Positions 1 to 64,000 of a DNA stretch of 64,000 bases are shown piece after piece. Positions within the stretch are counted from its first letter, which is position 1, and every line of letters begins with the position of its first letter. The stretch lies in assembly GCF_014396385.1 (NCBI RefSeq), contig NZ_CP060716.1:124001-188000 (forward strand), read 5' to 3'. The translations under genes and the position numbers were made by a program. Source of the stretch: Leucobacter denitrificans. Its GTDB lineage: Bacteria > Actinomycetota > Actinomycetes > Actinomycetales > Microbacteriaceae. A model generated the notes under the pieces. The model worked only from the letters and a program-made list of their open reading frames with translations. It was not told where the DNA came from and made no database searches.

Positions 1-707
1 CGGTGCAACCGGTGTCTGAGCTGTGCTCGATCGCACGCGACGCCGGTATCCCTGTGCATCTTGACGCGGTTGCGGCGCTCGGGCAGGTGCCCCTAGACTT
101 CGCGGCGACGGGCGCATCGCTCATGAGTGTGTCTGCGCACAAAATCGGGGGAGCGGTCGGCGTTGGGGCACTTGTCGTGGCCCGAGACCAGGTTATTGAC
201 TCGCTATTTCATGGTGGATCGCAGCAGCGCGGCCGTTCGGGTACGCAGGATGTTGCCGGTGCGGTGTCATTCGCCGCTGCACTCGACGAGATCATTGAAC
301 CGGGTTCACAACAACCGAAGTCAGCACACATCGAACATCTCCGATTGCTCCGAGACCGTCTCATCGAGGGTGTTCGGGCAGTGGATCCAGAGGCGCAACT
401 CCGCGGAGCGGATCCGCTTGAATCACGCTTAGTAGGAAATGCACACTTCACGTTTCCGGGTTGTCAGGGTGATTCCCTGGTGTATTTACTCGATGCGACC
501 GGGGTTTCTGCATCTGTGGGGTCCGCGTGCCGCGCCGGGGTGGCAACAATCTCACACGTGCTTCTTGCCATGGGAGTGCCGGAGCAGGAAGCTGCGGGAG
601 CGCTCCGTTTCACACTTGGTTCGGCGAGCACCGCTGCTGACATTGACGCGCTGCTTACTGCACTCCCTGCCGCATTGCAGCGTGCGCGTGCTGCTGGCTT
701 GAGTTAG
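1..707 (+). CDS. Cysteine desulfurase (IscS/NifS family), 5' truncated by window edge
   Basis: PLP-dependent enzyme that takes sulfur from cysteine and carries it as an enzyme persulfide for Fe-S clusters and thiolated tRNA. The reading frame is open at base 1, so the N-terminal part and the start codon lie outside the window. In the visible 234 residues there are HLDAVAALGQ with the cofactor-binding aspartate, SAHKIGG with the PLP lysine (about residue 47), and GSACRAGV with the persulfide cysteine (about 176). The C-terminus matches the usual family end. mnmA follows 68 bases downstream. MnmA consumes sulfur from this enzyme class, so the pairing makes functional sense. Whether it is the Fe-S or the tRNA-dedicated enzyme cannot be told. 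Confidence 0.93.
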   Translation, partial: VQPVSELCSIARDAGIPVHLDAVAALGQVPLDFAATGASLMSVSAHKIGGAVGVGALVVARDQVIDSLFHGGSQQRGRSGTQDVAGAVSFAAALDEIIEPGSQQPKSAHIEHLRLLRDRLIEGVRAVDPEAQLRGADPLESRLVGNAHFTFPGCQGDSLVYLLDATGVSASVGSACRAGVATISHVLLAMGVPEQEAAGALRFTLGSASTAADIDALLTALPAALQRARAAGLS

Positions 708-763
708 CCTCAACCTTTTGTGCTGATCCTCAAACTCAGAATGCATAATCTCTGATGAGCGCC

Positions 764-769
764 TAGACT
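764..769 (+). promoter_or_regulatory. -10 hexamer TAGACT of mnmA, probably leaderless
   Basis: TAGACT lies exactly six bases before the GTG start of mnmA and no Shine-Dalgarno sequence is present. A -10 at this distance would start transcription at the start codon. The same geometry is seen at 1959, 8415, 15432 and 16710. Confidence 0.6.
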
Positions 770-775
770 GCTTGG

Positions 776-1939
776 GTGAAGATTCTGGCGGCGATGAGTG
801 GTGGGGTGGATTCGGCGGTTGCCGCGGCCCGCGCAGTCGAGGCTGGACACGATGTTGTTGGAGTTCATCTTGCGTTGAGCCGAATGCCGGGCACGCTCCG
901 CACGGGTTCGCGTGGATGCTGCACGGTCGAAGATGCGATGGACGCCAGGCGGGTCGCAAACTTGCTCGACATTCCTTTCTATGTGTGGGATTTCAGCGAG
1001 CGGTTCAAGGCAGATGTGGTTGATGACTTCATCGCCGAATACGAGGCTGGTCGCACTCCGAACCCGTGCATGCGATGCAACGAGAAGATCAAGTTTGCGG
1101 CGCTCCTCGATAAGGCAGTCGCGCTCGGGTTCGATGCGGTTGCAACCGGTCATTATGCTTCGCTCATCGATAGCCCCAACGGGCCAGAACTGCATCGGGC
1201 GAGCGCCTGGGCGAAAGACCAGTCATATGTGCTCGGGGTGCTGACGGCAGAGCAGCTCAAGTATTGCTACTTCCCGCTCGGTGACACGCCCTCGAAGGCG
1301 CTCATTCGCGAAGAGGCGGCGGATCGAGGAATTCAGATTTCTCATAAGCCCGACAGCCACGACATCTGCTTTATTCCCGATGGTGACACCCGCGGTTGGC
1401 TTTCTGAACACGTGAAACGAGAGCCAGGCGACATTCTCGATGAGTCTGGTTCAACTGTCGGTCGTCACGATGGCGCGCACGGTTACACAATCGGTCAGCG
1501 TAGGGGGCTTCAGCTTGGGGTGCCAGCGCCAGATGGTAACCCGAGGTACGTGCTTTCGATCCGCCCGGTTTCAAACCAGGTAATTGTTGGACCGAAGGAA
1601 CACCTTGCTGTCTCGCGCATTGCGGGGGGCAGGTTCAGTTGGGCGGGCGACCCAGGAATTGACCTCGCAGAGCGGTTTGCGTGTGACGTGCAAATTCGAG
1701 CTCATGCTGAGCCAGTGCCTGCGTATGCTTCGCTCGTGCCGATCCGCGAATCTGAGCGCACCGAGCAGCACAGGGTGGGTGCAACCCACGAGGTCGTGGT
1801 CGATGTCGCACTCGACCAGGCCGAACCTCTGCTCGGTGTCGCGCCTGGGCAAACCGCAGTGCTCTATATCGGCACTCGCGTACTGGGGCAGTTCACGATT
1901 GACCGCGCTATTCCGGCAGATTCTGCTCAGGCGGCGTAG
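776..1939 (+). CDS. mnmA: tRNA-specific 2-thiouridylase MnmA
   Basis: Cytoplasmic ATP-dependent enzyme that thiolates U34 of tRNAs for Lys, Glu and Gln. The 387-residue length is normal. The PP-loop [12 protein letters not shown] is at residues 6-17, the first catalytic cysteine is C101 in [12 protein letters not shown], and the second is C198 in [14 protein letters not shown] and KDQSYVL are also typical. The GTG start places the PP-loop at the expected N-terminal position and sits six bases after a TAGACT hexamer, so the message is probably leaderless. It follows a cysteine desulfurase, its likely sulfur source, and is followed 31 bases on by ligA with its own promoter. Confidence 0.96.
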
Positions 1940-1958
1940 TAACTTCGCGTTGCGCTCG

Positions 1959-4178
<2,220 letters not shown>

Positions 4179-4281
4179 TTTCGCACTTGTGATTTCCCTA
4201 TCTTCGCTATTCTGAACGATGTTCACTCAAGGAAAACGGCGACTCGGAGGGGGACGCGCGCCACGAAAGGAATAACCAATC

Positions 4282-4893
4282 GTGTCAACTGGTGCTGCAT
4301 CAACACTTGTTCGAAGCTCATGGGCGCTTCAAGATCCACTACTCACTGAGTATTACGATCGCGAGTGGGGCATGCCCGTGCGTGATGATCAGGGCGTCTT
4401 TGAAAGGCTGACGCTTGAGGCGTTCCAGTCAGGCCTCTCTTGGCTGACGATCTTGCGCAAGCGTGACGCCTTTCGTGCGGCATTTCATGACTTCGATCCC
4501 GTACCCATCGCCCAGTACGACGAAGCAGATGTAAACAGACTGCTCGCAGACCCTGGCATCATACGAAACCGGCTCAAGATTGAGGCAACGATTTCTAACG
4601 CCCGCGCGCTCATTGAAATGCAAGCGAAGGGTCAGTCTCTCGCCGAAGTCGTTTGGAGCTACATGCCAGAATCTTCTCCAACGCCAACTGAAGACAGCGA
4701 GGTGCCGAGCGCATCTGACGAGTCAGTGGCGCTGGCAAAAGATCTCAAACATCGTGGGTTTCGATTCGTTGGACCAACGACAATGTACGCACTTATGTGT
4801 GCGCTCGGGGTCGTTGACGTACACCTAGTGTCGAGTCATAGGCGTGGGTGCTCGGGGCTTTGGAATCGCGACGGCTCACGTGTGGAACAGTAA
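4282..4893 (+). CDS. tag: 3-methyladenine DNA glycosylase I (Tag family)
   Basis: Base-excision repair glycosylase removing 3-methyladenine. The family is shown by DPLLTEYYDREWGMPV, FERLTLEAFQSGLSWLTILRKR with the active-site glutamate, FVGPTTMYALMCALGVVDVHLV and an HxxG-rich tail. The GTG start is preceded by AAAGGA nine bases away. Odd point: the E. coli enzyme binds zinc through an N-terminal Cys and His plus a C-terminal His and Cys. Here the N-terminal cysteine (RSSW instead of RCGW) and the histidine of AYHDNEWG (Tyr here) are missing, so the zinc site looks incomplete. A divergent Tag paralog is therefore possible. Confidence 0.85.
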   Translation: MSTGAASTLVRSSWALQDPLLTEYYDREWGMPVRDDQGVFERLTLEAFQSGLSWLTILRKRDAFRAAFHDFDPVPIAQYDEADVNRLLADPGIIRNRLKIEATISNARALIEMQAKGQSLAEVVWSYMPESSPTPTEDSEVPSASDESVALAKDLKHRGFRFVGPTTMYALMCALGVVDVHLVSSHRRGCSGLWNRDGSRVEQ

Positions 4894-4982
4894 TTTTCGG
4901 TCAATTTGCTCATCCAACCGGGTCTTCATCTCCACTCGGTAGGATGGACAGGTTCGAACCCGACTTCTTCTGATGGAGCAGC

Positions 4983-5303
4983 ATGCCAGAGAATCATGCG
5001 GCCCCGAGCGAGATCACTACGTCTACCGTGGAACACCTCGCCGGGCTTGCCAGGATTGCACTCACCGACACCGAGATTGAGACGCTCACGAGCGAACTCG
5101 GATCGATACTTACGAATATCGCAAAGGTGAGCGAAGTCGCGACACCTGATGTTCCTGCGACGAGCCACCCGATCCCGCTAAGCAACGTCACGCGCGAAGA
5201 CGTCGTGTCTGACGTTCTTTCGCGCGAAGAGGCGTTGCAGAACGCTCCCGCGGCTGCCGACGGCATGTTCCGGGTCTCATCGATCTTGGGTGAAGAGCAG
5301 TAG
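4983..5303 (+). CDS. gatC: Aspartyl/glutamyl-tRNA amidotransferase subunit C
   Basis: Small scaffold subunit of GatCAB, which amidates mischarged Glu-tRNA(Gln) and/or Asp-tRNA(Asn). The 106 residues show the conserved start VEHLAGLARIALTDTEIE, the middle HPIPLSNVTREDVV and the end FRVSSILGEE. GGAG lies five bases before the ATG. gatA begins nine bases after the stop, and gatB overlaps gatA, giving the standard C-A-B operon of bacteria that lack GlnRS and/or AsnRS. Confidence 0.96.
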   Translation: MPENHAAPSEITTSTVEHLAGLARIALTDTEIETLTSELGSILTNIAKVSEVATPDVPATSHPIPLSNVTREDVVSDVLSREEALQNAPAAADGMFRVSSILGEEQ

Positions 5304-5312
5304 GGAATACAC

Positions 5313-6842
5313 ATGAATGAACTAATTCAGCTCACCGCTGCAGACCTCGCCGCAAAGCTCCAGGCAGGTGACGTGTCCGCCGAAGAGGCGACACGCGCTC
5401 ATCTCGACCGTATTGCTGCCGTTGACGGTGATCTCAATGCGTTTCTTGCTACAAATGAGGAGGTGTCGCTCGAAGCCGCGCGCGCAATTGATGCGAGACG
5501 AGCTGCGGGTGAGGAGCTTGGCGAACTCGCGGGAGTTCCTCTCGCAGTGAAAGACGTGTTGGTCACAACCGATATGCCGTCGACCTCGGGATCAAAGATG
5601 CTCGAGGGGTACCGCTCACCATTCGACGCCACTTCGGTCGCGAAGGCCCGTGCAGCCGGTCTCATCTCTATCGGCAAGACAAACATGGACGAGTTTGCGA
5701 TGGGGTCCTCCACGGAGAACTCTGCATACGGTCCGACGCGCAACCCGTGGGCACTTGACCGAGTTCCCGGAGGCTCAGGAGGTGGCTCGGCTGCTGCCGT
5801 AAGCGCTTTCGAAGCACCGCTTGCACTGGGTTCTGACACAGGTGGCTCGATTCGCCAGCCCGCTGCACTCACGGGCACAGTTGGTGCGAAGCCAACCTAT
5901 GGTGGGGTCAGTCGCTACGGCGCGATCGCACTTGCTTCGTCCCTTGACCAGATCGGGCCGTGCGCGCGCACTGTGCTCGATACCGCACTTCTGCACGACG
6001 TGATCGCAGGTCACGATCCGCACGATTCAACTTCGCTCGCTCACGAGTGGCCATCAATGGTGGCTGCCGCGCGCGGTGGGGCAAACCCGGAGTCACTCAG
6101 GGGGCTGCGAGTTGGAGTCGTGAAACAGCTCATGCTTGATGGCGTTCAGCCAGGTGTTAAAGCACGATTCGAAGAGACTCTTGCTTTGATGTCGGAACAG
6201 GGGGCTGAGATTATCGAGATCGACGCACCTCACTTCGAGTACGCGGTAGCAGCGTATTACCTCATCCTTCCTTCTGAAGCGTCGAGCAATCTTGCAAAGT
6301 ATGATTCGGTTCGCTTTGGGTTGCGGGTGGAACCGGAAGGTGGCGGCACCATCGAGGGTGTCATGAGTGCGACCCGAGAAGCCGGCTTTGGCGCTGAGGT
6401 AAAGCGCAGAATTATTCTGGGCACTTACGCGCTTTCAGCGGGCTACTACGACGCCTACTACGGCAGTGCTCAAAAAGTTCGCACGCTCATCCAGCGTGAC
6501 TTTGCGAGTGCCTTTGCGCAGGTCGATGTGATTGCATCACCGACAGCACCAACAACTGCGTGGCAGCTTGGTGCACACCGCGGTAACCCGATGCAGGACT
6601 ACCTCAATGACGCGACCACGATTCCGGCGAACCTCGCGGGTATTCCAGGCCTGAGCCTGCCGGTGGGAACGGCAGCTGAAGATGGGCTACCAGTTGGGCT
6701 CCAGCTCATGGCGCCAGCGTTCGAAGACGCCCGGTTGTACCGTGCTGGCGCAGCGATTGAGACCCTCGTCACTGAACGAGACGGTACTCCGTTCTGGGCT
6801 CAAGCTCCATCACTCACTGCAGCCGGAAAGGCGGGCGCATAA
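5313..6842 (+). CDS. gatA: Aspartyl/glutamyl-tRNA amidotransferase subunit A
   Basis: Amidase-signature subunit that releases ammonia from glutamine for transamidation. The catalytic Lys is in LAVKDVLVT, and the Ser-cis-Ser pair lies in [14 protein letters not shown] and [15 protein letters not shown]. The 509-residue length is typical. The stop codon TAA shares its last base with the ATG of gatB (TAATG), so the two subunits are translationally coupled. Confidence 0.97.
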
Positions 6843-8356
6843 TGGCAAAGACAAAGCTCATGGACTTTGAGCGGGCGCTCGAACTGTTCGAACCCGTCAT
6901 TGGGCTCGAGGTTCACGTGGAGCTCAATACGAAGACCAAGATGTTCTCGCCCGCGCCGAACATCTTCGGTTCTGAGCCGAACACGAACCTCGCGCCTGTG
7001 TGTCTTGGGCTTCCGGGCTCGCTCCCGGTGCTCAATGAGCAGGCGGTTCGCTACTCGATCAGTCTCGGACTCGCACTCGGTTGCGAAATTGCCGAGGTTT
7101 CAGGGTTCGCGCGCAAGAATTATTTCTACCCCGATATGGGCAAGAATTACCAGATTTCGCAGTACGACGATCCGATCGCACACGACGGTTCAGTAGAAAT
7201 TGAACTCGAATCGGGACGTGTGGTGCATGTGCCGATTGAACGCGCTCACATGGAAGAAGATGCGGGCAAGCTGAATCACGTTGGTGGCTCCACGGGGCGC
7301 ATCCAGGGTGCAGAGTATTCGCTCGTTGATTACAACCGTGCGGGTGTGCCCCTCGTAGAGATCGTGACACGACCGATTTTCGGCGGCGAAGCTGACACCC
7401 CTGAAATTGCTTCGGCCTACGTTTCGACGATTCGTGATCTCGTAGTATCCCTAGGTATCTCGGATGCACGGATGGAGCGAGGAAACATTCGCTGCGACGC
7501 GAACGTATCATTGCGCCTACGTGGCAACGAAGAGGCTGGAATGAGCGTGCTGGGCACTCGCACTGAGACGAAGAACGTGAACTCACTGCGTTCCATCGAA
7601 CGCGCGGTGCGCTTCGAGATCCAGCGCCAGGCCCAGATTCTCTCTGAAGGTGGATCGATCACGCAGGAGACCCGCCACTGGCACGAGGACACGGGCGAGA
7701 CCTCGCCAGGTCGTCCAAAGAGTGACGCAGACGATTACCGGTACTTCCCGGAGCCAGACCTTGCTCCGCTCACGCCATCACGCGACCTCGTTGAGGAATT
7801 GCGGGCTGCGCTTCCAGAGCACCCGACGCTTCGTCGCCGTCGCCTTCGCGAGGAGTGGGGCTTCTCAGCGCTCGAGTTCCGCGACGTTGTAAACGGCGGT
7901 CTTGTGAACGATATCGAAGCCACGGTCGCTGCGGGAGTTCCAGCGCAGACCGCACGTAAGTGGTGGACTGGCGAGATTGCACGCATCGCGAACGAACGAT
8001 CAGCAACACCATCCGACCTCATCACACCATCGCAGATTGTCGAGCTCGTCGCTCTCGTCGATGCTGGCACACTCAACGACAAGCTGGCTCGACAGGTCAT
8101 CCAAGGCATCATTGATGGCGAGGGTTCTGCCCAGGAGATCGTCGATGCTCGTGGACTCGCGATCGTGTCAGACGACGGCGCACTCATTGAGGCCGTAGAT
8201 GCCGCACTCGCGCAGCAGCCAGACGTGCTCGAAAAGATTCGCTCGGGCAAGGTTCAGGCCGCCGGTGCGATTATCGGTTCGGTCATGAAAGCGATGCGAG
8301 GCCAGGCAGACGCGGCACGTGTTCGAGAGCTGGTGCTCGAGCGCGCCAGCGTTTAG
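6842..8356 (+). CDS. gatB: Aspartyl/glutamyl-tRNA amidotransferase subunit B
   Basis: Subunit that binds the mischarged tRNA, phosphorylates the acyl group and receives ammonia from GatA. Family signatures are VIGLEVHVELNTKTKMFS, FARKNYFYPDMGKNYQISQYD and HMEEDAGKLNH. The phrase DYNRAGVPLVEIVT and the C-terminal YqeY/tRNA-binding domain ending in VGSVMKAMRGQADAA-like sequence (IIGSVMKAMRG) are also seen. Length 504 is normal. A stem-loop follows 14 bases after the stop. Confidence 0.97.
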   Translation: MAKTKLMDFERALELFEPVIGLEVHVELNTKTKMFSPAPNIFGSEPNTNLAPVCLGLPGSLPVLNEQAVRYSISLGLALGCEIAEVSGFARKNYFYPDMGKNYQISQYDDPIAHDGSVEIELESGRVVHVPIERAHMEEDAGKLNHVGGSTGRIQGAEYSLVDYNRAGVPLVEIVTRPIFGGEADTPEIASAYVSTIRDLVVSLGISDARMERGNIRCDANVSLRLRGNEEAGMSVLGTRTETKNVNSLRSIERAVRFEIQRQAQILSEGGSITQETRHWHEDTGETSPGRPKSDADDYRYFPEPDLAPLTPSRDLVEELRAALPEHPTLRRRRLREEWGFSALEFRDVVNGGLVNDIEATVAAGVPAQTARKWWTGEIARIANERSATPSDLITPSQIVELVALVDAGTLNDKLARQVIQGIIDGEGSAQEIVDARGLAIVSDDGALIEAVDAALAQQPDVLEKIRSGKVQAAGAIIGSVMKAMRGQADAARVRELVLERASV

Positions 8357-8370
8357 GCGGTTCACATATT

Positions 8371-8414
8371 CGCGTTCGTGCAGGGGCGGGGCAACCCACC
8401 CCCGCACGAACGCG
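8371..8414 (+). terminator. Stem-loop after gatB
   Basis: An 11-bp perfect stem (CGCGTTCGTGC / GCACGAACGCG) is extended by a G4/C4 inner stem. There is no T-run; the next bases are TAGACT, the putative -10 of the downstream gene. It probably terminates the gat operon and may insulate the next promoter. Confidence 0.55.
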
Positions 8415-8420
8415 TAGACT
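8415..8420 (+). promoter_or_regulatory. -10 hexamer TAGACT, probably leaderless
   Basis: TAGACT directly follows the gatB stem-loop and lies exactly six bases before the ATG at 8427. Hexamer and spacing are the same as at 764 and 1959. Confidence 0.55.
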
Positions 8421-8426
8421 CGCCAC

Positions 8427-9554
8427 ATGGGTAAGAGCGAGCAGCAATTTTCCACAAAAGGTGCTTATGTTACGGGTGGCGCTGAGTTCACGCGAGATAC
8501 GAACTACATCGAGGACCGCATAGTTCGAGATCCTGAGGCTGTAAAACAACTTCCTGCCCCTCCGCAGTCAAGTATCGGATCTCTTGGTTACGGTTTGAGC
8601 GATGGTGCGGAGGCGTGGCCAGTAGAGCCGGGACGGTATCGGCTCGTTGCCGCAAATGCTTGCCCGTGGGCAAATCGCACCGTCATCGTGAGACGGCTCC
8701 TAGGGCTCGAAGACGTGATATCGCTCGGACGCCCCGGTCCAGTGCACGACGTGCGCTCGTGGACGTTCGACCTCGACGAAGGCGGTGTCGATCCGATACT
8801 AGGAACCGAGCGTCTCCAAGAAAACTATTTCACTCGCTTTCCCGGCTATCCTCGTGGAATCACAGTTCCCGCGATCGTAGATATTCCTACGGGGGGAGTG
8901 GTGACCAACGACTACCCTCAGATCACGCTCGACTTTTCGACCGAGTGGCGCGAGTATCACCGAGAAGGGGCGCCAAACCTTCTCCCGGAGAGCACGCTTG
9001 ACGATATGTGGCCCGTGATTAAGCGAGTATTCACCGAGGTAAACAATGGTGTGTACCGCTGCGGTTTTGCGGGAAGCCAAGATGCTTATGAGACGGCCTA
9101 CGCGAGGCTCTGGGAGGCCTTTGACTGGCTCGAGGAGCGGCTCTCAAAGCACCGTTACCTCATGGGCGCAACCATCACCGAGGCTGACGTGCGACTCTTC
9201 ACCACGCTCGCACGCTTCGATCCCGTGTATCACGGCCACTTCAAGACGAATCGAAACAAGCTCGCTGAGATGGAGAACCTTTGGGGCTACGCTCGCGACC
9301 TGTTTCAGACTCCAGGTTTTGGAGACACGATCGACTTCGTGCAGATCAAGCAGCACTATTACATCACTCACGAAGATGTGAACCCGACGCAAATTGTTCC
9401 GTCGGGCCCTGACCTTGGCAATTGGCTCGATCCACACGATCGAGAGAGGCTCGGCGGTTCGCCATTCGGTGATGGCACGGCACCTGGGCCGGTGAGCGAG
9501 CATGAGCGGATCGCAGCGGGCCACAACCCGCTGTACCCCCTCTTATCTGACTAA
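8427..9554 (+). CDS. Glutathionyl/mycothiyl-hydroquinone reductase (GST omega-like, YqjG/ECM4 family)
   Basis: Thioredoxin-fold transferase that, in characterised members, reduces thiol conjugates of hydroquinones. The active-site cysteine is C79 in ANACPWANRTVIVRR. The family phrases DPNY-like DTNYIEDRI, TVPAIVDIPTGGVVTNDYPQI and GVYRCGFA are clear. RYLMGATITEADVRLFTTLARFD marks the helical domain. Length 375 is slightly longer than the usual 320-350. Actinobacteria use mycothiol rather than glutathione, so the true thiol is probably mycothiol (inference). The gene stands alone, with its own leaderless-type promoter, and converges on glpK. Confidence 0.9.
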   Translation: MGKSEQQFSTKGAYVTGGAEFTRDTNYIEDRIVRDPEAVKQLPAPPQSSIGSLGYGLSDGAEAWPVEPGRYRLVAANACPWANRTVIVRRLLGLEDVISLGRPGPVHDVRSWTFDLDEGGVDPILGTERLQENYFTRFPGYPRGITVPAIVDIPTGGVVTNDYPQITLDFSTEWREYHREGAPNLLPESTLDDMWPVIKRVFTEVNNGVYRCGFAGSQDAYETAYARLWEAFDWLEERLSKHRYLMGATITEADVRLFTTLARFDPVYHGHFKTNRNKLAEMENLWGYARDLFQTPGFGDTIDFVQIKQHYYITHEDVNPTQIVPSGPDLGNWLDPHDRERLGGSPFGDGTAPGPVSEHERIAAGHNPLYPLLSD

Positions 9555-9568
9555 AGTCTGGCCACCCG

Positions 9569-11101
9569 TTAGCGCACGTCGTCGTCGACCCAGTCCATCG
9601 ACTTCGTGACAGCCTTGTGCCACTGCCTGAGTAAGCGATCTCGCTCACCAGGGTTGATTGACGGCTCCCATCGTTGATCTTCGCGCCAATTTTCGCGGAG
9701 CTCGTCGAGCCCCGACCAGAAACCAACGGCGAGACCAGCTGCATACGCCGCACCGAGCGCCGTTGTCTCGGTTACAGCCGGGCGCACGACCGAGGTATTG
9801 AGCATGTCGGCTTGAAACTGCATGAGTGTGTCGTTCGCCACCATGCCACCGTCAACGCGGAGTTCGGTGAGCGGCGCACCGTTGGCGGCTGCCACGTCGG
9901 CATTGACCGCATCCAGTACGTCGCGGGTTTGGTACGCAACTGCCTCAAGTGCTGCGCGCGCAATGTGTCCGCGATTCGAGTATCTTGTGAGCCCAACCAG
10001 TGCGCCGCGCGCGTCGGGCCGCCAGTACGGTGCAAAGAGGCCAGAGAACGCAGGAACGAGATACACGCCGCCGTTGTCATCAACCGAAGCGGCGAGTTTT
10101 TCGACCTCAGTGGCAGAAGCGATGAGTCCAATTTGGTCACGCAACCATTGCACCAGTGAACCCGCAACTGCGATCGAGCCTTCGAGTGCGTAGTGGGCGG
10201 GTTCGTCTCCAAGTTTGTAGCTCACTGTGGTGAGCAAGCCGTTGGCGGAGTGCACAATGTCTTCACCGGTCTGGAAGATGAGAAAACAACCAGTACCGTA
10301 GGTGTTTTTTGAGTCCCCGGCGTTAAACGCAGCCTGCCCGAACGTCGCTGCCTGCTGATCGCCCAAGATCCCTGCAATAGGGGTGCCGCGGAGTAGCGAC
10401 GTTTCGTGCGCGGTGCCGTACACCTCAGATGACGAGCGGATCTCGGGGAGCATCGAACGAGGTACGCCAAATGCGCCGAGCAACTCGTCGTCCCATGTGA
10501 GCGTCTTGAGATCCATGAGCATGGTACGCGATGCGTTCGTGACGTCAGTGGTGTGAATGCCGCCGTTTACTCCGCCGGTGAGGTTCCAGAGTACCCACGT
10601 ATCCGTGGTGCCAAAGGCGAGTTTTCCGGCCTCGGCTTCTTCCCTGGCGCCCTCAACGTTCTCGAGGATCCAGGCGATTTTGGAGGCCGAAAAATAGCTC
10701 GCGAGCGGCAGCCCAGTCTTCGCCTTGAATCGTTCGGCTCCGAGCTCGGATTCTGCTGCGAGCTGATCCACAATGCTCTGCGTTCGCGTGTCTTGCCAGA
10801 CAATCGCATTGTAGATCGGCTCACCGGTCTCGCGATTCCACACCACGGTTGTCTCGCGCTGATTGGTGATGCCGACTGCCTCGATGTCGCTCTCATTGAG
10901 CTTGGCACGGCCGAGAGCGGTGCCGATCACTTCCTGGGTGTGCTTCCAAATTTCTGTCGCATTGTGCTCTACCCAGCCCGCCTGTGGCATGTGCTGTGTG
11001 TGTTCACGCTGGCCCGTGGCGATGAGCCTTCCGCCTCGGTCAAAGACGATCGCGCGGGTTGATGTGGTGCCCTGGTCGATCGCGAGAATGTAGTTTCCCA
11101 T
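9569..11101 (-). CDS. glpK: Glycerol kinase
   Basis: FGGY-family kinase making glycerol 3-phosphate from glycerol and ATP. N-terminal [15 protein letters not shown] carries the phosphate-1 loop, and the central signature [13 protein letters not shown] and C-terminal [21 protein letters not shown] are present. The 510 residues match the family. Its ATG shares one base with the TAA stop of glpD (TAATG on the minus strand), so kinase and dehydrogenase are made from one coupled operon. No glycerol facilitator gene is adjacent. Confidence 0.97.
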
Positions 11102-12885
11102 TACTGCTCCTGAATCTTGCTAACACCCGGTTCGCCGAGCACCACGCGATGGCGATCTGCGAGCAGTTGCGTCGTTCGGGCTATTTCTTGTGTCTGAGCT
11201 GCCGCATCCCAGCCCATAGTGGAAGCGATCGCTGAGGCAATCTCGACGAGCGACTCATGTGTCATACCGCCGCAGAACGCGACAGATGTGCGTCGAAGGA
11301 GCAGGTCATCGAGGTGACGCACATCTTCGTGACGCGCGAGAAACTCCAGCTCTTCAGCGAAATACCCGGGGGTAAGTGTGAGCTCACGAGGCATCTTCGG
11401 GAGAACTGCGAGCATCGCAGCAGCTTTGGTGCCGTATCGCTTGAGAAGTTGTTCGACGACTTCGCGGCTGTGGCCCGCACCGTTTCTCGCGATCCACAAT
11501 TTCTTCGCGGCGCGACTCGTGGGGAACCCAATCGCGCCCCCAATTGGCAGCGCCCGCGTCTGGGTGCGACGCGCGATGCGACTAGTTGGCCAGCCAAGTA
11601 GCGCGAGCGTCTCATTACCGAGGTGCTCTGCGAGTGCGCGGAATGTGGTCCATTTTCCGCCGACCAGGCTGAGTGTGCGCACGTCGTCGAGCCACCCGTG
11701 CTCGATGCGGTAGTCGCGCGAGACGAACCCGGGAAGCGTGTCATCGTGGCGGGGGAGCGGCCGTACCCCTGAGAATGTGAAAACAATCTGGTCGCGCGAG
11801 ACCGGTATCGACGGAAAGACGTGCTTTACGAGGTCGAGGAAATACTCGATCTCGTCGTCGGTGCACACCGAGACCTCGCGTGGATCGACGTTGATATCTG
11901 TAGTGCCGATCATCACGCGGTCTTTCAACGGGTAGACGAGCACGATGCGGCCGTCTGAGTGCTCGAAGAAGATCTCGCGGCCGCCTGTAGCGTCAAAGAG
12001 TTCTGGGTGATCGAGCACAATGTGCGAGCCCTTAGTACCACCCATGTAATTGGTTGGCCTGCCGAGCGCCTCATTCGTGAGATCGGTCTCTTTGCCACTG
12101 ACATTCACAATGACCCGTGCACCGAACTCGAACTCCTCGCCGCGCTTGTTGTCGCGCAAGCGAGCCTTGCCGTTCTCGAACCCGACAAGTGACACATAGT
12201 TCGCGGCGCGCGCGGTCTGCTCGCTCGACACCGTGGCCGGGCCGTTGGCTTCTGTTGCGCCAGCAGCGAGACCGTCGTACAAGACGTCGAGCGCAAGTCG
12301 TTCTGGATCGTGCATGGACGCGTCGAAATATGTTGCCGTGTATTTGATCTCTGGGTTCAGTCGGGGCAAAAGCTTGAGCGATTTCTCTCGACCGTGGAAG
12401 CGGTGACGGGGCACCCTGCCGCCAGCACGTGAGAACGTGTCGTAAATCATGAGGCCGGTCTTTATGAGCAGCGCGCCTCGCTCGCGAGACTTGCCGCGGC
12501 CGTGCGTAATGAGCAGCCTGAGAGGTGCCGTGAGGATGCCAGAGAAAGTCGAGAAGATGGGAATTGTCGTCTGAAGAGGCCTGACATAGTGCGGCGCATT
12601 GCGGATCAGGCGATTGCGCTCTTGCACCGCCTCTTTGACGAGCCTGAATTCGCCATTCTCGAGGTACCGCACACCGCCGTGCACCATGTGGCTCGACGCT
12701 GACGACGCCCCGGAGACAAAGTCAGCGGCATCGATAAGTGCAACGTCGACGCCGAGCAGTGCGAGTTCTCGGAATGTCGCTATGCCGTTGATGCCGCCGC
12801 CCACGATGAGTACATCTGCTTGAGGCCGGTCTACGAGCGACGCGACCCGTTCGTGGATAGGTTGTTTGTTCGCCATGCGCATCAC
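11101..12885 (-). CDS. glpD: Aerobic glycerol-3-phosphate dehydrogenase
   Basis: Membrane-associated FAD enzyme oxidising glycerol 3-phosphate to dihydroxyacetone phosphate and passing electrons to quinone. The FAD loop [21 protein letters not shown] is near residue 25. [21 protein letters not shown] and the C-terminal DAO-like domain ([30 protein letters not shown]) are diagnostic. Length is 594. Starts at 12885 (GTG), 12882 (ATG) and 12876 (ATG) are all possible. The last has AGGTGA five bases upstream and fits best. First gene of the glpD-glpK operon; dinB is divergent. Confidence 0.96.
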
Positions 12886-12983
12886 CTGTTCCCGTGAGTT
12901 GTGCTGGTTCTACGCTATCGTCTTGCTGTGACAATCGGGCGGTAGGCACTGCCATGTGGTGCAATGGAGTGGTGGCGAACGGA

Positions 12984-14198
12984 ATGCGGAGAGAAGCGTC
13001 GATTCTGCACGTTGACATGGACTCATTCTTTGTCTCCGTTGAACTGCTTGACCGCCCAGAACTCGTTGGCCTTCCGGTTGCCGCTGCACACGACACGCAG
13101 CGTTCAGTGGTCTCGAGCGCGAGCTATGAGGCGAGGCGTTTCGGTGTGCGATCCGCCATGCCAGTCGCCCGAGCGAAGCAACTGTGCCCGCAACTCGTGC
13201 TTGTCACACCGGTGTTCGAGAAATATCGGGTCGCGTCGCGAAAAATTATGGAGATCTTTCGCGAGTTCACCCCACTTGTTGAGCCGCTCAGCATCGACGA
13301 GGCATTTCTTGACGTCGCTGGTTCGCTCAGGCTCTTTGGTAGCCCGATTGACATTGCGAGGCAGCTGAGAGCGCGGGTACGAGACGAAACTGGGCTTCCG
13401 GCATCCGTCGGGCTCGCAGGCACTAAGTTCATTGCGAAGCTTGCATCACAGCGCGCAAAGCCCGATGGCATACTCGAGATTCCACCCGCACGAACGCTCG
13501 AATTCCTCCACCCGCTTCCGATTGGGGCGATGTGGGGAGTTGGGGCCGCGACTGAGCGAGCGCTGAAATCTCGCGCGATCCACACCGTTGCAGATCTCGC
13601 GCGGGAGCCACTCGACTCGCTTCGGCGCATCGTCGGAAATGCCTCGGCCGAAAAGCTGCACGAGCTCGCGAACGGTCGCGATTCACGCGGGGTAGAAACG
13701 ACGCGGATCGAGAAGAGTATTGGCCACGAAGAGACGTTCGCGACGGACATCACCGATCGGACAATGATTGAGCGCGAGCTGTTGCGGCTCTCGACGCGCA
13801 CCTCGGAGCGTCTGCGCGACGCCGCAATCGAAGCGCGAACCATCGCGATCAAAGTGCGTTGGGACACGTTCGAGACGTTCACGCGGTCGCGAACGTTGCC
13901 TGAGCCGACAAACACCACGCAACGGGTGTACTCGACGGCGCGCGAGTTGTTCGAATCGCTTGCGCCCGCAGACAGGGCGATGCGCCCCGTGCGGCTCATC
14001 GGTGTGCGGGCCGAACAACTTGTTGACGCGGGCAGTGGATCGAATTCGCTGTGGAATGAAGACGAGCAGTGGCAGGCGGTCGACTCCGCAGTCGATGAGG
14101 TTCGTGAGAAGTTCGGGGCCTCGGGGCTCACTTCGGCGCGCCTACTCGGTGGGCGTGACGAGGTGGTCGATCCACGCTCACTACAAGACCCGGGCTAG
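12984..14198 (+). CDS. dinB: DNA polymerase IV (Y-family)
   Basis: Translesion polymerase. Conserved motifs are ILHVDMDSFFVSVE (metal ligand), SYEARRFGVRSAMP, and PLSIDEAFLDVAGS with the catalytic Asp-Glu. The little-finger domain is at about 240-350. The frame is open 90 bases further upstream, but the conserved core begins at residue 4 of the ATG at 12984, so this start is chosen. A GTG at 12972 or 12969 is also possible. The last 30 residues have no clear clamp-binding QxxLF motif, though NSLWNEDEQW is present. Its stop codon overlaps the opposing stop of the DUF2017 gene within one CTAG. Confidence 0.94.
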   Translation: MRREASILHVDMDSFFVSVELLDRPELVGLPVAAAHDTQRSVVSSASYEARRFGVRSAMPVARAKQLCPQLVLVTPVFEKYRVASRKIMEIFREFTPLVEPLSIDEAFLDVAGSLRLFGSPIDIARQLRARVRDETGLPASVGLAGTKFIAKLASQRAKPDGILEIPPARTLEFLHPLPIGAMWGVGAATERALKSRAIHTVADLAREPLDSLRRIVGNASAEKLHELANGRDSRGVETTRIEKSIGHEETFATDITDRTMIERELLRLSTRTSERLRDAAIEARTIAIKVRWDTFETFTRSRTLPEPTNTTQRVYSTARELFESLAPADRAMRPVRLIGVRAEQLVDAGSGSNSLWNEDEQWQAVDSAVDEVREKFGASGLTSARLLGGRDEVVDPRSLQDPG

Positions 14199-14776
14199 AG
14201 ACCCGTCGCACCCTCGTTCTTACTCGCCGCACCGAGCGCGAGTATCGCATCGAGCAGGGAAGCGAGCCAATCAAACACGAGCACGGTGCCGCGTGTCTGC
14301 TCCTCATCGATGAGGCGCTCGTGATCTTCTTCGCTCTCGAGACCGATGCGAGCTGCGATCGCAAGCCGAACAGCAGTTACCGTACGAGCCCAGGCAGGAA
14401 ACGAGGCCTCCGTTATGTTCACCGCAGTCTCGGTCATCGACGTGCTGTTTGGAAGTGACCAATCGAGGTCGCCGATCACTTGCATAGCGTCTTGCAGCTT
14501 GCGATTAATGAGGCCCTGTTCGGTGACCCTTCGGAACGCGGTCGCATCGGCCGCATCTTCAAACGCGTCGGGAAACAATCGCGCGAGCGCAGGGTCATCG
14601 GGGGCGACATCAGAGCCACCCACCTCCAGGCTCGCGAATAGTGGATCGGGATCGAGCGCCGTCGTGCTGTGGCTCTCCATGAGCATGATGAGCTGACGAA
14701 CAAGCTGATCGAGCATGCCAGCCTCTTCGGAATCGAAGAGAATCTCCACGCCGCCGTCTGCCGGTTGTAGCCTCAC
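14195..14776 (-). CDS. DUF2017 family protein
   Basis: Actinobacteria-specific family of unknown function, very often directly downstream of clpS. The start is taken as the GTG at 14776 because it overlaps the clpS stop (GTGA), and the protein then begins VRLQPADGGVEILFDSEEAGML, the family N-terminus. About 193 residues, acidic, no membrane segment. Context suggests a role linked to ClpS and regulated proteolysis, which is inference. Convergent with dinB; the two stop codons share the palindrome CTAG. Confidence 0.85.
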   Translation of the reverse strand: MRLQPADGGVEILFDSEEAGMLDQLVRQLIMLMESHSTTALDPDPLFASLEVGGSDVAPDDPALARLFPDAFEDAADATAFRRVTEQGLINRKLQDAMQVIGDLDWSLPNSTSMTETAVNITEASFPAWARTVTAVRLAIAARIGLESEEDHERLIDEEQTRGTVLVFDWLASLLDAILALGAASKNEGATGL

Positions 14777-15081
14777 TGTGCATCCTCCCGTTCGACCGTC
14801 GCCCACAAACCGTACTCGTGCATCGCCTCCACGTGCAGTTCCATTGCCTCCCGCGACCCCTCAGCAACCACAGCACGACCAAAGTTATGCACCCGAAGCA
14901 TCAACTCGTCTGCACGCTCAACCGTGAACCCGAAATGCGTGCGGAACACGTAACTCACGTACGACATGAGATTTACTGGATCGTCCCACACAATCACCCG
15001 CCACGGAAGCTGCGGTGCGACTGCGAGCGAGCCATCTGTGCTCGGGCTGCGCTTCGTACCTGACTCGTCTGCACCCATCAT
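14773..15081 (-). CDS. clpS: ATP-dependent Clp protease adaptor ClpS
   Basis: Adaptor that delivers N-end-rule substrates to ClpC/ClpA. The core WRVIVWDDPVNLMSYVSYVF has the conserved DDP and the hydrophobic pocket residues. HNFGRAVVAEGSREAMELHV continues the fold. The ATG at 15081 overlaps the stop of the upstream metallopeptidase gene (ATGA), so it is preferred over the GTG at 15087. It is followed by DUF2017 with another four-base overlap, giving a tightly coupled three-gene operon. Confidence 0.95.
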   Translation of the reverse strand: MMGADESGTKRSPSTDGSLAVAPQLPWRVIVWDDPVNLMSYVSYVFRTHFGFTVERADELMLRVHNFGRAVVAEGSREAMELHVEAMHEYGLWATVEREDAQ

Positions 15082-15425
15082 CCCCACCCCAATTCGTGAA
15101 TGCGTGCCTCATCAATTCCCAAAAAGTGCCCCACCTCATGCACGAGCGTAATGCGAATCTCGCGAGAAAGCTCGTCAACATCTTCACAGTGCTCAAGCAG
15201 ATTCTCTCGGAAGAGCGTGATGCGATCCGGTTCCTCCCCATAACCATACGTATCGCGCTCGGCAAGCGAAAACCCCTCGTACACCCCAAGAATGTCACTG
15301 CCATCCTCCGGACGATCCTCGATGAGGAAAATGACATTATCGAGGTGTTCGAGCATTTCATCAGAGAGCGAGTCGAGGCCATCGGAAACCATCGACTCAA
15401 ACTCTTCGGGCGACACTTCGAGCAT
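15078..15425 (-). CDS. Minimal zincin metallopeptidase family protein
   Basis: A 115-residue protein of the short zincin family, essentially a metalloprotease core. The zinc motif is HEVGHFLGID near the C-terminus, with the third ligand supplied by the aspartate or histidine that follows. The N-terminal half is acidic (VSPEEFESMVSDGLDSL). Members are widespread in actinobacteria and no substrate is established. It leads the operon with clpS and DUF2017 and has a TAGGGT hexamer six bases before its ATG, so it is probably leaderless. Confidence 0.85.
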   Translation of the reverse strand: MLEVSPEEFESMVSDGLDSLSDEMLEHLDNVIFLIEDRPEDGSDILGVYEGFSLAERDTYGYGEEPDRITLFRENLLEHCEDVDELSREIRITLVHEVGHFLGIDEARIHELGWG

Positions 15426-15431
15426 GCTTTC

Positions 15432-15437
15432 ACCCTA
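15432..15437 (-). promoter_or_regulatory. -10 hexamer TAGGGT of the zincin-clpS operon
   Basis: On the minus strand TAGGGT is followed by six bases (GAAAGC) and the ATG at 15425. Spacing is the same as at mnmA, ligA and 8427. Confidence 0.5.
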
Positions 15438-15471
15438 ACCGTTCAGCCAGAGATTGCACCTAACAATCCTG

Positions 15472-15960
15472 TTATCCCTCCTCGTGAGGGTCGCGAGTCG
15501 TGCGGGCAAGCCACGGCAACACCAACCACAGTGCGGCAAGGAGCACGGCGGCGGCAGCCGCCGCGATCCACCCCCAAAACTGGCCCAGCACCACGCTGAA
15601 CACGAATGCCACCGTGCCAGCGATGGTGAGGCCCAAGAAAACGAGTGCGAGTGTCGTTAGGCGGTTCGAGATATGTACCGTTCGGGCTTTGCGCCCCCGT
15701 TGAAACAAGAATCGGTGGAGGCTCACTGGCGCAACCATGAGAATTGTGGTGGTAATCGCGAGCGAAACCAGCACGAGATACAGCGTGAGCTGCGTGCCCT
15801 TGATGAGCTCAGCGAACCGCTGCTGAAACGGCAAAATAAGCAGGAACGCAGTGAGGATCTGCACGCCCGTCTGTGACACGCGCAGCTCTTGCGTGAGTTC
15901 AGTCCAATTGCGGTCGGCGCGCATCGCAGGAGACTCGGGGCGGTCCGGAATGTCAGACAT
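15472..15960 (-). CDS. DUF6328 family four-helix membrane protein
   Basis: Inner-membrane protein of unknown function, 162 residues. The N-terminal soluble part ends in LTQELRVSQTGVQILTAFLL, the family signature. Four hydrophobic segments follow (about 33-53, 60-83, 103-127 and 130-150) with a basic loop RFLFQRGRKARTVH between the second and third. A TACGAT hexamer five bases before the ATG (15966-15971) suggests another leaderless or nearly leaderless message. No function can be inferred from its neighbours. Confidence 0.8.
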   Translation of the reverse strand: MSDIPDRPESPAMRADRNWTELTQELRVSQTGVQILTAFLLILPFQQRFAELIKGTQLTLYLVLVSLAITTTILMVAPVSLHRFLFQRGRKARTVHISNRLTTLALVFLGLTIAGTVAFVFSVVLGQFWGWIAAAAAAVLLAALWLVLPWLARTTRDPHEEG

Positions 15961-15983
15961 ACCTCATCGTACGCCGGAAGCAC

Positions 15984-16703
15984 TCACATGCGATATGGGC
16001 GAATTGGCAGAGCGAACGGTACGCCCGCGCGCTCGCCGCCGTCTGACAGCACGCCAGTGACGAGCTCGCGGGGGACCGGGTAGTTGGGTATCGCTGCCAG
16101 GTACACCTCGTGGGCCTCGAGCGACCGCACGGCCCGCTCTGCCGCATCCTCCGAGACCTCGATCGCGTGAGTGGGCTGATGCATCATGACGAGCAGCCAC
16201 TCGGCTTTCCATGCCTCGAGTCCTTCATCGGTGAGCTGCTCTCGGAACAACCACGGGTTGTCTGCGTCACGAATCGCATCGATGACCGCGATGCCGGTCG
16301 AGCGATGATCCACATGATTAAGCCCCCACGGCGCCTCAAGGCCCCAGCTCATCGTCACCACTGCGTCAGGGCGAGTGGATCGGATCTCACGCGCGATTCG
16401 CCGCCGAGTCCCAACCGAGGGTTCCACGAGTCCATCAGGGAGATCGAGAATGGTGAGGCTCTCAACTCCCACGATCTCGCACGCCTTGCGTTGTTCGTCG
16501 GCGCGGCACGGCGCGGTCTCAGACGGGGTCATAGTGCGGATCCCGGCTTCGCCGGCCGTGAGCAGCAAATACGAAACCTCGATACCGCGTGCCGACCATT
16601 CGGCCGCGACCGCCGAACCTCCGTACTCCATGTCGTCGGGGTGCGCGACTACGCACAGTACCCGCTCGATTCCGGTTGCGTCGAAGAGTTCGAGAGTCGT
16701 CAT
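15984..16703 (-). CDS. PIG-L/LmbE-family deacetylase
   Basis: Zinc-dependent N-acetylglucosaminyl deacetylase or amidase family, which includes MshB and Mca of mycothiol metabolism. The zinc motif is VVAHPDDMEYGG near residue 20, and the third ligand is in NHVDHRSTG. Length 239 fits the smaller PIG-L members rather than MshB (about 300), so a mycothiol role is possible but not shown. It has its own leaderless-type promoter and is followed 23 bases later by DUF6328. Confidence 0.85.
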   Translation of the reverse strand: MTTLELFDATGIERVLCVVAHPDDMEYGGSAVAAEWSARGIEVSYLLLTAGEAGIRTMTPSETAPCRADEQRKACEIVGVESLTILDLPDGLVEPSVGTRRRIAREIRSTRPDAVVTMSWGLEAPWGLNHVDHRSTGIAVIDAIRDADNPWLFREQLTDEGLEAWKAEWLLVMMHQPTHAIEVSEDAAERAVRSLEAHEVYLAAIPNYPVPRELVTGVLSDGGERAGVPFALPIRPYRM

Positions 16704-16709
16704 AGTGCG

Positions 16710-16715
16710 ACCCTA
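16710..16715 (-). promoter_or_regulatory. -10 hexamer TAGGGT of the LmbE-like gene
   Basis: Minus-strand TAGGGT, then exactly six bases (CGCACT), then ATG at 16703. Identical hexamer and spacing to the zincin gene at 15432. Confidence 0.5.
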
Positions 16716-16724
16716 ACGCCGCGC

Positions 16725-17273
16725 TCAGAGAATATACACGTCGAGGTGGTTGCCGACCGTGCCGCGGTCGTAGATCTTGCCCGGATACCCGAACGGTGTC
16801 TCGTACACGGTGCCCTTCGGTGCGGATCCGGCGAGCACGATGTAGCCGTCTCCGTCGCTGACGTAGCCACCCGCGTTGACGTGGCGCCCCGGAATTGCAA
16901 GACCACCGCCCGGAAGCACCTGCTGGCTGTAGTACGTGAACCGGTACCCGCCCCAGTTCACCGAACCAGTGAACATGAACTGTTCGAGCGTATAGAGGGC
17001 GGCGGGTGCTGGTGCATGGTCTTTGTGGGTGCTCCGGCCGCCGTCTTCTTCGGTGAGTGTGATATCGAGGTCGAGGATCGTATCGGTTGCCGCGGTCGAG
17101 GTGAGTGCCTGGTGGGCAGCCGGTGTGACAAATCTGGGCGCGCTGCTCGCGTACGCGTTTGGCAGCGAAAACGGTGCGAGAACCGTGGTGCCTACGAGCA
17201 CGAGCGTCGCCGAAACTGACCCCAGTGGGCGAATGCGCGACCAGGGTAGATAGTTCGAACGATAGACAGACAC
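16725..17273 (-). CDS. Secreted protein with a 3D-like (double-psi beta-barrel) C-terminal domain
   Basis: I do not recognise a named gene. The N-terminus from the GTG at 17273 reads as a signal peptide (basic, then SVSATLVLVGTTVLAPFS, then ANAYASS). GGGAG lies three bases upstream. The C-terminal 90 residues (GGLAIPGRHVNAGGYV, DGYIVLAGSAPKGTVYETPFG, GKIYDRGTVGNHLDVYI) follow the pattern of 3D-type domains found in cell-wall lytic or resuscitation proteins. The three aspartates that name the family are only partly present. Likely exported and cell-wall associated; an enzymatic activity is not shown. The frame extends upstream to 17339, but that part looks non-coding. Confidence 0.6.
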   Translation of the reverse strand: MSVYRSNYLPWSRIRPLGSVSATLVLVGTTVLAPFSLPNAYASSAPRFVTPAAHQALTSTAATDTILDLDITLTEEDGGRSTHKDHAPAPAALYTLEQFMFTGSVNWGGYRFTYYSQQVLPGGGLAIPGRHVNAGGYVSDGDGYIVLAGSAPKGTVYETPFGYPGKIYDRGTVGNHLDVYIL

Positions 17274-17315
17274 GATCTCCCGAGTGTAACCGCGCACCCT
17301 GAGTGTCGAAACAAT

Positions 17316-17347
17316 GATCGGCCCTGACTTTTGCGTCAAGGCCGATC
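17316..17347. repeat. Stem-loop preceding HTH cassette copy 1
   Basis: GATCGGCC pairs with GGCCGATC (outer 8 bp), with a further TGAC/GTCA inner stem. Seven bases, including TTT, separate it from the invariant GGGTCCCTGCGTAGA at 17355. No plus-strand gene lies upstream, so it is not the terminator of a visible gene. Comparable structures stand before copies 2 and 3. Confidence 0.7.
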
Positions 17348-17354
17348 GGATTTG

Positions 17355-17795
17355 GGGTCCCTGCGTAGAAAGTTCTCAAACCCTACTCCGAAGCTGAAAT
17401 TGTTGATTTCTCGCTGGAAACGAGGGGTATACCGGGTATCGCAGCGGGCCGGTAACACCCCGATTCAGGACGTTCGAGGGCCCTGTGTCAGGAGGATTGG
17501 GAAACCTCAAACCTTTCTCACCCCCGCAGAAGTAGATCGACTTATCGACGATTACCTCACTGGTTTCAGCGTCGGATACCTCGCTCAGAAGTATGGTGTG
17601 CACCGTGCAACCGTCTCGAAACATCTCACCCGGAGCAACGTCGTGCGCCGCCAGCACGGCCCCACAATCGAGGAAGCCGCAGAGATAGTGAAGCTGCACG
17701 GCGGTGGCATCTCAATGCGCGCTATCTCACGCAAGATGTTGATGATTGCGTTTCAAAGCAATATCGATTCGACGATCGCCTTCAGCGTTCCGTAA
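17355..17795 (+). pseudogene. HTH cassette copy 1, 3' truncated
   Basis: First of three related copies of a small double helix-turn-helix reading frame (others at 28699 and 31491). The first motif is FSVGYLAQKYGVHRATVSKHL; the second would be SMRAIARTLGVGRKQVR. In this copy sequence agreement stops at about 17735, in the middle of the second motif. The frame then runs 20 unrelated codons to a stop at 17795. The frame is open from the invariant GGGTCCCTGCGTAGA at 17355, but no good start codon with a ribosome site is visible; TTG at 17403 is the only in-frame candidate common to the copies. The HTH pattern resembles the C-terminal DNA-binding parts of resolvase/invertase-type recombinases. The broken end abuts a broken ankyrin gene on the other strand. 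Confidence 0.7.
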
Positions 17796-18077
17796 CGAAC
17801 GCCATGCTCCGCGGCGGATGAGTTCATCCACGACCTCCGATGAGGCGCCGAGCCAAGCTGCCTGGTGAAATGGTGTGAACCAAGAGTCACCAGCGATTCT
17901 CCATTGATTTACGCTCAGAAATCGCTCTCGATCAAGAAGACGAAATACCGCCTCCCAATTGCCGACTTTGGCAACGTCCGCAAGACGATTGATGTTGTCG
18001 ACGTGACTCTCCCTGAGAAGTCCCGCCTCTATCACGCCTGGCCAATCAACTTCCAACTGCCACCCTACGCTCGACAT
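17727..18077 (-). pseudogene. Ankyrin-repeat protein, 3' truncated
   Basis: A 116-residue fragment whose C-terminal half holds one recognisable ankyrin unit (WFTPFHQAAWLGASSEVVDELI followed by a turn and NAEGDRRIDIALKRNHQHLA). The family normally continues with more repeats after HxHL. Here the frame stops just as it reaches the broken end of HTH cassette copy 1 (about 17730). The ATG at 18077 overlaps the end of an upstream open frame, as in an operon. Probably the surviving 5' part of a gene cut by the event that also truncated the cassette. Function unknown. Confidence 0.5.
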
Positions 18078-18241
18078 TCGGACGGTGTAACCAGAACTAC
18101 TGCTGCCGGATCTACATCACTTGCCGTTGCAAGAGTCGGCAACTCGGCAGAATCAAGACCAGCAAGTTCAAGTGCTGCCTGTCCAGCTAAGTGAGCCGAA
18201 CGCACAGACGGGACTGCTGCACGGATAGGTGACAGTTCTAG
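18065..18241 (-). pseudogene. C-terminal fragment of an unidentified gene upstream of the ankyrin gene
   Basis: A minus-strand frame of about 58 codons with an actinobacterial-looking composition (AHLAGQAALELAGLDSAELP, then TASDVDPAAVVLVTPSE). It has no start codon and opens at an in-frame stop at 18242. Its stop lies 13 bases inside the ankyrin gene, a typical operon overlap. I read it as the tail of a lost gene. I do not recognise the family. Confidence 0.3.
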
Positions 18242-18423
18242 TCACGCCGCCAGTGCGACGGCACTCGATCTCCTCTGCAACCCGTCAGACCTTGACCGAA
18301 CCTTTTGCGACCGGCGCACGGCAAAGTAGCGCTTGGTACTTCTCAACGGCTTCTGCCATTCGCTCTACATGTCTGGGTCGGAAGACGAACTGCTTGAAGG
18401 TCGGTGAGTAAAGGCAGTAGCGC

Positions 18424-18652
18424 GGCGATCTGCGGAGCGCTGTCGATGTGATCCGACTCTGACGCAAGACGCTCGGCACCATCAAGACGAACCTGTCTTG
18501 GGCGTTCGCCTATAACGTGGCAGCGATTCCGGTCGCAGCGTTCGGTATGCTTAACCCAATGCTCGCCGGCGATGGCGTTCTCGAGCGTCTTCGTCGTTGG
18601 CAACAGCCTGTGTCTGCGCGGCTTCACGTCCATCACCAAGCAGGCTGCCTAG
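18424..18652 (+). pseudogene. Remnant of a CopA-type copper P-type ATPase C-terminus
   Basis: Translates as GDLRSAVDVIRL, a TGA stop (18460-18462), RKTLGTIKTNLSWAFAYN, VAAIPVAAFGMLNPMLAG, then after a frameshift near 18571 MAFSSVFVVGNSLCLRGF and a stop. This is the last two membrane helices of CopA-type ATPases. The stop and the frameshift show it is dead. The upstream part of the gene is gone. It lies immediately before the live CPH-type ATPase and shows an earlier copper ATPase stood here. Confidence 0.85.
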
Positions 18653-18690
18653 CACACCGGGCCGGGTCGCCCAGCCGAGAGAAGACACCC

Positions 18691-20802
18691 ATGACGAAGC
18701 CACACGCGGGCTACGGGCACGACCACGGGCCTCACAGTGGCCACGAGCACCACGAGCACCACGAGCGCACTGGGCACGAGGATCACGATGGTCACGTTGG
18801 CCATATGGGCCACTGCGGTCACGGCGATCATGTGGCACAGTTTCGGCGCCTGTTCTGGGTGAATCTCGTGCTCGCGGTGCCAGTCGTCGCGTTCTCGCCA
18901 ATGTTTGCCATGATCCTCGGCTATTCAGTACCAGGTTGGGCCACCTGGATCGCACCTGTTATCGGCACCGTGATGTATGTCTGGGGCGGCGCCCCATTCT
19001 TGACGGGCGCGGTGAGCGAAATCAAGGCCCGCAAACCGGGCATGATGTTGCTGATCGCCCTGGGCATCACCGTGGCCTTCCTCGCATCGTGGGGCGCAAC
19101 ACTCGGGCTGTTGCATCACGAGCTCGAATTCTGGTGGGAACTCGCGCTGCTGGTGGTCATTATGCTGCTCGGGCACTGGATCGAGATGCGTTCGCTCGCC
19201 CAGACCACTTCTGCGCTCGACTCCCTCGCGGCGCTTTTGCCCGACGAAGCCGAGCGGGTCGAGGGTGAAACGGCCGTCACGGTGAGCCCGGCGGAGTTGC
19301 GCGTTGATGATCTCGTGATCGTGCGCCCGGGCGGCAGCGTGCCGGCCGACGGCATGATAGTTGACGGACGTGCGGCCATGGATGAATCGATGATCACCGG
19401 CGAATCGCACCCCGCGACCCGCAGCGAGGGCGATGCGGTGACCGCCGGCACGGTCGCGACCGATTCGGGGCTGCGGGTCAGAGTCACCGCCATCGGAGAC
19501 GACACGACACTTGCCGGCATCAACCGACTCGTCGCCGACGCACAGAACTCGTCGTCTCGTGCGCAGCGCATCGCCGACCGGGCTGCAGGGTGGCTGTTCT
19601 GGTTCGCCCTCGCCGCAGCGGTCATCACCGCGATCGTTTGGATGCTCGTGGGCGACCCAGATGTGGCCGTGATGCGCACCATTACCGTGCTAGTGATCGC
19701 CTGCCCGCACGCGCTCGGCTTGGCGATTCCGCTCGTGGTTTCCATCGCCACCGAGCGCGCGGCTCGCGGCGGGGTGCTCGTGAAAGATCGTCTCGCGCTC
19801 GAGACGATGCGCCAAGTCGACGCGGTGCTCTTCGACAAGACGGGCACACTCACCAAGGGCGAACCGGTTGTCACCGGTGTCGCGCCAGTCGGCGATGTTG
19901 ACGAGCACGCCCTGCTGGCCCTGGCCGCCGCGGCCGAGGCCGACAGCGAGCACCCCCTCGCCAAAGCGATCGTCGCCGCGGCGAGCGACCGAGGCCTCAG
20001 CCTTGCACCCGCCACCGGGTTCTCTTCTTCACCGGCGGTTGGCGTCACCGCCACCGTGGCCGGCCACGAGATTCGGGTCGGTGGGCCCCGGCTTCTGGAA
20101 GAAACCGGGCAGCCCGAGATCGGTGCAGCCGATGCCTGGCGGGCCGAAGGTGCCATCATTCTGCATGTCGTTCGTGACGGAATCATGATCGGCGGGCTGA
20201 AGCTCGCCGATGAGATTCGCCCGGAGTCGCGCGATGCCCTCGCCGCACTGCATCGGCTCGGTGTTGAGGTCGTGATGATCACCGGTGACGCTGCAGCCGT
20301 CGCGGGGGAGGTTGCTCGCGAACTCGGTATCGACCGTGTGTTCGCGGGCGTGCGCCCCGAAGATAAGGCCGCGAAGGTGGCCGAGTTGCAGCACGAAGGC
20401 ACGGCTGTCGCGATGGTCGGCGACGGTGTCAACGATGCCCCCGCCCTCGCGCAAGCCGATGTTGGTATCGCTATCGGGGCGGGCACCGATGTGGCGATCG
20501 CGTCGGCAGGGGTGATCCTCGCCAGCTCTGACCCGCGTTCGGTGCTCTCAGTGATCGAACTCTCACGTGCTGCCTACCGCAAGATGAAACAGAACCTGTG
20601 GTGGGCGGCGGGGTACAACCTGATTTCGGTGCCGCTTGCCGCCGGTGTGCTCGCCCGCGTCGGGTTCGTGCTGCCGATGTCGGTCGGAGCGATTCTGATG
20701 TCGCTGTCGACGATCGTCGTGGCGCTGAATGCCCAGCTCTTGCGCCGCATCGATCTCAGCCCAGAAGCCAGCACTCGCGCCGTGCTCGAACGCACGAACT
20801 GA
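18691..20802 (+). CDS. copB: Copper-translocating P1B-type ATPase, CopB-like (CPH motif)
   Basis: Membrane pump exporting copper or silver. From the ATG at 18691 the protein has 703 residues. The first 47 hold 16 histidines, a cytosolic metal-binding tail typical of CopB, with no CxxC domain. Membrane motif VIACPHALGLAIPLV carries CPH instead of CPC, the P1B-3 class. The phosphorylation site DKTGTLTKGEP, the HP dipeptide (EADSEHPLAKAI) and GDGVNDAPALAQADVGIAIG are intact. The open frame reaches further upstream only through the CopA remnant, so that extension is rejected. csoR follows 24 bases downstream. No CsoR-type operator is obvious upstream. Confidence 0.93.
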   Translation: MTKPHAGYGHDHGPHSGHEHHEHHERTGHEDHDGHVGHMGHCGHGDHVAQFRRLFWVNLVLAVPVVAFSPMFAMILGYSVPGWATWIAPVIGTVMYVWGGAPFLTGAVSEIKARKPGMMLLIALGITVAFLASWGATLGLLHHELEFWWELALLVVIMLLGHWIEMRSLAQTTSALDSLAALLPDEAERVEGETAVTVSPAELRVDDLVIVRPGGSVPADGMIVDGRAAMDESMITGESHPATRSEGDAVTAGTVATDSGLRVRVTAIGDDTTLAGINRLVADAQNSSSRAQRIADRAAGWLFWFALAAAVITAIVWMLVGDPDVAVMRTITVLVIACPHALGLAIPLVVSIATERAARGGVLVKDRLALETMRQVDAVLFDKTGTLTKGEPVVTGVAPVGDVDEHALLALAAAAEADSEHPLAKAIVAAASDRGLSLAPATGFSSSPAVGVTATVAGHEIRVGGPRLLEETGQPEIGAADAWRAEGAIILHVVRDGIMIGGLKLADEIRPESRDALAALHRLGVEVVMITGDAAAVAGEVARELGIDRVFAGVRPEDKAAKVAELQHEGTAVAMVGDGVNDAPALAQADVGIAIGAGTDVAIASAGVILASSDPRSVLSVIELSRAAYRKMKQNLWWAAGYNLISVPLAAGVLARVGFVLPMSVGAILMSLSTIVVALNAQLLRRIDLSPEASTRAVLERTN

Positions 20803-20826
20803 CCTCACGCAGCCCAGGATCAGCAC

Positions 20827-21135
20827 ATGTCATCAACCACTGAATCGCACGCGTCGCACCACGGGTATATCGGCGATAAGAAGCGCTACCTGCAGCGCAT
20901 GAAACGAATCGAAGGTTCGGCCCGGGGCATCGCGAACATAATCGACGAAGAGCAGTACTGTATCCACATTCTGACCCAGGTCAGTGCGCTCACCCGCTCG
21001 CGGCAGGGGGTGGTGACGGGGCTCGATGATCACCTGAAGCACTGTGTGCTCGATGCCGCCAAGCTTAGCGACGAGGCCGCCCACGAGAAGATTCAGGAGT
21101 CCACTGCCGCGGTCAACCGGCTGATCCGATCGTGA
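20827..21135 (+). CDS. csoR: CsoR-family copper-sensing repressor
   Basis: All-helical metal-sensitive repressor (formerly DUF156), 102 residues. The Cu(I) ligand set Cys-His-Cys is present as C45 (YCIHIL), H69 and C73 (DDHLKHC). R-rich helix KKRYLQRMKRIEGSARGI gives the DNA contact surface. It follows the CPH ATPase on the same strand and should derepress it when copper rises, as known for CsoR. It converges on the TPC ATPase gene. Confidence 0.93.
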   Translation: MSSTTESHASHHGYIGDKKRYLQRMKRIEGSARGIANIIDEEQYCIHILTQVSALTRSRQGVVTGLDDHLKHCVLDAAKLSDEAAHEKIQESTAAVNRLIRS

Positions 21136-21157
21136 CTGTGTGAGTCGGCCTCGCGGG

Positions 21158-23083
21158 TTAGCCTACCGGCACTTCCCGCCGAGCAAGGCTCTCGCGCCGC
21201 GCACCCCGGTGCGCTCGGAGCGCTCGGAGCGCCGACAGAATGGCCACAAGGTCAACAATCTCTTGCAGCAGCGCTCCCACCACCGCCGGCAAATAGCCGA
21301 ATGCGGCGACGAGCATCAAACCGACTGAGATGATGATGCCCATCCAGATCGACTGCAGGGCGATCTGCACCGTGCGCCGCGAGACATAGGCCACATCTGC
21401 CACTCGCGCGATGTCGTTCGAGGTGATCACCGCCGCTGCTGACTCGCTCGCGACCGTTGCACCCCTGCCCGCCATCGCAACACCGACATCGGCGGCCGCC
21501 AGCACCGGGGCATCATTGATCCCATCGCCGACCATGAGTACGGGTCTCGGCCGCATCGCCTGCACAATCCGCACCTTGGTCTGGGGAGTGGTCTCAGCGT
21601 GCACCGTCTGAATGTCGACCGCGTGTGCGACAGACTCCGCGGTCGACGTGATATCACCGGTCACCATCGCGATCTCGGCTACGCCTGCTCGGCGAAGACG
21701 GGACACCGTGTCTGCAGACTGCTCACGAATCGGGTCGGACAAGATGATCACTCCGGCGAGCTCGTCACCGACCGATACGTAGACGGCCGTCTCCCCAGCT
21801 GAGAGTACGGGTCGATCGATCGGCCCGGTCACCTCTTCGATAAATGAGGGCTTGCCCACTCGCACCGAAGTGCCGTCTGCCAGGGAGGCGAGGACACCGT
21901 TTGTTGCCACCTCGTCGGCCGTCACCACTTCGGGAAGCTCAAGTTGCTGTGTGCGTGCCGATGCCACGATCGGATCGGCGAACACGTGCACGGAGTACTG
22001 CTCGGCGGCGGCCGCGAGCTGCAGCGTCTCGTCTACGGTGCGAGCAGCAGGGTGAATCTCGACGACGTCGGCTTTACCTTCGGTCAAGGTGCCGGTCTTG
22101 TCGAATGCGACTGCACGGACCCGGGCGAGCACCTCTAACACGCCACCGTCTTTGATGATGACGTTGAGCTTTGCCGCGGAACTCATCCCGCCCATAAACG
22201 CAACCGGGGTGGCGATGAGCAGCGGGCACGGCGTCGCCACGACGAGCACCTCGGCAAACCGCACCGGATCCCCGCTGAGAAACCACGCGAAGCCCGCAAT
22301 CAGCAATGACACAATGGTGAACGGCACCGCATAACGGTCGGCGAGTCGCACCATCGGTGCCCGGGAGTCCACGGCCTCCTCGACCAACCGTACGATCGAG
22401 GCGTAGTTCGAATCGGCTGCCACCTTCTGCGCGCGCATCGTGAAGCTCGTCGTGCTGTTGACCGTTCCAGAAAGCAGTGGGTCGCCCGCGTGGTAGTTCA
22501 CCGGGATCGGTTCACCGGTCACGGATGATTCATCAATCGTCGCGTGATCCGATAGGAGCACCCCGTCGACGGGGAGGATCTCTGAGGAGCGCACCAGCAG
22601 TTCGTCGCCGACTTTCACCTCTTCGATCGCGATGCGTTCGACCTCACCTGTTACCGGGTGAATTCGACCCGCGAATGCTGGGGCTCGGTTCAACAGTTGG
22701 TCGAGTTCTCGGCTCGCGCGGCGAGCGGCGAGGTCTTCGAGTGCTTCCCCTCCGGTGAGCATCAACGCGATGATGAGCCCCGCGACATATTCCTGTACGG
22801 CGAGTGTCGCGATCATGGCGATGACCGCAAGAATGTCGAGCCCCCAATGCCCGCGCATCAGATCTTTGAACATGTCGATCGCGGTGATCACGATCACGAT
22901 ACCGAGCACCAAGTATGCGGTGACCCCGAGAGCCATCTCTGCGCCGGTCAACCAGAGCATAACCCCGGTCGCCAAACCGACGAGCACGAACATCATGAGC
23001 TTGCGGGTGCGAAGAAATTCCCCCGTCGATGACATTGCGTGTGACGCTTCCGAGGTACGTGGGGCGATGGTCTGGGCTGGCAC
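21158..23083 (-). CDS. P1B-type heavy-metal ATPase with TPC motif
   Basis: Metal-exporting ATPase, 641 residues, without an N-terminal metal-binding domain. The membrane motif reads VVATPCPLLIATPVAF, which aligns TPC with the usual CPC. FDKTGTLTEGKADV and MVGDGINDAPVLAAADVGVAM are intact. The short N-terminus with four helices before the actuator domain (SSVTGEPIPV) recalls the CoaT/CtpD group of cobalt, nickel or iron exporters, but TPC is not the standard SPC of that group. Metal unknown. It starts 10 bases after the Crp/Fnr gene and is co-transcribed with it. Confidence 0.9.
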   Translation of the reverse strand: MPAQTIAPRTSEASHAMSSTGEFLRTRKLMMFVLVGLATGVMLWLTGAEMALGVTAYLVLGIVIVITAIDMFKDLMRGHWGLDILAVIAMIATLAVQEYVAGLIIALMLTGGEALEDLAARRASRELDQLLNRAPAFAGRIHPVTGEVERIAIEEVKVGDELLVRSSEILPVDGVLLSDHATIDESSVTGEPIPVNYHAGDPLLSGTVNSTTSFTMRAQKVAADSNYASIVRLVEEAVDSRAPMVRLADRYAVPFTIVSLLIAGFAWFLSGDPVRFAEVLVVATPCPLLIATPVAFMGGMSSAAKLNVIIKDGGVLEVLARVRAVAFDKTGTLTEGKADVVEIHPAARTVDETLQLAAAAEQYSVHVFADPIVASARTQQLELPEVVTADEVATNGVLASLADGTSVRVGKPSFIEEVTGPIDRPVLSAGETAVYVSVGDELAGVIILSDPIREQSADTVSRLRRAGVAEIAMVTGDITSTAESVAHAVDIQTVHAETTPQTKVRIVQAMRPRPVLMVGDGINDAPVLAAADVGVAMAGRGATVASESAAAVITSNDIARVADVAYVSRRTVQIALQSIWMGIIISVGLMLVAAFGYLPAVVGALLQEIVDLVAILSALRALRAHRGARRESLARREVPVG

Positions 23084-23093
23084 GGTGCTGTTC

Positions 23094-23822
23094 TCAGTCT
23101 CTCTTCGAGAGGGTTGAGAGCGCGGTGAGCGCGGTCACATCAGTGATCGTGATCCGCCCCTGTTCCTGTTGTGAGATCACCCCGGTGTCGGTGAGTTTGC
23201 GAAGTTGCCGACTGAGGGACTCTGGTGTCGTGGACAGGAGCGAAGCAATGTCCTTCTTTGCGAGCGGCAGCGTCACGTAGATAGCTCCTCGCGGCCCTGG
23301 CGTCGCAGGGAGCGAGAGCAGGTAATCGGCGAGACGAGAGCTCACGTTTCCCAAGATGACAGAAGCCAGCCGCGCCTCAGTATCATCCAAGCGCTGACTC
23401 ACTCCTTGCAGCATGCGCAGCCCGATGCTCGGATGCTTCTCGACGAGACGCCCGAGATCGGCATGACGGAACACGCACAGTTCGGTATGCACGAGCGCTT
23501 CTGCTGCGTGATCGGGTCTCGTGCCGGTGAGAAACGCGGATTCTCCGATGAAGTCGCCCGGACCGAGGACCCGGATCACCTGCTCGTGCCCAGCCGCACT
23601 TGTACGAGCGATCTTCACCTGACCGGTGTGCACCACCATCAACTGCGACATATCCGAGCCTGCTGTATACGCCTGCTCGACAGCGTCTAATCGGACGGTA
23701 CGTGCAAATCCCGCAACTTCCACTTGCTGCGCATGTGTGAGCCCTTGAAACAGTGGTACACGGGCCACGCAGAGATCATTTGCTGGATCAGCATCCACAT
23801 CGGTTGAAACAGCCAACGGCAT
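23094..23822 (-). CDS. Crp/Fnr-family transcriptional regulator
   Basis: Cyclic-nucleotide-binding-like domain (residues about 15-135; VPLFQGLTHAQQVEVAGFAR, GQVKIARTSAAGHEQVIRVL, GDFIGESAFLTG) followed by a winged helix (LPLAKKDIASLLSTTPESLS, with RQLRKLTDTGVI). The ATG at 23822 has AAGGGAAGG right upstream; the frame further upstream looks non-coding. An FNR-type four-cysteine cluster is absent, so oxygen sensing by Fe-S is unlikely. It sits in a metal-ATPase operon, and a Crp/Fnr-type palindrome lies before the copZ-like gene at 28349, its most likely target in this window. Confidence 0.9.
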   Translation of the reverse strand: MPLAVSTDVDADPANDLCVARVPLFQGLTHAQQVEVAGFARTVRLDAVEQAYTAGSDMSQLMVVHTGQVKIARTSAAGHEQVIRVLGPGDFIGESAFLTGTRPDHAAEALVHTELCVFRHADLGRLVEKHPSIGLRMLQGVSQRLDDTEARLASVILGNVSSRLADYLLSLPATPGPRGAIYVTLPLAKKDIASLLSTTPESLSRQLRKLTDTGVISQQEQGRITITDVTALTALSTLSKRD

Positions 23823-23875
23823 CCTTCCCTTCCCTTCCCTTCTAGTATGGCGACTCGTGGCACAACACACGCGCT

Positions 23876-24544
23876 TCAGCTGAAGCCAGGGGTGGCGCGT
23901 GCAGTGATGTACGCGTGTGGCGTCCGCGGGTTCGAGCGCTGCCCGATCACCTCGAACCCGGCGTGGGTGAGGGCTTCGACCATTTTGTTCATCGGCCACC
24001 GGTATGCGGCGGCGATCGGATGGTCGAATGCCTCTAGCCGCGGCCCCGCGAAAAAGGACATCAGCAGCGATCCGCCGTCACCCAGCCGAGTGCGCAGTGT
24101 TGCGAGCGCGTGTAGGAGCTCTTCTGAGCTCATGTGAATGGTCGAATACCAGGCGAGGATCCCGCCCCAGCGGGTCTCGCAACGGGCGAGATCTTCGATG
24201 GAATCGTGATGGAACACAACCGCGGGATGTCTGGCTCGGGCAATCGTGATGAGGCGATCCGATGGCTCGAGCCCTTCCACCGTGTGTCCGAGGCGTGCGA
24301 GGTGACCGGTCCAACGCCCGGTACCCGCGCCGACATCAAGAATGGGGCCATCGACTGCCGCGGCCCACGGCTCGATGACCGCACGGTCAGGGTCATCCGG
24401 TGAGATCTCGGCGCCGAGAATGCCCTCGATATCAACCTCAGGCGACCCGTATGCATCGGCCACCCGGTTTATTGAGGCCACAGGATCAGACGTCCGTGCT
24501 GCTGTGAATACGGCGTCCGTCGGTGCCTCAGGCCGCTGGGTCAT
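23876..24544 (-). CDS. Class I SAM-dependent methyltransferase
   Basis: Rossmann-fold methyltransferase, 222 residues. Motif I is PILDVGAGTGRWTGHLARLG, with the acidic post-I loop VEGLEPSDRLITIAR and a motif IV-like GGILAWYSTIHMSSEEL. Substrate unknown; the family includes small-molecule and metalloid methylases. Its ATG overlaps the stop of the upstream oxidoreductase by four bases, so the two are coupled. It lacks the cysteines expected for an ArsM arsenite methylase. Confidence 0.85.
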   Translation of the reverse strand: MTQRPEAPTDAVFTAARTSDPVASINRVADAYGSPEVDIEGILGAEISPDDPDRAVIEPWAAAVDGPILDVGAGTGRWTGHLARLGHTVEGLEPSDRLITIARARHPAVVFHHDSIEDLARCETRWGGILAWYSTIHMSSEELLHALATLRTRLGDGGSLLMSFFAGPRLEAFDHPIAAAYRWPMNKMVEALTHAGFEVIGQRSNPRTPHAYITARATPGFS

Positions 24545-25446
24545 GGTTCGATGATCACTTTGCCGGCAGTGTGCCCAGCCTCCACCATGGCGACGGCCTC
24601 CGCAGCCCGATCGAGACTGTACCGGTCCGTCACCTGCGGGTCGACGAGACCGTACTGGGCGACGCCGGTGACCTTCTCGAGCCCTTCACGCGTGCGCACC
24701 ACCGCTACGCCACCGAGTTGCTGCACGGTGGTCGGGTCTGCGGTACTGATGATGACGCTCGGGTTTTTGGCGACGACCGCGAGATCACGAAGCGCCTGCC
24801 CACCGACCAGGTCGATGAGCACATCAACACCCTCCGGCGCGATGGCACGCACCCGGTCAGCCGCACCCTCCCCGGAGGCAACGAACGTCGCACCGGTCGA
24901 CTCCACCAGTTCCTGCTTCGCTGCACTGGCCACACCGATGACCGTGAACTTGTGCACATTGCCGATCTGCGCCGCCATCAGCCCGACCCCACCTCCGGCG
25001 CCAAGAATCAGCATCGTCTGACCAGGTTCCAGCTCGATCTGATGCGTCACGTCATACGCAGTCGCCCCTGCGACAGGCAGTGCTGCAGCGTCAGCAAAGG
25101 AAAGCTCTTCGGGCTTCTGGACAGTTTGTGCCGCATCCAACACCGTGTGCTTCGCGAACGTTCCCTGTCCTTTGGCCGCGAGGCCGAGCACCATGTCACC
25201 GACAGCGAAGTTCTCGACCTCTGCGCCTACGGCGGTGACGACACCGGAGGCCTCTCGGCCCATCGGTGCGGGAAGCGGCCAGTGGGAGTCCGTCTGCCCC
25301 GCACGGATCTTCCAGTCAGCAGGGTTCACCCCGGCCGCTTTCACTTCGATCGCGAGCTCTCCAGGCCCAGGCGCCGGAGCGGGGCGTTCAACGAGTTCCT
25401 GCGTCTCGGGGCCGCCATAGGCGGCGAAGACCAGCGCTTTCGACAT
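24541..25446 (-). CDS. NADP-dependent quinone-oxidoreductase-type dehydrogenase (MDR family, zinc-free)
   Basis: Medium-chain reductase, 301 residues. GroES-like N-terminus (PAPAPGPGELAIEVKAAGVN, PADWKIRAG), nucleotide loop ILGAGGGVGLMAAQIG, and a C-terminus typical of the zinc-independent quinone reductase subgroup (AGHTAGKVIIE). GAGGAGAA precedes the ATG. Probable role is reduction of a quinone or enone in stress defence (inference). It lies 35 bases after the cupin gene and overlaps the methyltransferase. Confidence 0.88.
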   Translation of the reverse strand: MSKALVFAAYGGPETQELVERPAPAPGPGELAIEVKAAGVNPADWKIRAGQTDSHWPLPAPMGREASGVVTAVGAEVENFAVGDMVLGLAAKGQGTFAKHTVLDAAQTVQKPEELSFADAAALPVAGATAYDVTHQIELEPGQTMLILGAGGGVGLMAAQIGNVHKFTVIGVASAAKQELVESTGATFVASGEGAADRVRAIAPEGVDVLIDLVGGQALRDLAVVAKNPSVIISTADPTTVQQLGGVAVVRTREGLEKVTGVAQYGLVDPQVTDRYSLDRAAEAVAMVEAGHTAGKVIIEP

Positions 25447-25481
25447 TATTGACTTCTCCTCATTCTCCAGGTGAGTGACAC

Positions 25482-25913
25482 TTACGTGGTTGCCTGTGGT
25501 GGAGCGTCTTCACCCGAAGCCTCTGCCGCATCAGCGAGTTCCTTCGTGGCATACTCCGCGTCAATTGCGTGCTCCGGAGGTGAATAGACGGTGTAGAGCA
25601 CCAAAGGCTCATCGCCAGTGTTGCGGAAGTTGTGGCGAGTACCGGCCGGGACAGCGCACAGGTCGCCAGCATCAACGGTGTGCGTCTCGCCGTCAAGGTC
25701 GGCCTCTCCGCTGCCCGACACAAAACTCAGCAACTGGTCGGTGGTGTCATGCACCTCGTCGCCGACCTCCCCGCCCACCGGAATCGTCATCGCAACGAGT
25801 TGGGAATGCTTTCCCGTCCAGAGCACCTGACGAAAATTCATGTTTGCTTTCGCGACCTCGTCGATGATGAAGTGCGTCGCCTTCTCGCCGACGCTGAACT
25901 GGTTCTCACTCAT
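25482..25913 (-). CDS. Cupin-domain protein
   Basis: Small beta-barrel protein, 143 residues. The metal-site motifs are partly visible: GDEVHDTTDQLLSFVSGSGE (one His, with the next positions changed) and GDLCAVPAGTRHNFRNTGDEP with a His. AAGGA lies six bases before the ATG. Substrate or ligand unknown. It stands between the CPG ATPase and the oxidoreductase genes, 15 bases downstream of the former, and is probably in the same transcript. Confidence 0.82.
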   Translation of the reverse strand: MSENQFSVGEKATHFIIDEVAKANMNFRQVLWTGKHSQLVAMTIPVGGEVGDEVHDTTDQLLSFVSGSGEADLDGETHTVDAGDLCAVPAGTRHNFRNTGDEPLVLYTVYSPPEHAIDAEYATKELADAAEASGEDAPPQATT

Positions 25914-25928
25914 GTGTGTGGTCCTTGC

Positions 25929-27968
25929 TCAAGATGGAAGTTCGGATGAACTCTGGGCCGTGGCTGGTTCGACCGGGCGGCCTGTTTCATGTGCGGCTCG
26001 GGCGCGTTCACTCCTCGACAACGCAGTGGCTCCTTGGGTGTTGCGCAGCAGGCGCATCGCGTTGAGGATTACGATGAGCACCGATCCCTCGTGCACGAGC
26101 ATGCCGATAGCCATCGTGACACCCCCTGCGAAGACCCCGACGAGCAGCACGACAACGGTGATGAGCGCGATCCAGATGTTCTGGCGCATGACGTTCACGG
26201 TGCGTTTGGCGAGGCCAATTGCTTCGGGCAGTTTCAAGAGGTTGTCGCCCATCAGGGCAATGTCTGCCGTCTCCACGGCCACCGCTGAGCCCGCTGCACC
26301 CATGGCAACACCAATGTCGGCGGTCGCGAGGGCCGGGGCGTCGTTCACGCCGTCGCCCACCATCGCGACCGTGTGCCCCTCGCGCTGCAAACGCGCGACA
26401 GCGTCGAGCTTGTCCTCGGGTAGCAACGAAGCATGGATCTCATCGATACCGACCGCCTCACCGATGGCTTCGGCGACAAGGCGCGTATCTCCGGTGAGCA
26501 TCACCACCTTCCGCACCCCGCCAGCGTGCAAGCGCCTGATCATCTCGGGGGCATCCTCGCGGATCGTATCTGCGACACCGATTACGCCAAGCACGCTCTC
26601 ATCGACCGCGACAATCATGGGGGTCTTGCCTGCCGCCGCCAGTTTGTTCGCAGCCACAGCCGCCCCCGCGTCGTTCACGATCCCGTACTGTTCGAGCAGC
26701 GGCACGTTACCGATGAGTACCCGCTTGCCGTGAGCGTCGGCCACGATCCCCTTGCCCACGACCGGTGTGACCGATCCCGGAAGATCCTCGGGGGCCACTC
26801 CTTCTTCTCGTGCGGTGTCGAGGATCGGGCGGGCAAGTGGGTGCTCGGACCCTGCTTCTGCGGCGGCTGCCCAGCGAAGCACCTCGCGCCGATCCGCTTC
26901 AGGATTGAGCACAACGATGTCGGTGAGTACCGGGCGGCCCTCGGTGAGAGTCCCCGTCTTATCGACTGCGACGGCCGAGATCTTGGCCGAGGTTTCGAGG
27001 TACTCGCCGCCCTTGATGAGAATCCCGTTGCGGGCCGAGCGGCCGATTCCCGCTACGATCGCCACGGGAATCGAGATGACGAGCGCGCCCGGGCAACCGA
27101 TCACGAGCAACGTGAGGCCGAGCACTACGTCACCAGAGATGAGGCCCGCCGCAAGCGCGAGTACCATCACCGCGGGCGTGTACCACTCCGAGAATCGGTC
27201 GATGAATGCCTGCGTTTTCGCTTTCGCATCCTGCGCTTCTTCGACACGGTGAATGATGCGCGCGAGCGTCGTGTCGGCTCCGATGCCGGTCGCCATGACC
27301 TGTAGGAATCCGCCCCGCGAGATCGTGCCTGCAAACACGTGATCTGACTTCGTCTTTTCGACCGGGATCGACTCACCCGTGATCGATGCCTCGTCGATCG
27401 CTCCGGTGCCTGACACGACCTGCCCGTCGACGGGAACTTTCGCTCCGTTTTTTACGAGCACGATCTCGCCCATGTGCACCTGATGTGCGGCGATCTCGAC
27501 CTGCTCACCGTCGCGCATCACGACTGCAACGTCGGGGGCCACTGCGACCAACTCAGCGAGCGCTGCACGGGTCTTGTTCATCGTGCCGGCTTCGAGTGCG
27601 TGACCGATCGCGAAGAGGAACGTCACGGCGGCAGCTTCCCAGAAGTTGCCGATGAGTGTCGCGCCGATCGCTGCAATCGATACGAGCAGGTCGATACTGA
27701 TGAACTTTACGAGCAGTGCCCGGACGGCCTTCACGACGATTCCGTACCCCGCGACAATTGCTGCGGCGAGCATGAACGCGTTCGCAAGGGTAAACACATG
27801 ACCAGAACCGTGGGCGTGTTCGCCAGCGTCGATCCACCAATGCGGACCGACCGTGACGTTCCAGCTGCCGCCGAAGAGCTTTTCGACGCCGAACGACACG
27901 AGAATGAGGAGGCCCGAGACAACGGGAATGAACCAGTTGCCATACCGCCACTTACGGAACGCGTTCAC
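25929..27968 (-). CDS. P1B-type heavy-metal ATPase with CPG motif
   Basis: Metal ATPase, 679 residues. Membrane motif VIGCPGALVISIPVA has CPG where ZntA/CadA have CPC. VDKTGTLTEGRPVL, SEHPLARPIL and MVGDGVNDAPALATADIGVAMG are intact, so it should be active. There is no fused HMA domain, but the next gene upstream encodes a separate CxxC chaperone. The N-terminus holds a histidine-containing periplasmic loop (GPHWWIDAGEHAHGSGH). Metal unknown; the ZntA-like actuator and CPG motif point to zinc, cadmium or lead as guesses. The start is GTG with GGCGG upstream. Confidence 0.9.
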   Translation of the reverse strand: MNAFRKWRYGNWFIPVVSGLLILVSFGVEKLFGGSWNVTVGPHWWIDAGEHAHGSGHVFTLANAFMLAAAIVAGYGIVVKAVRALLVKFISIDLLVSIAAIGATLIGNFWEAAAVTFLFAIGHALEAGTMNKTRAALAELVAVAPDVAVVMRDGEQVEIAAHQVHMGEIVLVKNGAKVPVDGQVVSGTGAIDEASITGESIPVEKTKSDHVFAGTISRGGFLQVMATGIGADTTLARIIHRVEEAQDAKAKTQAFIDRFSEWYTPAVMVLALAAGLISGDVVLGLTLLVIGCPGALVISIPVAIVAGIGRSARNGILIKGGEYLETSAKISAVAVDKTGTLTEGRPVLTDIVVLNPEADRREVLRWAAAAEAGSEHPLARPILDTAREEGVAPEDLPGSVTPVVGKGIVADAHGKRVLIGNVPLLEQYGIVNDAGAAVAANKLAAAGKTPMIVAVDESVLGVIGVADTIREDAPEMIRRLHAGGVRKVVMLTGDTRLVAEAIGEAVGIDEIHASLLPEDKLDAVARLQREGHTVAMVGDGVNDAPALATADIGVAMGAAGSAVAVETADIALMGDNLLKLPEAIGLAKRTVNVMRQNIWIALITVVVLLVGVFAGGVTMAIGMLVHEGSVLIVILNAMRLLRNTQGATALSRSERARAAHETGRPVEPATAQSSSELPS

Positions 27969-28019
27969 GAATGTGCCGCCTTTCGAATTGGTGAACTTAG
28001 TGCGTGAGGAGCCGTTTGG

Positions 28020-28256
28020 CTAGAACGCGGAGGCCTTCGACTTATAGCCGGCCTTATCGACAGCAGCAATGAGATCGTCGACGGAACTTCTTGTCTCATC
28101 GTGGTCGATCTCAACGCGACCCGAGGCGAAGTGCACCGTCACGTTCTCGACGCCATCGAGCTTGCCGACCTGCTTCTCGATCTTGGTCACGCACGACGGG
28201 CACGAGAAACCCTCGGCGCGCAGCAGAGTGTGGGTGGTGTCAGTAGCGTTCGCCAT
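28020..28256 (-). CDS. CopZ-like heavy-metal-associated (HMA) chaperone
   Basis: Free ferredoxin-fold metallochaperone, 78 residues. The metal loop is GFSCPSCVTKIEKQV (C19, C22) and VTVHFASGRVEIDHDETRSS follows the fold. AAAGGA lies six bases before the ATG. First gene of the cluster reading into the CPG ATPase 51 bases on. An FNR-type palindrome and a -10-like TAGTCT lie upstream at 28362-28321. Copper is usual for this family, though zinc is possible with a CPG partner. Confidence 0.92.
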   Translation of the reverse strand: MANATDTTHTLLRAEGFSCPSCVTKIEKQVGKLDGVENVTVHFASGRVEIDHDETRSSVDDLIAAVDKAGYKSKASAF

Positions 28257-28320
28257 GATGAGTCCTTTCGCTTCACCCCGAAACGGGGATCGACCAGGAG
28301 GTTCCTGGCCTTCACGACCC

Positions 28321-28363
28321 AGACTATTGTGTTGACAGAGCCTCAGCCTTGACCTAGATCAAG
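28321..28363 (-). promoter_or_regulatory. Crp/Fnr-type box and -10 of the copZ-like/CPG ATPase operon
   Basis: CTTGACCTAGATCAAG at 28348-28363 is a near-perfect palindrome close to the FNR consensus TTGAT-N4-ATCAA. On the minus strand a TAGTCT hexamer lies at 28326-28321. If transcription starts about seven bases after it, the box centre (28355.5) falls near -41.5, the class II activator position. The likely binder is the Crp/Fnr protein at 23094-23822. Confidence 0.65.
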
Positions 28364-28442
28364 TCGTGTTCGGAGCTCCTCTCTGTGGCTCACCAGCTAC
28401 TTGGGTGCTGTGAGTCGCTTCTTGGTTGATATGCTGGGCGCC

Positions 28443-28639
28443 ATGAAGGTCTACAAGACCGAACTGATCCGTCAGCAAGGCCCTGGCGGACGGTCGAGCA
28501 GGTCGAGCTTGCGACCCTCGAATACGTGTGGTGGTGGAACCATGAGCGGCTCCACGGGGAACTCGATATGCGTACTCCGATCGAGGTCGAACAGGCGTAC
28601 TACGTTGAAACCGAGACGCTTCTGTCACCGACCGGCTGA
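28443..28639 (+). pseudogene. IS3-family transposase C-terminal remnant
   Basis: Reads KVYKTELIRQQGP, then after a one-base deletion in a C run near 28484, WRTVEQVELATLEYVWWWNH, ERLHGELDMRTPIEVEQAYY and a stop. This is the end of an IS3-group DDE integrase. The rest of the element is missing and the frame is broken. A strong stem-loop and HTH cassette copy 2 follow directly. Confidence 0.85.
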
Positions 28640-28647
28640 CAGGGAAA

Positions 28648-28688
28648 TAGCCCCTGACTCAGGCAACTAAACACCTGATCAGAGGCTA
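28648..28688 (+). terminator. Terminator-like stem-loop before HTH cassette copy 2
   Basis: TAGCCCCTGA pairs with TCAGAGGCTA (one C-A mismatch) and the inner TCAGG with CCTGA, about 14 pairs around a 10-base loop. CTTTCTCTCA follows. It lies just after the IS3 remnant stop and 10 bases before the invariant GGGTCCCTGCGTAGA at 28699. Confidence 0.7.
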
Positions 28689-28698
28689 CTTTCTCTCA

Positions 28699-29145
28699 GG
28701 GTCCCTGCGTAGAGAGTTCTCAAACCCCACTCCGAGACTAACGTCGTTGATTTCTCGCTGGAAACGTGGGGTGTACCGGGTATCGGAGCGGGTCGATGGC
28801 GCACCGATTCACGACGTTCGAGGGCCTGTCGTCAGGAGGATTGGGAAACCTCAAACCTTTCTCACTCCCGCTGAAGTTGATCGCCTGGTCGATGATTACC
28901 TCACTGGTTTCAGCGTCGGATACCTAGCTCAAAAGTATGGTGTGCACCGCGCGACAGTTTCGAAGCACCTTACCCGCAACAACGTCGTGCGCCGCCAGCA
29001 CGGGCTCACGACCGAAGAGGCTGCAGAGGCATTGAAGCTGTATGGTGGCGGAATCTCGATGCGCGCGATCGCCCGCACGCTCGGTGTCGGCCGCAAGCAA
29101 GTGCGTGTGACACTGATGGCCGCAGGCTCACTGACGAGCCGATGA
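28699..29145 (+). CDS. HTH cassette copy 2 (double helix-turn-helix protein)
   Basis: Complete-looking copy. From the invariant 15-mer the frame reads GSLRREFSNPTPRLTSLISR, then WKRGVYRVSER, a variable stretch, and RRIGKPQTFLTPAEVDRLVD. Two helix-turn-helix units follow (VGYLAQKYGVHRATVSKHL and MRAIARTLGVGRKQVRVTL). TTG at 28747 is the only plausible in-frame start and has no ribosome site. An AGGAGG at 28834-28839 encodes Arg-Arg inside the frame. Resolvase-type HTH is the nearest fold; no catalytic domain is present. It may be a regulator, or the DNA-binding tail of a lost recombinase. See copies at 17355 and 31491. Confidence 0.65.
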   Translation, partial: GSLRREFSNPTPRLTSLISRWKRGVYRVSERVDGAPIHDVRGPVVRRIGKPQTFLTPAEVDRLVDDYLTGFSVGYLAQKYGVHRATVSKHLTRNNVVRRQHGLTTEEAAEALKLYGGGISMRAIARTLGVGRKQVRVTLMAAGSLTSR

Positions 29146-29448
29146 TCTCGCGGGTTGTATCGAAGCAACTTCGAATGTCGGTACTGAGCCGTAGGATTGC
29201 GAACTAGGTGCCATTGAGAGAAATAGCTATGAGTTTTGATTCACCTATGCGAACCTAAGGACCGGGTACACCTGCCCCGGATAGAGAAAATCCCCGCAAG
29301 AGAAATCACTGGCCAATTGGCGCTTCATCGCCCCACTGGGACTCCTCATCACGCTCGCGGGCGGTGCTCTTCTCCTGTCCCAACACACACGCGCCTGAAC
29401 ACGTAAGGACCACCGGAGTGAGAGAGGTCCGCTGAGGTGTTGAGCATT
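29146..29448. other. Gene-free stretch with a possible membrane-helix remnant
   Basis: No complete gene. On the plus strand an untitled frame without a start codon (about 29288-29397) ends SLANWRFIAPLGLLITLAGG then ALLLSQHTRA and a stop, a single C-terminal membrane helix. It could be a decayed gene tail. Nothing else is recognised. Confidence 0.3.
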
Positions 29449-29907
29449 TTATTGTTCGAGTCGGATTTGGGCGATGACCTCACCGTACTCGGTCTCACCG
29501 ATGGGTTCAAACCCGACAGCACGGAAGAATCGCTCCGGCCCGGCCTCCCCAGCTTCGTACATGACATTCACGTAGTCGAATCCTCGGCGATGAGCCTCGT
29601 CAAGTAGATGCTGTATCGCGAACCGTCCAATTCCTCGGGCTTGGTCATCGGCTTCAACATTGATCCGCCAAAGCACTGAACGGAACTCCTCGCGCACTGC
29701 TTCCGGGTCGAAGTTCGCGCTAATGAACGCGACCACTCGATCATCTTCGAGTACGACACGCTGCCAAAAGGTTCTGGGGTCGGCAACGGCGCTCGCGAGC
29801 CCGTAACTGACTGGGGCGAGGAACTCTTCTTGCCCTTCCTTGAGGAGCATCTGGTTAACTGCGAGGATCGTTGCGGGAGAAAGTTCCTCGATTCTCAGGT
29901 TCATCAT
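29449..29907 (-). CDS. GNAT-family N-acetyltransferase
   Basis: Acetyl-CoA-dependent acetyltransferase, 152 residues. The acetyl-CoA loop is VEADDQARGIGRFAIQHLLD (R/Q-x-x-G-x-G/R pattern), followed by EAHRRGFDYVNVMYEAGEAG and FFRAVGFEPIGETEYGEV. AGGAGG lies five bases before the ATG. The start codon overlaps the stop of the 60-residue gene upstream (ATGA), which in turn overlaps the HspR-like gene, so it is in a regulator-led three-gene operon. Substrate unknown. Confidence 0.85.
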   Translation of the reverse strand: MMNLRIEELSPATILAVNQMLLKEGQEEFLAPVSYGLASAVADPRTFWQRVVLEDDRVVAFISANFDPEAVREEFRSVLWRINVEADDQARGIGRFAIQHLLDEAHRRGFDYVNVMYEAGEAGPERFFRAVGFEPIGETEYGEVIAQIRLEQ

Positions 29908-30086
29908 TGTGCCTCCTGTTCAGGGTCATCCACAGGGACAGGTATCTGTTGGTCAATCCAATCAGCCTCGTTCACAAGGGCTGGAGCGGTATCACAGTGC
30001 TCGAACGCTTCGACCGCGACACTTTGGTCTATCGGGGTGAGTTGATCTAACCGATCAGCTTCTGGCACTTCGCGTTTCTCTGTCAT
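29904..30086 (-). CDS. Small acidic protein, unknown
   Basis: 60 residues, rich in Asp and Glu (MTEKREVPEADRLDQLTPID, ending PVPVDDPEQEAQ), no membrane segment or known motif. It is locked between two genes by ATGA overlaps on both sides, which strongly supports translation. I do not recognise it. Its place between an HspR-like regulator and an acetyltransferase, opposite hsp20, suggests a stress-related role at most. Confidence 0.6.
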   Translation of the reverse strand: MTEKREVPEADRLDQLTPIDQSVAVEAFEHCDTAPALVNEADWIDQQIPVPVDDPEQEAQ

Positions 30087-30373
30087 TTGTGGTCCCTCCT
30101 TACGTTTCGTAAACGTTCGTTTTCGTCCTGCAAGTTAAGCACCATGGCGATACCTGCGAGGTTTACCCCGTCCCGCAGCAGCACGATCACCCTGTCAATA
30201 CGATCAAGGTCTCTTTTGCTATACCTGCGCGTACCGCCGGCTGTGCGGGCAGGAGCAACAAGCCCACGGCTTTCGTACATGCGAAGCGTCTGCACACCGA
30301 CACCCAGAAGTTCTGCCGCAACAGAAATCCCGTACACCGGCAGGCTGTACTGCTTGTCGCTCTCACCACTCAC
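30083..30373 (-). CDS. HspR-like MerR-family regulator
   Basis: 96 residues. The N-terminal MerR winged helix YGISVAAELLGVGVQTLRMY, ESRGLVAPARTAGGTRRYSK and the wing RDLDRIDRVIVLLRDGVNLA are typical of HspR, as is the short C-terminal helix without an effector domain. HspR represses heat-shock genes with DnaK as co-repressor; here the divergent target is hsp20 at 30479. A canonical HAIR inverted repeat was not found between them. First gene of the operon with the 60-residue protein and the acetyltransferase. Confidence 0.85.
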   Translation of the reverse strand: MSGESDKQYSLPVYGISVAAELLGVGVQTLRMYESRGLVAPARTAGGTRRYSKRDLDRIDRVIVLLRDGVNLAGIAMVLNLQDENERLRNVRRDHK

Positions 30374-30387
30374 TGTTCTCCACCCAC

Positions 30388-30416
30388 TTGCATCGAGTTA
30401 AATGACATGCTATAAC
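30388..30416 (+). promoter_or_regulatory. Promoter of hsp20 (TTGCAT-N17-TATAAC)
   Basis: A vegetative-type promoter: TTGCAT at 30388-30393, 17 bases, TATAAC at 30411-30416, about 62 bases before the hsp20 ATG. GCAT and ATGC arms inside it (30391, 30407) could be part of an operator, but this is weak. Confidence 0.55.
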
Positions 30417-30478
30417 AAATCTAAATCGGTTGCCATAGATTGTGGGGTGGCCGAGACAACAGATGAAAGGAGAACACC

Positions 30479-30907
30479 ATGTATCTGCGTACTGATCCGT
30501 TCCGTGAGTTTGATCGTCTTACTCAGCGAGTCTTTGGTGGGCAGGGGACGTCCGAACAGCCCACTGTGATGCCGATGGATGCGTGGCGTAAGAACGATAA
30601 CTTTTACGTCGAGTTCGACCTGCCTGGTGTCAAGGAAGAGAGCATCGAGCTTGATGTGGAACGTAATGTTGTCACGATCAAGGCAGAACGACCCGCATTG
30701 GATACCGATATTGAACGACTCGCCTCAGAGCGGCCGCGAGGGTTCTTTACCCGGCAGCTCGTGCTCGGAGACAATCTCGATACGGAACGTATCGAGGCGA
30801 ACCTTGACGGTGGCGTACTGACGCTGGTCATCCCGGTCGCTGAATCCGCGAAGCCCCGCAAGATCGAAGTCGGCAAAGGCGGATCACACAAAGCAATCGC
30901 CTCATAA
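30479..30907 (+). CDS. Hsp20/alpha-crystallin small heat-shock protein
   Basis: ATP-independent holdase chaperone, 142 residues. The alpha-crystallin domain runs from about 28 to 128 ([72 protein letters not shown]). The C-terminal IxI/V anchoring motif is only approximate (RKIEVGKGG). AAAGGAGAA precedes the ATG. It is divergent from an HspR-like regulator and is probably controlled by it. Confidence 0.94.
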
Positions 30908-31425
30908 CCTCACAAGAAAGCGCCCCATGGTGGCACAGTTGAACCGCGCACCTTCCCCGCCCCTGCTTGGGTGGCCTCCACACAGGCAAGGGCGGGCGTG
31001 GGGTTGTGATATCAGGGACATCACAATCGAAACGCACCACCACCAGAGCTTCATGGGTCGGGATTGCCCCAGCCCTCGACGCCCGGTGCGAGAAGTGCTC
31101 CTCCAAAACATCCAGATCATTACCTTGGCTGTCATGAGAGCACTGTCCCTGCGCATCTACGATGCCGGTGCCGGTGCCGATGAAGCTTACGAAGCACTAC
31201 ACAGTCGGGTGCGCGCGAGCAACAGGTTCTAGCACTCGAAACACTTGTATGGCGTTTTGGGAGATCTGCTTGGCGATGTGCGATCACAGCGGCAGAAACT
31301 GGACCAGCTCGCAACGGCTCACGCATCCAACCGGTCACTGGCATTCGATAACGGCTGGCCGAATTGCCTGGCAAACCACGCCTTGCAACATAACCCTTGA
31401 GCGGGGCGGCAGAGCTGATCAATAA
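30908..31425 (+). other. Stretch with degenerate coding-like sequence
   Basis: No intact gene. A plus-strand frame from about 31134 reads MRALSLRIYDAGAGADEAYE, ALHSRVRASNRF and stops at 31232. In another frame LYGVLGDLLGDVRSQRQKLD and QLATAHASNRSLAFDNGWPN run from about 31247 to a stop near 31400. This looks like one short helical protein broken by a frameshift. Family not recognised. Confidence 0.3.
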
Positions 31426-31484
31426 GGGAGAGGTTCAAACCGAATCAAGCGCACTTACTCTTGTTCAAGGTTTGAACCTCTCCC
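31426..31484 (+). terminator. 16-bp perfect stem-loop before HTH cassette copy 3
   Basis: GGGAGAGGTTCAAACC at 31426-31441 pairs perfectly with 31469-31484 around a 27-base loop and is followed by ATTTCC. Six bases later the invariant GGGTCCCTGCGTAGA of cassette copy 3 begins at 31491. Confidence 0.7.
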
Positions 31485-31490
31485 ATTTCC

Positions 31491-31934
31491 GGGTCCCTGC
31501 GTAGACAGTTCTCAAACCCCAGCCCGAAGCTGAAATCCTTGATTTCCTGCTGGAAGCGAGGGATGTACCGTGTGTCCCAGCGGGTCGTTAACGACCCAAT
31601 TCAAGACGTGCGAGGGCCCTGTGTCAGGAGGAATGAGAAACCTCAAACCTTCCTCACCTCTGCCGAAGTAGACCGCCTGGTCGATGACTACCTCGCTGGT
31701 CTTAGCGTCGGATATCTTGCACAGAAATATGGGGTGCATCGTGCGACAGTCTCGAAGCACCTCACCCGAAACAACGTTGGTCGTCGCCAACGCGGACTCA
31801 CAATTGACGAAATCGCTGAAGCCGTGAAGCTTCACGGAGGCGGCATCTCTATGCGCGCAATCGCACTCACGCTTGGAGTCGACCGAAAGCAGGTGCGGGC
31901 ATCGCTCGTCGCCGCGGGCGCATTGTCTACTTAG
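31491..31934 (+). CDS. HTH cassette copy 3 (double helix-turn-helix protein)
   Basis: Third copy of the cassette, full length. GSLRRQFSNPSPKLKSLIS opens the frame at the invariant 15-mer. RRNEKPQTFLTSAEVDRLVD and the two HTH units (VGYLAQKYGVHRATVSKHL, MRAIALTLGVDRKQVRASL) match copy 2. Many differences from copy 2 are silent or conservative with no indels, so the coding sense has been maintained. TTG at 31539 is the candidate start; no ribosome site is visible. The sequence after the stop differs from that after copy 2. Confidence 0.65.
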   Translation, partial: GSLRRQFSNPSPKLKSLISCWKRGMYRVSQRVVNDPIQDVRGPCVRRNEKPQTFLTSAEVDRLVDDYLAGLSVGYLAQKYGVHRATVSKHLTRNNVGRRQRGLTIDEIAEAVKLHGGGISMRAIALTLGVDRKQVRASLVAAGALST

Positions 31935-32169
31935 TGCTGAGACTTCACCGCTCAAGCATTTGTCTGTGGGGCAATAGGCGATCGCGTATCGGCGGTTCTC
32001 GAAGTATCACGCTCGGGAGTGCAGAGTCACATTTCGACAAAGTTATCTTGGCGCATGTTGCACTAAGAGCCCCCGCCTGCCGGGGAACGAGTCGTGTAGC
32101 CATCTCGGACAGTCACACGCATGCTGAAGTTCAGCGAGGGGAAGTAGGAGCTGTGGCTACCAGTGGTTC
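31935..32169. other. Gene-free stretch after HTH cassette copy 3
   Basis: No gene seen. The bases after the cassette stop share nothing with those after copy 2, so a common right end of the element is not visible here. Confidence 0.3.
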
Positions 32170-32517
32170 CTACCAGAAAACAGCAAGCCCGACGTTGATC
32201 AGGGCCAGGCCGCCCACCGCGTGCGCGATCCCGGTGGGAACGGTTTGACCGCGCTTCACCTTCCGCCGACCAATCCAGGCCGCCACGAGGATCACGATAA
32301 GCAACACCAGTTTCACCGTGATTTTGATGTGATTGACGTCGGTATCGCCCATCGACGCCAGACCCACAAGCAACACGCCGGTAATGAGCTGCACCCATGC
32401 ACCGATGAACTGAAAGAGACCCACGGATGGTTTCTTGAACGTTGCGAGCCACCCTCCGACGAGCGCGGCTGCTCCGAGGATGTGAAAAAAGACCAGGGTG
32501 GCGTGAAGAAGATCCAT
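32170..32517 (-). CDS. Small four-helix membrane protein, unknown
   Basis: 115 residues with four hydrophobic segments (about 3-24, 33-54, 64-83, 94-113) and a basic loop GRRKVKRGQTVPTG before the last. FFHILGAAALVGGWLATF and GAWVQLITGVLLVGL recall a family of small actinobacterial membrane proteins of unknown function. It is divergent from the ABC permease gene. I cannot assign a role. Confidence 0.65.
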   Translation of the reverse strand: MDLLHATLVFFHILGAAALVGGWLATFKKPSVGLFQFIGAWVQLITGVLLVGLASMGDTDVNHIKITVKLVLLIVILVAAWIGRRKVKRGQTVPTGIAHAVGGLALINVGLAVFW

Positions 32518-32665
32518 ACCGATCAGCTTATGGTGGTCGATCTGTCGTTGCCGCCATCTGCCCCATAAGGGGCGGGGATTCTCGGTGACCTTTCAGGTTT
32601 ATCGACATAGTGTTGACATGTTTTCGACCCTGTGTCGGCAAGATGAAACGATCCGGAAGGAAGTC

Positions 32666-33808
32666 ATGTTTCTTGCAATCCGCGAACTGAAGTTTGCGCG
32701 AGGACGGTTTGGGCTGATGGGTGCTGTTGTGTCACTCATCGCCATCCTGATGGTGCTGCTGTCTGGTCTGTCCTCGGGCCTGGTCAACGATGGTGTCTCA
32801 GGCCTGAAGTCGCTGCCAGTCACGGCGTTTGCTTTCGACGAGGGCACGAAGACCGACAATGCGTTTTCTCGCTCGGTGGTAGACGTTGAACAGGTTGACG
32901 CGTGGAAGTCACAGCCAGGTGTCAAGCATGCTGACCCCGTCGGCGCTGGGATGACAAACGCCACCACCGACAATGGCACGCAGATTGACCTGTCGCTCTT
33001 CGGCATCGAACCCGACTCCTTCCTCAACCCAGCGGTCTCTGAGGGCGAGCAGCTCTCTGGCCTCGCTGGAATCGTCGTATCTGAGACCGCGAAAGGTGAC
33101 GGACTCGAACTCGGCACAATCATCACCCTCGATCGCCTCGACACCGAACTCGAGGTCATCGGCTTCACCGAGGGCCAGGCGACGTTCGGGCACGTCGACA
33201 TGGCGTACCTCAACCTCGATACGTGGAGATTGATTGCATCGGGTGCGGCGCAGCCTGGTACCCCTTCTCAGGCGCAAGTCGACGCGCTCGACTTCGATGT
33301 CGCGAGCGTGGTGGCACTGCAGGCCGACGACGGCGAGGAGATCGACGTGCTTGCTGGTGATCTAGCGGCTGGCACAACAACGGTCGATCTGAAGGAGTCC
33401 TTTAACTCGTCGCCGGGGTACGAGGCAGAGACCCTCACTCTCAGCATGATCCAGGTGTTTCTCTACGGGATCTGTGCACTGGTCGTAGGCGCATTCTTCA
33501 CGGTGTGGACCATTCAGCGTCAGCACGAGCTGGCAGTGCTCCGCGCTGTCGGTGCCTCGGGCCGGTACCTGCTCCGTGACTCGTTGACGCAGGCGGCAAT
33601 CCTACTTCTCGGCTTTACAGCGCTCGGCGTGGCGGCCGGTGTGGCTCTCGGTTCAGCTATGCCTGATGGGATGCCATTCGCGCTTGAAGCAGAGCCTATT
33701 CTCACCTCTTCAATCATCACTATTGTTCTGGGTCTTGTAGGTGCCGCTGTCGCGGTGCTTCGCATCATCCGCATCGACCCAAATACTGCCCTGGGAGGTC
33801 AGCGATAA
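32666..33808 (+). CDS. ABC transporter permease, FtsX/MacB type
   Basis: Membrane subunit of an exporter-type ABC system, about 380 residues. The first helix is at residues 16-38, followed by an extracytoplasmic domain of about 220 residues, then three C-terminal helices (MIQVFLYGICALVVGAFFTV, ILLLGFTALGVAAGVALG, SIITIVLGLVGAAVAVLRII), the FtsX layout. The ATG at 32666 has GGAAGG five bases upstream; the frame further upstream looks non-coding. Its stop overlaps the ATPase start (TAATG). A TTGACA at 32613 may be the -35. The substrate is unknown; a TetR regulator follows. Confidence 0.88.
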   Translation: MFLAIRELKFARGRFGLMGAVVSLIAILMVLLSGLSSGLVNDGVSGLKSLPVTAFAFDEGTKTDNAFSRSVVDVEQVDAWKSQPGVKHADPVGAGMTNATTDNGTQIDLSLFGIEPDSFLNPAVSEGEQLSGLAGIVVSETAKGDGLELGTIITLDRLDTELEVIGFTEGQATFGHVDMAYLNLDTWRLIASGAAQPGTPSQAQVDALDFDVASVVALQADDGEEIDVLAGDLAAGTTTVDLKESFNSSPGYEAETLTLSMIQVFLYGICALVVGAFFTVWTIQRQHELAVLRAVGASGRYLLRDSLTQAAILLLGFTALGVAAGVALGSAMPDGMPFALEAEPILTSSIITIVLGLVGAAVAVLRIIRIDPNTALGGQR

Positions 33809-34527
33809 TGGCGACAGAACACGCAATCAAGTCAGCACTTTCACTGCGCAGCGTCACGGTCGAACTGGGAGACGGTGACAGCAAAGTGCGCCCCCTCGAC
33901 CACGTCGACTTCGAAGTTGCCAGCGGCGAGTTCGTTGGTGTCGTCGGCCCATCAGGCGCTGGGAAATCCTCTTTGCTCGCAGTCGCCGGAGCACTCCTGC
34001 AGGCAGACTCGGGAACTGTCGAAGTGTTGGGGCAAGACCTGTCGAAGATCGGTCGCTCTCAGGGGAAACTCGCAAAGTTCCGGCTCCGTAATATCGGCTT
34101 CGTCTTCCAATCAGGAAACCTCATCCCGGCGCTGAATTCTGCGGATCAGCTGCGCCTAGTAAACAAACTTTCTGGAGGCCCTACCTCGTTCGACCCGCTA
34201 CCACTCCTCGACGCAGTCGGCATGGCACACAAAGCGAAGAACCTTCCCGGGCAGCTATCCGGCGGAGAACGCCAGCGTGTGGGAATCGCACGCGCATTTG
34301 TCACGAACCCAGGCCTGCTGCTCGTTGACGAGCCGACGTCGGCACTTGATCGTTCACGTAGTCAGCAGATTGTGGCGCTCCTTGCTGAGCAGAGCCACGA
34401 ACGAGGGGTTGCGACCATTATGGTGACGCATGATCATGACGTGATTGGTCACTGTGACCGCGTGGTAGAGATGGTCGACGGACGCCTAAGCGCGTTTGAA
34501 ACGAATGTGGCTGCGAGCGCCCACTAA
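33808..34527 (+). CDS. ABC transporter ATP-binding protein (LolD/MacB type)
   Basis: 239 residues. Walker A GPSGAGKSSLLA, Q-loop FVFQSGNLIPALN, signature LSGGERQRVGIARA, Walker B LLLVDEPTSALD and the switch histidine in VTHDHDVIG are all intact. It pairs with the FtsX-type permease by a one-base overlap, so together they form a half-size or MacB-like efflux or lipoprotein transporter. Confidence 0.93.
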   Translation: MATEHAIKSALSLRSVTVELGDGDSKVRPLDHVDFEVASGEFVGVVGPSGAGKSSLLAVAGALLQADSGTVEVLGQDLSKIGRSQGKLAKFRLRNIGFVFQSGNLIPALNSADQLRLVNKLSGGPTSFDPLPLLDAVGMAHKAKNLPGQLSGGERQRVGIARAFVTNPGLLLVDEPTSALDRSRSQQIVALLAEQSHERGVATIMVTHDHDVIGHCDRVVEMVDGRLSAFETNVAASAH

Positions 34528-34546
34528 CCCTATCTCCAGAAACCGA

Positions 34547-34570
34547 GGTGTATGTTCAAGGACAGACACC
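34547..34570 (+). promoter_or_regulatory. 24-bp palindrome, candidate TetR operator
   Basis: GGTGTATGT-N6-ACAGACACC: nine-base arms with one mismatch, between the ATPase stop and the start of the TetR gene. Probably the autoregulatory site of the TetR protein at 34597. Confidence 0.5.
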
Positions 34571-34596
34571 ATGTGTGGAAAGAGGAGGCGATCGCA

Positions 34597-35268
34597 GTGC
34601 CCAAAATTAGTGCAGCCACGATCGTGCAACACCGCGCTCAACAAGAGCGCCTCATTCTTGATGCAGCGCACGCGATTCTCGAAGAAACTGGCGATGTCAC
34701 AAGCATGCGGGAAGTTGCTGAGCGAGCGGGTCTCGCGAGATCTAGTGTCTACCACTACTTCGGTTCCCGTGAGGCGCTCCTCAACGCGCTCGTACAAGAT
34801 GTGTTCCCGAAGTGGACCGAGCGTGTCACGAACGCGATGGCCGCCGAGCCCGAACCCAGCGGACGAATCATTGCCTATGCGCTGGCCAACGTGCAGCTCG
34901 TCGAGGAAGGGGCGCACGCCGTCGGCTCCGCACTCGCCGCCCTCTCACCCGGCGAAGCTCTCAACGAACAAGCCACACAGATGCATCGTGCAATACAAGA
35001 GCCATTGATTGAGACCCTTACCGAACTCGGCGTACAAAACCCTGAGGGGCTCGGTGAGCTTATCAACTCGGTAATACACGCCTCCACACGATTGTTGGAG
35101 TCGGGGCAGCAACCTGAGCAAGTGTATGCCGGGCTTACCGCAGTTATCGGGCCGATGGCACGCGAGATGCAATCGCAGAAGGTCCAGGAGATCAAGGGCG
35201 CCCAGGCTGCCGAGGTGGCTCTGGATTGGGCTTATAGGCCAGAACGTGTGGATGGGAACCCGATCTAG
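34597..35268 (+). CDS. TetR-family regulator with its C-terminus replaced by an IS end
   Basis: The HTH domain (ILEETGDVTSMREVAERAGL, ARSSVYHYFGSREALLNAL) is complete. The GTG at 34597 is preceded by AGGAGG at eight bases and is preferred over the ATG at 34552. From base 35228 on, the sequence is the left terminal repeat of the IS256/IS1249-like element, so the last 13 codons (from about WAYRPERVDGNPI) are not native. The ligand domain is nearly full length, so the protein may still work. It probably controls the ABC transporter upstream. Confidence 0.85.
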   Translation: MPKISAATIVQHRAQQERLILDAAHAILEETGDVTSMREVAERAGLARSSVYHYFGSREALLNALVQDVFPKWTERVTNAMAAEPEPSGRIIAYALANVQLVEEGAHAVGSALAALSPGEALNEQATQMHRAIQEPLIETLTELGVQNPEGLGELINSVIHASTRLLESGQQPEQVYAGLTAVIGPMAREMQSQKVQEIKGAQAAEVALDWAYRPERVDGNPI

Positions 35269-36519
35269 CCGCGGAATCACGCAGTAAAACCGGGATCGTC
35301 ATGCTCCGGCACGCTTAACTGTGCCGAACCCTTCGAATACGACCCGTTGCCTGCTATGCGAGACCCAACTCGTCAAGAACGGACGAACCGCCGCAGGTAC
35401 CCAGCGCTGGAAATGCCCGCAGTGCGGCGCTTCGAGCAGCCGTAAGCGCGATGACGTGACCCGCAAAGCCCAGCTCAACCAATTCCTCGACTGGCTCCTC
35501 GGAAAACATCGTCAATCCGAGATCGATGGCAACCAGACCGGTCGATCATTTCGCCGCCGAACCGCATGGTGCTGGGAACTGCGCCCCCGCATTCCCGCGA
35601 CTGGAGAGATTCATGACGTGGTCCAGGTCGACGGCTTCAACCTCCGTTCTGGGTGGTGTGTCCTCACTGCGAGATTGCGCGGCAAAGTCATTGCCTACCA
35701 GTGGTGCGCACGCGAGTCCCAGGCTGCTTGGGGTGCACTCTTTCAGCGACTGCCCGCCCCGACCGTGGTGGTGTGCGACGGCGGCCCCGGCATGCACGCA
35801 GCACTCAAAGAGCAGTGGCCCAATACCCGGGTGCAACGCTGCCTTGTTCACCTGCAACGCAACGTCCGCAAATATGTCACCACCAGATCGAAAACCATTG
35901 CAGGCAAGGCGTTATGGGGGCTCGCGCTGAAACTCACCCGAGTGAAGACCCCCGATGATGCAGAGGAGTGGATGCGGCTCCTCCTTGGCTGGGAGGCCGA
36001 GTCTCTGCACCTCACGAAAGAACGCACCTACCGGAAGCACGCCGACGAGGTGCCGTCGTGGGCCAGGCCCGGACAGACCTGGTGGTACACACATCAGCGG
36101 CTCCGCTCCGGGCACCAAGTACTACGCCGAGTGATCCGAGCTGGGCACCTCTTCACGTTCCTCGACCCGCGACTGGCCACACTGCAGGTACCGTCATCGA
36201 CGAAGGGATCGAGGGCGGCACCAACGCGCAGATGCGGCTCTTACTCCTCCATCACCACGGCATGCCCGAGACGCATCAACGGCGTGCGATCGAGTGGTGG
36301 CTCTACCTCCACTCAGAACACCCAGACCCGGGAAGAGTGGCCACTGATCAGCAGCGGCAACCATCGAGACCTCTCCGCCCACAACAACGCGAACCGGATC
36401 CCGGGCCCATGCTCTACGACACCGCGCTCAGCGCCGACGAAGGACTCTGGCTCCGTCAAGGATGGGCCGGCCGAGGGTGACACGCCCAACGCTATCCACA
36501 CGTTCTGGCCTATACCCCC
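35228..36519 (+). mobile_element. IS256-family (IS1249-like) insertion sequence, 1292 bp, inactive
   Basis: Terminal inverted repeats of 26 bases (35228-35253 and 36494-36519) match except at two positions and begin GGG; the shared core starts TATAGGCCAG and ends GTGTGGAT. Between them lies one transposase gene, frameshifted near 36185. No target duplication is visible: the eight flanking bases differ. The left flank is a TetR gene and the right flank is the tail of an IS481-type transposase, so the flanks come from different places. Confidence 0.85.
35321..36480 (+). pseudogene. IS1249-like transposase, frameshifted
   Basis: N-terminal zinc finger (CLLCETQLVKNG, WKCPQCGASSSRKRDD), then the RNase-H-like core (DDE) with IHDVVQVDGFNLRSGWCVLT, VVVCDGGPGMHAAL and RVQRCLVHLQRNVRKY. 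PSWARPGQTWWYTHQRLRS is IS1249-like. After LFTFLDPRLA the frame is lost. The correct continuation, AGTVIDEGIEGGTNAQMRLL, HHHGMPETHQRRAIEWWLYL and HSEHPDPG, lies in another frame up to 36480. The last catalytic glutamate is therefore separated from the first two aspartates. Dead unless frameshifting rescues it. Confidence 0.88.
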
Positions 36520-36521
36520 AG

Positions 36522-36587
36522 ACTGGCGAGGTCATCGCGGAATACACCATCGACCCACGTAAGGATTACCAGCGAGCGAAACGTTGA
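36522..36587 (+). pseudogene. IS481-type transposase C-terminal tail
   Basis: Reads TGEVIAEYTIDPRKDYQRAK followed by Arg and a stop, the typical last beta-strand and tail of IS481-group transposases. It is squeezed between the right repeat of the IS1249-like element and the left repeat of the IS3 element. The rest of the IS481 copy is missing. Confidence 0.6.
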
Positions 36588-36621
36588 GGGTCTGCTGAAG
36601 CTTTACTTGACTCGGGTTTCT

Positions 36622-37503
36622 TTACGCCGCGAGTGCGACGCTGCTTACATTAACAACTTCAAACTCGACCGGGGTCAACTTCCCTAACCCACGCTGGCGA
36701 CGCTTGCGATGATATTTCCCCTCAATCCACGCCACGATCGCGAGACGAAGCTCCAGTCTCGTTTCCCACACCTTCCGGTCGAGCACATTTTTCTGCAGGA
36801 GCGAGAAGAAACTTTCCATCGCCGCGTTGTCGCCCGCCGCCCCGACACGCCCCATCGACCCCTGCAACTGGTGCCTGGTGAGCGCGTGTTGGAAGCTCTG
36901 CGAACGAAATTGACCGCCCCTGTCCGAATGCACAATCGTGCCTTGGGGATACCCGCGCTGCTCGACCGCGTTCTCTAACGCAGTCACAGCAAGGGCCGCT
37001 TGCATTCGGTCACCGATCGAGTAGCCCACGATCCGGTTCGACCACACGTCTTTCACCGCGCAGAGATAGAGTCTGCCTTCTTTCGTCCACTGCTCCGTAA
37101 TATCCGTAAGCCACAACAAGTTCGGCTGCTCCGCGGTGAACTCACGCTCGACCAGATCGTCACCCACCGGCGCGCCAGCACGGGCGTTACGGGCCTTGCG
37201 TTTCGTGATTACCGAACGGATGCCGGCGACATGGCACAGCCGCCACACACGCCGTTCTGACACTTCGTAGCCCAGATCGAGGAGCTCGTCGGCGAGGAAA
37301 CGGTACCCGAACTCGGGGTCTTCCGCATGAATCTCGCGTAACACCTCGATGAGATGTTGCTCCTCGAGTTCACGCTTGGAATGGGGCCGTTTCACCCACT
37401 GGTAGTACGCCTGTTTCGTAAATCCCAGCACCCTGCACGCCACCGCGACAGGCACCCTGATCGGGGCACCTACTGCAGCCATCTCTCGGACGAGCGGGAA
37501 CAC
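36622..37503 (-). CDS. IS3-family transposase OrfB (DDE integrase)
   Basis: 293 residues. Helix-turn-helix_21-type N-terminus (CRVLGFTKQAYYQWVKRP, IHAEDPEFGYRFLADELLD), then the integrase core with D in LLWLTDITEQW, D in IVHSDRGGQFRS and E in AAMESFFSLLQKN. The GTG at 37503 overlaps the TAG of orfA by one base. Just before it AAAATAG would allow a -1 shift, giving the OrfAB fusion that is the active transposase in this family. Confidence 0.92.
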   Translation of the reverse strand: MFPLVREMAAVGAPIRVPVAVACRVLGFTKQAYYQWVKRPHSKRELEEQHLIEVLREIHAEDPEFGYRFLADELLDLGYEVSERRVWRLCHVAGIRSVITKRKARNARAGAPVGDDLVEREFTAEQPNLLWLTDITEQWTKEGRLYLCAVKDVWSNRIVGYSIGDRMQAALAVTALENAVEQRGYPQGTIVHSDRGGQFRSQSFQHALTRHQLQGSMGRVGAAGDNAAMESFFSLLQKNVLDRKVWETRLELRLAIVAWIEGKYHRKRRQRGLGKLTPVEFEVVNVSSVALAA

Positions 37504-37796
37504 TATTTTGGGGGCGTGATATGAATCTGCGACAGATACGCGGCCGCCCGACGCAACACCTCGTTCTCTTGTTCCAGGAGGCGGTTACGTTTGATCAGTT
37601 CACGAATCTGAGCATCTTCCTCTCGCGTCACTTCGGCCGCGAGGGGCAGGCCACGATCAGCTCGGTCGGCATCGGTCACCCATTTTGAGAGCGCTGATTT
37701 CGAGATTCCGAGGTCTTTGCAGATCTGTGACTGGGTCGCGCCTTGTCTGACGAGCGCGACGGCGTCTTTTCTGAACTCTTCCGAGTATTTAGCCAT
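37503..37796 (-). CDS. IS3-family transposase OrfA (HTH)
   Basis: 97 residues from the ATG at 37796: MAKYSEEFRKDAVALVRQGA, then TQSQICKDLGISKSALSKWV (HTH) and a leucine-zipper-like coil RELIKRNRLLEQENEVLRRA. Ends with PPK at a CCCCCAAAATAG sequence that may serve as the -1 frameshift site into orfB. Confidence 0.92.
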   Translation of the reverse strand: MAKYSEEFRKDAVALVRQGATQSQICKDLGISKSALSKWVTDADRADRGLPLAAEVTREEDAQIRELIKRNRLLEQENEVLRRAAAYLSQIHITPPK

Positions 37797-37865
37797 GATC
37801 CATATCCTCCCAGCCAGTCCCTCAGAACTGGCGGACAAGAGTCAATCAAAGCTTCAGCAGACCCT

Positions 37866-38170
37866 ACACCTCTGCCGAGTTCGCAGACGCTGCGAGACTG
37901 ATGGATATTAGGCTCTCGACAGGAAGAACCGGGGTGTGTTGGGACAACGCCGTAGCCGAGAGCTGGTTTGCGTCGTTAAAGAACGAGCACTGGCACCACC
38001 ACTCGTATGCGACACGTGCCAGGGCAAGGCTTGCGGTTGCTGAATATATTGAAGTGTTCTACAACCGTAAACGCCGTCATTCAACGCTCGGGTATCGCAC
38101 CCCTGCATCTGTGATGGGCGCGTTCTTCGACCGTGTGCTACCAGTAGCTGATGATCAGCAAGCTGCGTAA
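37866..38170 (+). pseudogene. IS3-family transposase C-terminal fragment (different element)
   Basis: Reads YTSAEFADAARLMDIRLSTG, RTGVCWDNAVAESWFASLKN with the catalytic Glu, and FYNRKRRHSTLGYRTPASVM. The upstream two thirds, including both catalytic aspartates, are missing: the intact IS3 element cuts in just at the conserved SDRGxQYTS position. Not related closely to that IS3. The true 5' part is not in the window. Confidence 0.88.
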
Positions 38171-38439
38171 CCATCTGTAACTGAATCAATAATTAAGCGT
38201 TCTCACGTCTACAAAACTTGACACAGCCCACGTCTTCCGAGGGACCAGACGTTTTTAGAGGGAGATGACGCCGCTTCGAGATATGGATCTCTCATCGCTA
38301 AAGCTAACGTCGACGTACGGGGGTGTGCTCTCGCTCTCTGAACCGGATAAATATCCTGTGGCAACCGTTCTCAACTACATAGGCGTATCGCATCAGGGCA
38401 CCGACCTGGGCGGGATGTTCCAAGGCGTAGGAGCATGGA

Positions 38440-38698
38440 GTGAAGTTTCTTTTGATGCGGTATGGGGTTTTCTGTGTTTTTCTCGGCGAGCTGGCCATCC
38501 TTACACCACCGGTCGGGATGATATCGTTCATCATGCACAAACTGGTAGTCCCCCGAGGTAAACATGGGTCAGAAGATTACGCTCGGCAACGTCTTCGCCT
38601 CCGTGAGCTGGTTCATTCCCATGGCCATAGTCGCGTGTCTCGTGCTGATATTCCTTCCGGACATTGCTTTATGGCTACCGAACATGATGGACGGGTAA
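38440..38698 (+). pseudogene. TRAP-transporter large permease (DctM-type) C-terminal remnant
   Basis: Translates, with frame changes near 38465 and 38558, as SFDAVWFGV-like sequence, FCVFLGELAILTPPVGMISF, IMHKLV, then GQKITLGNVFASVSWFIPMA and DIALWLPNMMDG with a stop. This is the end of the large membrane subunit of TRAP uptake systems. Upstream parts are gone. It may be a former uptake gene of the acyl-CoA cluster that starts just beyond. Confidence 0.65.
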
Positions 38699-38790
38699 GG
38701 TTCGTACACTTTTGGCAGGGGATTGAGCTAGCGTGAAATTCTGGCGAATGCTTGCTTTCGGTCCTGTCATGAATAGGGCCCGATAAGGAA

Positions 38791-38835
38791 AAGCAGGGGG
38801 TGAGCGCGATTTGCGATCGCGCTCACCCCCTGCTT
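38791..38835. terminator. 20-bp perfect stem-loop, bidirectional terminator
   Basis: A 20-base arm (starting AAGCAGGGGGTGAG) pairs perfectly across the five-base loop TTGCG. It ends the minus-strand thiolase-like gene and separates the catabolic cluster from the IS-rich island. Confidence 0.75.
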
Positions 38836-38881
38836 GGGTCTCTTGCTGAATGGGATCGTGTTGTGTTCAGCAGGCCAATCG

Positions 38882-40030
38882 CTAATCAGTCACGAGCACC
38901 AGAGAAGCACTCTGGGGGCCGAAGGCGTTTGAAACTACAGCTACCTGTGCCCCTTCGACTTGACGCTCGCCGAGTTGCCCACGCAGTTGCTGCGTCGCTT
39001 CAGCAAGGAAACCGAGCCCATGGAGTCGGCCCTCAGCGAGTTGCCCACCACTAGTATTCATGGGCAACGAGCCACCGGGGCCAATGGTTTTACCCCCATC
39101 AACCCAATCTCCAAACTCACCGATTCCGCAGAAACCGAGAGCTTCAACCCAGGACATGGCTATGTGAGTGAATCCATCGTAAATTTCGGCGACGTCGACG
39201 TCATCTACCGTAACGCTTGAGCGTTCCCAAAGTTTTCGTGCGCTGTCACGCGTGCCACCAAACAAGAGATCGTCAGGGAATGTCCAATCGGGTCGCGAGC
39301 CGGTGCCGTGTGATGAAGCATCGATGAATACAGGTTTTTGCTTCAGATCCTTCGCGCGCTCCTCAGTCGTGATCAGCACTGCAACAGCGCCGCTGCCAGG
39401 ATAATCGCAATCGAGAAGTCGGAGCGGTTCAGCCACATATCGAGCCGATAGATAGTCGTCCATGGTGATCGGATCGCGAAGCATTGCGCGTTCGTTCATA
39501 GCTGACCATTTCCGAGCGTTCACAGCAATCGCGCCGTAGTCTTCTTCGCGAATGCCATACTCGAATTTACGACGTTGCTTTCGCATTCCCATGACCGGGA
39601 GAACAGCCCCGGCTGCTCCGTATGGAAGGAGATATTGAGCGGCACCCTCGGCAGGAGGGAACTGTGTTTGCCCACTCATTTGACCCCATTCACGGGTGAT
39701 AGCGCGAATGACCAGGGCCACTTCACAATGACCGCTTGCTACCGCCATTTCTGCTTGGATCACAGCCGAAAGGGCGGAGGCACCGGTTGCAGCGAAATCT
39801 CCGAAATCTGAAAGGCTCTCGATGCCGAGGAGGCGTTGAAAATCGACGGCGGCCTCACCCGTCGAGCCGGGGTACTCGTAGATGCCGTCGATATCTTGGA
39901 TATCGATGCCGGAGTCAGCTACGGCGGCTTTGACTGCATCCACCGCGAGTACCCGAGCCTGCAGACCAAGCTCGCGACTGATCTGAGAGTAACCGACTCC
40001 GACAACTGCTGTTTTGCGACCGAAACTCAT
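38882..40030 (-). CDS. Thiolase-like lipid-transfer protein, candidate Ltp2-type aldolase
   Basis: 382 residues of the thiolase superfamily (SCP-x/Ltp group): AVVGVGYSQISRELGLQARV, DIQDIDGIYEYPG, DVAEIYDGFTHIAMSWVEAL, GSLPMNTSGGQLAEGRLHG. Where thiolases have the nucleophilic Cys (NxCxSG), this protein has FAATGASALSAV, so it cannot be a normal thiolase. Ltp2 of steroid degradation lacks this cysteine too and is a retro-aldolase that works with a DUF35 partner. Here the DUF35 gene lies directly upstream and overlaps by four bases (ATGA). I therefore favour an aldolase role; not proven. Confidence 0.8.
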   Translation of the reverse strand: MSFGRKTAVVGVGYSQISRELGLQARVLAVDAVKAAVADSGIDIQDIDGIYEYPGSTGEAAVDFQRLLGIESLSDFGDFAATGASALSAVIQAEMAVASGHCEVALVIRAITREWGQMSGQTQFPPAEGAAQYLLPYGAAGAVLPVMGMRKQRRKFEYGIREEDYGAIAVNARKWSAMNERAMLRDPITMDDYLSARYVAEPLRLLDCDYPGSGAVAVLITTEERAKDLKQKPVFIDASSHGTGSRPDWTFPDDLLFGGTRDSARKLWERSSVTVDDVDVAEIYDGFTHIAMSWVEALGFCGIGEFGDWVDGGKTIGPGGSLPMNTSGGQLAEGRLHGLGFLAEATQQLRGQLGERQVEGAQVAVVSNAFGPQSASLVLVTD

Positions 40031-40449
40031 GCTGCAACCTCCTGCTGGCTGGGACGGAATTGTGGGAGGCTGTACTCTCCTCGTTCTTCGAACACTACTT
40101 CGACAGCCATGCCGATGGTAATATCTTCAGGGTTTGCCTCAAGGATGTTGGTCAGAATACGGATACCCGGATAATCATCAAGCTCCACGAGTGCGAGCAC
40201 TAAGGGTAAGTCCTCGACGAATGCGGGATGGAATGCTTGATGAAGCACTGAAAATGAATATACCGTCCCAGTGCCGGCAACGGGGACCGGAATGGGGTCA
40301 GTGTCGATATCGAAACGTTCCGCTCGATCATTTGGAGGAAACTGAACGAAATCGGTTCCTTCAAAACCCTGAATGACAAGTTCGCCTTTTCGAGCGTGTT
40401 CCCAATAGAAAGCACTAGCCGTACTTGGAACAGGTGCTGGTTTTTCCAT
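40027..40449 (-). CDS. DUF35 OB-fold acyl-CoA-associated protein
   Basis: 140 residues. The OB-fold part is clear (VAGTGTVYSFSVLHQAFHPA, LPLVLALVELDDYPGIRILT, IGMAVEVVFEE). DUF35 proteins normally start with a four-cysteine zinc ribbon. None of those cysteines is present; the region reads FEGTDFVQFPPNDRAERFD. Its stop overlaps the start of the thiolase-like gene, so the two are probably a complex, as known for Ltp2 with the DUF35 domain of ChsH2. First gene of the operon, divergent from the CoA-transferase gene. Confidence 0.85.
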   Translation of the reverse strand: MEKPAPVPSTASAFYWEHARKGELVIQGFEGTDFVQFPPNDRAERFDIDTDPIPVPVAGTGTVYSFSVLHQAFHPAFVEDLPLVLALVELDDYPGIRILTNILEANPEDITIGMAVEVVFEERGEYSLPQFRPSQQEVAA

Positions 40450-40632
40450 AGCTCACCTCACTGTGATTAGTAATACTTGTAAGAGACATAAAGGAGTGTA
40501 CTATCGATTCGTGTCTAGTACTGACTCGACTCTCGTAAGCCTTATGGTATACCATGCAGGGAAGGCTTATTCTTCGCTCTTTTATTACGGGTAAGTGGGT
40601 AATGAGGGCCACAGACACAGTGAGGTGGATTA
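40450..40632. promoter_or_regulatory. Divergent promoter region with palindrome and weak operator
   Basis: It holds the perfect 12-bp palindrome ATGGTATACCAT (40544-40555) and, on the minus strand, a weak match to the cluster motif (TACCATA-AGGCT-TACGAGAG, 40530-40549). Both could control the divergent DUF35 and CoA-transferase operons. Confidence 0.35.
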
Positions 40633-41856
40633 ATGGGAAATATTCTTGAAGGCGTAAAGATTGTGGAGCTTGCTTCATGGACGTTCGTGCCAAGCGCAGG
40701 TGTTGCGTTAGCAGACTGGGGCGCAGACGTGGTCAAGGTCGAGGATACTCGGGGCGGCGACCCGGGTCGCGCCTTGGTGGTGGGGGGCCTCACTAGGGAG
40801 AAATCTCGCACGGGCCAGGACTTCATGCTGGAACTGGGAAATCGCGGGAAGCGGAGCGTCGGACTCAACCTGAAAAGCGAGGAGGGCCTCGCAATTTTCA
40901 AGAAGCTCGTCTCCGAAGCAGATGTATTTCTCACCAACTGGCTTCCGGCTGTACTTGAGAGAGCGAAGATCGACCTAGATGAACTGCGTGCGGCAAACCC
41001 GAGGCTGATTGTTGCGCAGGGCACAGGGCAAGGTACCGAAGGGCCGGACGCAAGCGCGCCGGGCTTTGACGCGACGGCCTATTTTGCGCGGAGCGGCTAC
41101 TCGTTCTCGCTCAGTGCACCTGATTCAATTATGCCCTTCCGCCAGACCCCGGCACTTGGAGACCTTCCCGCGGGCCTCACCCTTGCCGGGGGTGTTCTGG
41201 GTGCCTTGTACCACCGTGAGCGCACCGGTGAGGCACTTCCTGTCGAGGTCTCATTGCTGGCGCAGGCAATGTGGACGATCGCGCCCGACATCACAGCGGC
41301 AGATTTCTTCGAAGACGTTGATCTCGTGCCGAAGCCTCCACTCGGAGTCGGGTTTAACGCTGTAGGCCATCCCTACAAGACATCCGATGATCGTTGGATT
41401 CAACTGATGTTTCTGCAGCCGGACAAGAACTGGGGAGAGTTTATACGGCGGGTGGGTCTGCCTGAGCTCGCAGAGGATGAACGTTTTACTCCGGCACAGA
41501 ATCTCTTCAAAAATAGCCAAGAACTTACAGATATTCTTACTGCCCACTTTGCGGCAAAACCATATGATTACTGGGTCGAGACGCTTAAAGATGAGACCGG
41601 CGCGTGGAGCCCAATCAAGTCCCCCAAAGAAGTTCTTGATGACCCACAGACCGAAGCAAACGGCTATTTCATCCAAAACACGTCTGAAAACGGGATACAG
41701 TACCGCCAGGTAGCGCCCCCGATCCGTTTCAACAAGGAAACGCCGGCAGCATCTAGTGCACCTGAGTACGCTGAGCATACCGAGCAGGTGCTCTTAGAAC
41801 TCGGCTACGACTGGCCGGAAATTATCAGCGCGAAGGACAACGGAGTGGTTTCTTAA
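40633..41856 (+). CDS. CaiB/BaiF-family (class III) CoA-transferase
   Basis: 407 residues. N-terminal GVKIVELASWTFVPSAGVAL, ADWGADVVKVEDTRGGDPGR and SVGLNLKSEEGLAIFKKLVS are typical. The catalytic aspartate is probably D146 in APGFDATAYFARSG. It moves CoA between carboxylic acids, activating the substrate without ATP. GAGGTGG lies upstream of the ATG. It heads the plus-strand group with thioesterase and MFS transporter after a terminator. Confidence 0.9.
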   Translation: MGNILEGVKIVELASWTFVPSAGVALADWGADVVKVEDTRGGDPGRALVVGGLTREKSRTGQDFMLELGNRGKRSVGLNLKSEEGLAIFKKLVSEADVFLTNWLPAVLERAKIDLDELRAANPRLIVAQGTGQGTEGPDASAPGFDATAYFARSGYSFSLSAPDSIMPFRQTPALGDLPAGLTLAGGVLGALYHRERTGEALPVEVSLLAQAMWTIAPDITAADFFEDVDLVPKPPLGVGFNAVGHPYKTSDDRWIQLMFLQPDKNWGEFIRRVGLPELAEDERFTPAQNLFKNSQELTDILTAHFAAKPYDYWVETLKDETGAWSPIKSPKEVLDDPQTEANGYFIQNTSENGIQYRQVAPPIRFNKETPAASSAPEYAEHTEQVLLELGYDWPEIISAKDNGVVS

Positions 41857-41864
41857 ACACTTCT

Positions 41865-41914
41865 GTAAGAACTCCGACGGTTCAGGTACAAACCTTGACC
41901 GTCGGAGTTCTTAC
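41865..41914 (+). terminator. 17-bp perfect stem-loop after the CoA-transferase gene
   Basis: GTAAGAACTCCGACGGT (41865-41881) pairs perfectly with 41898-41914 across 16 bases, nine bases after the CoA-transferase stop. Confidence 0.7.
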
Positions 41915-41997
41915 GTTCGGGTGTAACAGTCACGAATGCATACCTGTCGAGCCGATCGCGGCATGTCATAACGAGCGCAACGAAGCGAGGTTTAATA

Positions 41998-42837
41998 TTG
42001 AGTTCCCATTCTGTAAATGCTCTGGGTAGTCCATCCAATCATGACTCTAGATCCGAGCTTGAAGGGTACACGCCCTGGGCACTCTTCGGAATGACTCAGA
42101 GAGATTTACCCGGCCCTGTGCAACAACGAGGAATAGTCGGTTCGGAGGCCGTTGACCTTGATGGTTCGATTCGTGCTGGAGCGCTCGGGGTATTCGCTGA
42201 TACCGTCTTCGCCGGTCCCGTGATGCAGAACCGTCCTTCGCCGACATTCGGAATTGTCACCTCAGAGCTGTCGATGAATTTTCCCACGACAATGCCGTCA
42301 TTCGGTGAGCTTATTTCGATGCGTCAAGACACCGTGGAGGTCACACGCGTAGGCGGGAACGTCACAGGGGTGATACTTGGCGAGGGAAATCGTGTGCTTT
42401 CCACGGTACACATCGCTTTGCGATTTATCGACCATGGCCGAGAGTACGAACCGCTGGGTCTCCCCAAGATGGATGCGCCGGGCTTTTCGCTAGCAACATT
42501 ACTGGGAGTACCTGAGGCGCAAGAAGGAGAAGCTTTCTTGCGCAAAAAAGTGGCGCCTCACTTGGCTAATCCCTCGGGTATGCTCCATGGGGGTATCGCG
42601 GTGACCATTCTCGAGTACGTTGCGTCTCGCGCAGTGCATGAGGAGACGTCGGCCTGGGAGTGCGAGAGCTTACGCGTGAACTATCTTCGTCCGGCGCCTC
42701 TCGGCGAAGAGGTGAAAGTCACCGCTCGACGGGTCCATACGGGAAGGAACCTTTGCGTTGCTGATGCAAAAATCGCCTTGCCCAATGGAAAAGTGACAAA
42801 TATCGCTCGGCTCAGTTACCGGAAGGTGCAAGAGTGA
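41998..42837 (+). CDS. Double-hotdog thioesterase (PaaI/acyl-CoA thioesterase type)
   Basis: 279 residues forming two hotdog units. The first has GSIRAGALGVFADTVFAGPV and the second GMLHGGIAVTILEYVASRAV with the HGG motif, then VNYLRPAPLGEEVKVTARRV. Such proteins hydrolyse acyl-CoA. The start TTG at 41998 has AGCGAGG nine bases upstream; an internal ATG is less likely because of the conserved N-terminal helix. The stop overlaps the GTG of the MFS gene, so the two are coupled. Confidence 0.8.
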   Translation: MSSHSVNALGSPSNHDSRSELEGYTPWALFGMTQRDLPGPVQQRGIVGSEAVDLDGSIRAGALGVFADTVFAGPVMQNRPSPTFGIVTSELSMNFPTTMPSFGELISMRQDTVEVTRVGGNVTGVILGEGNRVLSTVHIALRFIDHGREYEPLGLPKMDAPGFSLATLLGVPEAQEGEAFLRKKVAPHLANPSGMLHGGIAVTILEYVASRAVHEETSAWECESLRVNYLRPAPLGEEVKVTARRVHTGRNLCVADAKIALPNGKVTNIARLSYRKVQE

Positions 42838-44240
42838 CTCGCGGGACCGCTCTGAAATATCCAGTATGGCTTGTGAGCGGAACACTCAGTATGAGTGGAC
42901 TGGCAGCCTCGCTCAATCAGACTCTGGTTATTCCCCTTCTTCCCATTTTTCCTATCGAACTCGGTGTTTCTGCCGACGCAGCGACTTGGCTCGTTACCAT
43001 CACCCTCTTGATCGGAGCAATCAGTGTTCCGACGCTTTCTCGGCTTGCTGACCTGTATGGAAAACGCCCCATCCTGCTCGTATGCCTAGCAATCATGGCA
43101 GCTGGCGCGTTGATTTCCGCGCTGGCCAACGGATACGCCGCCCTGTTTATTGGCCGAGCATTGGCGGGCTTTGGCATGGCGCTCATTCCGATCGGGATGA
43201 GTATTCTTCGAGATACGTTACCGCCTGAACGCGTCGGATCCGCAGTTGCTTTGATGAGTGCGACCCTTGGGTTTGGTGGCGCACTCGGTCTGCCTTTATC
43301 TGGTTTAATCTACGACGCCGTGGGCTGGCGGTGGGTGTTTGGGTTCATGTTTTTGGTGCCCTTACTCTTGATCGCCGCCGTCCTTATTGTGGTGCGTGGG
43401 CCAAACATCAAGGCAGGTGGACGGTTCGACTTTATCGGCGCCACGGCACTCTCGGTAGTGATCGCGGGCGTTCTTCTCGTTGTGTCGCGTGGATCGATTT
43501 GGGAATGGACCTCGTTCACCACGATCGGGTTATCAATTTTTTCTATCGTAGTGCTCGCGGCATGGATTCCATTCCAATTGCGCACCCGCGACCCCATCCT
43601 GCACCTTCGTACGATGGCGACTCGGACGGTCGCTTTTACAAATATCGCTGCCGTCTTCGTTGGGTTTGCGTTGTTTGTGAGCATGCTTTTAGCGATGCAA
43701 CAGTTGCAGGCTCCGCTGGGTACCGGGTACGGGCTGGGACTGTCAGTGACCGAGGCGGGCCTGTGGATGGTGCCGTCAGGCCTCGCAATGGTGGTATTGT
43801 CGCCGCTGAATGGTTACCTGCTGAACCGGGTTGGAGGCAAGGCCGTACTAATCGCAGGAACAGTGATTATCGCCCTTGGATACGTTGCGCGGAACATTTT
43901 TTATCACACGCCCCTCGAAGTGTCGTTTGCTGCAGCTCTCGTCAGTATCGGCACAGCATTTGCGTATGCAGCTATGCCCACCCTCATCATGTCGGCAGTG
44001 CCCCTTGAACAGACTGCGTCAGCGAATGGGCTGAACACGGTGCTGCGACAGGTGGGTACTTCCGTATCGAGTGCAGCGGTTGCGGCTGTTGTCTCAATAA
44101 CATATGTTTTAGTCGATGGCGGGTCGTACCCGACGTGGAACGGCATCGTGATTCTTAATATCGTTGCTGCTGTAGCTGCGCTGGTGGGTGGGGCAGCCGC
44201 GTTAGCGATCCCACGCTCTCAAATAGTTCCGGTTCACTGA
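42834..44240 (+). CDS. MFS transporter, DHA2 (14-helix) family
   Basis: 468 residues, about 14 membrane segments. Motif A is SRLADLYGKRPILLV and motif C-like GFGGALGLPLSGLIYDAVGW is present. The DHA2 family exports drugs and small acids by proton antiport; here it may carry a substrate or product of the cluster. GTG start overlaps the thioesterase stop. A broken paralog of its N-terminus lies at 52323-52502. Confidence 0.88.
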   Translation: MTRGTALKYPVWLVSGTLSMSGLAASLNQTLVIPLLPIFPIELGVSADAATWLVTITLLIGAISVPTLSRLADLYGKRPILLVCLAIMAAGALISALANGYAALFIGRALAGFGMALIPIGMSILRDTLPPERVGSAVALMSATLGFGGALGLPLSGLIYDAVGWRWVFGFMFLVPLLLIAAVLIVVRGPNIKAGGRFDFIGATALSVVIAGVLLVVSRGSIWEWTSFTTIGLSIFSIVVLAAWIPFQLRTRDPILHLRTMATRTVAFTNIAAVFVGFALFVSMLLAMQQLQAPLGTGYGLGLSVTEAGLWMVPSGLAMVVLSPLNGYLLNRVGGKAVLIAGTVIIALGYVARNIFYHTPLEVSFAAALVSIGTAFAYAAMPTLIMSAVPLEQTASANGLNTVLRQVGTSVSSAAVAAVVSITYVLVDGGSYPTWNGIVILNIVAAVAALVGGAAALAIPRSQIVPVH

Positions 44241-44252
44241 GAACGAAACGCA

Positions 44253-44948
44253 TCATTTCGCCGTGAGTTGACGTTCGAAACCATCGAGAAGCGCCGAGAG
44301 ACCCGTCTCAAAATCGTCGTCTGACACCATAGCCAGTTGGATTTCTTCAGTACGGAGAAGTTCCTTGAGTGCTGGCATCTCATCAGTGATGAGGAGAGTC
44401 TGCCGGTCATCGAGGGTGACCGCTTCGTTGAGCATCGCAGTTCGTTCTGTGAGTACGATTCCGTTCGTGAATGTTGTGACTGAGCTTACCAGCTGCCAAG
44501 CAACTAGCGGGGCAAAACCTGCAGCCATGAGCGTTTTGAGGATCAAATCGATCCGTGTAAATGCATGGATGCCAGCCTTTAAAGAAAAAGAATTCTGTCG
44601 AATAAGGATTAGGTCGGCGAGGGCTGCATCCTGGCGCAATATTCGGCGAATGGTACGTTGATACGTTTCGATGAACGTTCGCCAGTCGCTGAAGTCTTCG
44701 GGGTTCGGGAGCTGGGCGTACAGTAAACCGACTGCACGGTCACTCATTGCTCGGAGCAGATCATCCTTCTTGCGAAAATACCAATAGATACTGGTGACGC
44801 CAACATCGAGCGTGCGTGCGAGCTCGGGCATACTCAAACTCTCGACCGAAGATTCTTTGATGACGGCGAAGGCCCCGTCGATGATGCGATCGGGGGTAAT
44901 AGATCCGCGCTCCCGGCGCTGGGGCGTTTTAGATTTCTGAGTGACCAT
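44253..44948 (-). CDS. TetR-family regulator (paralog of 59726-60430)
   Basis: 231 residues from the ATG at 44948. The HTH domain reads RRERGSITPDRIIDGAFAVI, SLSMPELARTLDVGVTSIYW, YFRKKDDLLRAM. The same pattern is shared with the second TetR at 59726. A 17-bp perfect palindrome overlaps its start codon, so it probably represses itself. It converges on the MFS transporter, which it may control. A TTG at 44966 would place the operator inside the gene and is rejected. Confidence 0.9.
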   Translation of the reverse strand: MVTQKSKTPQRRERGSITPDRIIDGAFAVIKESSVESLSMPELARTLDVGVTSIYWYFRKKDDLLRAMSDRAVGLLYAQLPNPEDFSDWRTFIETYQRTIRRILRQDAALADLILIRQNSFSLKAGIHAFTRIDLILKTLMAAGFAPLVAWQLVSSVTTFTNGIVLTERTAMLNEAVTLDDRQTLLITDEMPALKELLRTEEIQLAMVSDDDFETGLSALLDGFERQLTAK

Positions 44949-44963
44949 AGAATCGTATTCTAT
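44947..44963. promoter_or_regulatory. 17-bp perfect palindrome, candidate TetR operator
   Basis: ATAGAAT-CGT-ATTCTAT overlaps the ATG of the TetR gene and lies between it and the second CoA-transferase-like gene. Confidence 0.55.
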
Positions 44964-45083
44964 CAAGTCGTGCCCGTTGTCCCTTTACAACGATGGCGGC
45001 CGTCGCCTGTGCCAGGCCTACTATTTTTGCAAGTTGTTAAGATGTTAAGGACGTGTTTTCAATCCTATGAAGCTTTCTCCGCT

Positions 45084-46388
45084 ATGACTCCTGACTCACC
45101 GACCATGACGGCCCTGACTCGTTGGGCTCAGTCGGGGCTGATGTCTCTCACGGGAGAACCAGGAGGGTTTACCGACTCAAGCCCGGCCTTCGCTTACGCC
45201 GCATTCGAAGTGCACCTCGAGCGTCTGACACAATGGCTCGGATTATCCAACGAAGATCCACTCGCTGATCCCGCGGTTGTTCTTGGCGGCCGAGCACGCG
45301 AGAATAATTTCACCCGGGGAGGACAAACCTCGGCGGGGGGAGCCACCAGGTTGATCCAGGGGGCCGATGGCTGGGGGGCATTGAGCCTTGCCCGGGAGAC
45401 AGATCGGGAACTCGTTCCGGCTCTTCTCGGCACTGAAATTGGAAACCAGGATATCTGGCGTGCAGTGGAACAATCTGCAAGCAGCTCGGTCAGAGCTTTG
45501 GTGGAACGAGCGGCGACGATGGGAATGCCGACAGCGATGCTGGGCGAGGCAAGGCAAGCAGCAGGGACTTCCGTCCAAATTTCCAAACCCCGAAAGCTGC
45601 AGCTTCGCGATGCGGTCGTGGTAGATCTATCGGCACTCTGGGCTGGCCCGTTGAGCACAGCTTTTCTGGCGGCAGGAGGGGCGCAGGTGATAAAGGTTGA
45701 ATTTGCAAACCGCCCGGACGGCGCACGGCAAGGCAATCAGCGTTTCTTCGACTGGCTCGGCCACCGAAAGCTGATGTGCGTCATTGAAGATAGTGCCGAA
45801 GGAGAAGCGTTCTTGGCGCGGCTGATTGATGTGGCAGATATTGTTATCGAGGCCTCACGGCCCCGTGCGCTTCATCAGCGGGGGCTCGCCTATGATCAAC
45901 GCCAACACGCTGACGGAAAAATTTGGGTGCGCATTACTGGGCACGGAACGAAAGATGGGGCAGAGCACCGCGTTGCGTTCGGAGACGATGCTGCAGTGGC
46001 TGGGGGCCTCGTCGGACGAAACCGCAGCGGCGCACCTGTCTTTATGGGGGATGCCGTCGCAGACCCCCTCACGGGTGTCAAAGTCGCAAACGAAGTTGCC
46101 GCAGCTATCGACGCTGGGGGTGGAAGGTTTATCGATATTTCGATGAGCGGTGTTGCCGCGGAGTACGCTTCGGCCATAACTTCTCTGGCCGTTTCAGGCG
46201 ACACGCGGAAACGGCCAGGAGAAGGTTGGCATGGAGAGCGCAGAGACGATGCGATGACTCCTGTTTCGGCCCCACCCCGGATTCCCCTCTCGCCTCCGGC
46301 GCACGCGCTGGGTGAAGACAACCGGGTGGTTCGGGCCCTAGTCGCCAGTCGTGAGAGTGCTTCTGGGGTGTTGCCGGGGCATTACTGA
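45084..46388 (+). CDS. CaiB/BaiF-like CoA-transferase, atypical N-terminus
   Basis: 434 residues from the ATG at 45084. The CaiB core begins only at about residue 175: VVVDLSALWAGPLSTAFLAA, GAQVIKVEFANRPDGARQGN, FFDWLGHRKLMCVI and VRITGHGTKDGAEHRVAFGD with the catalytic Asp candidate. Residues 1-170 look like the C-terminal half of a CaiB fold (WGALSLARETDRELVPALLG), so the domain order seems permuted or the gene derives from a fused pair. The frame upstream of 45084 is probably non-coding. Its end overlaps the convergent hydrolase gene by seven bases. Confidence 0.75.
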   Translation: MTPDSPTMTALTRWAQSGLMSLTGEPGGFTDSSPAFAYAAFEVHLERLTQWLGLSNEDPLADPAVVLGGRARENNFTRGGQTSAGGATRLIQGADGWGALSLARETDRELVPALLGTEIGNQDIWRAVEQSASSSVRALVERAATMGMPTAMLGEARQAAGTSVQISKPRKLQLRDAVVVDLSALWAGPLSTAFLAAGGAQVIKVEFANRPDGARQGNQRFFDWLGHRKLMCVIEDSAEGEAFLARLIDVADIVIEASRPRALHQRGLAYDQRQHADGKIWVRITGHGTKDGAEHRVAFGDDAAVAGGLVGRNRSGAPVFMGDAVADPLTGVKVANEVAAAIDAGGGRFIDISMSGVAAEYASAITSLAVSGDTRKRPGEGWHGERRDDAMTPVSAPPRIPLSPPAHALGEDNRVVRALVASRESASGVLPGHY

Positions 46389-47083
46389 GCCAAAAAGTCG
46401 AGTACTGCGCTCATAGCCTCGGCTGAGCCTGGCGCGCGGTAATGGTCGACACGGCTGAGCGTCACGAGAGTTGCGTGAGGGAGTGCTGCCATGAGGTCAT
46501 CAGCTGGTCCCACTGTATCTTCCTCACCGAGAAGAATGAGAGTTTCGACGTCAAGCTCTTTCAAACGCGAGAGTGCTGGCGGAGGTGCCGCGGTTTTCGC
46601 GTACGCCGCAACCGATTTCAAGGAGTTACCTGCACGGAGAGCCAGTTGACGTATTAATGCTACAGAGGGATCTGGCTCGGGTGAGAGCAGCTTGTCACCG
46701 AGGCTTGAAAACCCAGAAGCATCGCCCCACATTTGATCGCCGATTCCGACGAGCACGAGGCGAGTAAATGATTCGGGACTTCGCACGGCGGCACGCAGCA
46801 GCATGAGCGCTCCCGCAGAGAAACCTACTGCGGTTGTAATGCCCGATTCGTGCATGACAGCGAGCAACTCGGCGAGCATGTCGTCATCAGTGCCACTCGG
46901 TGCCGGCAGTTCCCCGTGCCCGGGTAGACCAAAAGGAACGACCCGGTAGCCGATTGTCTCCATCAGTTCATGCCAACCGGGAACCCCCCATGTAGCTTCG
47001 TGTGTGGAACCAAATCCGTGTACGAATAGGGCGGGCGCACGATCGGCGTCGTTGCTGTTCACATGAGAGTTCGTGTCGGTCAC
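46382..47083 (-). CDS. Alpha/beta hydrolase
   Basis: 233 residues. Oxyanion strand ALFVHGFGSTHEATW, nucleophile elbow GFSAGALMLL, acid in LILLGEEDTVGPADDL and histidine in RVDHYRAPGSAEAM. Possible roles are hydrolysis of a lactone, ester or ring-cleaved diketone in the cluster. It is 8 bases after the EthD-like gene and probably co-transcribed. Confidence 0.87.
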   Translation of the reverse strand: MTDTNSHVNSNDADRAPALFVHGFGSTHEATWGVPGWHELMETIGYRVVPFGLPGHGELPAPSGTDDDMLAELLAVMHESGITTAVGFSAGALMLLRAAVRSPESFTRLVLVGIGDQMWGDASGFSSLGDKLLSPEPDPSVALIRQLALRAGNSLKSVAAYAKTAAPPPALSRLKELDVETLILLGEEDTVGPADDLMAALPHATLVTLSRVDHYRAPGSAEAMSAVLDFLAQ

Positions 47084-47091
47084 GGGTAACG

Positions 47092-47418
47092 CTATTCTGT
47101 CTGAGTGCTATCAGCAAAAATGAGCGTGGCAGCGTGTTCGCCGCTGTCAGCCATGGGTCCGCTGCTGAAGCTTGGGGCTGCGGCTCCCAGCTTGGCGGCA
47201 ACCTCGGCGGCTGAGAGGCCTTCTACTGTATAAATTGCTACATACCGTACGAAGGCGTCGGGATCTGGATTCCATGCCCGGTGACGAGAGACCGCGGTGA
47301 TCTCAGGAATTGCTGCACGCACCTCGGGAATGTGCGTGGAGGTGTACCACTCATTGAACGCTTGCTCCTCTGCAGCACTGCTTGGGCTCGCGTGGGCAAT
47401 AAATACTGATTGTGACAT
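47092..47418 (-). CDS. EthD-like dimeric alpha-beta barrel protein
   Basis: 108 residues; the start VFIAHASPSSAAEEQAFNEW with YTSTHIPEVRAAIPEITAV carries the NxWYxxxHxPE pattern of EthD/ABM-type barrels. Members occur next to oxygenases and degradation genes; function mostly unknown. First gene of the operon with the hydrolase. The cluster operator at 47481-47500 lies just upstream, with a minus-strand TACAAT (47473-47468) as likely -10. Confidence 0.8.
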   Translation of the reverse strand: MSQSVFIAHASPSSAAEEQAFNEWYTSTHIPEVRAAIPEITAVSRHRAWNPDPDAFVRYVAIYTVEGLSAAEVAAKLGAAAPSFSSGPMADSGEHAATLIFADSTQTE

Positions 47419-47480
47419 GACGCTCTCCTAGGGTCTTTGTTGATATAGATGGACAATGAATACGTTATTGTAGAAAATGG

Positions 47481-47500
47481 TACCGTAAGGATCACAGTAA
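47481..47500. promoter_or_regulatory. Cluster operator motif, site 1 (TACCGTA-N5-CACAGTAA)
   Basis: Lies between the divergent EthD-like and aldehyde dehydrogenase genes. The two half-sites start 12 bases apart. On the minus strand TACGGTA is followed after seven bases by the -10-like TACAAT. Related sites are at 49158, 52709, 56636 and 62073. Confidence 0.6.
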
Positions 47501-47599
47501 CGCACGGCTTCAGTTTTATTAGGCCCTGCCATATTTTTACGAGTATTTCGCGCAAGATAGCGCCGTAGGCACGACGAAAACAATGGAGTGAGGAAAAGC

Positions 47600-49048
47600 A
47601 TGAGTCAATCAGCACAAACGATATTCATTAATGGTCAATGGCGGGAAGCCATTGATGGTGCGAGTTTTCAGGTCACAGACCCCAGCACGGGTGAAGTCAT
47701 CGGTCATGCATCCGACGGTAGCCGCGCGGACGCAGATGCTGCGATTGCGGCGGCCGCTGCGGCCTTCCCAGCATGGTCACAGACGACTGCCTATCAGCGC
47801 GCAGAGATTCTGCAACGCGCGCATGATCTCATGCGCGAACGACAAGAAGAACTTGCTCAGCTGATGACGAAAGAGCAGGGTAAGCCGTTAAAGGCCTCGC
47901 GTAACGAGGTGGGGTATGCTGCAGATTTCTTGCGTTGGTTCGCCGGAGAGGCTCTCCGCATCGGCGGCTCCACTATTCCTTCAGCGCGTGCCGACCAGCG
48001 TTTTGTGACCATTCACCAGCCAGTCGGAGTGATCGCAGCGATCACGCCGTGGAATTATCCCATTTCCATGATCACCCGAAAGATTGGTCCGGCGCTTGCT
48101 GCAGGCTGCACCTCGGTGCTGAAGCCAGCTGCCCTCACGCCACTGTGCGCGGCAGCAACCCTTGAGATTTTCCGCGAAGCGGGAGTACCTGACGGCGTAA
48201 TTAACCAAGTTACTACGAGCCACGCAGCCGAGGTGGGCGACGCATTTATCGAATCCCGCGACGTGCGCAAGATTACCTTCACGGGTTCAACCGCGGTTGG
48301 CCGCAAGATCGCAGGTCAAGCGAGTGAAGCCATGAAGCGCGTCTCTGTCGAGCTCGGTGGCCACGCTCCGTTCATCGTCTTCCCTGACGCCGATCCAGTC
48401 CACGCCGCGAAGGGCGCAGCGCTAGTGAAATTCCTGAATATGGGGCAAGCTTGCATCAGCCCGAACCGTATCTATGTGCACCGTTCGATTTACGATACGT
48501 TCCTTGAAACGTTGCAATCAAGAGTCTCGGCCCTCAAAGTAGGCCGTGGCACAGAAACAGGCGTATCGATCGGACCACTCATTGATGACCGCGCTACCGC
48601 GAAGATGGTGGAGCAGGTCGAGGATGCCCGCGGGAAGGGCGCGCGTGTTCTCACTGGTGGCGAACGGGTGACGGTTGATGGCCTTGCAGGGGAAAACTTC
48701 TATAGCCCAACCGTGCTTGCAGACGTCACTCCCGACATGTTGATTTCGTCAGAAGAGACCTTCGGTCCGATCGCGGCGGTGACCCCATTCGATACCGAAG
48801 AAGAAGTTATCGAGTTGGCCAATGATACCGAGTACGGCCTTGCGGCTTACGTCTACACGAAAGACCTTTCGACAGCCATTCGGGTTACCGAAAAGTTGCA
48901 TTTTGGAATGGTGGGCGTGAACGACATCAACCCCACGTCTGCCGCCGCCCCGTTCGGTGGCGTGAAGGATAGCGGTTTGGGTCGCGAAGGCGGCGCTGAG
49001 GGCATTTTTGAGTACCTTGATGTCAAGCTGATCGGTCTCTCCGTGTAG
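47600..49048 (+). CDS. NAD(P)-dependent aldehyde dehydrogenase, succinate-semialdehyde-dehydrogenase-like
   Basis: 482 residues from the ATG at 47600 with AGGA seven bases upstream. Catalytic Glu is in SVELGGHAP and catalytic Cys in MGQACISPNRIYV; WNYPISMITRKIGPALAAGC and the GSTAVGRKIA nucleotide loop are present. SSADH/GabD-type sequence around the active site. It may oxidise an aldehyde released by the pathway. The promoter region carries cluster operator site 1. Confidence 0.92.
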   Translation: MSQSAQTIFINGQWREAIDGASFQVTDPSTGEVIGHASDGSRADADAAIAAAAAAFPAWSQTTAYQRAEILQRAHDLMRERQEELAQLMTKEQGKPLKASRNEVGYAADFLRWFAGEALRIGGSTIPSARADQRFVTIHQPVGVIAAITPWNYPISMITRKIGPALAAGCTSVLKPAALTPLCAAATLEIFREAGVPDGVINQVTTSHAAEVGDAFIESRDVRKITFTGSTAVGRKIAGQASEAMKRVSVELGGHAPFIVFPDADPVHAAKGAALVKFLNMGQACISPNRIYVHRSIYDTFLETLQSRVSALKVGRGTETGVSIGPLIDDRATAKMVEQVEDARGKGARVLTGGERVTVDGLAGENFYSPTVLADVTPDMLISSEETFGPIAAVTPFDTEEEVIELANDTEYGLAAYVYTKDLSTAIRVTEKLHFGMVGVNDINPTSAAAPFGGVKDSGLGREGGAEGIFEYLDVKLIGLSV

Positions 49049-49080
49049 TTTCTCGTCGATCGGGAGAAAATCTACCTTCG

Positions 49081-49111
49081 GTTTGGGGACGACATAACGT
49101 CGTCCCCAAAC
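49081..49111 (+). terminator. 13-bp perfect stem-loop after the aldehyde dehydrogenase gene
   Basis: GTTTGGGGACGAC pairs perfectly with 49099-49111 around a five-base loop, about 32 bases after the stop. No strong T-run. Confidence 0.65.
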
Positions 49112-49157
49112 CCGTTGTAAGCGTAAAAAATCGTCCGGAAATGGATCCTGCAACGAA

Positions 49158-49177
49158 TACCGAAAGCACTACAGTAA
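49158..49177 (+). promoter_or_regulatory. Cluster operator motif, site 2 (TACCGAA-N5-TACAGTAA)
   Basis: Upstream of the acyl-CoA dehydrogenase gene. Half-sites start 12 bases apart, and TATGCT (49181-49186), a likely -10, follows after three bases. Confidence 0.6.
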
Positions 49178-49263
49178 TGATATGCTGAGGTAGGGCCTTA
49201 CCTCTGCCAACGAAAGCGCTTTAAACCTTCAATCATTTTGAACACAACGATGTGGAGATATCC

Positions 49264-51414
49264 ATGGCACTACCAATTACAGAAGAACACCAGGACCTTG
49301 CAGAATCAGTTCGTGCGTTACTCGGAGCCGAAGACGCACTTGCGACAGTTCGTGCAACATACGACGGAGATTATTCTGGACTGGAGCGGCTCTGGCCTCG
49401 CTTCGGGGAGCAGTTCTTACTAGGCCTTCACGTCCCTGAAGAAGACGGCGGCGAGGGGTTCACGCTAGCGGAGACGGCGGTGGTGCTTGAAGAGCTCGGC
49501 CGTGCGCTGAGCGGCTCAGGGGTAGCTGCATCAGTCACAGTGACCGAAGCGCTCGTAACGCACGGAACCGCAGAGGTCAAAGAGAAATTTTTGTCGAAGC
49601 TGGCAAGCGGTGAACTCCGAGTAGGGCTGGGCCTGTCGGCCAACCTCTCTGTGGATTCACAAGGCCTCAGCGGAACCACGGGCCCAGTAATTGGGGGAGC
49701 ATCTGGAGATGTCGTCGCTCTTGTCAACGGCGACGATCTCGTACTTTTGGCGCCAACAGAGGCTGCGGTAGCCCTCAACCCTATCGAAAACAGTCTCGAC
49801 CCCTCCCTGCAGTTGGGAGAAGCAGAACTCAGTCTCAAATCCGACCAGACCACTGTCGTGGAAGGTGCAGGACGGACCGCACGGTATGTTGCTCGGCTGG
49901 CCTTTTCCGCTGAAGCTATCGGCGCCTCTTCTGCCGTGCTTGAGCAGGCGCTCGAATATTCAAAAGTACGTGAACAATTCGGCCGCACCATTGGTTCGTT
50001 CCAAGCAATCAAACATCATCTCGCCAACATGCTTGTTGCAAACGAGCAAGCTATCGCTGCTGTCTGGGACGCGGCACGCACGAAACCTGACAACACTCAG
50101 TTCACCGTTGCGACCGATGTTGCCGTCACCCAGGCGCTCCAAGCGTTCATCGAAAACGCCCAACAGAACGTGCAAATTCACGGCGGAATTGGGTTCACGT
50201 GGGAGCACAACGCGCATTTATACATGCGTCGTGCTCGGGCTATTGCAGCTCTTGTCGCTCCCGAACGTGAGGTTCTCGATGACATCTATGTGTGGGCAGA
50301 CGGTGGAAATACTCGAAAATACGGCATTGATTTGCCCGAAGAAGCAGAAGAATACCGGGTACAAGCCAGGGAATTCCGTAAAGAATTTGATGCACTCAGC
50401 GGAGACGCTCAGCGCAAATTCTGGGCGGATTCTGGCTACATGTTTCCCCACTACCCAAAGCCTTACGGCAGAGGAGCCGACCCCGTGGAACAGCTCGTCA
50501 TTGAGGAAGAGCTGGGTGACATGCAGTTACCGAACATGGGGATTACCTGGGTCATGATCACGCTTATTCAGCAAGCAACGCAGGAACAGGTCGACCGTTG
50601 GGTCACCCCTACTCTCTACGGTGAGTATGTCTGGTGCCAGCTTTTCAGTGAACCCGGAGCCGGGTCTGATGCCGCTGCAGTGTCGACTCGCGCGGTAAAA
50701 GTTGATGGGGGTTGGCGTCTCACCGGGCAAAAGGTATGGACCAGTGGGGCCCAAAACAGCAATCGAGGTCTGATCACCGTCCGAACAGATCCGAGTGCTC
50801 CCAAGCATAAAGGCATCACAACGATGGTTGTAGATATGCAAGCTGAGGGCGTTGACATTCGACCGTTACGCGAAATGAGTGGGGACGCGCTCTTTAATGA
50901 GGTGTTCTTCGACGACGTGTTTGTTCCCGACTCCGATGTCGTTGGCACAGTCAATGACGGGTGGAAGGTTGCACGGGCGACACTCGGGAACGAGCGTGTA
51001 TCGATCGGAGCAGGAAACAGTGCGTCGTTTGAAGCTGGTGATCTGCCAGCCCTTATCTCACAGGTGAATTTGCAGAACGATAACGCAGTAACACAGGCTG
51101 CCGCGAAGATGCTTGTCGAAGAGCACACCATGCGCTTGCTGAACTTACGTAGTGTAGCTCGGGCCGTGCAGGCATCAGGACCCGGTGTTGAGGGCAATAT
51201 CGGGAAGCTTATCTCGGCCGAGCACTCGCAGGGTGTCACTGAACTCGGGATGACGATCGCCGGAGAAGCAGGTGTCACAGGAAAGTTCCCCGAACTTTCA
51301 TATGAGTACCTGTTTGCTCGGTGCTACAGCATCGCCGGTGGAACATCAGAAGTCACGCGAAATGTTATTGCAGAACGGATTCTAGGTCTTCCCCGTGATC
51401 CACTCAACAAATAG
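49264..51414 (+). CDS. Double-length acyl-CoA dehydrogenase (two fused ACAD domains)
   Basis: 716 residues from the ATG at 49264 (GGAG six bases upstream). Residues 1 to about 350 form one ACAD unit (TEEHQDLAESVRALLG, LHVPEEDGGEGFTLAETAVV, REQFGRTIGSFQAIKHHLAN, IQIH-type QIHGGIGFTWEHNAHLYM). Residues 370-716 form the second (MQLPNMGITWVMITLIQQAT, FSEPGAGSDAAAVSTRAV, GGTSEVTRNVIAERILG). Only the second has the FAD-contacting GAGSD loop. Steroid-degrading actinobacteria use ACADs made of two different halves; this fused version may be the equivalent. Followed 32 bases later by enoyl-CoA hydratase. Confidence 0.92.
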   Translation: MALPITEEHQDLAESVRALLGAEDALATVRATYDGDYSGLERLWPRFGEQFLLGLHVPEEDGGEGFTLAETAVVLEELGRALSGSGVAASVTVTEALVTHGTAEVKEKFLSKLASGELRVGLGLSANLSVDSQGLSGTTGPVIGGASGDVVALVNGDDLVLLAPTEAAVALNPIENSLDPSLQLGEAELSLKSDQTTVVEGAGRTARYVARLAFSAEAIGASSAVLEQALEYSKVREQFGRTIGSFQAIKHHLANMLVANEQAIAAVWDAARTKPDNTQFTVATDVAVTQALQAFIENAQQNVQIHGGIGFTWEHNAHLYMRRARAIAALVAPEREVLDDIYVWADGGNTRKYGIDLPEEAEEYRVQAREFRKEFDALSGDAQRKFWADSGYMFPHYPKPYGRGADPVEQLVIEEELGDMQLPNMGITWVMITLIQQATQEQVDRWVTPTLYGEYVWCQLFSEPGAGSDAAAVSTRAVKVDGGWRLTGQKVWTSGAQNSNRGLITVRTDPSAPKHKGITTMVVDMQAEGVDIRPLREMSGDALFNEVFFDDVFVPDSDVVGTVNDGWKVARATLGNERVSIGAGNSASFEAGDLPALISQVNLQNDNAVTQAAAKMLVEEHTMRLLNLRSVARAVQASGPGVEGNIGKLISAEHSQGVTELGMTIAGEAGVTGKFPELSYEYLFARCYSIAGGTSEVTRNVIAERILGLPRDPLNK

Positions 51415-51446
51415 AAACATGGCATTGGACCCAAAGGAGTACATTT

Positions 51447-52250
51447 ATGGCTGATCAGTCAACGAACGAGGTGCTGGTCGAGCGTCGTGGGCACACGATG
51501 CTCATTACCATCAACCGCCCGGAGGCGCGAAACGCGTGTAACCACGCGGTATGGGTCGGGGTCGGCGATGCCCTCGAAGAAGCAGAAAGCGACGATAGTG
51601 TTCGCGCTATTGTTATCACCGGGGCCGGAGACAAAGCATTCTCTGCCGGTGCAGATCTCAAAGCAATCGCTCGTGGTGAGCAAATTGTTCCGGATGGAAA
51701 ATATGCGGAATGGAGTTTCGCTGGGTTCGCCAACCATCCGGTGAAGAAGCCTACAATCGCCGCGGTTAACGGAACGGCCCTCGGTGGGGGCATGGAACTT
51801 GTGCTCGCATCCGATTTGATTGTTGCGAGCGAGACTGCCATTTTCGGCCTCACTGAGGCAAAGGTCGGACTGGTCGCAGCAGCCGGGGGAGCTTTTCGCT
51901 TGAGCCAGCGGATCGCCCCCGTCGTGGCCATGGAGATGCTCTTGACGGGCGCTCCTATCGACGCAAATCGTGCGCTTGAACTGAACCTCATCAACCGAGT
52001 GGTTCCGCAATCAGAGGTCGTCGACGCGGCGATCGCTCTCGCTGAAGAAATCGGTGCGAATGCCCCCCTTTCCGTCCAAGCACACAAACGGTTGGCTTTA
52101 GGCTACAACGTAGATGGAGAGCGCCCGCTCGACGCTGCTGGTTGGGCTGCGACTGCCAAACTCATGGACGAGGTATCGGCTTCGGAAGACGCTCAGGAAG
52201 GGCCTCGTGCCTTTGCGGAGAAACGCAAGCCGAACTGGTCAGGTCGATAA
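51447..52250 (+). CDS. Enoyl-CoA hydratase/isomerase (crotonase)
   Basis: 267 residues. Oxyanion-hole segments are AFSAGADLKAIARGE and AAVNGTALGGGMELVLASDL; the region FGLTEAKVGLVAAAGGAFRL has glutamate only in TEAKVG, with AAAGG replacing the usual acidic residue, so hydratase or isomerase type is uncertain. AAAGGAG precedes the ATG. Ends with the typical FAEKRKPNWSG. Same operon as the double ACAD; a strong terminator follows. Confidence 0.9.
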   Translation: MADQSTNEVLVERRGHTMLITINRPEARNACNHAVWVGVGDALEEAESDDSVRAIVITGAGDKAFSAGADLKAIARGEQIVPDGKYAEWSFAGFANHPVKKPTIAAVNGTALGGGMELVLASDLIVASETAIFGLTEAKVGLVAAAGGAFRLSQRIAPVVAMEMLLTGAPIDANRALELNLINRVVPQSEVVDAAIALAEEIGANAPLSVQAHKRLALGYNVDGERPLDAAGWAATAKLMDEVSASEDAQEGPRAFAEKRKPNWSGR

Positions 52251-52257
52251 CACTACA

Positions 52258-52295
52258 CGGCGTTGCCCCTAACACTCCGGGGGCAACGCCGTTTT
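52258..52295 (+). terminator. Rho-independent terminator after the crotonase gene
   Basis: CGGCGTTGCCCC pairs perfectly with GGGGCAACGCCG across a 10-base loop and is followed by TTTT. The strongest classical terminator in the window. Confidence 0.9.
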
Positions 52296-52322
52296 CTGTA
52301 GGAGAGAGACGAGACGTTACAC

Positions 52323-52502
52323 ATGCGTGTGGTACCCGCGCCCCCATGGTTCATCACCGGCGTCGTTGCCCTGAGCGGACTGGCCGCGTCACTGAACCAG
52401 ACCCTCGTCATTCCACTCCTTCCTGGTTTTCCCAAAGCTCTGGGAATCACAGGAGATGACGCAGGCTGGCTCATCACAGTGACGCTCTGGTACGCGGGGT
52501 GA
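52323..52502 (+). pseudogene. MFS transporter N-terminal remnant
   Basis: 59 codons from ATG to TGA: MRVVPAPPWFITGVVALSGL, AASLNQTLVIPLLPGFPKAL, then GWLITVTLWYAG and stop. It matches the first helices of the MFS gene at 42834 (SGLAASLNQTLVIPLLP is identical). The remaining helices are absent. A decayed duplicate of the exporter. Confidence 0.85.
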
Positions 52503-52898
52503 CTGTGCTAGCAATTGCTGTAAAGGGTGTTTCGGGTTAGGAGAGTCAGAACCCCAAATCTGACACCCTAATGCTGGATATTCTCTTGGAGCGCTGATTT
52601 ACCGTCGGCGGACCAACCCACGGGGAATCCGGAACGACTCGGGACGCCGGAGAAGTGACGCTTTGGAGCTCGGTCCACGAGATTGACCTAGAAGCAATAG
52701 TGAATTCATTACAGTACACTTTACGGTATGCGATATAGTGTTCCTAACATGCACGTAGACGGTTGCGCATTCAGGGATGACGCCAAACCTCTCTCGATAA
52801 CAACTAGAGCGTAGCCGCGAATGCAGAGGAACGGATAAGCTCGCGTTTTTTAGCGTAACACCACAGTAGTTTTCCCGAACGGCGGAATGGAGAAATTA
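52503..52898 (+). other. Intergenic region upstream of etfB
   Basis: No gene seen from the MFS remnant to etfB. It carries the cluster operator (52709-52728) and a TATAGT -10 (52734-52739), giving a long 5' leader of about 150 bases before etfB. Confidence 0.5.
52709..52728 (-). promoter_or_regulatory. Cluster operator motif, site 3 (TACCGTA-N5-TACTGTAA)
   Basis: Read on the minus strand as TACCGTA-AAGTG-TACTGTAA, the best match to the motif. On the plus strand TATAGT (52734-52739) follows after five bases, so the site would cover the -35/-10 spacer of the etfBA promoter. Confidence 0.65.
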
Positions 52899-53675
52899 AT
52901 GAAGCTGATCGTCTTGGTCAAAGAGGTGCCTGATACCTTTGGTGACCGCAAGCTTAACCTGGAGACCGGTCTCGCTGACCGCAGCGCGAGTGACGCGGTG
53001 CTAGACGAAATTACTGAGCGCGCCATGGAGGTTGCGCTAGCGTATGCAGATGCCAATGAGGGCACTGAAGTCGTCGCGCTGTCACTCGCTCCAGAAGGGT
53101 CTGCGGCAACGGTGCGTAAGGCGCTCGCGATGGGGGCCGGCAGTGCGATTCACGTTGCTGACGATGCTCTGCTGGGCGCGGATATCGTTTTGACTGCCGA
53201 GGCGCTCGCCGCAGCAATCCAGCGTGCAGGCTTCGACATCGTGATCACTGGCAATACTTCAACTGACGGTTCTGGTGGCATGATGTCGGCGGCGATTGCC
53301 GAATACCTTGGGGTTCCGCATGCTTCGGGGCTGTCTTCAGTCGAGATCACTGACAGGCAGGTGAAGGGCACGCGACCTATCGATGGTGGGGTACAGCAGG
53401 TATCGGCGGAGCTTCCTGCGGTGGTATCGATCACAGAGGCTCTTCCAGATCCGAGATTCCCGAACTTTAAGGGGATTATGGCGGCGAAGAAAAAGCCTCT
53501 TGAGACGTTGTCGCTGGCAGATCTAAACGTTAATCCCGATGACCCCGAGGCTGCGCGTTCGATTATGCTTACGGTGGCTGAAAAGCCGCCGCGTGAAGCT
53601 GGTATCAAGATTACTGATGAGGGCGATGCGGGCGAGAAGCTCGCCGACTTCCTTATCGAGAACCGTTTGGTGTAA
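52899..53675 (+). CDS. etfB: Electron transfer flavoprotein subunit beta
   Basis: 258 residues from the ATG at 52899 with GGAG seven bases upstream. MKLIVLVKEVPDTFGDRKLN, VVALSLAPEGSAATVRKALA, and DIVITGNTSTDGSGGMMSAA with AEYLGVPHASG are ETF-beta signatures. With EtfA it takes electrons from acyl-CoA dehydrogenases. etfA follows 12 bases downstream. Confidence 0.96.
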   Translation: MKLIVLVKEVPDTFGDRKLNLETGLADRSASDAVLDEITERAMEVALAYADANEGTEVVALSLAPEGSAATVRKALAMGAGSAIHVADDALLGADIVLTAEALAAAIQRAGFDIVITGNTSTDGSGGMMSAAIAEYLGVPHASGLSSVEITDRQVKGTRPIDGGVQQVSAELPAVVSITEALPDPRFPNFKGIMAAKKKPLETLSLADLNVNPDDPEAARSIMLTVAEKPPREAGIKITDEGDAGEKLADFLIENRLV

Positions 53676-53687
53676 GGGAGAAAAACG

Positions 53688-54659
53688 ATGGCTGAATTCG
53701 CTCAAGACGCAATACTTGTTGTCGCCGAGACAACCCCAGACGGTGCTCTTGCAAAGACTGCCGCCGAACTTATTGGTGCTGCTTCGCTCGTCGGCACTCC
53801 CGTCGCATTACTCCTTGGTAAAGCTGAGCTTGCGACTGAGCTTGCGGAGCTCGGGGCTGCGCGGGTACTCGTAGCAGAAGACGCTGCGGGTGCAGATCTT
53901 GTGGTTCCTGCGGTCGACGCGCTTACTCGGGCTACTCAGTCAGTGCAGCCCGATGCGATTGTGCTGGCGCACTCGCACGACGGCCGGGACATTGCTGCAC
54001 GCTTTGCGGTACGCACGAAGCGTGCAGTGTCAGTAGACGCAGTCGGAATTGCGCGGGATGATCTGGGCATTGTTGCAAACCATTCGGTGTATGGCGGCGC
54101 CTATAACACTTCGTCGACCTCGACCTTTGGTGCTCCGGTCATCACCCTTCGGCAGGGCTCTGTTGATGCTAGGGCGGCGTCACAGCCGCTCGTGCAGGAA
54201 TCTCTGTCGGCTGAAGCATCAGGGAAACCTGCTGCGAAGATTGAATCGTTTGAAGTTGAGACCCTGGTATCGCTCCGTCCGGAACTGCGTGGTGCTGTAA
54301 AGGTTGTTTCGGGTGGGCGAGGTCTTGGGTCACAAGAGAAGTTTGCTCTCGTTGAGGAACTTGCGGATGTCCTGGGTGCAGCCGTAGGCGCGTCCCGAGC
54401 TGCAGTGGATGCGGGCTATGTTCCCGCAAGCCACCAGGTGGGCCAAACTGGGGTGTCCGTCTCACCACAGCTGTACATCGCCCTCGGTATTTCTGGAGCG
54501 ATTCAGCACCGTGCCGGTATGCAGACTTCGAAGAATATTGTCGCGATCAATAAGGATGCCGATTCGCCGATCTTCGAGGTTGCTGATTTTGGTGTTGTCG
54601 GTGACCTCTTTCAGGTCGTACCTCAGCTCATCAAGGCGCTCGAAGCCCGAAAGAAGTAA
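53688..54659 (+). CDS. etfA: Electron transfer flavoprotein subunit alpha
   Basis: 323 residues. C-terminal FAD domain shows [60 protein letters not shown] and [20 protein letters not shown], all conserved. Stop overlaps the ATG of the cytochrome b gene by one base (TAATG), which ties ETF to that membrane protein. Confidence 0.96.
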
Positions 54660-56395
54660 TGGTGGCCACGTACACAGAATTATTACGTCAGGGTCTGCCG
54701 CGCTCTCCTGGCGGGGAAGCTTGGCCCCCTGGTGGCGTACAAGCACAGCTCGTTGCTAAGACGCAAAAATCGAGTGTAGCCCCTGCGACGGCCGGTGAAC
54801 CGCCTGTGAATGTCGTGCCGGATACGGCAGAAGTTTCAGTTGCCGTTTCCGAGCCTTCAGCCCAACCCGCGGGCGAGGCTGACGCAGGGAGTGATGTGTC
54901 GAGTTCACAGGTGCTTCGCCAGGGGCTTCCCCGTACGACGGGCGGCGATCCTTGGCCTCAGGGTGGGGTTGTTGCAGGGAGCGCTGCGATGAACGCTGTA
55001 GTAACACCTCCTATTCCCGACCCTGGGGTGTCTACGAAGGCCACAGTAGAGCTTGAAGCTGACTCCGCTCCAGCACCTATTCCTCCGCAAGTGGACGGAA
55101 ATGTCACTGCGGATAGTAGGGAGTCTGTCGCCGACTTCGTTGCCGGAGACGTAGCCCTTCGCCGGGGCCTACCCAGGGTGATGGGCGGTCGACCGTGGCC
55201 TCCAGAAGGGTTTGCGCCCGCCTCCTCGGCACCGAAGGCAACTCGTCCCGTAGCGACTCCTCAGCAAGAAGCTCCTCCCGCGGTTGAACAGCCACCTGCG
55301 GCTGCGCCTCCACCTTCTGCGCCTCAACTGGCTCCGACAGCGCGTGCAGGTGAACCTGTTGCGGTTCCGCAAGCTGCTCCAGCTGCTCCAGCTGCGCGAC
55401 AAGGGCTGGCTGCTTCAACAGCCGCAGAATCGCCTGTGCAGTCGAAGCCAACGCCTGTGGTTGAGAAACCCGTGAAGCCGAAGCGTGAGCCGACCATGAT
55501 CGGTGAGAAGAGCTTAGCTCAGTGGGTGAAGCTTGTAGTGCTTGGCGGGATCGGGGCAATTATTGTTGCTGGAGTTCTCGTGCTCGCAGCTCGGGGCGTT
55601 ACGACGTTGCCGGGTGTGCCTGCATGGCTTGAGAAATACCCGGGGGAATATGACCTTCCGGAGTCTTCGGAGCCGGGGTTCCCTTGGTGGGCTCGTTGGA
55701 GCCATGCGCTCAATATTTTTCTGATCGTGCTCATCATTCGTTCTGGATTGTTAGTGCGCACGCAGCAGAAACCGCCCGCATTCTGGACTCCGAACAAGGG
55801 GGGCAAGAAGATCAGCATCAACCTGTGGTTACATACGTCACTTGATGTGCTCTGGCTTGTCAATGGTGTGCTTTTCGTCGTGCTTTTGTTTGTCTCCGGG
55901 CACTGGATGAGGGTCATTCCCACGAGTTGGGAAGTCTTCCCCAATGCGCTGTCGGCCCTCCTGCAGTACATGACGCTTGATTGGCCGACGGAAAACGGGT
56001 GGGTGAATTACAACAGCTTGCAGCAGATTATGTACTTCGTGATTATCTTTGTTGCGGCGCCGCTGGCAGCGATTACGGGCTTGCGGATGAGTGAGTGGTG
56101 GCCGAAGAATGCTGAGAAGCTAAATAAGTTCTATCCAGCACCGCTTGCTCGTGCACTGCACTTCCCGACGATGCTCTTCTTTGTGTTCTTTATTATTGTG
56201 CACGTGTTCCTGGTGTTCTCGACGGGAGCATTAAAGAACCTGAACCATATGTTTACGGGTACAGAGGCAGTGAACTGGACTGGTTTCTGGTTGTTCGCGC
56301 TGACGATCTTTGTCACGGTTGCTGGGTGGTTTGCGGCACGTCCGCTCATTATGGCGCCAATCGCAAACGTGTTTGGTAAGGTGAGCAACCGGTAA
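54659..56395 (+). CDS. Membrane cytochrome b/b6-type protein with three N-terminal LRxGLPR repeats
   Basis: 578 residues. Residues 1-190 contain three copies of the motif LRxGLPRxxGGxPWPxxG (9-26, 86-103, 167-184). A Pro/Ala-rich linker follows to about 285. Then six or so membrane helices of the formate-dehydrogenase gamma type, with candidate haem ligands in WARWSHALNIF, NLWLHTSLDVLW and RALHFPTMLFF plus FIIVHVFLVFSTG. It is coupled to etfA. No ETF:quinone oxidoreductase gene is in the window, so this protein may carry electrons from ETF to quinone; that is inference. The repeat motif is probably an attachment site for a soluble partner. Confidence 0.8.
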   Translation: MVATYTELLRQGLPRSPGGEAWPPGGVQAQLVAKTQKSSVAPATAGEPPVNVVPDTAEVSVAVSEPSAQPAGEADAGSDVSSSQVLRQGLPRTTGGDPWPQGGVVAGSAAMNAVVTPPIPDPGVSTKATVELEADSAPAPIPPQVDGNVTADSRESVADFVAGDVALRRGLPRVMGGRPWPPEGFAPASSAPKATRPVATPQQEAPPAVEQPPAAAPPPSAPQLAPTARAGEPVAVPQAAPAAPAARQGLAASTAAESPVQSKPTPVVEKPVKPKREPTMIGEKSLAQWVKLVVLGGIGAIIVAGVLVLAARGVTTLPGVPAWLEKYPGEYDLPESSEPGFPWWARWSHALNIFLIVLIIRSGLLVRTQQKPPAFWTPNKGGKKISINLWLHTSLDVLWLVNGVLFVVLLFVSGHWMRVIPTSWEVFPNALSALLQYMTLDWPTENGWVNYNSLQQIMYFVIIFVAAPLAAITGLRMSEWWPKNAEKLNKFYPAPLARALHFPTMLFFVFFIIVHVFLVFSTGALKNLNHMFTGTEAVNWTGFWLFALTIFVTVAGWFAARPLIMAPIANVFGKVSNR

Positions 56396-56723
56396 ACACC
56401 AGCACAACAACATTCCAAATTTCAAACAACCAAATAATAGTTCCGGTATTCAGTAGCTTCTCAGCACCAGAAGGTGCCTGAGCGTGCCACCCTCCTCTTG
56501 TCAACCAATGTGTGCGTCTGTCTGTATTACAGGCAAACCCGAGCATGCGTCGACAACGCTCGAGGGTGGCGCGACTGATTTATTTGAGTATTGCGGCACC
56601 ACGTTTGTCGTTGCGTGGGCATTTTTAACAAACCGCTACAGTATGGCTTTCAGTTAAGTGGTATAGTGCTTCAAGTACTCTCCAATCGGTACCCAATCTT
56701 CAACGAGGAGGAAATCTCTCATT
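56396..56723 (+). other. Intergenic region before the 99-residue gene
   Basis: No gene seen. It holds cluster operator site 4 (56636-56655), TATAGT (56662-56667) and a strong GAGGAGG ribosome site before the next gene. Confidence 0.5.
56636..56655 (-). promoter_or_regulatory. Cluster operator motif, site 4 (AACTGAA-N5-TACTGTAG)
   Basis: Weaker match on the minus strand. On the plus strand TACAGTA-TGGCT-TTCAGTT is followed after six bases by TATAGT, the same layout as at etfB. Confidence 0.5.
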
Positions 56724-57023
56724 ATGGCGATTAAAGTAGGCAGTCAACTGCGATCAACGGCTTCCAGCGTGCAGGTCGTTGTCGTGCGTGGCTCGGAGGC
56801 CGACGGTACTCTCGAGGCCGCCGGCGCTGAATTGACCCACGACGCCACAGCGAATAGTGCGCCCAACGCATCCGCAGGCGAGACCATTCAAGTGGGCAAG
56901 CGCTATGTAGACGCAGACTCAGGAATAGAGCTCTTGGTCATTGCAGCCGGGCCTGGCCCGATCGCTTTCAACGGACGAAACCTCACGCTGAAAGACTCCA
57001 AACCTCTCCCAGCTTCGGATTAG
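56724..57023 (+). CDS. Conserved small protein preceding acyl-CoA synthetase, unknown
   Basis: 99 residues, no membrane segment or cysteines. MAIKVGSQLRSTASSVQVVV, GETIQVGKRYVDADSGIELL and LTLKDSKPLPASD. Similar short proteins appear beside acyl-CoA synthetases in other actinobacteria, as far as I recall; no function is known. GAGGAGG precedes the ATG and the synthetase starts 9 bases after the stop, so it is first in that operon. Confidence 0.7.
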   Translation: MAIKVGSQLRSTASSVQVVVVRGSEADGTLEAAGAELTHDATANSAPNASAGETIQVGKRYVDADSGIELLVIAAGPGPIAFNGRNLTLKDSKPLPASD

Positions 57024-57032
57024 GGTGTCACG

Positions 57033-58520
57033 ATGAATATAACTTCTCTACTCGACATGTCTGTGACGGCAATGAGCGACCGGACCCTCATCGGTAACAA
57101 GGCCGACGGTTTAAGTCCCGCTGAGTTGCGTCGCCGAGCGCTTGCCGGTGCAACTTATATCCGTCAGAGCGGTGCCAAAGTCGTGGGATATTTAGGCGGT
57201 AACGGCCCTGAATTCCCGGTAGCGCTGTTTTCAGCGGCGTACGCAGGCGTTCCTTTTTTGCCCCTAAACTTTCGACTGAGTAACGAACAGTTAGATGAAA
57301 TTCTTGCTCGACAAGACGGCTTGTTGTTATTGACGAGAGATGCTCAACGAATCGAACAGGGTGCGTTGTCGCTCGACGACTTCGAGCTCATCGTCCGTGA
57401 TGGGGCTGAGGAAGAGGCGACACCGTCAGAAGCTGATGATATCGCCGTCATTCTCATGACGAGTGGAACTACAGCTGCACCCAAGAGCGCCTTGTTGCGG
57501 CACCAGAATTTGGCGTCCTATATCCTTTCATCCGTGGACTTCGCTTCAGCGGAGCCTGACTCCGCAACGATCGTGAGTGTTCCGCCGTACCATATTGCCG
57601 CGGTGGCTAATATGCTTTCGAACTTGTTTGCGGGCCGCCGGATTGTGTATCTTGATCACTTCACGGCGGACGAGTGGCTCGACGTTGTGCGCAGGGAAGG
57701 AATCACCAATGCTATGGTGGTGCCGACCATGCTCTCGCGTATCGTTCATGCACTTGAAGAGAGTGGCCAGGATGCTCCCGAGACGCTTCGCGGAATTTCT
57801 TATGGCGGGGCAAAAGTACCGACAACGGTTCTGCAACATGCGCTCGAAGCTTTTCCCAACGTTGGCTTCGTGAACGCGTATGGACTCACTGAGACTGCCT
57901 CGTCGATTGCGATTCTCGGTCCTGAAGACCACCGCACAGCGATGGCAAGTGACGATCCTGAGGTGCGGGCCCGTTTGAGCTCAGTGGGACGTGCGCTTCC
58001 TGGAGTGGAGATTCAGGTGCAAGACGAAAACGGTGAACCCTGCGCCCCGGGTGTCGAGGGGGATATCGTTGTCCGTGGCCCACAAGTGGCCGGTGAATAC
58101 CGCGAATCAGGTTCACTCGTTAATGAGGACGGCTGGTTTAGAACTCGAGACCTCGGATACATCGATTCCGAAGGTTTCATTTTTGTAAAGGGGCGTGCGG
58201 ACGATACCATCATCCGCGGCGGCGAAAATATTGCTCCCGCTGAAATTGAAGACGTGCTCTTCCGCCACGAGGCTGTTGCCGATGTCGCTGTAGCTGGCGT
58301 GCCCAACGACGAGTGGGGCTTTGTCATCGCGGCATTCATCGTAGTGAAACCAGGAGCGAGCCTCAGCAGTGACGAAGTGCGTGCCTTTGCTCGGCAGCAC
58401 CTCCGCAGTTCAAAGACTCCGGACGAGGTGCACTTCACCGATGAGATTCCGACGACTCCTACGGGTAAGGTCCTGCGACGTCACCTAGTCGACGGCTTAC
58501 TGGAGGGCGTTTCCAGTTGA
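57033..58520 (+). CDS. Acyl-CoA synthetase (AMP-binding, class I adenylate-forming)
   Basis: 495 residues. The phosphate loop is MTSGTTAAPKSALLRHQNL; YGLTETASSIAIL, GWFRTRDLGYIDSEGFIFVK and GRADDTIIRGGENIAPAEIE are conserved, with the catalytic lysine in PTTPTGKVLRRHL. It loads the pathway acid onto CoA. Substrate not inferable. Followed by the crotonase-like gene 76 bases later. Confidence 0.92.
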   Translation: MNITSLLDMSVTAMSDRTLIGNKADGLSPAELRRRALAGATYIRQSGAKVVGYLGGNGPEFPVALFSAAYAGVPFLPLNFRLSNEQLDEILARQDGLLLLTRDAQRIEQGALSLDDFELIVRDGAEEEATPSEADDIAVILMTSGTTAAPKSALLRHQNLASYILSSVDFASAEPDSATIVSVPPYHIAAVANMLSNLFAGRRIVYLDHFTADEWLDVVRREGITNAMVVPTMLSRIVHALEESGQDAPETLRGISYGGAKVPTTVLQHALEAFPNVGFVNAYGLTETASSIAILGPEDHRTAMASDDPEVRARLSSVGRALPGVEIQVQDENGEPCAPGVEGDIVVRGPQVAGEYRESGSLVNEDGWFRTRDLGYIDSEGFIFVKGRADDTIIRGGENIAPAEIEDVLFRHEAVADVAVAGVPNDEWGFVIAAFIVVKPGASLSSDEVRAFARQHLRSSKTPDEVHFTDEIPTTPTGKVLRRHLVDGLLEGVSS

Positions 58521-58596
58521 TTTGAGGTGTGTTCCGGTTACCAGCGTTTGCTCCCGGAACTCACCTATTTCTTCACGACTGAGAGCGAAGAGTCTT

Positions 58597-59673
58597 ATGG
58601 CCTTGCCGTTGCAGATAACTGTCGAGGATTTAGCTGCTGGCCGTGTCGATCGTCTGCTCGGCGACTACGACCCTGAGGCTCGAGAAATCGTTACGCTCGT
58701 GTCAGTTGATCACCCGGTCAGTACCGAGACACTGCACCGAGCCGCCGTTCGTGCTATGTCTACAGATCGTATCCTCATCGGAGTAGCTCGCCGGATGCTA
58801 CCGATGAGCTCGGATGTGGACATCTTGCTGGAAGAATTCGCTACTACCTTCGCGGTGAACGGTGGTGGAAACGACTCAGTGGTTTTCACCGATGAAGTGG
58901 ACGCTCGTGCAATCGGCCTTGCGGAGGCAGTCGCACGGAATCCACATAGCTCGACAATTTTTCTCGATACCCTCCGAGCCACTGCTTCCCTCGACGTACC
59001 CGATGCGCTCCAAGTAGAATCGCTCGCGTACTCAGCGCTCCTCGGAGGGGGAGAGTTCAGAGAGTGGCTAGCCGGGCGCGAGGCCCCCTCGTCGCCGCCG
59101 ATGGTAGCCGACCCCGTACTCGCGCGGCGCAAAGGCGATACGCTACATATCACTCTGAACCGGCCACAACGACGCAACGCCTACGGCGCACAATTACGTA
59201 ATGAATTGGTGCGTGCACTCACGATCGCCGAGGCGGACGAAAGCATTGAGCTCGTGATCGTTGATGGTGCTGGAACGAGTTTTTGTGCGGGGGGAGACCT
59301 CGCAGAGTTCGGCCTTGCTGCAAACCACAGCGAGGCTCACCTGATTCGCACCAGAGGCGGCGCCGGAAGGCTCGTCGACGCGTTACGAGACCGAATTAGG
59401 TTCGAGATTCATGGACCGTGTGTGGGGGCAGGCGTTGAGATACCTGCCCTTGCGGGACGTCTGGTAGCAGACCCTCACACCACATTCCTGCTGCCCGAGG
59501 TCTCAATGGGTCTTATTCCGGGAGCCGGAGGAACCGTGAGCCTTCCGAGGCGCATCGGTCGGTGGCGTTCTTTCGCGCTATGTGTCACTGCTCAGCATAT
59601 CGACGCCGAACAGGCACTATCCTGGGGCCTCGTTGACGAGGTACGTCCGAGGGAAGCCGCAATAGAGTTATAG
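58597..59673 (+). CDS. Double crotonase-like protein (enoyl-CoA hydratase/isomerase family)
   Basis: 358 residues from the ATG at 58597. The C-terminal part (about 175-358) is a normal crotonase: LHITLNRPQRRNAYGAQLRN, FCAGGDLAEFG, GPCVGAGVEIPALAGRLVAD, EVSMGLIPGAGGTVSLPRRI. Residues 1-170 look like a second, degenerate crotonase unit (GLAEAVARNPHSSTIFLDTL, VESLAYSALLGGGEFREWLA), without a readable oxyanion hole. The true C-terminus is short compared with other crotonases (ends EVRPREAAIEL), so the trimerisation helix may be missing. Confidence 0.82.
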   Translation: MALPLQITVEDLAAGRVDRLLGDYDPEAREIVTLVSVDHPVSTETLHRAAVRAMSTDRILIGVARRMLPMSSDVDILLEEFATTFAVNGGGNDSVVFTDEVDARAIGLAEAVARNPHSSTIFLDTLRATASLDVPDALQVESLAYSALLGGGEFREWLAGREAPSSPPMVADPVLARRKGDTLHITLNRPQRRNAYGAQLRNELVRALTIAEADESIELVIVDGAGTSFCAGGDLAEFGLAANHSEAHLIRTRGGAGRLVDALRDRIRFEIHGPCVGAGVEIPALAGRLVADPHTTFLLPEVSMGLIPGAGGTVSLPRRIGRWRSFALCVTAQHIDAEQALSWGLVDEVRPREAAIEL

Positions 59674-59725
59674 CGGAACGAGCGCCCTGTTACGAGAACA
59701 CACTCGACATGTGGGGCGATGGGCC

Positions 59726-60430
59726 TTAGCCAGAGGTTTCCTCGAGGATACGGGCGGCTTGCTCAAGCGCGAGCCGAACACCGAAGGCGAAGCTCTCGTC
59801 GTCTGCCATATCGAGCATCGCATCGTGCTCCGAGATGAGGCCGACGAGAATCGGCATATTTTCGACGTCAATGAGGGATAGCTGCGAAAGACCGACCGGA
59901 GGAGTCTGGTTGACTTGACGCATGCGTTCGGTAATGATGAACCCGCGCGTGTACAGTGAGAGCGAGGAGTAGAGAAACCACGCTTGCCTAGCGGTGAAGC
60001 CCGCCTTGGTCAAGTACGCGAGTATGCTCTCAATCCCGCGGTACACCCGGTGCGTCGAAGGAATGCTGTAGCTCGAGGTGCGCATGAGCACGAGATCTGT
60101 CAAAACGTTGGCATTCTGATGCGAAGCCCGGTCAGCTGAAAAATAGGATAATAGGAATTCTTGCCAGTCTTCAGGCTTCCATCCCTCAGTCGTCGGCAGT
60201 TGATTCTGCAGAAACGTCGTCGCTTGAGTCGTCATCTTACGGAGGAGATCGTCTTTGCTGCGAAAGTACCAGTAGATACTCGTCACACCGATTTCGAGAT
60301 GGCTGGCGAGCACCGGCATACTCAAATTGTCAAGGCCATCTCGTTCAGCGACAATGAACGCGCCTGCTAGGATGTCTTCGGGTGAGATAGAACCGCGCTC
60401 GCGACGTTTGCGCGTAGCGTTTGAAGTCAT
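59726..60430 (-). CDS. TetR-family regulator (paralog of 44253-44948)
   Basis: 234 residues from the ATG at 60430, with GGGAGG eight bases upstream. HTH: RRERGSISPEDILAGAFIVA, NLSMPVLASHLEIGVTSIYW, YFRSKDDLLRKM, nearly the same as the first TetR. The ligand domains are more different. It may bind an acyl-CoA intermediate. The perfect palindrome at 60557 lies upstream, and either TetR could be the reader of the TACCGTA operator. Confidence 0.9.
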   Translation of the reverse strand: MTSNATRKRRERGSISPEDILAGAFIVAERDGLDNLSMPVLASHLEIGVTSIYWYFRSKDDLLRKMTTQATTFLQNQLPTTEGWKPEDWQEFLLSYFSADRASHQNANVLTDLVLMRTSSYSIPSTHRVYRGIESILAYLTKAGFTARQAWFLYSSLSLYTRGFIITERMRQVNQTPPVGLSQLSLIDVENMPILVGLISEHDAMLDMADDESFAFGVRLALEQAARILEETSG

Positions 60431-60556
60431 GGTAGATTCCTCCCTTAACAATGGCGTATGACCGCCCTGGCGTTTAGCGGCTTGAGAGCGTACCTGATGC
60501 CCACTGCATCGAAATGCACATATGAAAAGCCTCCAAACGACTCTACCGAATCAGCC

Positions 60557-60571
60557 TATCACTTTGTGATA
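60557..60571. promoter_or_regulatory. 15-bp perfect palindrome, candidate TetR operator
   Basis: TATCAC-TTT-GTGATA lies between the carboxyltransferase gene end and the TetR start, about 127 bases before its ATG. Confidence 0.45.
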
Positions 60572-60596
60572 TGCCTTATTCGACCGTCTGCTGGTC

Positions 60597-62020
60597 TTAA
60601 GCGTGCGTCGATGCGGCCTGAACTGCGCGATCCGGCCGGGTATTGCGGTTCCCGATCCTATCGGGATGAAGGGCAGCGGTGATCGCTGATCGCACGTCAT
60701 GAGGGTTCTCGGGTAAGACCGCGTCAACGAAGCCATACTCATAAAGCTGGGATGGAAGAGGGCGAATTGCCTCCGCAAAATCAGCTGCTCGCTCGGAGTC
60801 GCGGTAGATGACGGCCGCGCCTGCTTCTGGGCCGATGACGGGGAAGATCGATCCTTCGAGCATGTATAGGGTATCGGTGTGAGCGAAGGCGATCGCTCCG
60901 CCGCTTCCGGCTTCACCCACGACCAACGAAACGCTCACGCTGCGTAGACTCGCGAGTGCGACCAGCACCTCAGCGATCTCGTTCGCGATACCCCTGCTTC
61001 AGACGATGGTGAGGGGTCAGCGCCTGGTGTATCAATGATGGTGAGCACGGGAAGCTCCAAACGGTCAGCCAAGGTCACAGCGCGTCGAGCTAGACGGAAA
61101 TCGTCGGGACCTGGGAGGGAAAGGGGACCGCCGCTACGATCCCGGTCGAGCGCAATTACGACGACACGGTTGTCGCCAATATTGGCAATCCCAGCGCGAA
61201 GCCGCGGGCCAGGTCCGTTCAGTTCGACCCAGCCGTCCGTGATCCACGCTGCCCATTCGAGCCCTGACGGGCGTTGGGGTGCCCGGCTTGCAAGCACTGC
61301 GTCCCAAGTTGTGGTCGCGGGCGCGGGAGGAGTGGGCCCTGGGTGGTCCGTGGTGAGAGCGGGTACTCCGTCACGGACACCAAGGGCACGTTCGAGCCAG
61401 GTAAGTTGTTCTTCTTCAGGAACGATCGCGTCAATGAGGCCATGAGCCAGCGCAGACTCTGCCGTATGCGATGTTTTTGGCGGGAAATGCCCGGTTACTG
61501 TGTGCACAACGCGGGGTCCTCCGAAGCCGATCGTGGCACCAGGGCTCGCCACGCGGACATCAGCCGTGTTACCCCAGGACGCGAAAATACCGCCAGCACT
61601 TGGCGAGCGGAAGGCAGACGCGCTCATCAAACCGGCCGCGCGGTGGGCAGCGACGGCTGACGCGGTGCGGGTCATTTGTGTGAGAGCGAAGTATCCCTCC
61701 TGAAGCCGAGCCCCTCCGCTGCTGATGATCTGGGCGATGGGGAGACCGCGTTCCGTAGCTCTGCGGTAGGCGCGCACCATTCGTTCACCCGTGACAGTAC
61801 CTAACGTCCCGCCCGCACGAGCAAAATCGACCTCGATGAGGACGTAATCGCCCAGAGGCCCGTGAACAAGCCCCGCACGAAGCGATTCGTCCCGTGCGTC
61901 TACAGGTTCCGCGCCCGGGAAATTGAGAGGATCGGAGGACCCAAGTTCGGCATCCCATACCTCCGAGAAGGGCAGCATAGTCGTTTCTGGTTCGAGAGCG
62001 ATCGAGGTTTCCTGTGTCAC
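60597..62020 (-). pseudogene. Fused acetyl/acyl-CoA carboxylase carboxyltransferase (beta-alpha), single-base frameshift
   Basis: The N-terminal beta half (residues about 30-230: GERMVRAYRRATERGLPIAQ, IISSGGARLQEGYFALTQMT) and alpha half (VVVIALDRDRSGGPLSLPGP, LPVLTIIDTPGADPSPSSEA) read through to 60991. There a C4 run should be C5 for the frame to continue. Beyond it the conserved LVALASLRSVSVSLVVGEAG, SGGAIAFAHTDTLYMLEGSI and GFVDAVLPENPHDV follow in the other frame to 60597. Either the gene is dead or the base is missing from the sequence. It lacks the four-cysteine zinc ribbon of AccD. The biotin carboxylase partner is not in the window. Confidence 0.85.
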
Positions 62021-62072
62021 TGATGGTCCAATCGTGCGAGTGGCGGCGTTGCGATCCTTGTCTAGTTGAGTC

Positions 62073-62092
62073 TACCGTAAGAGCAACGATAA
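62073..62092 (+). promoter_or_regulatory. Cluster operator motif, site 5 (TACCGTA-N5-AACGATAA)
   Basis: Upstream of the minus-strand carboxyltransferase gene. On the minus strand TACGGTA is followed after eight bases by TAGACA, a possible -10. Confidence 0.5.
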
Positions 62093-62175
62093 GTCATTCG
62101 AGTCGAATCTTGAGACGGGAACGGGGCCTGAAGTCTACCTCCAGGCCCCGTTCGATCCGTATGTTCGTTCTCGAG

Positions 62176-62607
62176 TTACGAGGTGGGGAAGAGCAACGTT
62201 GCGCTTCCCGGGGCGAGCTTGTCTCCCGCCTCATCTTCCGTCCATATCTCAAGGTTCACAACGGTCCCGTCTTCCGTGGCGTCCATTGACGACACCGTGC
62301 CCTTCACGGTGACCAAACCACCCAAGTTTGGCTTGCGGAACTGACAAGAGACCGAGGTGATGCGTGCTTGCTCACCGGCCCAGTCTCGTAACGCATTGTG
62401 GATATACGCGAACTGCAAATTTCCCATGCCGAAAGCACCGTCATAGCCGGCTTGCTTTCCCGCCTCGTTGTCCATGTGGATCGGCACGAATTCGTCATTC
62501 ACCGCGGCGTACCGGTTCCACGTAGCGAAACCGGTTTCGCGAGTGTACGGTGTAATTTCGGTTCCAACATTAATGACGGAACCTGAAGCGTCGGTAGTGT
62601 GTGTCAT
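62176..62607 (-). CDS. MaoC-type (hotdog) hydratase, catalytic subunit candidate
   Basis: 143 residues. The hydratase-2-like motif is WNRYAAVNDEFVPIHMDNEA, with the Asp/His pair (D-x4-H), then GAFGMGNLQFAYIHNALRDW. MaoC hydratases add water to enoyl-CoA with R-stereochemistry. It lies 24 bases downstream of a second, FAS1-type hotdog gene, the arrangement of heteromeric hydratases such as ChsH1/ChsH2. Confidence 0.88.
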   Translation of the reverse strand: MTHTTDASGSVINVGTEITPYTRETGFATWNRYAAVNDEFVPIHMDNEAGKQAGYDGAFGMGNLQFAYIHNALRDWAGEQARITSVSCQFRKPNLGGLVTVKGTVSSMDATEDGTVVNLEIWTEDEAGDKLAPGSATLLFPTS

Positions 62608-62631
62608 TCTTCTTTTCTCTCTTACGTTGGT

Positions 62632-63147
62632 CTAATACCGAAGGAGGGTCGTGTCCACGCGCTTAACCACGTCCCCATGTTGATTCGTCCATTCATCGCT
62701 GAGGACGGTAATCAGCATCTGGCCGAGGCGGCTCGTGCGTTCCGTGTAACTACTCAGTCGATTAACGCTTGTGATCGTGTCACCAGGACGAATGGCAGTT
62801 GAATAGGTCGCCACCATCCCCCCATTGAGCATAAATTTTAGACCGGGGCCCTCGACGCCGATCTGCTTCTCCGTGCTATCGGGATCGTTTTGATCGCTAT
62901 CCACGGCATCAGGGTGCTGGCGCGAATCGACCACGGCCCAAGCGAACGGATTGAAATCCTCTGGCGCGACGACAGCATTGGTATCCGTGGAGAGATACCG
63001 CTTTGGAGGAGAAGCAGGCCAGTATGTTGCGAGAGCCCAGCGTCGAATATCTGAATCCGATACCGGGTAGCTCACGCGACGACTGATCTCCGTACCGACG
63101 GCGTTATGCATCGCCTCGGAGATGTGTGTTGAGGTTTCGGTTCCCAT
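62632..63147 (-). CDS. FAS1-like (MaoC N-terminal-type) dehydratase subunit
   Basis: 171 residues. RRVSYPVSDSDIRRWALATY with WPASPPKRYL, FNPFAWAVVDSR and LKFMLNGGMVATYSTAIRPG, DTITSVNRLSSYTERTSRLG are typical of the FAS1_DH/MaoC-N family. This half usually binds the acyl-CoA and lacks the catalytic D-x4-H. Paired with the MaoC gene at 62176 to form a heteromeric enoyl-CoA hydratase (inference from known pairs). Confidence 0.85.
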   Translation of the reverse strand: MGTETSTHISEAMHNAVGTEISRRVSYPVSDSDIRRWALATYWPASPPKRYLSTDTNAVVAPEDFNPFAWAVVDSRQHPDAVDSDQNDPDSTEKQIGVEGPGLKFMLNGGMVATYSTAIRPGDTITSVNRLSSYTERTSRLGQMLITVLSDEWTNQHGDVVKRVDTTLLRY

Positions 63148-63182
63148 GGAATCCCTTCCTGATCGTGGTGGAGTCGTATTTG

Positions 63183-64000
63183 TTAGGCGAATGCGGAGAC
63201 AAAATGCTCAAGTTGGCGGATCGTGCGGCACTCGAACGCGCCTGTGCAGTGCGTAGCGTACTCGCTTGCGACCGAGTCACCTTCGTTCCACATGCTTTTT
63301 GCCTCCGGGTTGAGGAAGTAGACGCTCGCTGCTCGCTGGCGAATCATATCGAGTGCGTCTACGTGAGGGTCCCGGTAATTATTTCGAGCATCCCCAAGAA
63401 TGAGAACTGTCGTCCGGGCGTCGATTGCGGAATGATGGTTCTCGCTGAACAACCGGAGAGCATTGCCGTAATCTGAGTGGCCGTCAACGCCATAGCCGCG
63501 CCGCTCATCGTTAATGCGACGCGTGGTTTCGACGATAGTAGATGTTGTCGCGATCAGATCGGTCACCTCTGAAAGTCCATCGACGAATACGAAGGAGCGT
63601 ATGGACGCAAAGTGAGACCGTAACGCATAGGTGAGTTGGAGCGCGAAACTGGCAAAACTTGCAACAGATCCAGAGATGTCTGCGAGCACTACGAGTTTTG
63701 GTTTCGGCGGGCGGCTTGGCCGAAACCGGAGATCGACCGGAGCCCCACCGGTCGAGATTGAGCGACGAATGGTAGTGCGAATATCAAGAAACCGGGGAGT
63801 GTGTGACTGTTGTGTGGTTGCAAGCGCAAAACCTAGCGCGCGCCCCAACGGCTCCACCACTTGTTCCATGTTGTGGATTGCTTCGCCCGAGGCTGTAAGA
63901 AAATCAACGTCTTCAGGGAGCGGGTTACGAAGCGTCGATGCGACCGCGTCTGCCCCCCTGTCCTCAACGAGGCGGCGACGTACCTCGCTCTGGAGTATAC
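63183..64000 (-). CDS. CoxE-like VWA-domain protein, 5' truncated by window edge
   Basis: The minus-strand frame is open to the right edge, so the N-terminus is outside. Visible part: SEVRRRLVEDRGADAVASTL, LPEDVDFLTASGEAIHNMEQ, then TIRRSISTGGAPVDLRFRPS and the VWA core LVVLADISGSVASFASFALQ with the MIDAS DxSxS, DGHSDYGNAL and VLILGDARNNYRD. CoxE-type proteins act with MoxR AAA+ ATPases in assembly of metalloenzymes. The MoxR partner is probably just outside. It precedes the two hydratase genes on the same strand. Confidence 0.85.
   Translation of the reverse strand, partial: ILQSEVRRRLVEDRGADAVASTLRNPLPEDVDFLTASGEAIHNMEQVVEPLGRALGFALATTQQSHTPRFLDIRTTIRRSISTGGAPVDLRFRPSRPPKPKLVVLADISGSVASFASFALQLTYALRSHFASIRSFVFVDGLSEVTDLIATTSTIVETTRRINDERRGYGVDGHSDYGNALRLFSENHHSAIDARTTVLILGDARNNYRDPHVDALDMIRQRAASVYFLNPEAKSMWNEGDSVASEYATHCTGAFECRTIRQLEHFVSAFA

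Follow-up and report, generated by a model that had tools for sequence, protein, structure and literature searches.

What kind of element places an identical 15-mer, followed by related reading frames, directly behind three different hairpins in one Leucobacter denitrificans contig? In the window (the whole stretch of 64,000 nt analysed), GGGTCCCTGCGTAGA occurs at 17355, 28699 and 31491, always on the + strand. A preliminary description made from the letters had proposed either an element that recognises terminator-like hairpins as targets, or a small double helix-turn-helix (HTH) cassette that a recombinase mobilises at the 15-mer. Our analysis points close to the second proposal, with the 15-mer at an attL end and a serine recombinase as the mover, and away from hairpin recognition.

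Probable left ends of stacked islands

The exact identity of the three copies is confirmed. Three matches at up to three mismatches in the window is a count at chance level (equalled in 35 of 100 shuffles), but all three are nevertheless exact, and with one mismatch allowed the 15-mer is found nowhere else in the 2.4 Mb genome. Alignments of copy 1 (379 bp, 85%) and copy 3 (435 bp, 78%) to copy 2 both start at base 1. The related frame with two HTH units described behind each copy holds for copies 2 and 3 (for copy 3 also by structure model) but not for copy 1, which is truncated, its homology ending at ~17733. In otherwise unrelated loci from several genera, similarity begins at the identical base. 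GGGTCCCTGCGTAGA therefore very probably marks the left end (LE) of integrative elements that a large serine recombinase inserts at the 3' end of tRNA-His; one-mismatch 15-mer matches without an LE match were not taken as LEs (G002, G006, G020, G031, G032 on contig 26, G033, G042 and G044). The three copies are, with similarly high probability, the left ends of mobile islands that are stacked at the gene for tRNA-His. The features are listed below, with the basis of each in brackets (RE, right end).

17316..17347, no strand assigned: hairpin, left half of attL, read as the native tRNA-His terminator (empty sites G006/G003)
17355..17733, +: LE1, putative left end of element 1, GGGT core followed by a severed, truncated HTH frame (common left edge; homology end at 17733)
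17355..28698, +: element 1, Cu/Cd/Zn P-type ATPases and a CsoR-type repressor (family matches)
28648..28688, no strand assigned: terminator-like hairpin before LE2 (within 51 bp without a match in relatives)
28699..29142, +: LE2, putative left end of element 2, double-HTH frame (L. soli LE, 99.3% identity over 1420 bp)
28699..31490, +: element 2, GNAT, MerR/HspR-type regulator and Hsp20 (both ends match L. soli; family matches)
31397..31490, +: relict RE belonging to element 2, with C-terminal codons of the recombinase (KGEVQ..LVQGLNLSHF) that fold into hairpin 31426-31484 (L132 match and frame)
31491..31931, +: LE3, putative left end of element 3, with an intact double-HTH frame of 147 codons (alignment, frame and model)
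31491..64000, +: element 3, extending outside the window as far as its RE at C1:209032 (recombinase and tRNA-His positions)
C1:207089-209095, beyond the window: recombinase ORF, open, at the RE
C1:209031-209106, -: tRNA-His (tRNA call; adjoins the RE)

The whole island, starting at 17355, measures 67.7 kb, and our annotation covers part of it. Element 1, which by our own reading also includes a CopZ-like gene, shares stretches at 94-99% identity with islands of Nesterenkonia, Brevibacterium and Microbacterium, and its recombinase end is lost after a breakpoint at 28647. Positions 31303-31488 are 99.5% identical to L132, where GGGTGG..tRNA-His comes next. The same RE of element 2 thus adjoins LE3 here but tRNA-His in L. 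soli, which shows that the elements were stacked; the hairpin before copy 3, previously regarded as an insertion target, belongs to another element's right end. The junction reads TTTCC/GGGT here and TTTG/GGGT in L. soli. This difference limits placement of the core to within one or two bases, and the junction here, like that of L019, is out of frame.

The tRNA-His target and the hairpins

The boundaries, target, empty sites and stacking can be read from sequence comparison. The RE and the recombinase alongside it adjoin an intact tRNA-His, and the comparison with empty sites in close relatives that had been suggested proved informative: G003 and G006 carry, without an island, a left-flank gene orthologous to the window gene at 15984-16703, a hairpin, tRNA-His and the right-flank gene. 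We read the hairpin at 17316-17347 as the native tRNA-His terminator parted from its tRNA by the island, which separates the tRNA from this terminator and does not duplicate it; a displaced tRNA fragment was not found at the far island end, where the LE shares only ~GGGT with it.

In eight genomes an LE and tRNA-His lie on one contig (for four of them as judged from the contig numbers), in all eight in the same orientation with the LE upstream, and seven carry a recombinase tail at tRNA-His. Among 21 LE left flanks, three (L002, L005 and L012) match sequence lying left of tRNA-His in relatives, and 13 have no match to tRNA-His loci; the best match of L029 is to the other side of tRNA-His, reversed. 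G037 has a different right end at its tRNA-His, without the recombinase tail. Related recombinases sit at tRNA-Ala and tRNA-Val.

The spacing of 7, 10 and 6 bases between hairpin and copy and the mutually unrelated hairpin sequences were both borne out, and each hairpin outscores all 60 base-composition shuffles. A strong hairpin precedes 20 of 23 LE loci scored (after dropping L006, L007, L014, L025, L027, L031 and L032 as repeats of one place, and L013 and L016-L018 as weak or partial), which is what recognition of terminator hairpins by the element would predict. We nevertheless consider such recognition very improbable. Among fetched tRNA-His loci of the genus without a recombinase tail, 23 of 25 have a strong hairpin of this type, with no LE but at similar spacing, 4-10 nt beyond the end of the tRNA (of 52 tRNA-His loci, the 30 that were fetched were compared and scored for hairpins); therefore, insertion at tRNA-His would itself leave a hairpin directly before the LE. 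Moreover, empty sites exist, in five of the 20 cases we read the hairpin as RE sequence (L003, L008, L019, L023 and L028), and a clear hairpin is absent at L009/L027 and borderline at L033, so that copies do occur without one. We read most of the hairpins as transcription terminators, and that of the RE may act as a replacement terminator; the 51 bp before LE2, including the hairpin at 28648-28688, have no counterpart in the relatives compared.

Group IIC introns show terminator-linked insertion, and the locus superficially resembles it. A group II intron or other retroelement behind the terminators is still less probable than hairpin recognition, since 16000-33500 contains no Rfam match to either at E <=1 and the mover linked to the LE is a serine recombinase. 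The sole Rfam match in this interval lies on the RE hairpin and is to a miRNA family, with a score below threshold.

A recombinase frame probably interrupted by its attachment site

On the upstream side, similarity continues past the 15-mer into a longer gene, the recombinase. With this and the copies lacking a hairpin, both observations that the preliminary description had set as refuting it were made. The G000 recombinase has the Resolvase, Recombinase and zinc-ribbon domains (PF00239, PF07508 and PF13408) of a large serine recombinase. A recombinase tail occurs in 16 of 43 distinct tRNA-His 3'-end contexts and reaches GGGT in phase 0 in all 16, which are related sequences and not independent (a narrower motif had counted 12 REs). 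In none of 15 loci is the LE frame interrupted between base 1 and at least codon 112, and pN/pS along it is 0.38, 0.34, 0.13 and 0.15 (pairs without L015, L030 and L032). At the start of 11 of the 120 LE relatives listed we read a recombinase-like tail in frame. Three database proteins illustrate such joins: P0241 unites the zinc ribbon with both HTH units (38% over 141 LE residues) without the catalytic part, whereas all three recombinase domains precede LE-like sequence in P0226 (46% over 70, the likeness being lost after ~70 residues) and P0196 (37% over 82, one HTH). P0222 is full length with weak LE likeness (25%, E 0.01; best Pfam HTH E 0.0064). Phase and natural in-frame joins are also direct readings of sequence, and together with the open LE frame they suggest that the crossover lies inside the recombinase frame and that integration appears to sever the integrase's double-HTH end, tRNA-antisense codons replacing it. 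The frame, earlier taken for a small self-contained cassette, appears instead to prolong the recombinase gene in the uncut form.

Alternatively, the double-HTH frame could be an independent small gene (a regulator or directionality factor) merely beside attP, its joins to the recombinase being incidental. It remains open in integrated ends and relics, excision by serine integrases is described in the available literature text as requiring a separate directionality factor, and an intact full-length recombinase with double HTH of the GSLRR subtype was not found among the relatives searched, where several recombinases are broken and the genome scans scored at most four or at most ten candidates per genome, so that absences there are weak. 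We consider this alternative unlikely, as the RE phase agrees in 16 of 16, natural joins occur in more than one subfamily, and conservation and pN/pS below 1 start at codon 1, ahead of any ATG/GTG/TTG in copies 2 and 3, an argument that is weak alone given its 16 codons and the constraint on the attachment site.

Several candidates for fused genes were rejected: the long ORFs of L138 and L051 run through the tRNA antisense strand into an unrelated frame, and L022 has recombinase-like sequence before its LE but no joining ORF of >=300 aa. The LE had no match in plasmid and phage collections; P0222 retrieved nothing but recombinases there, all at <60% identity and with <80% query coverage. The double-HTH model (mean pLDDT 69.9) gave no Foldseek match at E <=0.001, the weak ones being the CRISPR-repeat binding protein 2lvs (E 6.6e-3) and the Tc3 transposase DNA-binding domain (4.4e-2), and a PDB sequence search gave no significant match.

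Taken as a whole, we regard it as highly likely that these are stacked elements of a serine recombinase with attP inside the recombinase-HTH frame and tRNA-His as attB. In the circular, uncut element, one frame would encode the catalytic domain, recombinase domain, zinc ribbon and C-terminal double-HTH module, and attP, with a core of approximately GGGT, would sit within it. The recombinase would join attP to the 3' end of tRNA-His, leaving the tRNA whole, with the RE and shortened recombinase beside it; at the opposite end of the element, the former terminator of the tRNA would precede the severed double-HTH frame. The integrated recombinase would terminate in tRNA antisense-strand codons (here GWTTGLEPATTGTTSRCSTN) or at an early stop, and later elements would enter at the RE/tRNA junction, giving an array. 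Loss of the HTH module presumably alters integrase behaviour, and the severed HTH may retain a role. A more tentative extension, perhaps somewhat less likely than its negation, is a one-way lock. In it, attP x attB integration would require the double-HTH tail or be steered by it, and because insertion would remove this tail, the integrated copy would stay until an intact relative arrives. Such a lock would account for both the stacked arrays and the relict ends; if real, it would mean that one serine-integrase family carries the same design to tRNA-His, tRNA-Ala and tRNA-Val.

Relation to known systems

The Mx8 myxophage integrase belongs to the tyrosine family, and the gene altered by integration in mycobacteriophage BPs is reportedly a repressor. 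As here, the attP of Mx8 lies within the integrase coding sequence and integration supplies a new 3' end, activity being kept and specificity changed, but the available text describes no severed HTH module (PMC6070905). The integration-dependent immunity of BPs (PMC4557955) likewise has an attachment site within a gene whose product integration changes. Archaeal suicidal (SSV-type) integrases share with the proposed arrangement an attP inside the integrase gene, splitting upon integration and tRNA targets; they are, however, tyrosine recombinases, and one of their two fragments holds the catalytic part (PMC8371274), whereas here a bacterial enzyme with serine recombinase domains would lose a C-terminal double-HTH module. 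Serine recombinases at tRNA genes are called rare, the examples being eight Mycobacterium recombinases at tRNA-Leu and phage phiRSM1, and actinobacterial serine-recombinase ICEs share tRNA-gene integration, with no split integrase described in the available text (PMC3218068); the targets here are tRNA-His and, in relatives, tRNA-Ala and tRNA-Val. We found no serine-recombinase case of an integrase split by its own integration in the literature searched, and the available text of a 2021 review ascribes such splitting to archaea only. The locus points to bacterial serine integrases of this kind and accounts for a puzzling hairpin-targeting cassette as the anatomy of a tRNA island.

Serine integrases are genome-engineering tools, and a natural removable HTH tail would give a means of probing directionality experimentally. 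In protein databases, antisense-tRNA tails may also directly flag where an island ends and which tRNA it targeted. By loose regular expressions, 18 of the 120 LE relatives listed have a tRNA-His-like and 44 another tRNA-like tail, 12 have other tails, and 46 end at G, which may also reflect a cut contig.

The repeated left end

Three copies of a 15-mer had been described in this region, and exact matches indeed lie at window positions 17355, 28699 and 31491, with the 15-mer absent from the rest of the genome in a whole-genome scan. With as many as 3 mismatches allowed, chance alone can account for three matches (35/100 shuffles); beyond chance are the exactness of all three and the long homology that each opens. 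As had also been noted, the copies are related downstream (85% over 379 bp for copy 1 and copy 2; 78% over 435 bp for copy 3 and copy 2), and a hairpin stands 5' of each. The hairpins score above 60/60 composition shuffles, at a gap of 4-10 nt that varies with where the hairpin foot is drawn.

We refer to these copies as the left ends (LE1 to LE3) of elements 1 to 3, each starting with GGGT and carrying a double-HTH frame, truncated in LE1. A DNA search of 100 genomes matched the LE in 11, including the source genome, with one marginal match (33 bp). When each species was represented by a single genome, 16 LE loci were found, spread over Agrococcus, Nesterenkonia, Brevibacterium, Microbacterium, Demequina, Zimmermannella, Leucobacter, and unnamed bins. 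In the aligned loci similarity starts at GGGT, the 5' side being unrelated or similar to a right end (RE), and on the 3' side it extends for kilobases across genera; the LE is therefore one end of a larger element. LE-like frames occur in 43/396 genomes of the order (source genome counted) and 25/110 genera.

The right end at tRNA-His

Three database relatives (P0010, P0028, and P0046) have a serine-recombinase C-terminus ahead of GSLRR/GFLRR. Residues 1-90 of P0046 match 16/54 genus genomes at E <=0.001, in the source genome at C1:208814-209035 (C1, source-genome contig coordinates). The recombinase frame there runs into tRNA-His, and the island therefore spans 17355 to C1:209032.

Features of the island and its flanks
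window 15984-16703: PIG-L-type gene, with an orthologue at the empty sites
window 17355 to C1:209032: whole island, ~67.7 kb
window 28699-31490: element 2, both ends matched in L. soli
C1:207089-209095: recombinase frame, passing through a coding hairpin into tRNA-His of the opposite strand
C1:209031-209106, strand opposite to the recombinase frame: tRNA-His

G045, G048, G034, and G030 share this arrangement, as do records from Brevibacterium, Microbacterium, Demequina, Zimmermannella, and Nesterenkonia; many of their recombinases are broken or tail-only (e.g., G045, G102, G103, G107, G110). The orientation and order of LE and tRNA-His are concordant in all eight genomes with both on one contig (the source genome G000, G045, G048, G037, G102, G106, G107, G110), seven of which have the recombinase tail at tRNA-His, while G037 has a different right end without it. 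This second type (L163, L015), consisting of a hairpin CCCCTGCCCCC..GGGGGCAGGGG followed by GGGT, adjoins tRNA-His in G037 and also precedes the internal LE of G048.

Among 18 related recombinase loci, where L138 and L040 denote a single place, as do L139 and L052, the tRNA was called as Ala in 7, Val in 5, and His in 2, with no call in 4; at seven Ala/Val loci (L138, L051, L139, L141, L142, L146, L154) the recombinase frame enters the tRNA antisense strand. PMC3218068 terms tRNA-gene integration by serine recombinases rare.

Hairpins, empty sites and stacking

A single tRNA-His 3'-end match was found in 52/54 genus genomes at <=2 mismatches, G001 and G010 having none at that threshold. Hairpins were tested at 30 of the 52 loci: 27 exceed 60/60 shuffles, L115 exceeds 59/60, and L116 and L121 fail. 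The 30 include five REs of the recombinase type; in 23 of the other 25 the hairpin lies 4-10 nt from the core. Because the empty sites in G006 and G003 have the PIG-L-type orthologue, then a hairpin, tRNA-His, and the right-flank gene, the copy 1 hairpin is read as the native tRNA-His terminator; at an occupied site the RE hairpin would presumably act as a replacement terminator. Separately, ~280 bp at window 16718-17010 have matches of about 76-83% across many genomes of the genus, most of them in other locations, a pattern uncommon for the small gene predicted in this stretch.

The preliminary description proposed an element targeting terminator-like hairpins, or a recombinase acting at the 15-mer. 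A hairpin before each LE holds at 20/23 loci (above all shuffles, 3-9 nt away) and does not at L009 and L022; L033 is borderline (2/60 shuffles). Five of the 20 hairpins read as RE hairpins, and that of L015 matches the second, non-recombinase right-end type. When 21 LE left flanks were compared with 30 tRNA-His loci, three (L002, L005, L012) matched sequence to the left of tRNA-His, two (L003, L028) the L. soli RE, L022 recombinase sequence, and L027 and L029 elsewhere (L029 the other side, reversed); 13 had no match among these loci. The L. salsicius LE (L027:4572-5003) adjoins an IS3-type transposase gene at TTTTGGGGG, possibly a secondary attachment site.

In L. soli, 186 bp with 99.5% identity to window 31303-31488 are followed by tRNA-His where LE3 stands here, and the L. 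soli LE shares 99.3% identity with LE2 across 1420 bp; these matches delimit element 2. Element 3 is, as these alignments indicate, added at the right end of element 2. The RE/LE3 junction reads TTTCC/GGGT here versus TTTG/GGGT in L. soli, so that the core is uncertain by 1-2 bases, its exact form being presumptive, and the source-genome junction is out of frame. Element 1 matches other-genus islands up to 28647, where the source genome diverges from L028, L136, and L166; the recombinase end of element 1 is lost. The next 51 bp, up to LE2, have no assignable counterpart among the relatives compared. Element 3 cargo (window 38882-51414) includes thiolase, CoA-transferases, and acyl-CoA and aldehyde dehydrogenases, and looks catabolic.

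A proposed split of the recombinase gene

The recombinase tail occurs at 16/43 distinct tRNA-His 3'-end contexts and meets GGGT in phase 0 in 16/16, cases that are not independent because the sequences are related. The LE is in the same phase (GGG TCC CTG), and its frame, counted from base 1, stays open for 112 codons or more in 15/15 LE loci, with pN/pS (66 pairs from 12 loci) of 0.38 in codons 1-16, then 0.34, 0.13, and 0.15 along the frame. Residues ahead of the motif are present in 24 of 120 listed LE relatives, 11 reading as recombinase tails and 13 not.

In the top 120 of 4665 recombinase relatives, P0226 carries all three recombinase domains followed by an LE-like segment of 70 residues (46%), P0196 has all three linked to an 82-residue LE-like stretch (37%) with one HTH, and P0222 has weak HTH likeness; most of the remainder finish at G or in antisense tails resembling a tRNA. 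P0241, which lacks the catalytic part, has a zinc ribbon fused to the two HTH units (38%, 141 residues). As a query it matches 23/396 genomes; none of the matches listed (up to 4 candidates scored per genome) holds both halves, which are separate in G000 and G658. An intact full-length fused gene of the exact present subtype was not found. At the level of sequence, the ends, target, empty sites, stacking, phase, and natural joins are demonstrated; we infer a circular form and catalysis, and loss of the HTH module would presumably affect the integrase.

PMC6070905 locates attP within the Mx8 int gene, PMC8371274 describes self-disrupting recombinases as exclusively archaeal, and passages of PMC12884075 contain nothing on them. 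The literature searched, with most subscription papers outside its scope, yielded no serine-recombinase case of a self-split integrase.

A distant LE family (L184-L200), mostly starting GTG..CCT, is possibly the tRNA-Ala/Val counterpart of the present element; by eye, no hairpin precedes L185, L188, L192, or L193, and one stands in front of L186 and L198.
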